Of a stretch of 37,281 nucleotides of DNA, positions 1-37,281 are shown one piece after another. The notes below the pieces were generated by a model. That model was not told the DNA's origin, did no database searches, and was given only the letters and a program-made list of their open reading frames with translations. The stretch lies in the NCBI GenBank assembly GCA_017476605.1, contig JAFUZM010000357.1, forward strand, positions 1-37,281, in the 5' to 3' direction. The translations under genes were made by a program, and so were the position numbers. The DNA comes from Clostridia bacterium. Lineage in GTDB: Bacteria > Bacillota > Clostridia > Christensenellales > Aristaeellaceae. Position 1 is the first letter of the stretch. Every line of letters begins with the position of its first letter.

Positions 1-722
1 ATAACGATGTAATGTTTCGTCACTCGCTTGAGTAGCGAGTTGGATGAGACCTCATCCTCCATCAGCATAGAAGGCCATGCCTTTGGCTCACGCTGTGAGC
101 AGATAATACAGCTCCTTGACAATTCATTCCGTTTTTCCAGGACATCATACAGAGCCTTGACTTCATCATCTTCCGTGATAGGGTGCAGAAGAAAGTCGTC
201 CAGAATCACAAGATCAAGATTTATGACTGACTTTACTTTCTTCTGATACTGCTTGAAATCAATCTTTCGGATGGCGGCCAGCTCACTTGCCAGTTCTTCG
301 CAGTGGTAGTAGCCTACACGATACTCTCTGCATGCTTCAGCGCCAAGCGCTCTTGCAAGATAAGTTTTTCCGCTGTCAGAAGCCCCGAAGATGCAAAGGT
401 TCATGCCAGTTCGTATGAAATCCAGCGATGAGAGCGTCTGGACGATATCCAGTGGCTGGTACTGGCGTTCTTTGGAATCAACACACTGGTCAAGGCAACT
501 GTCGCTGCCTTTCAGCTTTGCCTTCTTTAAGCGCGATGTATAGCGGTTTGTAATCGATACGATGTATTCGGCGTGGATGATGGAACTGATCAGCTCCAGA
601 CGGCCTGTATTGACAAAAGCAGGTTGCTTATAGAGAGTTTCAAGCTCTGCAGCCATATGCGGCAGTCTTAACTCATCCAGTTCCTCCAGGATCGACTTCA
701 GCTCCTTTGTTCCTGTATTCAT
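1..722 (-). CDS. istB: IstB-like ATP-binding helper of IS21 transposition (3' end cut off)
   Basis: AAA+ ATPase that loads or activates the IstA transposase on target DNA. The ATG at 722-720 overlaps the istA stop codon (ATGA), the usual IS21 translational coupling. About 240 codons are visible and the frame is still open at position 1. IstB proteins are near 250 residues, so only the last few are missing. The N-terminal part has the typical IstB start (helical, LDELRLPHMA), followed by a Walker A motif, FGASDSGKT, in mid-protein, and a Walker B-like stretch LVILDDFLLHP. The Walker A carries Ser where many IstB proteins have Thr. Function is probably retained but without a partner, because istA upstream is disrupted. 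Confidence 0.9.
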   Translation of the reverse strand, partial: MNTGTKELKSILEELDELRLPHMAAELETLYKQPAFVNTGRLELISSIIHAEYIVSITNRYTSRLKKAKLKGSDSCLDQCVDSKERQYQPLDIVQTLSSLDFIRTGMNLCIFGASDSGKTYLARALGAEACREYRVGYYHCEELASELAAIRKIDFKQYQKKVKSVINLDLVILDDFLLHPITEDDEVKALYDVLEKRNELSRSCIICSQREPKAWPSMLMEDEVSSNSLLKRVTKHYIV

Positions 723-1573
723 CGCTGTGCCTCCTTTCCGGACTGATCCGCGAGAGTACGGCTGCGATTCAGCAGTTTTTCCATATCGGAGTAGCTGCTG
801 TCCATGATGTAGGAGCCTTCGTTCCGCTTTTTATTCTTATCAGTATTGTAGCCTTCGGCACCAAGCTCTTCAGCTACTGCGCCAATGGTATTCTTGATAT
901 AGGTGTATGTTGTCCTCTCAGCAGTGAGAGCACGCCTGCAGCATTCCTCCAGGGCAGGGCGGCTGTACTTCTTTGTGAAGCCAAGAACGCCCACACAGAG
1001 TCTGTAGGTCTGGACCTCCAGCTTCCGGCTCTTCAGGATCCGCTTGATCACTTCCGTAGTGTTGCTGCCAACCGTGGATGCCTTCCGGATAAAGTAGGTG
1101 CTGTTCCATTCTGAGAAATCTTCATAGTTTTTCGGGAGGCGGCTTGTGTCCGTTTTCCATTCGCCTCTGTAAGTGGCTCTGGGCCATTCAATGATCAGTT
1201 CGCCTTCGAGGCTGAAGATCTTGACAACGGATGCGGTGGCACGAATGACAACTTTTTTGTGCAGGTATGCTTTGTCTACGCTATAATAAGCATTGTCAAA
1301 GCGTACGTGGAAGTCGCTTGATACCTTTGCCGTTGCCCTCTCCATGTAGTGGTATTGCGTGGAGGGGAGCGGCATCAACTCTTCCTTTTCTTCTGCCCAA
1401 TAGTAGGAGCGGCAATGCTCCTTCTTCTTAAACGGAGCGTCATTCAGCTCTTCCAGCTTCTCCCAGAGGTCTTCGTTGAACTGTTCAAGCGAGAAATACC
1501 TGCGTTCTTCCAGATCATGGAAGAACCCCTTCTCGAGAATGCCGACCGCGTTTTCCACAGAGGATTTGTCCTT
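719..1573 (-). pseudogene. istA: istA transposase, 3' fragment
   Basis: C-terminal part of the IS21 DDE transposase. It begins at the left junction of the inserted recombinase element with codons for KDKSSVENAVGILEK. The Glu of VENAV is the third catalytic acid of the DDE triad in this family. The fragment runs to the TGA at 721-719, which overlaps the istB start. Joined to the fragment at 5476-6237 it restores one uninterrupted frame of 538 codons, a normal length for a long IstA, with Glu at residue 261. An internal ATG at 1558 opens a 279-codon frame, but it lacks the two catalytic Asp residues and the DNA-binding domain. Confidence 0.88.
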
Positions 1574-1574
1574 A

Positions 1575-1594
1575 TTATCAGTAATTACCGATAA
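1575..1594. repeat. Outer 20-bp near-palindrome at the left RIT end
   Basis: The sequence TTATCAGTAATTACCGATAA differs from a perfect palindrome at one symmetric pair. Its half-site TTATCRGTAA recurs as TTATCGGTAA at 5379-5388 near the right end, and the related TTATCGGCAA lies inside both 31-bp repeats. This suggests several recombinase binding half-sites of one family arranged around the ends, as expected for arm or core sites of a tyrosine recombinase. Binding itself is inferred. Confidence 0.65.
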
Positions 1595-1600
1595 CCGGGA

Positions 1601-1631
1601 TTATCAGCGAAAAAGTGTTATCGGCAATCTC
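1601..1631 (+). repeat. Left 31-bp inverted repeat of the RIT element
   Basis: Starts TTATCAGCGAAAAAGTG and ends TTATCGGCAATCTC. It is the exact reverse complement of 5440-5470, with 31 of 31 bases matching. It sits 27 bases inside the inferred left boundary, whereas the right copy sits only 5 bases inside, so the two ends are asymmetric. A further diverged copy (CTGATAACATTTTTC) lies at 1685-1699. Confidence 0.9.
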
Positions 1632-1713
1632 GGCGTATAAAGCTTTATGAAAGCAGTTAATCCTTTGATTTCATCATCTTGATTGCTGATAACATTTTTC
1701 TCAGTTCACTCAA

Positions 1714-1741
1714 TTGATATCCTGTTCTTGACCGCTATGAT
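1714..1741 (+). promoter_or_regulatory. Candidate promoter of the recombinase operon
   Basis: TTGATA at 1714-1719 and TATGAT at 1736-1741 with a 16-base spacer, 25 bases ahead of the chosen ritA start. It lies inside the element, between the left inverted repeat and the first gene. Recombinase binding to the nearby repeat copy at 1685-1699 could regulate it. Predicted from sequence pattern only. Confidence 0.5.
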
Positions 1742-1766
1742 ACTTGCGGCAGAAAGGAGAATTGAG

Positions 1767-3353
1767 ATGAACGAGTTGCAAAAAGTTGTGAACGCTGTCC
1801 TTGTACAACAGAAGCTATTGCTTGCTCCTTCAACTTACGATGTGCGCAGGCGTTACCTGGAACAGTTGTCTGATCACGCAGAGAAAACAGGATTCACCGA
1901 GCCTTGCCAGGAACTATATGATTCTTATGTTTCCAGGGCAGATACGCCGGATCTTCGTTTCCAGCTATTCCATACCGTACGTCTTGTGGACAAGGAAGCT
2001 GGAACAAGGGCATTTATGCCGGAAGGGACCCTCTATAATGAGCCTGAAATCCCATCTTCCTACGAGGCAGAGTGCGCATTCCGGACTGTAGAATTTCCGA
2101 TCATTGACGGAAGTATTGACATCGGTCATCTGATCCGCAGGGCGGAAATCGAAATGGAGTATCTTCAGCTTTCCGCATCAACCGGTGGTCAGTACATGAA
2201 AGCATGGCGGGAATTATATATATCTCTTTATCTCGGCGGCGATACAGCATTCACGCGTGAAAGATGCAGGTTTTTCATTGAAGATGCGGATAAGAAACAT
2301 CATGCTGGAAACTTGCACGAATGGAAGAGGAAGATACGCCGCCGTGCAGCTTGTGTACTGCTTGAAGTCGCTGATACAGGCTGCTTTAAGTGGAAGCTGT
2401 TTCGTTCACGAAAAGTATGCTGTCATGAAGAAACACTGGAACATCTCCGCCAGCAGTATTTAGCATTTTTACGTACTCAGAACCTTGAAAACAATACCCT
2501 TGACCTTTGTGACTATACTTTTCGAAATATGATCGAAGGCTTGGGAGTTAATACTGTTAATGATCTTCTTACGCTAAAGCCTGCGCAGATCCAGGACATG
2601 CTTGTCTTCCTGTCAGAAAAGCTTAACCTGAACAGCAGGGGAACCGTATATCCGATCATCCGCAAGATCCTGTCTTATTTATTCGCTGCAGGGTTTGTTC
2701 CGACAGATTTTTCAGGCATGGTCATGGCTCCCGCATATCAACGGATTCACCTCAGGCCTTATATCACCGCTTCAGATGAAGCGAAGCTCTACCAGACCAT
2801 GAAGGAAGCACCCTTGCGGACCAAAGCGATGATGCGGCTGGCGCTCCGTCTTGGACTGAGAGACGTTGATATCTGCAATCTGCGGTTCGACCAGATCGAC
2901 TGGAAAAAAGATCGGATCGTTCTGGAGCAGGAAAAAACCGGAGTAACTCTCTGCCTTCCTTTATTGGAGGACGTCGGCAACAGTATCATGGACTACATCA
3001 TGAATGAGCGGCCGGAGGATGCGCGTGCCTGCCCGCATGTATTTGTAAGGAAACAGGCGCCTTACAAAAAGCTTGCCTCGATGTATACGGTCTGTTCCCA
3101 GCTTTTTTCACAGGCCAACATAAAGACCGTAAACCGCGACAGTCAGGGGGTTCATGTCTGCAGATATACGCTGACGCACAAACTCCTGTTGAAAAAGGTT
3201 CCTCACCAGGTTATTACAGATACGCTGGGGCACATATCCAAGGAATCGGATAAGCCGTATCTGTCTATGGAAGAACAGATGCTTCGCGAATGCCCGCTCG
3301 ACTTCTCACTGATCGGACAGAAATACTGGGAAGAAGGTGAGCGGCATGGCTGA
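1767..3353 (+). CDS. Tyrosine recombinase RitA-like (first of the trio)
   Basis: Site-specific recombinase of the phage-integrase family, 528 residues from the chosen ATG at 1767. That start follows AAAGGAG at 7 bases. An in-frame ATG 84 bases upstream has no such site and overlaps the predicted promoter. The C-terminal third carries the catalytic domain: an Arg in RLALRLGLRDVD, the HVCR box, the LGHIS His, and a Tyr in DKPYLSM. The N-terminal half is long and poorly conserved, with a Cys/Arg-rich middle, and includes a SAM-like DNA-binding segment before the catalytic domain. It is the longest of the three proteins and overlaps ritB by 8 bases. The three proteins are expected to act together in moving the element. 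Confidence 0.85.
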   Translation: MNELQKVVNAVLVQQKLLLAPSTYDVRRRYLEQLSDHAEKTGFTEPCQELYDSYVSRADTPDLRFQLFHTVRLVDKEAGTRAFMPEGTLYNEPEIPSSYEAECAFRTVEFPIIDGSIDIGHLIRRAEIEMEYLQLSASTGGQYMKAWRELYISLYLGGDTAFTRERCRFFIEDADKKHHAGNLHEWKRKIRRRAACVLLEVADTGCFKWKLFRSRKVCCHEETLEHLRQQYLAFLRTQNLENNTLDLCDYTFRNMIEGLGVNTVNDLLTLKPAQIQDMLVFLSEKLNLNSRGTVYPIIRKILSYLFAAGFVPTDFSGMVMAPAYQRIHLRPYITASDEAKLYQTMKEAPLRTKAMMRLALRLGLRDVDICNLRFDQIDWKKDRIVLEQEKTGVTLCLPLLEDVGNSIMDYIMNERPEDARACPHVFVRKQAPYKKLASMYTVCSQLFSQANIKTVNRDSQGVHVCRYTLTHKLLLKKVPHQVITDTLGHISKESDKPYLSMEEQMLRECPLDFSLIGQKYWEEGERHG

Positions 3354-4320
3354 TCCTGTATACCGCAGTAAGTTCCGCGCCGATATAGAGGCATTTATTA
3401 TCCAGAAACGGGCTGCTGGATATCCATACAATACTTCCGCCAGAGTATTGGGTTATCTTGATGCCATGATTTCAAAATCCTTTCCTGATAGCGACATTCT
3501 TTCCAAGGAAATCTGCAATGCATGGATTGATAAATGCTCTTCGTTCCACCAGAATACCCTGTTGAGAAGAGTGACACCCGTGAGGCAGTTAGCAAAGTAC
3601 CTTGTCGGTACAGGTAAAGAAGCATACATTATCCCGGGAGGGATTCCGAATAAACAGATCCATTACGATGCCCACATTTTCACGGAGACCGAGCTGAAAG
3701 CATTCTTTTCTTCCATCGACAAATGCAGAAAATCTTCGTTTTCACCATACCGCTGTTATGTGATCCCGGTGATCTTCCGATTGCTTTATACATGCGGACT
3801 CAGGGCTTCAGAAGCAAGGCTGCTAAACGTAGATGATGTGGATCTTGATACCGGAAAGATCTTTATCAGGGGATCAAAAGGCTGGGAAGCACGTATCATC
3901 TATGTCAGTCCGGATATGCTGGATCTGCTTCACAGGTATGACTGCATCATTCAGCGGTACCTTCCTGCAAGGAAGGTTTTCTTTCCAAACCAGAAGGGGG
4001 ATTTTTATAGTAAATCCACTCTCGACATCTGGTTTCATGAGTTCTGGGACACGCTTCCTGAAGCAGCCGTCACAAAGGGCAATAAACCGAGGGTCCATGA
4101 CTTTCGTCATTCTTACTGTGTTTACAGGCTGAATCAGTGGGTCAGCGATAATGCGGATCTTAATGCGCTTTATCCTTACCTGAGTGAATTTGTGGGGCAC
4201 TCCAACTTTGCTGATACGGATTATTACCTTACATTGGCGGAGCCGTTCTATTCGGAATTCGAAGCCCGCATGCGGAAAGTAAATGCCGCCATCCTTCCGG
4301 AGGTGCCGCATGAGGATTAA
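3346..4320 (+). CDS. Tyrosine recombinase RitB-like (second of the trio)
   Basis: Phage-integrase-family recombinase, 324 residues. The ATG at 3346 is preferred over a GTG 9 bases earlier because GAAGGTGAG lies at suitable distance. Catalytic features are all visible: Arg in YTCGLRASEARLL, a beta-hairpin Lys in RGSKGWEAR, the HDFRHSYCVY box, His in EFVGHSNF, and the nucleophilic Tyr in DTDYYLTL. An N-terminal helical core-binding domain of about 100 residues precedes them. The 3' end overlaps ritC by 11 bases, which implies translational coupling. Confidence 0.87.
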   Translation: MADPVYRSKFRADIEAFIIQKRAAGYPYNTSARVLGYLDAMISKSFPDSDILSKEICNAWIDKCSSFHQNTLLRRVTPVRQLAKYLVGTGKEAYIIPGGIPNKQIHYDAHIFTETELKAFFSSIDKCRKSSFSPYRCYVIPVIFRLLYTCGLRASEARLLNVDDVDLDTGKIFIRGSKGWEARIIYVSPDMLDLLHRYDCIIQRYLPARKVFFPNQKGDFYSKSTLDIWFHEFWDTLPEAAVTKGNKPRVHDFRHSYCVYRLNQWVSDNADLNALYPYLSEFVGHSNFADTDYYLTLAEPFYSEFEARMRKVNAAILPEVPHED

Positions 4321-5374
4321 GAAGTCAGAACTCTACTTTTATGAGATGCTCCGGGATTTCCTGAATAAATACCTTGTTACCCAACGTAATTTCACCGCAG
4401 CAACTGTAAAAAACTACACGGATTCCCTGGATCAGTACCGTAAGTATCTGCGGGAACAGAAGGGGATCCCGTTTGATAAGGTTGGATTCCACTGCTTCAG
4501 CAAGGAATTTGTGTATAGCTTCTGCATCTGGCTGAGGGATAGCCAATCTAAGGCGGTCAGCACCATAAACCTCCGGCTTTCAGCGATCAAGTCATTCCTG
4601 CGTTATTGCAGCGAAGAGGACGCTTCATTGTCAGCAGTTTACCTGAAAGTGAAATCCATCCGCCGCTTTAAGGGGAAAACAGATCCAAAGCTGGAATATC
4701 TGACTCCGGAACAGCTTGAAACTGTTTTTGCCATCCCAGATACTGCAACAAGGAACGGAAGACGTAACCAGTATTTTATGATCCACGCCTACGAAACAGG
4801 CGGCCGGGTCGAAGAACTGGTCAGCATGACATTGGGGGATATCATCCGCAACGGAAACAACGTGCAAATCCGGCTTCATGGAAAAGGTAACAAAACCAGA
4901 TATACTCCTCTTCCGTCAGAAGTGATCCCGCATCTTGACGCATATCTTGCCGAATTCCATCCGGACGGCAGGAATGACGACTACCTGTTTTATACGATCC
5001 ACGATGGGAAGCATTCAAAAATGTCTCCAAGGACTGTGAATTCCTTCCTTTCCGCATATGCAAAGCAGGTACATGAAATGGAGCCGGCGTTTCCGGAGAA
5101 CCTGCACTGCCATGTGTTCCGTCATAGCATCGGAATGGCAATGTATAAAGCAGGGATCCCGATCTCATATATAAAGGATTTCCTTGGCCATTCATCGATC
5201 GATTCGACGGCTATCTACGCACATGCTGACAACGATGCAATGGCCGAAGCGCTCCGTTCCGTGGATCAGGAAGCACTTCCTGAAAAAGATAGTAATGGCA
5301 ACGTCATAACTGTCCCGGAAAAGAAGTGGAAAGGCAAAGAAGATTACCTGCTTCATTTCTGTGGACTTGTGTAA
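4310..5374 (+). CDS. Tyrosine recombinase RitC-like (third of the trio)
   Basis: Phage-integrase-family recombinase, 354 residues from the ATG at 4310, which follows GGAGG at 6 bases. An earlier in-frame ATG at 4283 lies deep inside ritB and lacks a site. The N-terminal half is a typical phage_int_SAM-like core-binding domain (TVKNYTDSLDQYRKYL and following helices). The catalytic domain shows Arg in YETGGRVEELVS, Lys in RLHGKGNKTR, HVFRHSIGMAM, FLGHSSI, and Tyr in STAIYAH. It resembles XerC/D-type integrases most closely of the three. The gene ends 65 bases before the right inverted repeat. Confidence 0.87.
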   Translation: MRIKKSELYFYEMLRDFLNKYLVTQRNFTAATVKNYTDSLDQYRKYLREQKGIPFDKVGFHCFSKEFVYSFCIWLRDSQSKAVSTINLRLSAIKSFLRYCSEEDASLSAVYLKVKSIRRFKGKTDPKLEYLTPEQLETVFAIPDTATRNGRRNQYFMIHAYETGGRVEELVSMTLGDIIRNGNNVQIRLHGKGNKTRYTPLPSEVIPHLDAYLAEFHPDGRNDDYLFYTIHDGKHSKMSPRTVNSFLSAYAKQVHEMEPAFPENLHCHVFRHSIGMAMYKAGIPISYIKDFLGHSSIDSTAIYAHADNDAMAEALRSVDQEALPEKDSNGNVITVPEKKWKGKEDYLLHFCGLV

Positions 5375-5378
5375 AGTA

Positions 5379-5442
5379 TTATCGGTAAGTTTTATGGCTA
5401 CTCAGCCTGAACTCTACCGTAAGTATCAGGCTTCGGGCTGAG
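5379..5442. repeat. Right subterminal half-site and hairpin of the RIT element
   Basis: TTATCGGTAA (5379-5388) repeats the half-site of the outer left palindrome. It is followed by a long interrupted inverted repeat: CTCAGCC at 5401-5407 pairs with GGCTGAG at 5436-5442, and CCTGA with TCAGG just inside. The stem follows the last recombinase stop codon and abuts the right terminal repeat, so it could end transcription or help protein binding. There is no U-tract. Confidence 0.5.
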
Positions 5443-5470
5443 ATTGCCGATAACACTTTTTCGCTGATAA
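5440..5470 (-). repeat. Right 31-bp inverted repeat of the RIT element
   Basis: Exact reverse complement of the left repeat at 1601-1631. It lies five bases from the inferred junction with istA. The 5' fragment of istA reads through it for 26 codons before meeting a stop at 5398. Confidence 0.9.
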
Positions 5471-5475
5471 AAACG

Positions 5476-6237
5476 GGGTTTCCGAACCTTGGCGGGAAGG
5501 ATCACCGTGTGGTTGTGTTCAGCCCATTCTGCATAGTCCTGATTCAACTCCGGCTGGATCCAGTCCTTGTTCGCAATCACGGCCTGCTTGCAGTTGTCGC
5601 ATACAACGATTGCCGGAACGCCGCCGAAGGCCTTCAGTGCGTTGTTGTTGACCTCGATCCATTGCATCTCCTTCGTGGATTCCATACCCTCAGCGTAGAT
5701 GTATTGGGAATACGGAAGGATTGCAACAAACACAACGATCGGTGTGATCTCGCCGGTAAGACGGTTGATAAGGTCAAAAGTTTTGCCCGCAAAATCAACC
5801 TCCATTGTCTGGGCGATCACTGCTGTGAAGTGGGCGGTCTCGTAGTTCTCTTCGCACCACTTGCCGAAGAGTTCGCAGAACTGCCGATACTGGTAAGGTT
5901 TCTTCTCTTCTGCCTTGCAGCGCTTTACATACCGGTCCCAGCATACCTGAAGCGTCATGTTCTTTCTCTCGTTCATGAGCTTCAGAACCTGCTGGTAATC
6001 GGGATACTCGTAGCTTTCGTCCCGGCCGCCTTCACCCGGCACCTTGCCATACACCTTCATGGCAATCCCGGCGTTTGTGATCCCGGGTGGGAGTGGGAAC
6101 TCCAGTGCATCACACTTTTCGAATGCTTTCAGGAAATCATGTACTCCTGATTTTCCCGCTCCAGTCTGCTCCGCGATCTCACGGAGAGAAAGCCGCAGTA
6201 CGTACCGCTTGGTTAGAATGTCCTTGTAGTCTAACAT
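5476..6237 (-). pseudogene. istA: istA transposase, 5' fragment
   Basis: N-terminal 254 codons of the IS21 transposase. It starts at the ATG at 6237-6235 behind TAGGAGG at 6 bases. Residues 1-45 form the helix-turn-helix DNA-binding region (LSLREIAEQTGAGKSGVHDFL). The integrase-core domain has the catalytic Asp residues D148 (MEVDFAG) and D214 (VVCDNC). The frame ends at the RIT insertion right after VRKP and reads into the element until 5398, adding foreign residues. The catalytic Glu is on the other fragment, so no complete active site is encoded. Confidence 0.9.
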
Positions 6238-6513
6238 AGCCTACCTCCTATAAAATGAATTCCCACCACTATTGATGGTTATCATCAGTATAGGAGAATG
6301 GCTTTTAGATCATAAGGTTAAGGTGTCCGCTCGCTCCGCTCCGCGTCCGTTTTGCTCCGCAAAACCGTCCGGTCTGTGGCGCAATTTGCATAAGCAGTGT
6401 TCTACGCCAAAAAAAATTGTTACGTTGGGCAAATATAGTGAGCCGGTCATGAAGCAGTTTACCCATTTTACGGGACAACTATTCCATATCCCGGCAAGCA
6501 CCCATTGTATGAG
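6238..6513. other. Noncoding stretch between istA and the terminator
   Basis: It holds the istA ribosome binding site and must contain the outer end of the IS21 element. It also has a run of CTCCGC-like repeats (about 6325-6360) and a perfect small hairpin TTTTGCTCCGCAAAA at 6350-6364. No convincing gene is present. Two small overlapping frames on opposite strands have no recognisable family, start signal or coding character. I could not assign the IS boundary. Confidence 0.5.
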
Positions 6514-6560
6514 ATAAAAAATGCCATCTGCCGCAGGAATTCACCTGTTGCAGATGGCAT
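6514..6560 (-). terminator. Intrinsic terminator of the stress/repair operon
   Basis: On the minus strand TGCCATCTG (6559-6551) pairs perfectly with CAGATGGCA (6530-6522), with an inner partly paired CAGG/CCTG. The stem is followed by six T residues (6521-6516). It lies about 65 bases after the stop codon of the last gene of the run, as expected for the end of that transcript. Confidence 0.85.
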
Positions 6561-6624
6561 CTTCTCCATCATCTTAAATATACAGTTTTTCCCGAGAATA
6601 GCATCCGACCCTTGGTTTAGTATG

Positions 6625-7536
6625 CTATCCGATCCACCACTCCGGCGTCAGTTCCCCGAGTGTCACCACTTTATCCTGTTCATAATCCAACATGATTTCG
6701 ATGTCTTTGTATGTCGTCGGCATCAGCTGTACCATCAGCTCCCTACAAGCCCCGCAGGGTGCGCCGGTCTTGCCGTTTGACATAACAGCCAGCACCTTGC
6801 AGATGTCCTGTTCCCCGTTGGTCAGCATGTTGAAAATAGCGTTGCGCTCCGCACATATGCCGAGGGTCGAGCAGGTATCTACACACACTCCGGTATAAAT
6901 CCTTCCTGATGCAGAGAGGATGGCCGCAGCCACGCCGCCTGCCTCGACATAATCTGAAATCTTCCTGCCGTTCTGCACAGACTTAGCTGCTTCATAGAGC
7001 TTTTGCCAGAGCCAGTTATCCTTCGTCATCAGATTGACATGCCCTGTCCACGTCTCGTGCATGAGCGGTACATCGACACCTTCCGTGGTCCACTGATAAC
7101 GGAATCCGCATTTCTCCTGCACCCGTTTTGACTTGAGGTTGCCTTCATAGTAGCCGCACCAGACCTTTTGCATGCCGATATCCTCGAAGGCATGTCGCAG
7201 CATCTCCCGGGCAGCCTCCGGTACAATCCCCTGTCCCCAGAACGGCTTGCCCAGCCAATAGCCAAGCTCACACTCATCGTCACGTTCTGTCATATCCGTG
7301 TGGCCGTTCAGTTTAAGTTCGATCGCACCGATTGCTTTGTTGTCCGTTTTCAGACAGATAGCATACGCTTCCCGGCCGTTAAATACATTCCGGATCACAT
7401 CCAGACTCTCATCCACACTTTGGTGTGGCGGCCATCCGGCGATAGGACCGACGTCCGGATCCTTTGCATATTGATATAAGCTCTCCGCGTCACTCTCTTC
7501 CCAGCGGCGCAGGATCAGTCTTTCGGTTTCCAGCAT
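6625..7536 (-). CDS. GNAT acetyltransferase fused to cytidine deaminase-like domain
   Basis: A 303-residue two-domain protein. Residues 1 to about 170 form a RimJ/RimL-type GNAT acetyltransferase: LETERLILRRWEESD start, acetyl-CoA loop PFWGQGIVPEA near residue 100, and the NLKSKRVQEKCGF motif. From about 185 on it matches the cytidine deaminase fold, with zinc-site motifs CAERNA (near 226) and PCGACRE (near 257), both complete. The deaminase part could act on free cytidine or on an antibiotic nucleoside (blasticidin-S-deaminase-like), and the acetyltransferase on an amino or hydroxyl group. Substrates are not evident. No stop or frameshift separates the domains. It is the last gene of the run, 10 bases behind a second GNAT gene, with a weak GAGGAT site. 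Confidence 0.85.
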   Translation of the reverse strand: MLETERLILRRWEESDAESLYQYAKDPDVGPIAGWPPHQSVDESLDVIRNVFNGREAYAICLKTDNKAIGAIELKLNGHTDMTERDDECELGYWLGKPFWGQGIVPEAAREMLRHAFEDIGMQKVWCGYYEGNLKSKRVQEKCGFRYQWTTEGVDVPLMHETWTGHVNLMTKDNWLWQKLYEAAKSVQNGRKISDYVEAGGVAAAILSASGRIYTGVCVDTCSTLGICAERNAIFNMLTNGEQDICKVLAVMSNGKTGAPCGACRELMVQLMPTTYKDIEIMLDYEQDKVVTLGELTPEWWIG

Positions 7537-7546
7537 CCCAAAATCC

Positions 7547-8092
7547 TCACAATTCCAGTCTCATATACACAAGTTCCTGATATCCCGACATGCGGGATTT
7601 GAAACCTCTCGGGTTCCTTCCGAATTCTACAAAGCCGGCTTTTTCATACATGTCGATTGCCCTGCTGTTCTCAGCAACCACACTCAGTTCCATCTGCTCA
7701 TATCCGGCCTTTTTCGCGCATTCGATACAGGCTTCCAGAAGAGCCCGACCTATCCCAAGTCCCCAGTATGCCTGATCTACACTGATTCCGAAATCAGCTC
7801 TGTGACGGATCTTGTATTTGCTGCCCACCTGGTCGATCCCGGCCAGACCGGCAACAACACCCTCCACTTCCGCCAGTATCTCAATTTCGCAGGCGCTTTC
7901 TGACTTGCTTTTCAGGAACTGAGCCTCCTGTTCCGCAGTAATGTCCGATTCGTCCGGATAGGAAAGCAGATTGTCCGTCTGCTCGTGTGTCAGGATGAAA
8001 TTATCCAGGACAGCCTTCCCATCCTCTACCGTCCCATTGCGCAGGATGCAGATCCTGCCGTCTTTCAATGTGATTGTCTTCCTGTATTCCAA
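7547..8092 (-). CDS. GNAT family N-acetyltransferase
   Basis: Small acetyl-CoA-dependent acyltransferase of about 181 residues. The conserved acetyl-CoA loop is YWGLGIGRALLEA, followed by the typical NSRAIDMYEKAGFVEFGR end motif. It resembles RimI-like and PhnO-like GNATs that modify small molecules or protein N-termini; the substrate cannot be read from sequence. The start is ambiguous. TTG at 8092 has GAGGTGG at a suitable distance, whereas the in-frame GTG at 8101 has the purine-rich site directly against it, so I prefer TTG. It directly follows the flavodoxin-fold gene, whose frameshifted tail reads into this start region. Confidence 0.8.
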   Translation of the reverse strand: MEYRKTITLKDGRICILRNGTVEDGKAVLDNFILTHEQTDNLLSYPDESDITAEQEAQFLKSKSESACEIEILAEVEGVVAGLAGIDQVGSKYKIRHRADFGISVDQAYWGLGIGRALLEACIECAKKAGYEQMELSVVAENSRAIDMYEKAGFVEFGRNPRGFKSRMSGYQELVYMRLEL

Positions 8093-8165
8093 AACGACCA
8101 CCTCATTTCCTCAGTGACGCAATCAAGAAGTATCTTTGCAAACAGATTTGTCCCGATATCCTCTG

Positions 8166-8699
8166 CTATCTCAAACTCGCCCCAAACCTGCGAAGTTCCT
8201 CCAGCTTTTCCTCCGATACACCGAGATCATATCCATGAGTTGTGAAAACTCCCATATCTTCCAGCTGCAGATAATCCAGAAAATCTCCCTTATATGAGAA
8301 CAGCGCCCCGTCATACATGTCCGGATCACCGGAGCTTAAGAACATGGCCACCTTCTTCAGCTTCTCCGGTTTGTTGGGATATGCTGCTGCATAGAAGCGA
8401 TCAATCGTACATTTCAGCTGTCCGGAAAGGCCATGATAATAGATCGGAGATGCGATCACGAGCATCTCAGCTTCCTGAAGCTCATGGTAGACAAATTGCA
8501 TGTCATCCTTCTGAACACACTGTCCATTTCCCTTTGTGTGGCAGTATTCGCAGGCAAGACACCCGTGGATATTCATCTTGCAGACCTCATATACACCATA
8601 CTCGTGCCCTGCCGTCTCCAGTCCCTCACAAAAAGCCTGGATCATCTGTTTAGTATTTCCCTTGGGTCGGGGACTTCCGTTAAAAATCAATACTTTCAT
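8166..8699 (-). CDS. Flavodoxin-fold NAD(P)H-dependent FMN reductase, probable C-terminal frameshift
   Basis: Predicted FMN-binding quinone or azo-type oxidoreductase of 177 residues. The ATG at 8699 is chosen because AGGAGG lies just upstream and the family start MKVLIFNGSPRPKGNT follows immediately. The phosphate loop GSPRPKGNT, a CxxCxxC-like cysteine cluster (CLACEYCHTKGNGQC) and the ASPIYYHGLSGQLK flavin-binding motif are typical of the NADPH-dependent FMN reductase/flavodoxin_2 group. The frame stops after RRFGASLR. In the next frame the DNA continues with a strongly coding-like helix (EFEIAEDIGTNLFAKILLD) up to the following gene. One missing base in the GGGG run near 8178 would explain this. 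The lesion should shorten the last helix only. Confidence 0.85.
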   Translation of the reverse strand: MKVLIFNGSPRPKGNTKQMIQAFCEGLETAGHEYGVYEVCKMNIHGCLACEYCHTKGNGQCVQKDDMQFVYHELQEAEMLVIASPIYYHGLSGQLKCTIDRFYAAAYPNKPEKLKKVAMFLSSGDPDMYDGALFSYKGDFLDYLQLEDMGVFTTHGYDLGVSEEKLEELRRFGASLR

Positions 8700-8701
8700 A
8701 A

Positions 8702-9307
8702 TCAGAGCACCTCCTTGTCCCTGCGTTTCCGTACAGTTGAATGCGCAGCAACAATCTTCTGATAACAAGGGCATTCTGGATCATGGTCACAGATGACGCC
8801 GCAGGCCTGCAGATGGGAATAGATCGTGACAGCACCCACGTATTTGAAGCCTCGCTTCTTGAGGTCCTTACTTATTCTGTCTGACAGTCCATTGCTCACC
8901 GGAATCGGCCCCTTATCATGGCCCAGATAGAGAATCGTCTTTCCCCCGGAGTATCCCCAGATGTAATCACAGAAGCTTCCGAACTCCTCCCGCACTCTCT
9001 GATAACACCGGGCGTTATTGATAACAGCCTGTACCTTGCGGGGTGATCGGATCATCCCTTCTGTATTCAGGATACGTTCTACATCTTCATCGCCGAACTC
9101 AGCAATACAATCATACTCGAAGTTGCAGAAGCATTCACGAAAGATTTCCCTCTTCTTCAGCATCAGATCCCAGGAAAGACCGCACTGAAGGCATTCCAGC
9201 GTCAGATGCTCAAACATCTGCCGGTCATCGTGGACAGGGATTCCCCATTCCGTATCATGATAAATCTGATTGGCCTCATTCATTCCGGCCCAAGTACAGT
9301 AGCCCAT
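8702..9307 (-). CDS. tag: DNA-3-methyladenine glycosylase I
   Basis: Base-excision repair enzyme that removes 3-methyladenine from alkylated DNA. It has 201 residues, close to the family norm. The start MGYCTWAGMNEANQIYHDTEWG carries the zinc ligands Cys4 and His17, and the second pair is in the C-terminal HDPECPC motif. The catalytic Glu38 stands in LTLECLQCGLSW. The helix-hairpin region and base-recognition residues look complete. The ATG at 9307 follows AAAGGAG. The stop codon lies 2 bases before the next start, so the reductase ribosome binding site is inside tag. Confidence 0.95.
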   Translation of the reverse strand: MGYCTWAGMNEANQIYHDTEWGIPVHDDRQMFEHLTLECLQCGLSWDLMLKKREIFRECFCNFEYDCIAEFGDEDVERILNTEGMIRSPRKVQAVINNARCYQRVREEFGSFCDYIWGYSGGKTILYLGHDKGPIPVSNGLSDRISKDLKKRGFKYVGAVTIYSHLQACGVICDHDPECPCYQKIVAAHSTVRKRRDKEVL

Positions 9308-9318
9308 GCCATACTCCT

Positions 9319-9912
9319 TTATTTCTCTGGTGTGTAAGTCGAGCCATGATCGTCATCATGCCCCTGTACCTCCGAGTTTCCGAGTCTCTGGGACAATTCC
9401 CTGTTCCGTTCCAACAGATTCCAAATACCATCCTGTGAAAGGACTCCGCGTTTCAATTTCTCTGGGAAGATGCCGGCTTCATCCATGGCATAATCATCCT
9501 TCCACTGCTGGCTCGTATAATATGCCTCCAGCTTCTGAATTTCAGACTGGAATGCCTGATACTCCTCGATCTTCTTTTCCAGGACATCCATCTTCTGTGT
9601 CGCCCTATCCAGAATGCTCTCCATTGCATAGATATGCTGCGGCACGTTTTCTCCGGCAAGGCGTTTTCTGAACTGGCTCTTTTTCGCCCGGTAATGGTTG
9701 ACGATCTCATAATCCGGAATCCAGATCTTTGCCTCTTCTATGCGGTCAAAAACGAACTGCAGGGCCTCTTCATCAGACAGACTATCTTCAGTCTGTTTTC
9801 GATAGGCCTGGTACATCCACTCCGAGATTTTCTCTTTCTGCTTTTGCTTCAGCTGCCCGTAACTCTTATTCATCTGGAGCAGACGTCCATCCACCATCCT
9901 GTGCTTACTCAT
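9319..9912 (-). CDS. DUF4298-containing protein with charged N-terminal extension
   Basis: A 197-residue soluble protein of unknown function. The C-terminal half (about 105-180) matches the DUF4298 pattern: a long coiled-coil-like helix (MDVLEKKIEEYQAFQSEIQ) followed by YYTSQQWKDDYAMDEAG and a Leu-rich end. The first 100 residues form a separate Lys/Glu/Gln-rich helical region that I do not recognise. It ends in a hydrophilic tail rich in Asp and His. There is no signal peptide or membrane segment. It is 11 bases upstream of tag and belongs to the same run. A weak GGGTG lies ahead of the ATG at 9912. Confidence 0.75.
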   Translation of the reverse strand: MSKHRMVDGRLLQMNKSYGQLKQKQKEKISEWMYQAYRKQTEDSLSDEEALQFVFDRIEEAKIWIPDYEIVNHYRAKKSQFRKRLAGENVPQHIYAMESILDRATQKMDVLEKKIEEYQAFQSEIQKLEAYYTSQQWKDDYAMDEAGIFPEKLKRGVLSQDGIWNLLERNRELSQRLGNSEVQGHDDDHGSTYTPEK

Positions 9913-9955
9913 TTGTATTCACCCTGCCTGTAATTGCAGTCAGCCTGTTTCGCCC

Positions 9956-10270
9956 TTACTTCTTTTTCTTCGGACCAGGAAGTTCATCATGCATTGCTTC
10001 CAACAGCTTGCGCAGGAATTCCCTGTCCTCCACGTCATCGACAAGCAGCATTTCCTTCGCGCCTTCATATGGCAGTTCCATATCTGCATTCGGCATCATC
10101 GCCACAGCAGATTTTGTGGGTTTTACAAGAAAACGGTCATCGTAAATGCCGCCGACCACCTTGCTTCGAAAATATATGATGTATTCGCCCATCATGGCTC
10201 GATAGGATATATCATCCAAGTCCGATAACTGCTCCAATATGAATTCCAGGTATCCTTTGCTTGATGCCAT
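9956..10270 (-). CDS. TfoX/Sxy N-terminal domain-like small protein
   Basis: Protein of about 104 residues that matches the N-terminal domain of TfoX/Sxy: ISYRAMMGEYIIYFRSKVVGGIYDDRFLVKPT, and the PYEGAKEMLLVDDVEDREFLRKLLEAM end. Standalone copies are common in Firmicutes, where no role in competence is established. The ATG at 10270 is chosen because GGGAGAG stands 8 bases away and the family begins MASSKGYLEFILEQL. Upstream in-frame starts at 10294, 10285 and 10276 lack correct spacing. The Lys-rich C-terminus (GPKKKK) is a normal ending. Confidence 0.82.
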   Translation of the reverse strand: MASSKGYLEFILEQLSDLDDISYRAMMGEYIIYFRSKVVGGIYDDRFLVKPTKSAVAMMPNADMELPYEGAKEMLLVDDVEDREFLRKLLEAMHDELPGPKKKK

Positions 10271-10294
10271 ACTCATCTCTCCCATTACGTCCAC

Positions 10295-11068
10295 TTACAA
10301 TGATAGACTTTTCTTTCCTGGTATTGCTGTGCGGATAAAAACATATTCCTGATCCGAAGAGCGGTTATCTTCGTAATGATACCCACTCCAATTGAAGTCC
10401 TTCATCTGCTCCGGAGTCTCTGCATGGATTCCTGCCATAAAACGCACCATTTCGCCCCTGGCCATTTTGGCGTAAACACTCTTCTGAACGACTTTATTGC
10501 CTTCAAGTTCACCAAAGACGCAGGTAATATACCGGTCACCCGGCTGCAGATATTTCTCAATGCATTTTGAGTACTCTTTCGAAGCAAGATTGATGACGGT
10601 CCTGCTGTCACCGATCACTTCCCGATAAAGGCTGTCTCCCCAGAAATCATACAAGTTCTTATGACCACCTACAGCAGCCTTCGCCTGCATTTCCAGCCGA
10701 TATGGCACAACGCCATCCATCGGTTTCACCACGCCATAGAAACCAGACAAAATCCGCAGATGTTCCTGCACATAATCGTATTGGCCATCCTCAAAGACTG
10801 CCGGGGCCATGTAAGTATATTGGATACCGTCATATGCAAGTAGCGCCGGCGTCAGATTATTCTGAAGATCCATATGCGCAAATCGCTCGGCGTTCTGCCG
10901 GGCGATCTTGTCGTTGCAAACCCAAAGCTTTTTCTGTTCTTCATAAGACAGACTCTGGATCCATTTCATCAGGACTTTCGTCCTGTCCATAAATACCGGA
11001 AACTCTTTGCAGGCAAAAGAATCTGTATCCACCCGCATCTGCTTTGCCGGGGAGATAATGATTCTCAT
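10295..11068 (-). CDS. yaaA: Peroxide stress protein YaaA (DUF328 family)
   Basis: A 257-residue cytosolic protein of the YaaA family, which in E. coli limits free iron and oxidative DNA damage during peroxide stress. Family hallmarks are the start MRIIISPAKQM, the LYDFWGDSL region, the INLASKEYSK motif and the WSGYHYEDNRSS ending. Length fits the family. The ATG overlaps the stop codon of the peroxiredoxin gene by 4 bases (ATGA), so the two peroxide-defence genes are translationally coupled. Confidence 0.93.
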   Translation of the reverse strand: MRIIISPAKQMRVDTDSFACKEFPVFMDRTKVLMKWIQSLSYEEQKKLWVCNDKIARQNAERFAHMDLQNNLTPALLAYDGIQYTYMAPAVFEDGQYDYVQEHLRILSGFYGVVKPMDGVVPYRLEMQAKAAVGGHKNLYDFWGDSLYREVIGDSRTVINLASKEYSKCIEKYLQPGDRYITCVFGELEGNKVVQKSVYAKMARGEMVRFMAGIHAETPEQMKDFNWSGYHYEDNRSSDQEYVFIRTAIPGKKSLSL

Positions 11069-11520
11069 TCCAGTTCTCCGAGCATCTGGGCCGGATTATC
11101 AGCTGCCTTAACCTTATCAAAAGCCTTTACGATAATACCGTTCTCATCAATCAGGTAGGTCGTCCGGACAACACCCATGCTGACCTTGCCGTAGTTCTTC
11201 TTCTCCTTCCAGACATCGTAAGCCTGAATCACTTCCTTCTCCGAATCAGAAAGAAGTGTGAAGGGCAGGCCGTATTTTTCCTCAAATTTCTTGTGGGATG
11301 CTATGCTGTCCTTGCTTACGCCAAGAACGACCGCGCCTTTCTCCCGGAACTGTGGATACAGATCTCCGAACGCACAGGCCTGCTTCGTGCAGCCGGCAGT
11401 CATGTCCTTTGGGTAAAAATACAGAATTACCTTCTGACCCTGATAATCTGCAAGGCTTCTCATTTCTCCGTTCTGGTCCGGCAGGGTAAATGCCGGAGCT
11501 TTGGTTCCAATCTCTAACAT
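11065..11520 (-). CDS. bcp: Thioredoxin-dependent thiol peroxidase (peroxiredoxin Bcp)
   Basis: Reduces hydrogen peroxide and organic hydroperoxides using thioredoxin. 151 residues from the ATG at 11520, which follows TGGAG. An upstream ATG at 11550 gives a 10-residue extension that the family lacks. The peroxidatic site is YPKDMTAGCTKQAC, with Cys44 as the peroxidatic Cys and Cys49 five residues later as the resolving Cys, the atypical two-Cys arrangement of Bcp. The conserved FTLPDQNG start and the Arg in VVRTTYLID are present. It overlaps yaaA by 4 bases. Confidence 0.94.
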   Translation of the reverse strand: MLEIGTKAPAFTLPDQNGEMRSLADYQGQKVILYFYPKDMTAGCTKQACAFGDLYPQFREKGAVVLGVSKDSIASHKKFEEKYGLPFTLLSDSEKEVIQAYDVWKEKKNYGKVSMGVVRTTYLIDENGIIVKAFDKVKAADNPAQMLGELE

Positions 11521-11553
11521 TTTTTCTCCATTTCTTGATCCGTGTTTCAATAT

Positions 11554-11862
11554 TTATTCTGCAGAAACTTCTCGACGAATTCTTTCTTTAATACTATCAA
11601 GTTCACGCTGAAGTTCTATAACATATTCAGAACATACGTCCTTATATAAGCCTCGACTATAACCTTCTTCTATTTTCATTTCAAGGGTTACATCATTATG
11701 AAGACATAGTTTGACAAGTTTTGAAAAGACCTCTTTCAATTCTCCCTGGCATGAATCACTATTCAAATTCACTCGACACTCATCATCTTCGAATGCAAAA
11801 GAAAGAATATCATCATCGGTATTCTCGGCAAACAGTTTAACTTCAAGAATTATTTGATTCAT
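11554..11862 (-). CDS. Small acidic partner of the PHP-ATPase protein
   Basis: Protein of about 102 residues with no family I recognise. The ATG at 11862 is chosen for its AAAGGAAGG site; the longer frame would begin inside the upstream gene with no site. It starts with a beta-rich half (MNQIILEVKLFAENTDDDI) containing many Asp/Glu, then two helices ending in a basic/acidic coiled-coil-like tail (ELQRELDSIKERIRREV). It overlaps the PHP-ATPase gene by 20 bases, and both are AT-rich, unlike the genes downstream. Tight coupling suggests it binds or controls the ATPase protein. Confidence 0.72.
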   Translation of the reverse strand: MNQIILEVKLFAENTDDDILSFAFEDDECRVNLNSDSCQGELKEVFSKLVKLCLHNDVTLEMKIEEGYSRGLYKDVCSEYVIELQRELDSIKERIRREVSAE

Positions 11863-13969
11863 AGATATCCTTCCTTTCATAAAAGGCATCCCGGCTACCT
11901 TCAAGAGATTTTAAGCTTTCTTCAGCCCAATTTAACACGTCATTCTCATCATTTATATTGACTAATCGATCTGAAAACGGATTACCTATGTACGTTGTAT
12001 ATATTCCATTGCTGTGCGTGCGATATATTGATGTATACGGAAGTGTTCTTACACCGATATTAGCATTATGGGTCGCCACAACAACGAACTTGTGTCGTTT
12101 TGATAAATTCACAAGTATTGGTCGGATCGTTGTATCTATATAAGAGTTCCCCATACCTAATTCAGGTTCATCCAGGAAATACGCATCCGCATCCTCCATT
12201 ATTGCTCTCTGAAGAAGCAACATCCCCTTTTCGCCATTTGAAGGCGAGTATAATTCCCCGGTATTGTTTATAATTTGCTTCGATCTTCCAACAAAGGGCA
12301 AAACAGAGGTAATATTGTCTTCCGAACAAATATCATTGAGGTTTTGCACCTGGTCTGCTATGTCAACATTAAATATATTCTGTTTGATATACTCAAGGAT
12401 TGCTTTTACCTCACGCAGTTTTCGTATGCCAATTCTAAATTCCTCCTTTCGGGATTCTGCACAGAGCATCCGGAATTTAGTATTGATATATATGTCTCCC
12501 TTTTCATCCAGAGTTCCTACTTTTTCCCGACTATTAGACTCATCAACAGACAACGCCCTCAGTATAGTATTAACGATCTTAAGCAGTTTTAATCGGCCTT
12601 CCACAAAACCTGTCAACCCTGTAGTTGATGGCTTAGAAACTGAATTTGTACTTTTGTCAGCAATTTCCTTTATTGTGTTTAAGGTATAATTCACAAGATG
12701 AATCACTTGCTCTGCAATTAAATCCTCAAAGCGATGCTGGTAGATACTTTCCTTTAGTCTTCTTAATAATGCTCTTAATTGATCACTCTCTTCCTGGCTC
12801 AAATATTCTTCAAGCTGTATGTTAAGTATACTCGGGAAGATATTGTCTATCGTCTCTTTATCAGCCTTATGAAGCTCTTCTTTTACATTTTCTATACTCG
12901 GTAAGGCAGATGCTCTTGTTATTCGCATTCGTGATTTGTTTGCATTATTGCCGTCCGTTTTCTTCCAGTTCAGATAATTATTAAAATGGGTCGGACTCGC
13001 ATCTACCCAATTCCTAATATCATTAAACTCGTTTTCGCAATCCCTTACCCCCATTACAGACAGCTCTGGTTCTATACCAGAAATACGCAGAAGTGCTTTA
13101 AAATCATCATCTCTCTCAGATGCAACATACCTTACACATTTATATCCATTTGCCCTCATACTTTCGAATAAACTACTGACTATTTCGGTTTTACCGGTTC
13201 CCTTCTGACCAAAGATAACATTCATATCTGCATAGATTCGAATCGGGAGATCCACTCCCACAGCTGGATGGGCAATTAAATTTTTGCTATCCTTCTTATT
13301 CAGTAAAGTCTGAACAACCGTTTCATCCCTTTTCGACAATAAGCAAAACTGTTCAAAACTGTCCACGGGGAGTTTTAATTCAGAGAAACTACAGTCTTCA
13401 TAATGATTCCAATCTTTAACATCACTTCCGACCAGCACATTATATCGATAGTTCACAAAAACACTCATGGAACTTTCATTTGCAGTTTCTTTGAATACCC
13501 TATGCGGGTCTTGAATTATTTCATCCAACTTTTCTGCATCTTCTAAAGGAATTGCCGGTTTCTTTTGATGAAAATGTGCGATGTAAATTGCATCATGATC
13601 CTTGAACGCAGCATATATTTCATCAAGAGTATGTGTACAATCATTCAAGTTGTCTCCCCTGAAAAGATTATCAACACTTGCAGAAAAGCCTAACGCTTCT
13701 TTAGGATTTACAACAACAATCAAGTGCCACCTCTTAGATCCTGGCTCCAAGACATCAATCTCTACGCCAGGCCAAACTTGACACGTATTGATTACAGCTG
13801 CCATCAAACATTTATATTGCTCAAGATCAAATGCATTGTGGTTTGTGATTGCAACAATTTTTATATCTGCATTTTCAATTTTAGATTTAAATAGCTCAGG
13901 TGTTACATTTCTCCCTCGTCCATCACCCTTTTTGATGGCTTTTGTGTGACAATGAAGATCTATTTTCAT
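11843..13969 (-). CDS. PHP phosphoesterase fused to an ABC/SMC-like ATPase (TrlF-type)
   Basis: A 708-residue protein starting at the ATG at 13969, behind GAGGGATAGG. Residues 1 to about 220 are a PHP metal-dependent phosphoesterase domain, with DLHCHTK, ITNHNAFD and PGVEIDV as metal-binding loops. The rest is an ABC-type ATPase with a long helical insert: Walker A FGQKGTGKT (near 251), signature-like SPSNGEKGMLL (near 575), Walker B AYFLDEPELG (near 600) and switch His in VVATHNANIG. This PHP plus AAA arrangement corresponds to the group annotated as TrlF-like ATPases, found in genomic islands. A DNA- or nucleotide-triggered nuclease role in defence is an inference. Its gene is AT-rich and sits with an HTH gene, a deoxyribosyltransferase-like gene and an overlapping partner. 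Confidence 0.85.
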   Translation of the reverse strand: MKIDLHCHTKAIKKGDGRGRNVTPELFKSKIENADIKIVAITNHNAFDLEQYKCLMAAVINTCQVWPGVEIDVLEPGSKRWHLIVVVNPKEALGFSASVDNLFRGDNLNDCTHTLDEIYAAFKDHDAIYIAHFHQKKPAIPLEDAEKLDEIIQDPHRVFKETANESSMSVFVNYRYNVLVGSDVKDWNHYEDCSFSELKLPVDSFEQFCLLSKRDETVVQTLLNKKDSKNLIAHPAVGVDLPIRIYADMNVIFGQKGTGKTEIVSSLFESMRANGYKCVRYVASERDDDFKALLRISGIEPELSVMGVRDCENEFNDIRNWVDASPTHFNNYLNWKKTDGNNANKSRMRITRASALPSIENVKEELHKADKETIDNIFPSILNIQLEEYLSQEESDQLRALLRRLKESIYQHRFEDLIAEQVIHLVNYTLNTIKEIADKSTNSVSKPSTTGLTGFVEGRLKLLKIVNTILRALSVDESNSREKVGTLDEKGDIYINTKFRMLCAESRKEEFRIGIRKLREVKAILEYIKQNIFNVDIADQVQNLNDICSEDNITSVLPFVGRSKQIINNTGELYSPSNGEKGMLLLQRAIMEDADAYFLDEPELGMGNSYIDTTIRPILVNLSKRHKFVVVATHNANIGVRTLPYTSIYRTHSNGIYTTYIGNPFSDRLVNINDENDVLNWAEESLKSLEGSRDAFYERKDIYESNNS

Positions 13970-14036
13970 CCTATCCCTCACAAGCCGGCACACGGCCAGC
14001 CTTATATATCATTGTAAAAAAGGCTATTAAAACAGC

Positions 14037-14372
14037 TCACTTAAATGGTTCAAGATACCTTATCAGCTTTCCGGTCATTTCTGCATACTCTATCTCTGAC
14101 CGTGTGCTTTCACCGATATATCCTCCAACGTTGATTACAAAAATCTCATCTGACATATCAATCTTAGCTTTATGCATGTCATCCAGCATAGCTTTTGTTG
14201 CGGTCAGCGTACCCTCGTCCATATTTTCCCACACTTCATTGTCACCGGAATGGCCGAACAAACCTACACTGATTACAATATTGCCTTCCAGTGTCAATCG
14301 CTTCTGTGTTTCCAGGAACTGGTCTTTAAATCGTGTACTCCCGCACAGTGTGATAACCTTATATTTTCTCAT
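14037..14372 (-). CDS. Nucleoside 2-deoxyribosyltransferase-like protein
   Basis: A 111-residue protein of the deoxyribosyltransferase-like fold, whose characterised members move or hydrolyse deoxyribose at the N-glycosidic bond of nucleosides or nucleotides. It starts with the phosphate-binding CGSTRFKDQF motif and has the glycine-rich VINVGGYIGESTRSEIEYA region, in which Glu93 matches the catalytic Glu. It is shorter than classical enzymes (about 150 residues) and close to phage-type DUF4406-like versions. It lies between the HTH gene and the PHP-ATPase gene in one transcript. Nucleotide turnover during phage attack is conceivable but not shown. Confidence 0.78.
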   Translation of the reverse strand: MRKYKVITLCGSTRFKDQFLETQKRLTLEGNIVISVGLFGHSGDNEVWENMDEGTLTATKAMLDDMHKAKIDMSDEIFVINVGGYIGESTRSEIEYAEMTGKLIRYLEPFK

Positions 14373-14389
14373 TTTGCGTATTTCCTTGC

Positions 14390-14584
14390 TTAGTCATCCT
14401 TGGTCTTAATATACTTACCGGACTTGATCCTGGCATCCTTTGGTTTCTCTGCGTCATCGGGAATGCCCCAGGTGCTCCCAATACGGATAACACCAGCAAT
14501 GCGATCCTGATTACAGAGAATCTGGACACGCCTTTCAGATATTCCCCATTTATCTGCCGCTTCCTTCGATGACAAGTATTTCAT
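14390..14584 (-). CDS. Small helix-turn-helix protein (excisionase/MerR-like)
   Basis: A 64-residue DNA-binding protein. The ATG at 14584 has GGAGG at 5 bases; a start 12 bases upstream lacks this. The sequence YLSSKEAADKWGISERRVQ is a classic winged-helix motif of the excisionase/AlpA/MerR type, followed by the wing (GSTWGIPDDA). It is the first gene after the promoter at 14634-14662 and could autoregulate the run or act as an excisionase. Similar HTH proteins are also found as solo ORFs beside nucleotide-metabolism genes in Clostridia. Confidence 0.82.
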   Translation of the reverse strand: MKYLSSKEAADKWGISERRVQILCNQDRIAGVIRIGSTWGIPDDAEKPKDARIKSGKYIKTKDD

Positions 14585-14633
14585 CTGAACCTCCAAAGTT
14601 TTTCTGATAGTTCCAAATAATCATTCATCTTAT

Positions 14634-14662
14634 ACTATAATCGTTTTGCCGAATAAAGTCAA
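14634..14662 (-). promoter_or_regulatory. Sigma-A-type promoter for the HTH-PHP-stress gene run
   Basis: On the minus strand TTGACT (14662-14657) and TATAGT (14639-14634) are separated by exactly 17 bases, and the A/T-rich surroundings fit. It lies 49 bases ahead of the HTH gene start. It is the strongest promoter match seen in the window and reads toward 6514. Confidence 0.82.
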
Positions 14663-14670
14663 TTTGAATA

Positions 14671-14692
14671 GAGACCGTATCACTACGGCCTC
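14671..14692 (-). terminator. Hairpin at the end of the large defence operon
   Basis: On the minus strand GAGGCCGTA and TACGGTCTC form a 9-bp stem with one G-U pair and a GTGA loop. It stands about 50 bases beyond the last stop codon of the large operon and just ahead of the promoter for the next genes. Only a weak T-rich tail follows (TATTC), so it may be a poor terminator or a processed 3' end. Confidence 0.5.
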
Positions 14693-14744
14693 TTAACATA
14701 GTTTCATAAAACATAGGTTTAAACACTTTTAATGAGTTATCCTT

Positions 14745-16370
14745 TCACACCACCACAAACTGTGTCCGCCGCGCCTGCCCTGGCGCTGGCATAAAGATGT
14801 TCTTCTTCGGCAGATCCTCCATCACAAACTCACAAAGCTCGTCTTTTCCATAGCTATGACGTTGCACCAACCGGTTGGCCTGATTCATAATCATCTGCTC
14901 AAAATAGTTCCGTACCGCCCGGGCATTGCCGAAATTTCGTGTCCGCTTTGAAGCCTCCGTCTCGAAGTGGCTCCTGACAGCACGCAGCACATTGCGGGAC
15001 GGGATGATGTCATTATCTCGGCAGAAGAACTCAAATATCTCTGTGAGCTCTTCTCCGGAATAATCCGGAAACTGAATGACAAATGGGAACCGGGAACGAA
15101 AGCCGGGATTTGAATCCAAGAATTCCTGCATCAATGCCGGGTATCCTGCCGCGATGACCGCAATATCATCCCTGTTGTCTTCCATAAGTTTTAATAGAGT
15201 TTCTACTGCCTCTTGCCCGAAGCCTCCACCATCCTCATTGGTCAGGGAGTACGCTTCATCAATGAACAGGACTCCACCCTTTGCTCTTTCAAATACCTCC
15301 TTGACCAGAACAGCGGTATGACCTACGTATTTGCCCACCAAATCAGCACGGCCAACCTCTACAAGGTGTCCCTTTGATAGAAGCCCGGATTCTTTATACA
15401 CTTTGCCCAGAATTCTGGCAATCGTTGTCTTCCCTGTACCAGGATTGCCGGTAAATACCATATGCAGCGTTATTGCCGGACGCCGGACATTTAGTTGATG
15501 GCATCTTCTCCGAACCTGAAGAACGTTGACCATAGTTCTGACCTGCTGCTTTACATCATGCAGACCGATCAGCGCATCCATTTCCTCCATGGCAGAGGAT
15601 AATCTTTCAGAAGGGCCTTGTTCGGTATCTTCATCTGGAAGATCAGAGCCGTCACCGGGATCCTTTACCAAATCCGCAGTCTGAAGTAATTCTGAAATAG
15701 GATTTGAGTCTTCGTCTCCCCTGTTTCCGGAAATAATTCTGCAAAGTGCTTCCTCTAATCCCTTGATTGCAGGATCGTCCTCTGGCTTATGGTTCAGCCT
15801 ATCAACCTCTACAGCGGATTTTATGATTTCTTTTGCATCGCTGCTGATGGGCTCCAATGGATCAAAATCTACTCTTTCACCAAGGGTTTTCTCGATCAGC
15901 TGAATGCACCCCGCACCGTAGCGATAATACCGAACGATTTCTTCAAGAGACGTATGCTCCTGCTCCTTAATGTAACCAAGCGCCAAATAACAGAGCGTTT
16001 GTACATACACTGACGAAATCTTATTACCGCCCACCTGTTTATCCAGGAGGATAAAGTAAGGAAGCAGGACACAGATTTGTGGCAGATTCGATTCGGTAAC
16101 TTTCTTTCTTGCCAGTTCAATAGCCAGTTCACCAAAATCATACCCGAAGCAGTCATTGATATAATGGCGACAGCCGGGGCTGATCTGTTTTTCTTTATCT
16201 GTCAGGCGAAGCAGAAAAAGCAGGATATCTGTTTTGATTGCTCCACGCAGACCCTCTTCCGGATTGACAAATGGAATGTTGTTCCCGATACCTTTTGCGT
16301 CAAGATTATCGGCCATCTCATACACGCTCTGCATAACATCTTTCATTTTATCCGTATATGTGGTTTCCAT
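14745..16370 (-). CDS. AAA+ ATPase of the SpoVK/CbbX type
   Basis: A 541-residue protein. The ATG at 16370 follows GAGAGGCGG at 8 bases. Residues 1 to about 250 form an all-helical region unlike known families, ending in an acidic Ser/Asp linker. The AAA+ domain begins with MDALIGLHDVKQQV, then Walker A GNPGTGKTT (near 305), Walker B GVLFIDEAYSL (near 369), and the arginine finger in NPGFRSRFPFVI (near 424). These are typical of CbbX and SpoVK, which form hexameric remodelling rings. It is the last gene of the large operon, 15 bases behind the alpha-CTD-like gene. It probably remodels or activates another complex of the operon. Confidence 0.88.
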   Translation of the reverse strand: METTYTDKMKDVMQSVYEMADNLDAKGIGNNIPFVNPEEGLRGAIKTDILLFLLRLTDKEKQISPGCRHYINDCFGYDFGELAIELARKKVTESNLPQICVLLPYFILLDKQVGGNKISSVYVQTLCYLALGYIKEQEHTSLEEIVRYYRYGAGCIQLIEKTLGERVDFDPLEPISSDAKEIIKSAVEVDRLNHKPEDDPAIKGLEEALCRIISGNRGDEDSNPISELLQTADLVKDPGDGSDLPDEDTEQGPSERLSSAMEEMDALIGLHDVKQQVRTMVNVLQVRRRCHQLNVRRPAITLHMVFTGNPGTGKTTIARILGKVYKESGLLSKGHLVEVGRADLVGKYVGHTAVLVKEVFERAKGGVLFIDEAYSLTNEDGGGFGQEAVETLLKLMEDNRDDIAVIAAGYPALMQEFLDSNPGFRSRFPFVIQFPDYSGEELTEIFEFFCRDNDIIPSRNVLRAVRSHFETEASKRTRNFGNARAVRNYFEQMIMNQANRLVQRHSYGKDELCEFVMEDLPKKNIFMPAPGQARRTQFVVV

Positions 16371-16385
16371 GAACGTCACCGCCTC

Positions 16386-16745
16386 TCAGTTCATTTCCAT
16401 AACCTTATCCAGATATGCTTTCCGCTTCTCTGGCTTCAGGTTCTCGTAAGTGTAAAGAAAGAGCTTCAACATAATTTCATTTGCGCTTTTCCGACCGCAG
16501 CACCGAATCTTTGCGAAATCCTCTCGCCGGTCAACATCGTTCACGACAGAATTGATGGTGCTATACCCGGCACGGCGAAGACAGTTATAGGACCGTACTG
16601 ACAATTCCAGGGAATCGATATCTTCATCCATCGCCGCCATACCCTGATATACAGTAAAGCGAAAAATCCCATCCCGGTCACAAAGCCAGTCCACGAATGC
16701 CTCGTTTTCAATTTTTTCTGATATCATCTCCCGCGTAAAATTCAT
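16386..16745 (-). CDS. RNA polymerase alpha C-terminal-domain-like mini-protein
   Basis: A 119-residue protein. Residues about 40-97 match the C-terminal domain of the RNA polymerase alpha subunit: DIDSLELSVRSYNCLRRAG, then CCGRKSANEIM. The positions equivalent to E. coli alpha Arg265 and Asn268 (VRSYNC), Gly296, Lys298 and Ser299 (GRKS) are all kept; these bind the DNA minor groove. There is no alpha N-terminal domain. The first 40 residues are an acidic helical segment and the last 20 a Lys/Glu helix. It lies behind a terminator-like hairpin and a 126-base gap, with GGGGG ahead of the ATG. It could anchor the system on DNA or redirect transcription. The fold call is firm and the role inferred. 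Confidence 0.85.
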   Translation of the reverse strand: MNFTREMISEKIENEAFVDWLCDRDGIFRFTVYQGMAAMDEDIDSLELSVRSYNCLRRAGYSTINSVVNDVDRREDFAKIRCCGRKSANEIMLKLFLYTYENLKPEKRKAYLDKVMEMN

Positions 16746-16775
16746 ATGTCACAGCCCCCTTCATTTGATAGCGCA

Positions 16776-16784
16776 ATCATAACA
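16776..16784 (-). promoter_or_regulatory. Possible extended -10 promoter before the alpha-CTD gene
   Basis: On the minus strand TGTTATGAT forms an extended -10 element about 30 bases ahead of the gene start, behind a small hairpin CTACC/GGTAG. No good -35 is present at 17 bases. It would allow the last two genes to be expressed independently of the upstream operon. Weak evidence. Confidence 0.3.
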
Positions 16785-16802
16785 CTACCAAAGGTAGCCG
16801 TG

Positions 16803-16819
16803 GTCGCCTGCCATGCGAC
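16803..16819. repeat. Hairpin copy A of a repeated intergenic motif
   Basis: GTCGCCTGCCATGCGAC: a GTCGC/GCGAC stem around a 7-base loop. A copy with 16 of 17 matching bases lies in opposite orientation at 31117-31133, also between genes of the same operon. These are the two widest gaps of the operon. Confidence 0.6.
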
Positions 16820-16832
16820 ACGCCAGGACAGC

Positions 16833-16858
16833 AAAACGACCGGCATTTGCGCCGGTCG
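16833..16858 (-). terminator. Intrinsic terminator or attenuator after the helicase gene
   Basis: On the minus strand CGACCGGC (16858-16851) and GCCGGTCG (16844-16837) form a perfect GC-rich 8-bp stem with a 6-base loop. It is followed by only four T residues and then GC, so read-through is likely. It separates the thirteen upstream genes from the alpha-CTD and AAA+ genes and may lower their expression. Confidence 0.65.
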
Positions 16859-16871
16859 CTTCAATAGTTTC

Positions 16872-19800
16872 TTATATTTCATCCGCTTTCAGGAAGTGTC
16901 CCTGATCACATCGAACATAGATACCATACTTGCCAAGAGCAGCATGTATACCGCAGTGATGGATCGGACAGGTTACGTGTTCCCTGTCGATATACCAGTT
17001 CGTCACCTCCGGTGTCAGATATGCAATCTCCTTGCAAGAAGACGAGGAGCACTTCAGGAACACCTTCCCCTGACGGGATCTTGTAACAGTCATCGGGCTC
17101 TTGCACTTCGGGCATTTCTCCATCTTTCGGACAAAAGCATCAATACCCGATGCGCCTTTTCCGTCAGCATCCTGATCTCCGCCACCACCGCCACCTTTGA
17201 TTGGACCAGTGGAACTGTCTTTCTTCTCCTGCAGCGGTTTTCTCTGTCCATTAACCACGCGATACTCCAGATCCGAAAATGCCTTGATCATTTCAAGAGT
17301 ATGCTCTCCTTTAATCCTGTAAATCGTCTGGCATACTGTCATAAAACCAGAGTTTCCATCGCGGAACATCCCTCTCGATTTCGGGAATCCGTACCAAGCC
17401 ACCTTATCGTCAATAACAATCAGCGGGAATACTGCATCCTCAGATGCCCAGGCAATATTCTTCCAGCCATCCGGGAGTTCCTCATATCCGTTGGTTTTAC
17501 ATAGAACTCGAATACCGTTCCTGGCCGCATCCGTTATAATCTTCAGAACAGAAGCCTGTGTTTCTGCATCAAGTTTACCATCAGGAATTGAAATGACGAT
17601 TTTCTCATGAGCTTTCTGTACATCCAACCTGAAATCGTCAATAGCATCGTTCAGATGGTTGTAAAGACACAGATTCCGTGTTGACGGCAACTGTTCAATA
17701 TAAGGTGCCAGGGTTTTCTCTTTTACTGATATAACCTTCCCAGACCCCATCAGATACTTCACCAGCCGATAAAAGATATGCTGTGTGCCACCAAACTTAT
17801 TCTCCCAGAAGGTTGCATTGGCAACAGCGATCAGCTTTCCTCTTGCTCTGGTCACGGCAACATTGATCAGACGAGATACAGAATCCATCTCTTTTCCCAT
17901 CAGCCAGCCCACTTTTGAAGCAGGATAGTTCTCTACTGCATCAAAAATAATCAGGTCACGCTCCGATCCCTGGAACTGGTGCACCGTAGAGCAAGCAACT
18001 TCTGTACTATCATTCTTTCTATGATCCTGAATCATGGCTCGGATCAATCTGGTTTGAGCTGCATAGGGGGTAATGATTCCAATACTCTTCTCCCCGTTTT
18101 CTTCCGCTTTAAGGGCTGTAGAGAACGAGATGATCGCGCTGAGGATATTGAACCGTGAGTTGTCACTGTTTTTCATGGCAGCACTATATGAGCCAGCCAT
18201 ATTGATCAGACTGACAGCGCTCCCAGCCAGCGGCTGTTTCTTTACAATCTCTGTCCGGTTTGACTGCACACTATCATGGTCAAGCAGAAGGTTATTATAA
18301 ATATTTTTGTTCGGGAAGGCAGAAATCGCAGGATGCATTCTTCGCTGTTCGTTCAGCATGACGAGCCACGGATGTGCGCAGACTTTCGAACCATTGGAGA
18401 TTCCCAGATAGGCAAACACATCCACGCCCAGAACAGTTTTTGCATCCGACTGGACGATAGGAGCCAGCTGTCGGAAGTCACCAACCAAAACAAGCTTTTC
18501 CCTAGCATAGGAAGCTGCGCAAATGATCTGCGGCACATATGCCATACTGACCTCATCAAACATCACGATATCATATTCTTCCTCATCAAAGAGTGAATCG
18601 ATCGTTACTTTTGAGATCGTTGTAGCTACAAGCTTTGCCTTTGATACATACTGGCGTTCTTCTGTTCGTACTTCAGCCCGAAGCTTCTTCAGCTCTTTCT
18701 CTACCTGCTCCCCTTTATAGGAGTTGTAACCGCCGGTTTTCTTTAACTGATCCTTATCCCGGTACAACTGATCAATTTTTCGCTTCAGATCGGGACGATG
18801 ATTCAAAACATAGTTATACGCCACCGCATAGGAATCCTGTGATAATTCCTCATCCCGAACATAACCGTAACGAAGAACCTTTCCTTCTGTAAGGAGTTTT
18901 CCCATGCCAGCATTCCGCAGGCCTGCAACAGTCTGCTTTATAACGCCATCAACAGAAACATTACTGTGGGAGACGATCAATATCGTTTTTCCATTTTGCA
19001 GACCTTCTTTTGCGATCTGCGCCATAGTATAGGTTTTGCCAGTTCCGGGCGGCCCCCAGATCACCGTAATATCATTGTTTCTTGCGGCACTGATTGCAGC
19101 TGCCTGTCCTTTGGGGATCGACGAAGCAGAGTCTGTTGTTGCAAGGCCTGGTCCTTCATTAATCAGCTTCATGGCCATCCGGCTGCTGCCTGTTATGCTG
19201 TCGAGTTTATTGACCAAAGCCTCCAGAAGTTTCCATGGCTCTACACCCAGCATAGCCTGTCCGATCTTGACTCCAAAGTCCTTGTCAATGATCACAATGA
19301 TTTGGAATCCTTCACAGACAAGGACGCTTCCTGTAGCCTCGTTTGCACCAACATAAAGTGTAATCGGCGCATCATCAGAAAGATTCAGCTCCGCTTCCAT
19401 CTCAAAACTATATGTACTCAACCCGTTTTTATGGTTTATGAGCGTACCGTTTGTCAGCTTATGTCTTCGACCGCCCTCATTCTGCAGAAAGAATTTTTCC
19501 CTGAGTAATGCTTTCTTGTATTGTTCTAATTTAGGAATCTGATAGGTCTGGCCACCGCCACCAATATCTCCAGTATCGGTGCCCCCTGGTGTAGTTCCAC
19601 CGCCCCCTATGGGTGCCTTTTCCTTTGCCTGTCGAATACTTTCTTCGAGTCGAAGGATCTCCTCATTGCTGAGTCTTCGTCCCATCACATAGTCCAGTGC
19701 AATCCCCGTGTCTTTTCTGTATTTATAGGCAATTTCATATCTGCGATGATCTCCGGCCAGGAAATACAAAACAAGCACAGAGTCAGACAGCATAAAGTTA

Positions 19801-20420
19801 CGCTTTTCGATGGGAATGTTCAGAGCAAAGTTCTTATTACCGCTCTCCTTAGGCTTGCACTCACCCATGTAATAGTTATCATATTTCCGGTTCAATTTAT
19901 CGGAAAGATATGTTTCATTCAAGGAAACATCTACACTGATTCCTGCCTTAGACTGCATACGGAAATTCAGCTTAATAGCACCATCCAACACAGAAATCTG
20001 CGGCAAGGTAACCTTAAACGGGCAGTTGTTAAAATTCTTTTCTTTTATCCCGTTTACCGGCTGATCCGGTCCCGGCTGTTCTCCAGGAACCCCCGGGGCA
20101 ATTGCGGAGATCTTTACCGTTCGTTTCAGCACGCTTTGCCCATAGCAAATAAACCAGAAGCGAATCGCGTCATCCGCAAGTTTCTGGTCAATGCCGTATA
20201 TCTTCACAACCTTCTTTTTGTATTTATAATAGACTGGATCGTTAATTACCTGTAACTCTTCAATCTCTCTCGGAAGGCCCAGGTGAAATAGATTCACCAG
20301 AATATTATTCATCTGAACGTCCCTTGGAAACAGGTCGCTCAGTATCGCCCGGAACTTCTTCTCATCAAAAAGGCATTCCGGGTGTGATTGCAAGAGGCTG
20401 ATAAATTCCTGCTCCTTCAT
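16872..20420 (-). CDS. UPF1-like superfamily 1 helicase with N-terminal adaptor domain, degenerate PLD-like domain and zinc finger
   Basis: An 1182-residue protein from the ATG at 20420, behind GAGGGAG at 8 bases. Residues 1-104 form a helical domain shared with the LRR protein at 31138-32223. A beta-rich region, a Gly-rich linker (near 280) and a SMBP2-like region follow. The SF1B helicase core has Walker A WGPPGTGKTYT (near 455), DEVS Walker B (near 621), GDFRQLAPIV motif III, and the AVTRARGKLIAV motif VI. Residues about 910-1055 have the PLD-like layout (LIVIDDKVAWYG), but the His and Lys of the HKD motif are absent. The end carries a topoisomerase-type Cys4 finger (CPKCKSPM, CSSSSC) and a second Cys/His cluster. 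It would translocate on RNA or DNA; nuclease activity of the PLD part is unlikely. Confidence 0.9.
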   Translation of the reverse strand: MKEQEFISLLQSHPECLFDEKKFRAILSDLFPRDVQMNNILVNLFHLGLPREIEELQVINDPVYYKYKKKVVKIYGIDQKLADDAIRFWFICYGQSVLKRTVKISAIAPGVPGEQPGPDQPVNGIKEKNFNNCPFKVTLPQISVLDGAIKLNFRMQSKAGISVDVSLNETYLSDKLNRKYDNYYMGECKPKESGNKNFALNIPIEKRNFMLSDSVLVLYFLAGDHRRYEIAYKYRKDTGIALDYVMGRRLSNEEILRLEESIRQAKEKAPIGGGGTTPGGTDTGDIGGGGQTYQIPKLEQYKKALLREKFFLQNEGGRRHKLTNGTLINHKNGLSTYSFEMEAELNLSDDAPITLYVGANEATGSVLVCEGFQIIVIIDKDFGVKIGQAMLGVEPWKLLEALVNKLDSITGSSRMAMKLINEGPGLATTDSASSIPKGQAAAISAARNNDITVIWGPPGTGKTYTMAQIAKEGLQNGKTILIVSHSNVSVDGVIKQTVAGLRNAGMGKLLTEGKVLRYGYVRDEELSQDSYAVAYNYVLNHRPDLKRKIDQLYRDKDQLKKTGGYNSYKGEQVEKELKKLRAEVRTEERQYVSKAKLVATTISKVTIDSLFDEEEYDIVMFDEVSMAYVPQIICAASYAREKLVLVGDFRQLAPIVQSDAKTVLGVDVFAYLGISNGSKVCAHPWLVMLNEQRRMHPAISAFPNKNIYNNLLLDHDSVQSNRTEIVKKQPLAGSAVSLINMAGSYSAAMKNSDNSRFNILSAIISFSTALKAEENGEKSIGIITPYAAQTRLIRAMIQDHRKNDSTEVACSTVHQFQGSERDLIIFDAVENYPASKVGWLMGKEMDSVSRLINVAVTRARGKLIAVANATFWENKFGGTQHIFYRLVKYLMGSGKVISVKEKTLAPYIEQLPSTRNLCLYNHLNDAIDDFRLDVQKAHEKIVISIPDGKLDAETQASVLKIITDAARNGIRVLCKTNGYEELPDGWKNIAWASEDAVFPLIVIDDKVAWYGFPKSRGMFRDGNSGFMTVCQTIYRIKGEHTLEMIKAFSDLEYRVVNGQRKPLQEKKDSSTGPIKGGGGGGDQDADGKGASGIDAFVRKMEKCPKCKSPMTVTRSRQGKVFLKCSSSSCKEIAYLTPEVTNWYIDREHVTCPIHHCGIHAALGKYGIYVRCDQGHFLKADEI

Positions 20421-20434
20421 ATCAGTTACTCCCT

Positions 20435-21454
20435 CTACCGCCGGAACAATATTCTGCATGTGTTTGCAGCATCGTTAATTGTCTGTTGTCCTGTAATCTG
20501 GCTCATGCCTGCATCAATATACTGCTGCAGCGCATGGTTCGTCATCTCATCTGCAATGTCTCTGGCCTTCAGCTTCCCGGTAAGTTTGAAATAGACCATT
20601 CTGGAATTACGCTTTACCTGCCGCGTGATGTAATCACGAAGCAATTTCTTGGAACTGAATATAAGCCCCTCTTGCTCAAAGAAGCCTAATTTCTTTTCTG
20701 CACATCTGGGAAAGCCCGTCGAAAAAACATGATCTTTGCGGATCTGTGCATCCGTCACATTATAATAATCGTAGGAAATAGAGTCAGCAGATCCCACCCC
20801 TATATCAAAGGTAATATCCAGATGACAGGGGGTGCCATCAATGTTTACAATGTTCCAGGCGTGATCTGTCATCTTCCCTGTTTCATCTGCCGCCTCACCA
20901 AAGAGTACTATGCATCGGACGTCAACCGCATTCAATAACACCTTGGCTGCCTTTGCGATCCCTTCACACTGTGCCTTCTGATGGGCAAAAACGCCAATTA
21001 TGTTGTGTGCAGCGATAAACCTGGAAACATCTTTGACATTGGCCCCACCATAATCGTAGGTGATCTTCTGGCACATATAGTCATGAATCTTACGCACCTT
21101 TTCCAGATCGCTTCCCTCGGTCAGCTTTAGATTATATATGATTGCATTGGCTGCATCCTGTATTTTTTGATTGTAGGATGCCACGTTCTCCTGTGAAAAG
21201 AAATACTGCGGCATCACCGCATAATTGCCATTTGCATCCTGTGCCAGGTCCATACGGGACTGGTTCAGGAAATACAGCAAAGGATTGTCATCCATAATAG
21301 CCTGAATGATGCGCAGATACGACTTCGCGTCATCATTTTCAAAAGCAGATACCGGAATGACATCTTTATGTGCCATGCAGCCCTGATATATTTCCCTGTA
21401 TATCTGCTTCTCATTTTCCGGAAGCTTACCATAAAAATATCGATCAACGATCAA
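20435..21454 (-). CDS. Cytosolic transglutaminase-like protein
   Basis: A 339-residue protein of the transglutaminase/protease superfamily. The catalytic triad is visible in order: Cys163 in HQKAQCEGIAKA, His198 in MTDHAWNIV and Asp213 in PCHLDITFD. The region before it (VRKIHDYMCQKITYD) is the usual helix ahead of the domain. There is no signal peptide, although most bacterial family members of this length are secreted or surface-linked, so it should act in the cytosol as a cysteine protease, cross-linker or peptidase. About 110 N-terminal and 100 C-terminal residues are not recognisable. It lies 38 bases behind the sacsin-like gene and 14 bases before the helicase start. Confidence 0.85.
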   Translation of the reverse strand: MIVDRYFYGKLPENEKQIYREIYQGCMAHKDVIPVSAFENDDAKSYLRIIQAIMDDNPLLYFLNQSRMDLAQDANGNYAVMPQYFFSQENVASYNQKIQDAANAIIYNLKLTEGSDLEKVRKIHDYMCQKITYDYGGANVKDVSRFIAAHNIIGVFAHQKAQCEGIAKAAKVLLNAVDVRCIVLFGEAADETGKMTDHAWNIVNIDGTPCHLDITFDIGVGSADSISYDYYNVTDAQIRKDHVFSTGFPRCAEKKLGFFEQEGLIFSSKKLLRDYITRQVKRNSRMVYFKLTGKLKARDIADEMTNHALQQYIDAGMSQITGQQTINDAANTCRILFRR

Positions 21455-21492
21455 GTATTTCCCCCTCGCTATGTTTCAAATCTTATCGATAA

Positions 21493-23760
21493 TCACAACC
21501 CAAGGATTTTTTTGATTGCATTTTTCTTTGAACGCTCCATAATGATCTGGTCATTCTTGATATCCAGTAGTGTTTCCCCGGTATAGAAATCTACTATCCC
21601 ATTGATTTTCTCAACCATGTCTGAAAGGCTCGCATCATAAGCCATTTCTCCAGCAGCAAGAAGATCTTTAAGAAAAGCCTTCTGATTGGAGACGAAATAA
21701 TCCGCTGCCAGATATTTCAACATCCGCTCATCAACCAGAGTATCATCAGATTCGTCATCTTTCTGCTCTGGGATATCATAGCTGTTGCAAATGAATTCCC
21801 ACTCTTTGACCGTTTTATCCAGTGTCACAGTATCGCAGGGGTTTGTAATGTACAGATACTCGACTTTTTCCCCATCCTGAGATATAACGAAAACCTTATA
21901 GTTTTCCCCAAGCCGCTGTGCTGCAGCATATTCTTTCTCAGACAGGGCAAATGAATCACCGATCGATTTTACCTTCTTCACGGCGATATAGCTCGCATTA
22001 CCCATGGCATCTACAGATTCAATGCTGTAATCTTCACATTTTCTGGAAACATCTTTTCCACTTCTGCCTTCATAGATTTCCACAGCAAGACAGTTCTGAA
22101 TCGGTGACTTCCATTTATTAACCGCCATTGTCATTTGTTTGCTTGGAAGCTTCACAGGACTTGCAGTCGGCTTCTTTTGTGCTTTACCTGGTTTCTTCAG
22201 GCTCCCAAACACAGCGTACTGATCAGAAAGTGTCGTCTTTTCCTTCGGGGAGAGCATGGTGCTTAGAATAGAAAAGAAATCCTGCCCTATCTCGCTGGAG
22301 TCGTTCGTGTCAGACAGTTTCAGATATCCCGCTGCCGTAGGTATATAAATCCCGCCCAGTTTATCCGGATCCGCCAACACTCCACGATAACAATAAACAA
22401 AGATCTTTGCTGCGATGCGTTCTCCCAGAGCATTCGCTTTATCGGGATCTGTAATCAGTTCCCGAAGAATCTCCTGACTGACCTCGATAGCTCCATATTT
22501 TGAAAGCAGCTTCTCAATTTTCTCGATACCCTCGTAGAACCAGTCACTGTATAGGTTATAGCCAATCTGCGGCTGTGCATTTGCCAGCTGTTTCTTCTCC
22601 TCCTGCTCCAGCCATCCCGGCAGATAGTTGACATTCTGAACCGTAGTGCGTTCGCCATTATTCTTAAGCACCCAGGGCTTCATGCGGAGCTGATTGTCAA
22701 TTTGTTGTTCCAGTTTTGACACAAGTTCCCCAAGAGAAATATGGCTTCCAAGGAGACCCAGCGCCGATATCTTCTTTTCTTCTTTCTGGGCTGTAACACG
22801 GATCAAAAACTCCGCAAACAGCTCTCCTGCTTTCTCCAGGACATCCTTTGTAATATCGTCGGAAATGATGTGTTTACGAGAAGGATCTGTGGAGAAATCA
22901 GAATTCACCTTGAAGGGGAATCCCGTTTTGTCCATTGTGGGGAGATAGCAGTGAAATACAGCATCTTCTGAGTTACATGCAATAATGCCTTTCTCATCAT
23001 CATACCGGAAGGCAAGAGAAACACCAGAATTCTCCGTGATGTACCATTGTTCTTTGGAACCGACAATTTTGATCAGCAGATCATCCCCGACATGTTTCCG
23101 TATGACCTTACAGGAAACATTTTTAGACGGGAGATTGATTTCTGCATTTGAAATCTTTCGCAGGAAAAGAAGCCAGCCACTGTTAAATCCGGCCAGCTCC
23201 TCCTTAAACTTCTCAATCTTTGCGTTACGAAAGATAAAGAAAGTGGTAAAGCCATCTGATTCCAATTCCTCGATCTTGACAACAACCCGATGTTCCAGCT
23301 TTCCCTCATCAAACAGGAATGGAATTCTTACTGTAGGCACTTTGCTTTCTGGCATTCCGAGCGTCTCAGCACACTGTGATTTTGAGAAGGTAAAATATGC
23401 GCCGGAGGAATAGATAATAATCTCTGTAGATATCGTAGTGGCGCTCTTGAATCCGACACCTCGATATCCGATATTTTTTCCGCGCTGCTTATTGCTGGAT
23501 CCGGAACGACAGATTGCCATAATATCATTCTCATCGAAGCTTCTGCCGTCATTTGCTACGATCAGCGTACTTCCGACACAGTCTACCCGGATACGACTGG
23601 AATCTGCGTCGTCAGCATTCTGGATAAGTTCCACAAAAGTACGCCCATCGTAGCTCTCAGACATATACTTCTCCATGGCAGCAAGATCTTCGAGCATTCG
23701 CGGCGACGCTTTAGCTTCTTCGATAAAGGTATTTGAAATTGTACCGATAATATCTTTCAT
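21493..23760 (-). CDS. Sacsin-like HATPase with C-terminal DUF3883
   Basis: A 755-residue GHKL ATPase. The N-terminal domain has the N box VELIQNADDADSS (Asn48), VANDGRSF (Asp70-Gly72) and the lid motif IGYRGVGFKS (98-106), as in sacsin and Hsp90-like proteins. Residues about 545-630 match DUF3883 (NO VEIN C-terminal): VEIYEGRSGKDVSRKCEDY, then IAVKKVKSIGDSF and LSEKEYAAAQRLGENYKV. This fold is related to restriction-endonuclease-like nucleases, but I see no clear D-ExK motif. Similar proteins are common in bacterial defence islands. The ATG at 23760 follows AAAAGGAG. It lies 19 bases behind the large acidic protein gene. Confidence 0.88.
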   Translation of the reverse strand: MKDIIGTISNTFIEEAKASPRMLEDLAAMEKYMSESYDGRTFVELIQNADDADSSRIRVDCVGSTLIVANDGRSFDENDIMAICRSGSSNKQRGKNIGYRGVGFKSATTISTEIIIYSSGAYFTFSKSQCAETLGMPESKVPTVRIPFLFDEGKLEHRVVVKIEELESDGFTTFFIFRNAKIEKFKEELAGFNSGWLLFLRKISNAEINLPSKNVSCKVIRKHVGDDLLIKIVGSKEQWYITENSGVSLAFRYDDEKGIIACNSEDAVFHCYLPTMDKTGFPFKVNSDFSTDPSRKHIISDDITKDVLEKAGELFAEFLIRVTAQKEEKKISALGLLGSHISLGELVSKLEQQIDNQLRMKPWVLKNNGERTTVQNVNYLPGWLEQEEKKQLANAQPQIGYNLYSDWFYEGIEKIEKLLSKYGAIEVSQEILRELITDPDKANALGERIAAKIFVYCYRGVLADPDKLGGIYIPTAAGYLKLSDTNDSSEIGQDFFSILSTMLSPKEKTTLSDQYAVFGSLKKPGKAQKKPTASPVKLPSKQMTMAVNKWKSPIQNCLAVEIYEGRSGKDVSRKCEDYSIESVDAMGNASYIAVKKVKSIGDSFALSEKEYAAAQRLGENYKVFVISQDGEKVEYLYITNPCDTVTLDKTVKEWEFICNSYDIPEQKDDESDDTLVDERMLKYLAADYFVSNQKAFLKDLLAAGEMAYDASLSDMVEKINGIVDFYTGETLLDIKNDQIIMERSKKNAIKKILGL

Positions 23761-23779
23761 AGATCCTGCTCCTTTTGGA

Positions 23780-26700
23780 TTATCTTATCCTTGTTTTGAA
23801 AGTCTCATCATCTGTATCTACCCTTAGTGATACAGTCTTTGACATTCCAATCTCGTTATTATCATCGTCATCCACTTCGATCTGGAACTCGATGGTTTCA
23901 ATCTCTTCGTAGTCGATTTCCTCTACATTAGAAACTGTGTAGTCACAATAATCGGAATCCTCTTCTTCCTGACCGATCAGTTCCCACGTCGCATGAGATT
24001 TTCCGTTTACCGTGATTTCACTGATCCAGAACTTTCGATTTTCATCTGAACGGTTCCGGCACCAGATGCGCAGTGTCACTTCCTCTGAAAATGAATCAAA
24101 TTCCACTCCGCAGAAATCGACCAATGCTTCTCCATCATCATAGATCGTTATATCCTCGAACTCCTCATCGTCGGAGTCCTCATCATCTTCATCCTCCAGC
24201 TCGTCTTCATCTTCCTCTGGTTCTTCTTCCCCTGAATCATCATCACTGCTGGATCGTCCCTGGAGAAGCTGGCGGAGCAAGTCAGAAAGGTCAATGGAAG
24301 CACCGCCACTATTGCTATCATCTTCGTCGTCCTCATCATCGACATCAACATAGCAGTTCACACTTTCTGCTGTCTGAACTACTTTATACTCTCCAGCGAT
24401 GTCATCAAGTTCTATAACAACATCGCTGACCTCTTCTATGACGTCTGCGTCATCGTCCATGATGACAAACTGCAGAACGATTTTCTTGACCTCATCAATA
24501 TCATTCTCCTCAAAGAAATCAGAATAGATAGTCAGCTCATCCTGGCTTTCATCATTCACTCCATAAATGTGATAGCCTATTGTAGGCTCCTCATCCATTT
24601 CACTCAGGAATCCGCAATCCTTAGTTTCTAAGCCATTGATCTCACATTTCAGCAGCCGGACACTATCGAGCTTTCGTGTTTTTGCCGTTGTCAGAAGATG
24701 AATCTCTACAACAGATACGGGATCACTGCCCTCAATGTTGATATAGTCCAGATCGATCTTAACCGTCTCACCATCAAAGAGTTCCTGATTTTCTGTATTT
24801 TCAGATGTGGCCTGATAGCATGCATCCAGTCCATCGACTTTTCCTCTGCGGCTAATCACCAGGTTCCGGAACTCCATGAACTCTGCTCTGGTGCACCCGT
24901 CCGCAATGCCGCGGGCAACATTCAGAATATCCCAATCTCTAAGGTCATCACCACTGAGCCAAGCCTCAAAGATCTCTTTATTCAGGCGGAATATCTTTAT
25001 CATTTCACCGCTCTGAAGTCCTCGAGCCATTGACGACATCCACGTATTAAAACGAACTGGCTTTAAAACATCATGTACCGCAGCAAACTTTCCCATAATC
25101 TCTGCTACTACATCCAAGCGTCCCATCTTTGAAAGACGTTCGAAGCAGTGCATGAACTCTTCAGACATCCGATTGATATTCGGCGCCCCGCCTTTTCCTC
25201 TTGGCTTCGGGAAAGTCGTATAGACATCCGCATCTTCCAGTAGCTGCGTAATATACTCATCGGTGTCTTCACTCTTCGGATCAATCTTATATAAGGATTT
25301 CTCCTTCAACTCTGCTGCAGCCTTTTGGGACAGATACGGCATCATCCGGTAGACAAGATGCTTGACAACCTCCCGCATTTCATCGGTAATGTCTTTTTTC
25401 GTATCCCATCGATCTTCTTTGCCATAGGTATACTCATCGATCAGATACATCATGGTCAGCATGTTCTGACGTCCCCAGCCATTCAACTCCTCATAACCTT
25501 CATTGCCCTTGGTTTCAGCCATCATATCGATCAGTTCGATTGCTCTACCAACATCCCCTTTTCGGACACAGGCTGAAATGAGCTCTTTCCGCTTCATATA
25601 CTCCTGCGGGAAATGCTGGAAATAGAATTCTGCGATCTCATCATCCTGTGCAAGGCGATAATCACGCTCAAGCTCCTGATCGACCTCAGGTTCTTCTTCT
25701 GCTTCATCATCTGTAGCGGAATCTCCCAGATCAACACCCAACGCTTTTGCAAGGATTCCGGAGATGTCGATATTCACCGTATGCACATTACCGCCTCTCG
25801 GGCCATGAAGTTCTTCCCGAAGCGCATCCTGAATCAAAGAATACTTTGTGCTGCGCCCTTCATGGACTTTCTCACCGCTCATCAGAAAGTCATGAACATA
25901 TTCTTTGAGTCGGTCCTCTGCCGTGCGCGTATCTACCTCATCATCAAAGCCGACTGCTTTAAGCGCATCCAGATTGCCGCTCTGTTTCTGGATATAGTCC
26001 TTTATAAATTCATGGAAACTTTCATGAGAATCACATCCTACGGTAATGGCAGAGATCTTAGAAAGAGCATCCGCAAATTCTCCGCCGTGTTCACGCATCA
26101 GATCCCGATAGCTCCGCCCATAATGGTCAGTGGAATCCATATAGTCATCATAGAAAGAAGCTCTCATGTAATCGTCAAGTTCACGTTTGACACTGGACCA
26201 GTCAAAGGATTCCTCTGGTGTGCACATTACCGTCTGCGCCAGATATTTTATGAACCTGTCCCAGTCCCCAGATTCAATCCATGCCCAAATATCTCCCTTT
26301 TCAACATCATAAAGGTTGGGCCTGTTGAAATAGTATTCCAGCAGTTCGTCAGTATCTTTTTCAAGATCAACGTAAAACTTCAGCTTGGATTCTTCATAAT
26401 CCTCTTCGTCTTCATTTATGTAATTGTATGGACGTACTTCATCCTCATCACAATCCTGGACATATTCCACCCACTTGTCGCGGAGATCATCTGCATCCAT
26501 GTCATTTCTGGCCGCCCAGAGCAAGTCAAAGAATTCTGTGGGATGTCTGTTCTCCAGGGCAGAATCCAGCAGTTCCTCATAGTTAAATGGTCCGCCAATA
26601 CCATTGATTGCCTTTACAATCTCAACATAAGTGTTAACATCGTCATTCTCTGATTTCCCTAACTCTGTCAGTAATTCCGCTGCCGTGTCCTCATTATCAC

Positions 26701-27196
26701 CACGGGAAATATGATCGGCACAGATTTTTGCAACATTACCAGCAACCGTAGAAATATCGGGATGGCCAGAGTTTATCCCACCGAATTTATCATAAAAATA
26801 CTCGACACAAACCATTGCTCCGGCTACATCTTCAGAAGCAATATATCCCCGCATCAATGTGTCCAGGCATCTCCAGAGAGTACCACCATCGTAGCCATAC
26901 ATGATCATCATCTGGAGCCGCTCCGGATTCATAGCCAGAAATGCTGTGGCGTCCTCCGGCTTCATACGGTCAGTAAGCTTGTTGAATACCTGTGCGATAT
27001 AGAACTTTGAAAAAGTAATATCATCAGCAACATTCAAATCAACAATATATTGCCACATCTGATCCGCTTCATCGGGATCAATCGCATATGCAGAGGAGAG
27101 TATATCCCCCAACTCATTAAGTTTTTTTGATGCCCTCGGTTTATGATCCTTGATAGCATCATATCTCTCCTGTATTTCACTCCAATCTTTGATCAT
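23780..27196 (-). CDS. Giant acidic protein of unknown function
   Basis: A 1138-residue soluble protein of no recognised family and the largest acidic protein of the window. Residues 1 to about 780 look helical and repeat-like (Trp/Tyr/Asp-rich helices, for example DLLWAARNDMDADDLRDKW), suggesting a TPR/HEAT-like scaffold. Residues about 790-1138 are beta-rich, as if two related beta-sandwich modules (ELTIYSDFFEENDIDEV; ISEITVNGKSHATWEL) flank a strongly acidic low-complexity stretch (about 949-1015). There are no transmembrane segments, no signal and no catalytic motif. It sits between the TerY-C-like zinc protein and the sacsin-like ATPase, 26 and 19 bases away. A phospho-regulated scaffold is a reasonable guess only. 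Confidence 0.7.
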   Translation of the reverse strand: MIKDWSEIQERYDAIKDHKPRASKKLNELGDILSSAYAIDPDEADQMWQYIVDLNVADDITFSKFYIAQVFNKLTDRMKPEDATAFLAMNPERLQMMIMYGYDGGTLWRCLDTLMRGYIASEDVAGAMVCVEYFYDKFGGINSGHPDISTVAGNVAKICADHISRGDNEDTAAELLTELGKSENDDVNTYVEIVKAINGIGGPFNYEELLDSALENRHPTEFFDLLWAARNDMDADDLRDKWVEYVQDCDEDEVRPYNYINEDEEDYEESKLKFYVDLEKDTDELLEYYFNRPNLYDVEKGDIWAWIESGDWDRFIKYLAQTVMCTPEESFDWSSVKRELDDYMRASFYDDYMDSTDHYGRSYRDLMREHGGEFADALSKISAITVGCDSHESFHEFIKDYIQKQSGNLDALKAVGFDDEVDTRTAEDRLKEYVHDFLMSGEKVHEGRSTKYSLIQDALREELHGPRGGNVHTVNIDISGILAKALGVDLGDSATDDEAEEEPEVDQELERDYRLAQDDEIAEFYFQHFPQEYMKRKELISACVRKGDVGRAIELIDMMAETKGNEGYEELNGWGRQNMLTMMYLIDEYTYGKEDRWDTKKDITDEMREVVKHLVYRMMPYLSQKAAAELKEKSLYKIDPKSEDTDEYITQLLEDADVYTTFPKPRGKGGAPNINRMSEEFMHCFERLSKMGRLDVVAEIMGKFAAVHDVLKPVRFNTWMSSMARGLQSGEMIKIFRLNKEIFEAWLSGDDLRDWDILNVARGIADGCTRAEFMEFRNLVISRRGKVDGLDACYQATSENTENQELFDGETVKIDLDYINIEGSDPVSVVEIHLLTTAKTRKLDSVRLLKCEINGLETKDCGFLSEMDEEPTIGYHIYGVNDESQDELTIYSDFFEENDIDEVKKIVLQFVIMDDDADVIEEVSDVVIELDDIAGEYKVVQTAESVNCYVDVDDEDDEDDSNSGGASIDLSDLLRQLLQGRSSSDDDSGEEEPEEDEDELEDEDDEDSDDEEFEDITIYDDGEALVDFCGVEFDSFSEEVTLRIWCRNRSDENRKFWISEITVNGKSHATWELIGQEEEDSDYCDYTVSNVEEIDYEEIETIEFQIEVDDDDNNEIGMSKTVSLRVDTDDETFKTRIR

Positions 27197-27222
27197 TACA
27201 GCATAGCCTCCCTTGTCTTTCC

Positions 27223-27621
27223 TTATCTGTCACCACCAGACTGTACACCGGCACCATCATAATCTGTAAGCCGTCCAGTACTTCCACACCATTCACAGGT
27301 AAAATAATCACCTGATATAATCTGGCAATTCAGCTTTTTACAGCTATCGCAAACTACAAATACTTTTACTCCGCAATATGGACATCCATTGTATTCTGCC
27401 GTATGTCCCAGATTGCCTTTCAGGATGGTAGCATCGTATCCTTCTCTTTTTGCGGAATCCGCTGAAATAGGAAAAGCCCAGGTGCAGTTCCAGCCTCCCT
27501 GAGCTTTCTCCATTCTGACACCATATATCTTCTTGGATTCTCCACATTTACAAAGTGCAATACGAGCTTCCGGTTCCCGATTAATCTTAACAAAACCCGT
27601 TTCCCGGACGTTTTCGCTCAT
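27223..27621 (-). CDS. TerY-C-like zinc-binding protein
   Basis: A 132-residue protein with two or three zinc sites: CKCGESKK near the start, then GCPYCGVKVFVVCDSCKKLNC, then CEWCGSTG. The pattern and the neighbouring VWA, PP2C and kinase genes fit the TerY-C metal-binding domain that accompanies TerY proteins, usually as a C-terminal part of the VWA protein. Here it is a separate gene. The middle contains a W-rich beta segment (WNCTWAFPISADSAKREGY). GGGAGG stands ahead of the ATG at 27621. It could deliver a bound partner to the phosphorylation triad. Confidence 0.75.
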   Translation of the reverse strand: MSENVRETGFVKINREPEARIALCKCGESKKIYGVRMEKAQGGWNCTWAFPISADSAKREGYDATILKGNLGHTAEYNGCPYCGVKVFVVCDSCKKLNCQIISGDYFTCEWCGSTGRLTDYDGAGVQSGGDR

Positions 27622-27635
27622 TGAAGCCTCCCAAG

Positions 27636-28454
27636 TTATTGAACATAAACAAGAACCAGCGTGATGTCGTCTCCGCAGCCCAGGGCACTGGTTTCCTCAA
27701 GCCACTTCCCAAGATTGCCGCAGACAGTCTCAAATCCATGTTCTGCTATCATGTCATAGTAGTCCCGGCAGGTCTTCTGATGGTCTTCTTCCGTCACGTA
27801 GCTGTTGACAAAACCATCAGTAGAAAGCATATACAGATATGGAGTACCAGCCTCCTCGTCTTTTCTGCGGATCACAGAGACCGCCGATCTCCATGCGTCC
27901 AGTTTGGACAATGAATGTGTTTCCGTTCCAAGGATCTTTTCGGTCTCTACCACTGGTGAAATCGTATCTTTATCGACCAGTACAATATCGCCGTCCCCAA
28001 TCTGGAAAGCAAAAATGAATGTTTTCGTGATCAGGAGCCCCAGCAGAGTAGTCCCATAAAGACGGTATACCTCTTTCCATTTGACGGAACCGTCTTCATC
28101 CAGGGGTTTTTCCTCCTTCGATTTATTAAAAGACTCTCGCACCCGACGCTGCCATTCCTCACAGATTTCCTGCGAGAAACGAAGTGCTCCATCCCTGTTG
28201 AGGTAGGTCACAAGATCGTCCAATGAATCAGCATAGTTCTGCATATAATTGCCCATCACTGAGCAGAAAACATTCACAGCAATCGTCGATCCATTTTTGC
28301 TTTTCGGGCTTTTTTCACTTCCGTGGCCATCGGCTACAGCCACGATCGAAAGATCCGGAGAGATTTCTTCAATCCTGAAACTATCCTGGCACGGCATTCC
28401 GCTTCTTACGTGGGAAGCTCCCTTAACGCTTTTTCCATATATCAAACGTGCCAT
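27636..28454 (-). CDS. PP2C-family protein phosphatase of the TerY-P triad
   Basis: Metal-dependent Ser/Thr phosphatase of 272 residues. The metal-binding acids are visible: D24 in PCQDSF, ADGHGSEKS (Asp42-Gly45), the IGDGDIVLV strand, LSTDGFVNS and the closing GCGDDITLVLV. The expected role is to reverse phosphorylation by the kinase encoded just upstream in the operon. It shows no membrane segment and no sensor domain, so it is soluble. AAAGGAG precedes the ATG. It is 12 bases behind the VWA gene, and the order kinase, VWA, PP2C matches the known TerY-phosphorylation triad. Confidence 0.92.
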   Translation of the reverse strand: MARLIYGKSVKGASHVRSGMPCQDSFRIEEISPDLSIVAVADGHGSEKSPKSKNGSTIAVNVFCSVMGNYMQNYADSLDDLVTYLNRDGALRFSQEICEEWQRRVRESFNKSKEEKPLDEDGSVKWKEVYRLYGTTLLGLLITKTFIFAFQIGDGDIVLVDKDTISPVVETEKILGTETHSLSKLDAWRSAVSVIRRKDEEAGTPYLYMLSTDGFVNSYVTEEDHQKTCRDYYDMIAEHGFETVCGNLGKWLEETSALGCGDDITLVLVYVQ

Positions 28455-28466
28455 TCGCCTTCTCCT

Positions 28467-29228
28467 TTACCAAACTGCACCCTCATCAAAATCATCCGGA
28501 TTCGGAATGTTATTCATATCCAGAATGAGCGGCGCACCACCACCATTACCGCCATCCGCAAACGGATCTCCGGCCGGTGTACTTCCACCGTCACCAGCAG
28601 GGGCAGACTGAACCGGCTTGCTGGCCGGAGCAGAAACCATGGAGGCGGTTGTAGATGCCCATTTGATCATCTTCGTGAGCGCTGTCGCATTATTTGCCTG
28701 CAAAACCAGCTCTTTGTTACCAGTGAAATCCACCAGGACTTCATCATCCGCATCCTGGCCAATAGAAATAGCAATTTTCACTGCCTTTCGGAACCAAGGC
28801 ATGGTCTTTAGCTTATCAAGTCCCTTTTTATAGTCATCTGTGGGTTGTCCGTCAGACAAGAGAACCAGTACCGGCGGAAGCGCGCGGGAAGGCATGGGCG
28901 GAATGGAAAGCTGTGCTGCAAGCAGTTCGAATGCCTTTCCCATATCCGTAACACCATTCGCGTCCAGATCGTCCCATGCATAATTCTCGACCGGAACCGG
29001 ATTGGGTGTCAGCCACGTGGCCCCTGTCGAAAAGCTGAGTGTCCGAACAAGCAGCTGAGCATTCGGATTATTCTCTGCGGCCGAGGCCATCTCCGGAATA
29101 CAGGTCTGGATTGCATTATTGACCGTTCCGATCTTTTCTCCGTACATTGAGCCGGAGCAATCTACCATCCAGAAAAAGTGCAGCGGTCTGCTGGCAAGTT
29201 CTCCACCGGGTCTTCTTAATTCTTCCAT
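28467..29228 (-). CDS. TerY-like VWA domain protein
   Basis: A 253-residue von Willebrand factor A protein. The MIDAS metal site is complete: DCSGS (Asp23, Ser25, Ser27), the Thr of GVTDMGKAF, and the SDGQPTDD loop. It matches TerY of tellurite-resistance-like operons, acting as a metal-dependent adaptor in a kinase-phosphatase circuit. After the fold (about residue 195) there is a Pro/Gly/Ala-rich disordered tail ending in an acidic DDFDEGAVW, a possible docking or phosphorylation region. The ATG at 29228 is used because AGGAGG lies 8 bases away; the GTG one codon upstream is less likely. Soluble. Confidence 0.9.
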   Translation of the reverse strand: MEELRRPGGELASRPLHFFWMVDCSGSMYGEKIGTVNNAIQTCIPEMASAAENNPNAQLLVRTLSFSTGATWLTPNPVPVENYAWDDLDANGVTDMGKAFELLAAQLSIPPMPSRALPPVLVLLSDGQPTDDYKKGLDKLKTMPWFRKAVKIAISIGQDADDEVLVDFTGNKELVLQANNATALTKMIKWASTTASMVSAPASKPVQSAPAGDGGSTPAGDPFADGGNGGGAPLILDMNNIPNPDDFDEGAVW

Positions 29229-29261
29229 CACTTGTACCTCCTTGTACCTGGATTCTCTTTA

Positions 29262-30563
29262 TTATCTGAATTCACCAACTGCATCGGTGAAATGAATTTT
29301 GACTCCTGCTGCGATACCGGCAGTCCGGCCAACCTCGATTGGAATCTGCGTGCCATCCGCCTTCTCATAGGTCCAGTTCACTTTATCTTCATTCCGTATA
29401 CCCCAAAGGTTAGGATTCTTCGGATTCTGAACCACCGATCCGACATAAGTATCCATGTCGTAATCGCCATAAACATGATGGTGTGTGAGTCTGGAATTCT
29501 GGTTCAGAAGCACCACATTCTTTCCTATCACAATCTTCACCGGTACCTGCATGGTATTCTGGCAATTCCAGCAGGTATGTGCTGCTCCAGATTTCTCAAG
29601 ATCCATATCGTAGAAGACTCTAGCCCCACACTTCGGACACTGCATCGTCCCACTCATCATATTGGCGAACAGATCCATCCACTGCGGCTCCGTAATCCGC
29701 TTATTAGGGGACGTCAGGCCTTCCGTGAACGCCTTTGTAAACATCTGTCGAAGTTTTTCAGGATAAATCGGCCAGTAGATCAATGCGTTGTCCTGATACC
29801 CTTTTACCGGACGATTGGTCTTGTTATTCGGGTCAAAGATAAACACCGGATTGGTTCCGTAGAGCTTCACCCGGGCTGCCATGTCCATACACTTAATACT
29901 TGCTTCCAGCTTTCCATCCAGCGGATGGTTCACCATGAAGAGATAGAATAGCAATACGGACAGAGAATACAAGTCTGTGTTTCTGGAAGGCTTCGACTCT
30001 CCACGTACAATTTCCGGAGCCATAAATCCAGGCGTTCCCAGAATGTCTCCCGGCTTGCTTCCTTCAAAAGAAACGTTGTCGTTATCGCAGATCAGGACAT
30101 CACCGGTATTCTCATCAAAGAACAGGTTTCCAAAGGAGATATCCTGGTACTTAGCTCCCATCGCATGGAGCTTCTGATATCCTTTTGCCGCATTATAGGC
30201 TGTTCTACAGAGTGTATAAAACGTCGGCTGCGCCTTATTCTTCATCAAGTCTACAATGCTTTTGTAGTTCTTCGGCCTCAGTGCCATGATATAGCCGAAC
30301 ACTTCACTCTGCTGCGGAGCAACAAGTTCCATGGGCCAAAGAAAAGACTTATCCGGGCTTCCTTTGGCAATGATCGTCTCAAGCGATTTCTTCTGCCGTG
30401 ACGTTGCACTTCCCTTAAAGTACCACTTCAGGGCATAATGGCTGCCACCGGATTCCACGTCATAGACCTCACCCTGTCCGCCGGCACCAAGCAGGCTCTT
30501 CACTGTATATTTTGTACCACTCTCCGAAGTGAGTATGGTTCCTGTCTTTAACTCGCCATCCAT
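29262..30563 (-). CDS. Ser/Thr protein kinase with zinc ribbon (TerY-P triad)
   Basis: A 433-residue eukaryotic-like kinase. The Gly-rich loop is GAGGQGEVY, the ATP-anchoring Lys46 is in YALKWYF, and the catalytic loop YQDISFGNLFF gives Asp141 and Asn146. The DFG motif is replaced by DND (Asp160 kept), and GFMAPEIV follows. The His-Arg before the catalytic Asp is replaced by Tyr-Gln, as in the kinase groups tied to VWA/PP2C triads. A Cys4 zinc ribbon (CPKCGARVF, CWNCQNT) and a beta-rich domain of about 90 residues follow. No membrane segment. Its ATG shares one base with the preceding stop codon (TGATG), so translation is coupled. Confidence 0.9.
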   Translation of the reverse strand: MDGELKTGTILTSESGTKYTVKSLLGAGGQGEVYDVESGGSHYALKWYFKGSATSRQKKSLETIIAKGSPDKSFLWPMELVAPQQSEVFGYIMALRPKNYKSIVDLMKNKAQPTFYTLCRTAYNAAKGYQKLHAMGAKYQDISFGNLFFDENTGDVLICDNDNVSFEGSKPGDILGTPGFMAPEIVRGESKPSRNTDLYSLSVLLFYLFMVNHPLDGKLEASIKCMDMAARVKLYGTNPVFIFDPNNKTNRPVKGYQDNALIYWPIYPEKLRQMFTKAFTEGLTSPNKRITEPQWMDLFANMMSGTMQCPKCGARVFYDMDLEKSGAAHTCWNCQNTMQVPVKIVIGKNVVLLNQNSRLTHHHVYGDYDMDTYVGSVVQNPKNPNLWGIRNEDKVNWTYEKADGTQIPIEVGRTAGIAAGVKIHFTDAVGEFR

Positions 30564-31069
30564 CAGTATGAACTCCTCCTCTGTTTGATCAGCTGAATCG
30601 TCTGGTTCACAACAGCTCCATCCTGGAGCAGCAATGTATAAGACTTATTTCCAAATTGAAGCTCTATCCCATTACTGTAGGGGACGAATGCCGTCAGATA
30701 TTTAAAGCTTTTATCGAACCCGTTTTCCTTTGCCTGGAAAATGATTCTCTGATTGGTTATATAGAGAACGCCTGCATGAAAAACATTCTCCTGCCTTTCT
30801 ATCGGCTTCCCCCGGCCATAATTCACACGGTTTCCCTTAAACAGTCCCGGTGTACTCAGACCGATATGTTCATACGTCTTGGTGGTCTTCACTTCCATAT
30901 TCATTGCTTTGTCAATGAAGTGAATTCTTTCGCCCTTCTTCGGAAAGATCGTATCGGCGTTCAGAATTGGAAGGCGGCCCGCCATGATTTCCTGTTTTGC
31001 CGCAGCCGGCAAGATACTGGTAACCGTCGGCAGCTGCTTGTTGCCGAACAGTGCATCAAAGAATCCCAT
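30563..31069 (-). CDS. Small PH/GRAM-like domain protein
   Basis: A 168-residue protein from the ATG at 31069, which has a strong AGGAAGGAGGAG site; upstream in-frame starts lack one. The core (HAGVLYITNQRIIFQAKENGFD, then SFKYLTAFVPYSNGIELQFG) has the look of bacterial PH-like and GRAM domains, which bind lipids or peptides. The first 60 residues contain an amphipathic MGFFDALFGNKQ start that could touch membranes. It is coupled to the kinase gene and 68 bases behind the LRR gene, with the repeated hairpin motif in the gap. It may place the kinase on a membrane or partner. Fold call moderate. Confidence 0.72.
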   Translation of the reverse strand: MGFFDALFGNKQLPTVTSILPAAAKQEIMAGRLPILNADTIFPKKGERIHFIDKAMNMEVKTTKTYEHIGLSTPGLFKGNRVNYGRGKPIERQENVFHAGVLYITNQRIIFQAKENGFDKSFKYLTAFVPYSNGIELQFGNKSYTLLLQDGAVVNQTIQLIKQRRSSY

Positions 31070-31116
31070 GCTCTCCTCCTTCCTGCTCCATGATAACTTG
31101 AATTTTTGCCTGCGTG

Positions 31117-31133
31117 GTCGCATAGCAGGCGAC
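31117..31133. repeat. Hairpin copy B of the repeated intergenic motif
   Basis: On the minus strand GTCGCCTGCTATGCGAC, matching copy A at 16803-16819 in 16 of 17 bases but in opposite orientation. An alternative stem is possible: GCCTGC at 31113-31108 and its complement at 31130-31125 exclude the first stem. The copy lies in the 68-base gap between the LRR stop and the PH/GRAM ribosome binding site. Confidence 0.6.
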
Positions 31134-31137
31134 ACGG

Positions 31138-32223
31138 TCAAATAAGTTGATATTTAAATCTATGTGAGCGGGCATACTGCTCCGCATAGGTTCCAAAAGA
31201 GCACTGGATGATGAACATCTTATTGGTTCCATCGAAAGCGGTTTCGCCAATTTTTTCAACCGAATCCGGAATCGTTATAATATCCAGTGCGGAACACCCC
31301 TTGAAAGCACGTTCCCCGATTTCTCTCAGGCTCTCTGAAAAATCTATCTTTTTCAGTTGCGTGCATCCTTCAAACATACCGTCAGCAATACGGTCAATAT
31401 TTGCAGGGATCTTGATCTTGTCCATCTCAGTACAGCCTGCAAAGGCTTCCGATCCGATATAGTAGACTGATTTGGGGAATACGATCGTTTTCAGGCCAGT
31501 ATTCTTAAATGCCGCACTTCCGATCCGCTCCAACCGCTCCGTCAGAGTAATCCGTTTCAGATTTCCGCATCCTTCAAAAGCACTGTCTCCAATCTCCATA
31601 AGGGTATAAGGCATCACTACCTGATGCAGCCGTTCATTCTGAAAGAAAGCACGTTTTCCGATATACTGGTATCCTTCAGTGACAATAACTTCTTCAATAC
31701 CTTTGTTTTCAAAAAGACCTTCCCCAACCTCAATTACCGGTTTACCAGCATTTCTGTTCTGAAAGATGACAGTATGGCTGGTATCGCCTGAAAAGCCGCA
31801 AACGGCCTGCCCTTGTCCTTGCATGCTGTTCCTGTAATGGAATAGATCTCCATACTTCTTTGTAGATGGCTGTTCCGGCGCGATTGCCGGGGTTTTTCCA
31901 CTCTGAATGCCTATCTCGCACTCTTTCCCCAGGATATTTTTTCCATAGCAAACACACCAGACTGAAACTACCCAATCTGCGTTCACTCTGCTCAGTCCAT
32001 AATCATCTGTCAGCTGTTTTACAAAGCGGTAGGCAAAGGCATTATTGATCCGTCCTGTACTCTGGATCTGTTGGACAATACCAATCTCATATGCCATAAG
32101 CATCAGATTGATTGTCCTTGCCTCCTGAGGAAAAAAGTCCTTTATGAGACCTGTGAACTTCTTTTTATCCTCTACCGCATCTCCATACCGGCGAAGCATG
32201 GATTCAAAGTCTTTTTCAAACAA
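31138..32223 (-). CDS. Cytosolic leucine-rich-repeat protein with N-terminal adaptor domain
   Basis: A 361-residue protein. Residues 1-104 are homologous without gaps to the N-terminus of the helicase at 16872-20420. After a linker come about seven BspA-type (LRR_5) repeats, roughly 180-345, with units such as EIGDSAFEGCGNLKRI and IGSEAFAGCTEMDKI. BspA proteins are usually secreted, but this one has no signal peptide, so the repeats probably form an intracellular recognition surface. The start is taken as TTG at 32223, since the nearby ATG runs into a stop within a few codons; AGAAGGGAA lies upstream at a somewhat long distance. It is 18 bases behind the BrxL-like gene. Confidence 0.85.
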   Translation of the reverse strand: MFEKDFESMLRRYGDAVEDKKKFTGLIKDFFPQEARTINLMLMAYEIGIVQQIQSTGRINNAFAYRFVKQLTDDYGLSRVNADWVVSVWCVCYGKNILGKECEIGIQSGKTPAIAPEQPSTKKYGDLFHYRNSMQGQGQAVCGFSGDTSHTVIFQNRNAGKPVIEVGEGLFENKGIEEVIVTEGYQYIGKRAFFQNERLHQVVMPYTLMEIGDSAFEGCGNLKRITLTERLERIGSAAFKNTGLKTIVFPKSVYYIGSEAFAGCTEMDKIKIPANIDRIADGMFEGCTQLKKIDFSESLREIGERAFKGCSALDIITIPDSVEKIGETAFDGTNKMFIIQCSFGTYAEQYARSHRFKYQLI

Positions 32224-32241
32224 GGTTTATCATTCCCTTCT

Positions 32242-34341
32242 TTACTCCACACCAAGGGCACGGAACACCGCTTCCTCCGGAGTGGAATAGAATATAGGCT
32301 GTATAGCGGACAACAAATCTGCCGGCACGGTTCCAAAATCGGATGCTGATGAAATCGGAATCAGAACCTTCTTGGCTCCAGAATCTACGCAAACCTGCAG
32401 TACCGCGGCCAGGTCTTCCACCTTTGTAACTGTTCCGCTGATGGAAATATCTCCTATGATCGCCAGACCTGCTACAGTGGGCTTGGTCAGGGCGATTGAA
32501 GAAATAGCAACAAGCGTCGGCAGTGCAACATTCTTTGTCATGCCAATGCCCTGCAGATCCTGATAATCAATGATATAGTCCTTCGATGTGGTGCTAATTG
32601 CCTGGCTGATGGAGTTTCCATGGGCTTTCAGGTAGGAATAAGCTGTGTCGGCAGCACTCTTGCTGTCCTTATCCAAGCTGAAGCCCTTCTTTTCAAACTT
32701 GCCGTTGCCGGGGAGCATCTGGCTCTCCAAACGGAAGGCGCCGATAATTCCGTTCTTTCCTCTGGCAATCGTGTATACATGGCCCGGATTACAGATTCCG
32801 TCCGGAATAATCTTTCCACCGCCGGTCTCCGGGACGCCAACATAATGCTCGTCAAAGGTCTGGTTGTCGATATAGGAGAAGTTCACATCATAGAACTCCA
32901 TGCCGCCAATCTTCTTCAACTGCTCTTTTACTCTGCGTCGCAGCTCCAGGGAGATATCCAGGATCTCTGCAATATCTTCCTTACTGAATTCACCGTCCGG
33001 ATAGATCAGTTTTACAAAGGCATCAACCAGCCTGCGGACTGCTATCGTGTCACGCTGATTCAGGTTCTTCCCCAGATGGAAATATTTATCTATGGAATCG
33101 CCATAGGATTCCTTGCGCATCTCACGCATAAATTCAGACAGATAGTCTGTAATAAAACCATAATCATCTGTAAAATGCTCCGGGCGATACTTCGGGATCT
33201 CCCAGCCGGGAATGTAGGCATGCATACGGTCCAGGAAAGCGGTATCGTAAGCCATTGCTTCCGGGAACGGTTCAAACAGATGGGATGTCTTCAGCATCAC
33301 GGAAACATCATGGTTGATGTTTCCGACAAAGACCATAGAAGCTGAGGCTGCCTTCTCTTCCTTACCGCGGGCAAAGGACCCAGAAGCCATATAGTCCTTC
33401 ATGATCTGAATGCCGTCTTTATCTTTGAAGGTGATACCGGCAACCTCATCGAAGGCAACACAATCCCACATGCCAACGAGACCGACCGTCTTGGAAGCCA
33501 TGTTGTAGAACAGGTTCGCAACGGTGGTCTGACCGCCAGAAACCAAGATGGAGTTAGGTGAAATTTCTTTATATAAGTGTGATTTACCAGTTGATCTCGG
33601 CCCCAACTCGCAAACATTCAGGTTGTTTTCCACCAACGGCAGCATACGGGCAAGCAGAAGCCACTGGGCACGCGGCGGCAGCTTGGATGCTTCCATACCG
33701 GTAGAACGGAGCAGTATCGTAATCCACTCATCCTTGGTAAAAGCTTTCCTGCCGTTCTTCAACTCATCCATATCAATGTGCGGCATCTGAACTGGTGTCA
33801 GCTTCCGGATATGAATCGGGCTCATATCCTTCTCTTCTTCTATATACTCATAATCCAGCTGGATGATGCACCAGATACCGCCGGCGAGCAGTCGATCAAA
33901 CTGCTTCGGATAATCCGAGTTGATCGGAATATTCTTTATGCCAAGATTGGAAAATTCCGCCTCATAGCGATCCTTCTTGATGTTCAGAATAACCGTTACT
34001 TTATCGATGACCGTGTATGCACCACGCTCACGAAGCGCAGAAAGCACCTTCTGCGCTTCATCCGGGCGCACATAGTTATTGGCCAAAATCCTCTTAACAT
34101 TCTCCACACCCTCGGAAATGATCTGCTCATCTTCCGAGTTGCAATATTGTCCCAGAAGGTATTCCAGAACATAGACCGGAACATTCGCACCTTCCTTAAT
34201 GTGCTTGGTCAGATCCTTCCGGACGATTTTGCCGTCAAAATACTGGCGAAGTTTTTTATTAAGTTCTGCGTTTGGATCTCTCCCAGATTCACTATCTGAA
34301 GCAGTCTCTTCAGAAATAGGCTCTTCTCTGAATTCTTCCAT
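32242..34341 (-). CDS. brxL: BrxL-like AAA+ protein with Lon-like C-terminal domain
   Basis: A 699-residue protein closely matching BrxL, the Lon-related protein of BREX phage-defence systems, which forms DNA-binding ring assemblies. The N-terminal region (ELNKKLRQYFDGKIVRKDL) and YLLGQYCNSED are typical. The ATPase has Walker A LGPRSTGKSHLY (near 247) and Walker B WDCVAFDEVAG (near 298). The C-terminal Lon-protease-like domain (VALPTLVAISSIALTKPTVAGLAIIGDISISG) keeps the fold; where Lon has its catalytic Ser I see no clear GPS motif. No other BREX gene (brxA, brxB, brxC, pglX, pglZ) is present in the window. AAAGGA precedes the ATG. It starts 46 bases after the UvrD-like gene. Confidence 0.9.
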   Translation of the reverse strand: MEEFREEPISEETASDSESGRDPNAELNKKLRQYFDGKIVRKDLTKHIKEGANVPVYVLEYLLGQYCNSEDEQIISEGVENVKRILANNYVRPDEAQKVLSALRERGAYTVIDKVTVILNIKKDRYEAEFSNLGIKNIPINSDYPKQFDRLLAGGIWCIIQLDYEYIEEEKDMSPIHIRKLTPVQMPHIDMDELKNGRKAFTKDEWITILLRSTGMEASKLPPRAQWLLLARMLPLVENNLNVCELGPRSTGKSHLYKEISPNSILVSGGQTTVANLFYNMASKTVGLVGMWDCVAFDEVAGITFKDKDGIQIMKDYMASGSFARGKEEKAASASMVFVGNINHDVSVMLKTSHLFEPFPEAMAYDTAFLDRMHAYIPGWEIPKYRPEHFTDDYGFITDYLSEFMREMRKESYGDSIDKYFHLGKNLNQRDTIAVRRLVDAFVKLIYPDGEFSKEDIAEILDISLELRRRVKEQLKKIGGMEFYDVNFSYIDNQTFDEHYVGVPETGGGKIIPDGICNPGHVYTIARGKNGIIGAFRLESQMLPGNGKFEKKGFSLDKDSKSAADTAYSYLKAHGNSISQAISTTSKDYIIDYQDLQGIGMTKNVALPTLVAISSIALTKPTVAGLAIIGDISISGTVTKVEDLAAVLQVCVDSGAKKVLIPISSASDFGTVPADLLSAIQPIFYSTPEEAVFRALGVE

Positions 34342-34387
34342 AGTCTATGTCCTTTCGTTCGGTTTTATCTCTTGTTATGCCTGTTAT

Positions 34388-36298
34388 TTATCGTTCTCGA
34401 AACATTTCTCCCATGAATCTTGAAACCCTTTTTGACCATCCGAAATACCTTTTGGCATATGTCAAATATAATCGTTTCTTAGCTCTTGTAATGGCAACAA
34501 AGCAGTTTCTTCTTTCCTCTTCCATTTCAGGGCTATCGTCTCCCTTTTTTATGCTTTGAAAAGAAGGCAACTCGTCATCAACCATTCCGATTAGGATAAC
34601 ATGGTCAAACTCCTTACCTTTGGAGGCATGGATAGTAAGAAACTGCACAGCACCTGTTTCCGGCTCCACATCCTTAGATGTCATGGCAAATTCCTGCATG
34701 TATGTAGAGATTGTCATTTCATCTAGAGAATATGTGTATCCTAGTTTTCTTTGGAAATCTTTCCAAGCTTTCTTCTCAAGGTTGAATTCCTGTAGTGCTT
34801 GTTCCCGATGTTCTTCGCTGATAATTGAATTGATTCGTTTCTCGCTCCAACTGAAGGCATCATCGATAAACTTCAGGAAATCTTTTCCCTCGCAAAGATT
34901 TAATCGAAGACTCTTAAAGAATGGCGCATCATCTATGATTTTTTCTATATGAGGAAGTAATGCTTTCAACAGATCACCGTTGCTAAGTTGCGCCTCTAAA
35001 ACCAGTTGATCGCTATCAAGGACCTTATTCTCGCTGTCCATAATGGCAACAATCTGCGCAAGGATTTTCTCATCTGTCCTTCGGTTTGCCAGTTTTAGTA
35101 ACAAATACATCCACAGCACATATGTCGTTTCAAACTCGTCTTTTCTTTTGGATTTTTCGCAATTGATTTTCTTTTCTTTCGCCTTATTAAACGCATTTTC
35201 CAGCAAGCGATTATTTCTGGCAAGGACACATATACTATCATTTGCATTTTCTTCTTGCAGTCTCGTAATTAAATTGGCAACTGCCTCTGCCTCTTCTGTT
35301 TCATCTGAAAAGCATTGATAATACAGATGTGCTTGTCCATCTGTCATCTCCTTCATAGATTCTAATGGCTTTTTCCCTGACGTTCTTCCTGAATTATGGG
35401 AAATTAATCGATTTGCAAGTTTTATCACCTCTGGAGGACATCTAAAATTTTGATTCAGCTGAATCAATTCGGCTCTATACTCTTCTTTGAATTCACTTAT
35501 CCTTTTGTGACTGGCACCGTTCCAGCCATAAATAACCTGATCATCATCTGCCACAATAAAGAGATTGTTGTTCTTATTCCCGGCAAGGCTTTTAATCAAC
35601 ATATATTGACCATAATTAGTGTCCTGGAATTCATCTATGTTGATAAAGCGGTATGTTGACCGATAGATACGAGCAATATTAGCCTTGGTCGTAAACAATT
35701 TGTACGCATATAATATCAGCGCATCAAAATCCAATACATTCATGGTTTCTAATGCCTGAAGATACTCAAAATAAAACCATTTCAACTCTTTTCTATATGG
35801 GGTATTCGGCATAACCCTATCAACATCTTCCTCGGTCAAACACAGATTCTTTTCAAAATACTGAATTGCATTAAGTATCTTCAAGTTTTCCACATCAGCC
35901 CCAGGAACCTCGTGATAATACCTTTTCTTTAGATCATCAACAATATCGTTTAAATCATCCGTAGAACTATAAATCTCATAATCCGGACGAATTCCTGCAT
36001 ATGACCCATGATTACGGAGAACTTCTGCGCAGAATGAATGAAAGGTGCCAATGAAAACTCGTGAAATAGCATCCTTTACACGTTCAGTTATTCTTTCTGC
36101 CATTTCTGCTGCTGCTTTATTGGTAAAGGTCAAGGCCAATATTCTAAAAGAGTCTTCCGGAGTCTCTTCCAGAATCCGAATAATACGTTCTGTTAGAACA
36201 GCCGTTTTCCCAGATCCTGGGCCTGCCAACACAACAACTGGGCCCTCTTCCCATGCTATTGCCATTTTTTGCGATTCTGTATAATTTCGTTCGGTCAT
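34388..36298 (-). CDS. UvrD/PcrA-like superfamily 1A helicase (Gabija GajB-like)
   Basis: A 636-residue helicase. All SF1A motifs are seen: YTESQKMAI (Q motif), LAGPGSGKTAVL (Walker A), LALTFTNKAA (Ia), FINIDEFQDTN (II), VADDDQVIYGWNGA (III), QLNQNFRCPPEV (IV), TIHASKGKEFDHV (V) and VAITRAKKRLYL (VI). Its ATG overlaps the stop of the TOPRIM nuclease gene by 4 bases. This pairing of OLD-family nuclease and UvrD-like helicase is that of class 2 OLD operons and Gabija. It is longer than a typical GajB (near 490 residues). The gene is visibly more AT-rich than the downstream operon, so it may have arrived separately. Confidence 0.9.
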   Translation of the reverse strand: MTERNYTESQKMAIAWEEGPVVVLAGPGSGKTAVLTERIIRILEETPEDSFRILALTFTNKAAAEMAERITERVKDAISRVFIGTFHSFCAEVLRNHGSYAGIRPDYEIYSSTDDLNDIVDDLKKRYYHEVPGADVENLKILNAIQYFEKNLCLTEEDVDRVMPNTPYRKELKWFYFEYLQALETMNVLDFDALILYAYKLFTTKANIARIYRSTYRFINIDEFQDTNYGQYMLIKSLAGNKNNNLFIVADDDQVIYGWNGASHKRISEFKEEYRAELIQLNQNFRCPPEVIKLANRLISHNSGRTSGKKPLESMKEMTDGQAHLYYQCFSDETEEAEAVANLITRLQEENANDSICVLARNNRLLENAFNKAKEKKINCEKSKRKDEFETTYVLWMYLLLKLANRRTDEKILAQIVAIMDSENKVLDSDQLVLEAQLSNGDLLKALLPHIEKIIDDAPFFKSLRLNLCEGKDFLKFIDDAFSWSEKRINSIISEEHREQALQEFNLEKKAWKDFQRKLGYTYSLDEMTISTYMQEFAMTSKDVEPETGAVQFLTIHASKGKEFDHVILIGMVDDELPSFQSIKKGDDSPEMEEERRNCFVAITRAKKRLYLTYAKRYFGWSKRVSRFMGEMFRER

Positions 36299-37281
36299 TT
36301 ACACACCTTCTCAACCAAATTAGTAATAAAGACGGGTACCTCTTCCTTTTTCATACATCTTTGAGACCAAATCGATATTAGCTCATACGCAGTATCTACC
36401 TTGCTTGTCTGAATCAGCTCAGCAATTTTTATGGAGTATTCTTTATTTTTTCCTGCTTCTTTCAACTGTTTGGTCTGCTCATCAATTTCTGCCTCAACTA
36501 TACGTTCATAATCCGGCAGGATATTGCTGTCTGCGGCAATTTCATGTTCAAAATCCACTTCAGTAGTTAACGTTGCTCGATAACTAAGCTCTGTTTCATC
36601 CACACCACAGTTGCGAACCTCCTGTAAAGTAGACTGACCTTGTTGATCATTATCACCAAGTAAATACCAGTCTATACCGAGGACAAGCGCCAATTTTATA
36701 AAAGCTTTTGCTGATCCGTTATTTCGATACATGATTGTGCTCACACCATACTCATCCAGATTTTTCTCCATAAGATCTGCACAATAAGGAACAATTACAT
36801 CTTCCGTTTGTCCCTCATATAACAGCCACTTGCGGGCAAACAGTATTTCTCCTCGTGTCTTCTGCACATATGTATTGAGTTGATTGAGCTCCTGATCTGT
36901 AAAAATCTCTGAACTATTTGCGATTATGCCTGTAACGTCAATGCCTTTCTTCTTAAAAGATCCTTCAAAACATCTAATCAGTTGTGGAGACAAGCTTTCC
37001 TTTATAACTATTCTGCTCTCATCAATACTGAAAACGTTCGGGAATTTCTCTGCAACTTTCCGCATGCCATCCGGAATTTCGACCGGAGTAAAAACAATCT
37101 CTGTTACAAGCTGTTTTACCACAGTTTCCCCGTTCTTTTTCGGCGCTTCTGTAGCTTGGGTGGGCAAGTAAGCGCTAATCTTACCCACCAGCAAGGTCAT
37201 GACTCCGTACGCCGCCCTTGCGTGAACCTCAGATGGATGCTGTCGGTAACTGACCGACGGCGAGAAACTCAAGAACAGATC
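36295..37281 (-). CDS. OLD-family TOPRIM nuclease, C-terminal part (Gabija GajA-like), 5' end outside the window
   Basis: At least 328 codons are open to the right edge. The TOPRIM domain is clear: LLYEGQTED with the metal-binding Glu, then YLLGDNDQQGQ with the Asp pair, preceded by KTRGEILFARKW, as in ATP-dependent OLD endonucleases. The family has an N-terminal ABC-type ATPase half of about 250-350 residues. No Walker motif is visible here, so that half must lie beyond the window or be lost. The first 45 codons (HPSEVHARAAYGVMTLL) do not look like OLD sequence and are GC-richer, so the gene may be truncated and joined to foreign DNA near 37150. The apparent TTG at 37272 is not trusted as a start. 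Confidence 0.82.
   Translation of the reverse strand, partial: DLFLSFSPSVSYRQHPSEVHARAAYGVMTLLVGKISAYLPTQATEAPKKNGETVVKQLVTEIVFTPVEIPDGMRKVAEKFPNVFSIDESRIVIKESLSPQLIRCFEGSFKKKGIDVTGIIANSSEIFTDQELNQLNTYVQKTRGEILFARKWLLYEGQTEDVIVPYCADLMEKNLDEYGVSTIMYRNNGSAKAFIKLALVLGIDWYLLGDNDQQGQSTLQEVRNCGVDETELSYRATLTTEVDFEHEIAADSNILPDYERIVEAEIDEQTKQLKEAGKNKEYSIKIAELIQTSKVDTAYELISIWSQRCMKKEEVPVFITNLVEKVCK

Follow-up and report, generated by a model that had tools for sequence, protein, structure and literature searches.

Does a run of 15 closely spaced genes on a contig of a Clostridia bacterium encode one composite defence machine, or several systems that happen to be neighbors? The window, i.e. the whole stretch of DNA analyzed (37,281 bases), is an entire contig (C241). 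An earlier note had described a one-strand, 15-gene run at 14745 to 37281, and all 15 ORFs were found there, on the minus strand and with no internal stops. Domain calls on the window proteins with Pfam, PADLOC, and NCBIfam give the list below, in which ND denotes an unnamed domain of ∼105 residues.

36295..37281, minus strand, C-terminal part of GajA, an OLD-like TOPRIM protein (Gabija), cut by the contig end (PADLOC GajA E=3e-46 over residues 49-326; PF20469 9e-14)
34388..36298, minus strand, GajB, a UvrD-like helicase (Gabija; PADLOC GajB E=3e-219)
32242..34341, minus strand, BrxL, AAA+/Lon-like (PADLOC BrxL E=0; Walker A/B kept in 9/9 homologues)
31138..32223, minus strand, ND-LRR protein: ND (aa 1-106; 31891-32220 by profile) and BspA-type LRR (LRR_5 2.5e-57; ND profile E=2.7e-41)
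30563..31141, minus strand, GRAM/PH-like protein (PF02893 0.0023, below cut-off; in 20/80 related loci)
29262..30563, minus strand, Ser/Thr kinase with a C-terminal four-Cys zinc ribbon and a further tail (PF00069 4.9e-17)
28467..29231, minus strand, TerY-like VWA protein, MIDAS intact (PF00092 1.1e-6)
27636..28454, minus strand, PP2C phosphatase (PF13672, PP2C_2, 4.9e-32)
27223..27621, minus strand, TerY-C-like zinc protein (PF15616 3e-4, below cut-off)
23780..27196, minus strand, giant acidic protein (GIANT), 24% D+E (weak PPR match only, 0.0065)
21493..23760, minus strand, sacsin-like HATPase with a NOV C-terminal domain and a TmtA-like N terminus (PF25794 3e-9; PF13020, NOV_C, 8e-9; PADLOC TmtA 9e-55)
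20435..21454, minus strand, transglutaminase-like protein (PF01841 8.7e-8)
16872..20459, minus strand, ND-helicase: ND (20103-20423 by profile), UPF1-like SF1 core (MkoA-like), weak C-terminal zinc ribbon (AAA_11/AAA_12, AAA_12 8e-36; MkoA 9e-57; ND profile E=9.6e-30)
16386..16745, minus strand, RNA polymerase alpha-CTD mini-protein (PF03118 7e-15)
14745..16379, minus strand, SpoVK/CbbX-type AAA+ ATPase (TIGR02881 5e-85, below the equivalog cut-off)

Neighboring ORFs are separated, in this order, by -4, 46, 18, -4, -1, 30, 12, 14, 26, 19, 38, -25, 126, and 6 bases, and the next ORF beyond the run is 372 bases away. The spacing (-25 to 126 bases) is tight, as previously described, but some of the start/stop overlaps are probably annotation artefacts, because relatives align with the GRAM-like protein from M25, which makes 31069 its likely start, and because, in the helicase ORF, ND starts only at residue 14. 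Between 14300 and 34299, promoter-like sites on both strands are at chance level (34 versus 31.8+/-6.7 in shuffled sequences) and terminator-like sites slightly above it (21 versus 14.9+/-4.0), so these counts neither prove nor exclude a single transcript.

The kinase gene lies next to those of the VWA protein and PP2C, each encoding conserved catalytic or metal-binding residues, which supports the TerY-P-like triad recognized in the earlier note beside a TerY-C-like protein. In the kinase, K46, D141, N146, D162, and the four Cys are conserved in 76-78 of 78 homologues (77-78 for the Cys of the ribbon, which was called by its Cys pattern); the tail extends ∼90 residues beyond. All five MIDAS residues are found in the window VWA protein and in 62/62 homologues, the five metal-site Asp of PP2C in 59/59, and in the TerY-C-like protein eight of nine Cys are conserved in 19/19 homologues, the remaining one in 16/19. 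A profile search of the PDB returned nothing at E<0.1 for the kinase tail or the GRAM-like protein. Six relatives of the kinase were found in viral contigs.

Stand-alone TerY-P triads have been described as antiphage systems (PMC7699616, citing Gao 2020; PMC10889362). As described there, they have in common with the window a TerY-like VWA protein, PP2C, and a Ser/Thr kinase in one operon. The window differs in that its kinase carries a C-terminal zinc ribbon followed by more tail, and in that PADLOC matches neither its VWA protein nor its PP2C (nor its TerY-C-like protein) at E<=0.01. Further additions are ND proteins, a GRAM-like protein, a transglutaminase and, often, BrxL. In the published descriptions, a C-terminal zinc ribbon marks the kinase of the CoCoNuT form and an OB-fold that of the stand-alone form.

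What may link this switch to other products of the run is ND, which the earlier note had missed. It is common to the N termini of the LRR protein and the UPF1-like helicase (BLASTP E=6.5e-15), and the genome has two copies in total, both in this operon. This is the best evidence that the presumed sensor and effector belong together. We compared the window with 80 related loci, which are the best-scoring kinase relatives rather than a random draw. Because our ORF caller retains the longer frame where two overlap, some real genes were hidden (e.g. the kinase in L104 and an ND gene in L102), and counts based on ORFs are minimum values. ND is present in 70 of the 81 loci, window included (86 genes); of the 82 ND genes with a kinase ORF in their locus, 81 share its strand and 65 lie within 1.5 kb of it. 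Among called ORFs it is lacking in 11/80 loci, three of which are on contigs under 5.5 kb, and in one of the 11 (L102) tblastn revealed ND. On a Methylomonas plasmid, kinase, VWA, and PP2C genes are followed by those of five ND proteins.

Across loci, ND is joined to LRR, RCC1, Sel1, TPR, ankyrin, GYF, or HIRAN, or to helicases resembling MkoA, DpdF, DrmD/BrxH, and PsyrT/GajB. Among the best 25 of 63 Pfam families in these fusions are LRR_5 (18/66), Sel1 (9), RCC1 (5), ResIII (4), DEAD (3), and UvrD_C_2 (3); among the best 25 of 100 PADLOC families, for which a single protein can match several, are DpdF (3), PsyrT (2), GajB (2), and DrmD, BrxHI, HmaA, and MkoA (1 each). The set of 66 ND regions comprises the window's two regions and, from the loci, 64 of the 65 that survived a 75% identity filter. 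A second alignment combines five ND proteins from L012 with 61 of the 86 found across the 81 loci; the other 25 were excluded, one for an ambiguous base and the rest by eye as near-duplicates or fragments. The best 25 of 63 Pfam families include none common to the ND regions, NCBIfam gave one chance-level match to the 66 regions and no common family, and sequence and profile searches of the PDB gave no relative at E<0.1. In the top-ranked matches of a literature search, judged by the openings of their abstracts, nothing concerned ND or a BREX/TerY-P/LRR block. Median ND identity is 30% within loci and 26% between them, hardly different; pairing by sequence is thus weak, with no clear sign of matched ND pairs.

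The association of ND with the kinase extends to two genome samples. Among 250 genomes of the family, ND occurs in eight, the kinase tail (E<1e-7) in eight, and both in seven, in which they lie on one contig within 10 kb (hypergeometric p=6e-12, not corrected for kinship). The tail count omits 13 of 21 genomes, those with E values of 3e-4 to 9.6e-4, 12 of which match zinc-ribbon positions 18-48 only. One genome has ND without the tail (G048), another the tail without ND (G060), and in G241 the ND match is marginal (E=8e-4). Among 398 genomes of the phylum, ND occurs in three, the kinase tail in three, and both in three, always on one contig (p=1e-7).

A check of gene order in the 80 loci gave a divided answer. 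The complete 15-gene set is found in none of them, but a six-gene core, BrxL-LRR-GRAM-kinase-VWA-PP2C, recurs in that order in 11, nine of which add the transglutaminase. Identities of the kinase, VWA, PP2C, LRR, GRAM, and transglutaminase proteins are correlated (r=0.90-0.98, 10-12 loci), which may partly come from common phylogeny. At E<=1e-5, GIANT and sacsin occur together in 1/80 loci (L059), alpha-CTD in 1/80, and SpoVK in 0/80. Along with Gabija, these are probably swappable add-ons. No full-length helicase relative was found in the 26/80 loci with mapped ORFs, and helicase matches in the 80 loci are almost all to ND. Four or five genes (kinase, ND-LRR, VWA, PP2C, often TerY-C) have the same chromosomal flanking genes in 13-16 loci, a pattern closer to that of resident genes than to that of a mobile defence cassette.

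On balance we lean toward a composite defence operon, in which a TerY-P phospho-switch (kinase, VWA, PP2C, zinc protein) would act through ND, an EAD-like modular adapter to which different sensors and effector helicases could be attached interchangeably. ND would join presumed sensors or scaffolds, here the BspA-type LRR, and effector helicases, here the UPF1-like one. In the resting cell, PP2C would oppose the kinase, with ND proteins apart or inhibited. Infection might be sensed via the repeat protein, and possibly also by metal- or peptide-dependent VWA/TerY-C contacts, shifting the kinase/phosphatase balance; phosphorylation would then drive assembly of ND modules, perhaps by ND-ND binding, so that the helicase, probably with the BrxL ring, would load onto phage nucleic acid, block its replication or expression, and so protect the cell. 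The earlier picture of a sensor/switch/effector machine thus survives in its triad and defence context, with the LRR protein a plausible sensor and the helicases plausible effectors, but not as a conserved whole set.

It is possible, if rather improbable, that Gabija, an orphan BrxL, the TerY-P system, and the other genes form a defence island, sharing transcription and acting separately. The pair formerly described as OLD/UvrD is indeed present and is best assigned to Gabija, itself a known system of two genes, with GajB complete and GajA truncated by the contig edge, its first 48 residues outside the PADLOC alignment. It occupies the place where relatives carry BREX or other genes. At the GajA edge, Rfam gave no non-coding RNA match and a comparison with plasmids no match. 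In L052, Cas9 separates the LRR gene from the GRAM gene, and Menshen-like NsnABC lie inside the BREX of the L050 genome. The rarity of GIANT with sacsin (one recurrence) and of SpoVK (none) argues in the same direction, as does BrxL, which tracks the core less closely (r 0.62-0.78, with incomplete copies in L052 and L053). Separate action is harder to reconcile with ND being common to the LRR protein and the helicase, in the genome's only two copies, and with the core order in 11/80 loci.

That the TerY-P, LRR, and GRAM proteins tune or restrain BREX or BrxL, with no defence of their own, appears unlikely. BrxL does open the conserved block, and BREX genes lie upstream of it in six of the 11 full core blocks, with one to five ORFs separating pglZ from brxL; in L073, pglZ adjoins brxL. 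However, the L054 and L056 genomes have BrxL and the block with no PglZ match, and BrxL is absent from the DNA of 68/80 loci, many of them short. Among the window proteins scanned, BrxL stands alone, with brxA, brxB, brxC, pglX, and pglZ absent before the contig ends upstream. A BREX contig of the same genome (C169) is not the missing upstream part, since on it pglZ is followed directly by the beginning of a different brxL; the 300-base ends of the two contigs have no 15-mer in common. Least probable is a resident stress-signaling module without immunity, which would suit the constant chromosomal neighbors of the four- or five-gene form and the published link of TerY-P to tellurite resistance and metal sensing (PMC11090510), but not the fusion of ND to relatives of defence helicases, the sporadic distribution (8/250 family genomes) with plasmid copies, or BREX and Gabija as neighbors.

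Several described systems resemble the composite operon that we favor. CoCoNuT types II and III-A (PMC11090510) likewise combine TerY-P with a kinase-zinc ribbon protein and an SF1 helicase, one extension adding a SpoVK-like ATPase. Membership was rejected, as Pfam found no McrB-type GTPase (CnuB) or McrC-like partner among 19 window proteins (ORFs from 11065 onward); the window has ND-LRR and BrxL instead. GAP1-N2 GTPase systems (kinase-zinc ribbon-beta domain, PP2C, VWA) have the same triad and the same kinase layout, with the zinc ribbon here called by its Cys pattern and the beta domain putative, but they are described for actinobacteria (PMC7159879), and the 19 proteins include no GAP1 GTPase by Pfam. 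Like EADs, small and often fused domains that recur in both the core proteins and the effectors of a single conflict system (PMC7159879, PMC8195603), ND is a small domain common to several proteins of one conflict operon. It differs in that its partner would be a kinase/phosphatase switch rather than MoxR-VWA, and homotypic ND binding is putative. ND matched no described EAD family in NCBIfam or among the best 25 of 63 Pfam families, in a Pfam copy that may not hold every EAD model. BREX type 1 has BrxL in common with the window, which has that gene only, Gabija taking the upstream place filled by BREX in relatives. The MkoA match is limited to the helicase core. Mokosh, in its MkoA/MkoB or type II composition, includes nuclease and kinase parts.

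TerY-P triads protect against phages, but the consulted passages leave unclear what they switch on. ND, nearly confined in the two genome samples to the neighborhood of one TerY-P branch and fused both to recognition-type repeats and to defence helicases, is a specific candidate for that connection. Its profile can be used to find the sensors and effectors of TerY-P-type systems, and with ND in hand the idea that phosphorylation controls bacterial immunity can be tested directly. More tentatively, ND might define a general plug-in immune platform, a kinase/phosphatase-gated network of adapters and a bacterial counterpart of Death-domain signaling platforms, placing any ND-tagged sensor (candidates being LRR, RCC1, Sel1, TPR, and ankyrin proteins) or helicase (DpdF-, DrmD-, PsyrT/GajB-, or UPF1-type) under TerY-P control and spliceable into BREX operons.

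As a member of the conserved block the helicase was discarded, its best relative in 391 genomes of the class (G471, 35-37%) being an 881-codon frame without ND; within ∼40 kb of it, the only other relative of a window protein is a short, weak SpoVK match. GIANT was likewise discarded as a marker, since of 250 family genomes it was found in only two, that of the window and G126, where the match covers its first ∼120 residues only and no other window protein occurs in the surrounding 20 kb. GIANT is 33% identical to L059:1573-3876, which also adjoins a sacsin homologue, and GIANT and the sacsin-like gene next to it would form a pair. The L055 genome has a SpoVK relative (39%) that lies upstream of its BREX genes. 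The transglutaminase residues C163/H198/D213 are conserved in 13/13 homologues, and a stand-alone alpha-CTD homologue lies beside a triad in L105.

The most informative feature of the operon is an unnamed domain of ~105 residues, here ND, which stands at the start of both its leucine-rich repeat (LRR) protein and its UPF1-like helicase. When the window proteins were compared with one another by BLASTP, LRR residues 3-119 matched helicase residues 16-129 at E=6.5e-15, the sole strong unexpected match. The window's own genome (G000) encodes ND twice, in each case within this operon. ND regions share no common Pfam or NCBIfam family, and an ND profile search of the PDB yielded no sequence relative at E<0.1.

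The 15-gene, one-strand operon proposed in the earlier note is real, consisting of 15 successive minus-strand ORFs whose intergenic gaps range from -25 to 126 bases, with 372 bases to the next ORF. The window spans one complete contig of G000 (C241). The OLD/UvrD pair placed upstream is present and can be identified as Gabija, whose GajA gene is truncated where the contig stops. The TerY_C match of the zinc protein and the GRAM match of its neighbour fall below Pfam cut-offs; both proteins have relatives elsewhere (see table), and the TerY-C Cys pattern is kept in homologues. An alignment of the kinase was scanned against one genome per species (84,980 species), matching at least 592 stretches. 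Kinase relatives are encoded by 556 of these, and the best 80 loci (L-handles) were kept for comparison.

Table. Relatives of window proteins among the 80 loci (tblastn, E<=1e-5)
Kinase: 80
VWA: 71
PP2C: 69
LRR protein (any part): 54
Helicase: 35, almost all via ND
TerY-C: 26
GRAM: 20
Transglutaminase: 15
BrxL: 12
Sacsin-like HATPase protein: 2
Giant acidic protein: 1
GajB: 1
alpha-CTD: 1
SpoVK: 0

The gene set had been viewed as one unit, which holds for a part of it. The order BrxL-LRR-GRAM-kinase-VWA-PP2C (the block) recurs in 11 of the 80 loci (L050-L057, L059, L060, and L113), nine of which also carry the transglutaminase, whereas the full set was found in none of the 80 at this threshold. 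Because many loci are short, such absences partly reflect undersampling.

With an iterated profile, 86 genes encoding ND were identified, distributed over 70 of the 81 loci (the 80 plus the window); the domain is N-terminal in 73, C-terminal in 10, and internal in three. Fusions were surveyed in 66 full-length proteins, i.e. 61 of the 86 and five from a Methylomonas plasmid. Among the Pfam matches listed (25 of 63 families), the partners are LRR_5 (18), Sel1 (9), RCC1 (5), ResIII (4), DEAD (3), UvrD_C_2 (3), GYF_2 (2), and, in some, TPR; ankyrin, HIRAN, and DUF4261 fusions were also seen, and L105 encodes ND fused to Sel1 and alpha-CTD. PADLOC matches, among those listed (25 of 100 families, one protein possibly matching several), are DpdF (3), PsyrT (2), GajB (2), and DrmD, BrxHI, HmaA, and MkoA (one each).

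ND also co-occurs with the C-terminal part of the kinase (kinase tail), as assessed by searches equated genome by genome via identical handles. In a family sample of 250 genomes, ND (E<=1e-3) occurs in eight and the tail (E<1e-7) in eight. Both occur in seven, in each on one contig and <10 kb apart; G048 carries ND alone and G060 the tail alone, while the ND match of G241 is marginal. In a phylum sample of 398 genomes (E<=1e-5), both occur in the same three genomes, on the same contig. Hypergeometric p values, uncorrected for kinship, are 6e-12 (family) and 1e-7 (phylum) with G000 included, and 2e-10 and 1e-5 without it.

Some copies of the block have BREX neighbours. Upstream of BrxL, a PglZ relative is encoded in L050, L051, L055, L057, L059, and L073 (one sequence cluster, one member Pfam-named), and in L073 brxL directly adjoins pglZ. 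Pfam PglZ was found at or near the block in six of nine genomes searched (those of L050, L051, L052, L055, L057, and L059). In these six, the upstream DNA carries brxC, pglX, and pglZ relatives, and in five also brxA and brxB relatives; PADLOC named BrxA, BrxB, BrxC, PglX, and PglZ in the L059 genome, and genes of the other five were assigned by similarity to it. The pglZ-to-brxL slot of these six holds one to five ORFs of variable content: L059 has the giant acidic and sacsin-like proteins there, L055 and L057 have Schlafen-AlbA proteins, and L051 has an AAA ATPase. In the window, Gabija occupies the position upstream of BrxL. Since the genomes of L054 and L056, among the nine, have no Pfam PglZ match, the block is able to live without BREX. 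G000 has four PglZ genes outside the window (contigs C58, C169, C248, and C385), and therefore several BREX-like operons. The PglZ on C169, which also carries the start of its own brxL, is the nearest of the four to the BREX/TerY-P lineage (68% to that of the L059 genome). In the L050 genome, NsnABC of the Menshen system (PADLOC names; L130:15790-18873) form part of a BREX operon, flanked by pglX and pglZ. The ND-LRR and GRAM genes of L052 are separated by a Cas9 gene and neighbouring ORFs (2517-8435).

Two lifestyles are apparent. One form, of four or five genes (kinase, ND-LRR, VWA, PP2C, and often TerY-C), has the same chromosomal neighbours in 13-16 loci, mostly titled Lachnospiraceae; in genome G615 these neighbours are, as read by eye, Rnf electron-transport and aldo/keto reductase genes. 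The extended form neighbours BREX, Cas9, NsnABC, or Gabija. Kinase/VWA/PP2C triads are also plasmid-borne, in Prevotella and in Methylomonas, where kinase-VWA-PP2C is followed by five consecutive ND proteins (L012:18587-26016).

Homologues of the kinase, PP2C, VWA, transglutaminase, BrxL, and TerY-C keep their catalytic or metal-binding residues, and an active phospho-switch is therefore likely. PMC7159879 and PMC8195603 describe effector-associated domains (EADs), small domains common to core and effector proteins that unite both by homotypic contacts. ND fits this pattern, although it matches none of the described EAD models tested. In CoCoNuTs, as presented in PMC11090510, TerY-P with a kinase-zinc ribbon stands beside helicases, with SpoVK-like ATPases in one extension, and that TerY-P protects is reported or cited in PMC10889362 and PMC7699616. 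Taken together, these points lead us to infer a phospho-gated adapter system that would recruit a helicase, UPF1-like in the window, and perhaps also BrxL. A sensing role of the LRR, binding between ND domains, and the direction in which phospho-control works are conjecture. As this kind of switch is already known, the window system counts as a new form of TerY-P systems, not a new category.

Further genes were seen around triads and in the window. At L105:2048-15005, a triad is accompanied by three ND proteins (one being the Sel1/alpha-CTD fusion), an alpha-CTD protein that stands alone, and a DNA/RNA non-specific endonuclease. In L138, L139, and L140, triad genes are followed by a helicase-like ORF of ~1800 aa and a protein with C-terminal ND, and in L067 a 2141 aa DUF4011 helicase with a nuclease domain adjoins an ND protein. 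The remaining window features are:
3-1558 and 5398-6237, IS21-like ORFs (by eye) flanking the next feature
1683-5374, plus strand, three consecutive ORFs (556, 327, and 363 aa), a tyrosine-recombinase-like trio (by eye)
11843-13993, ORF combining a PHP-like part (by eye) with an ATPase; its match is PDC-M49A (E=2e-32), a candidate defence family
14037-14372, small ORF with 71% identity to a hypothetical protein of the triad-bearing Prevotella plasmid (L013) and 76% identity to a portion of an ORF adjoining BREX genes on C58
By eye, the recombinase-like/IS21-like stretch reads like a mobile-element end of the contig.
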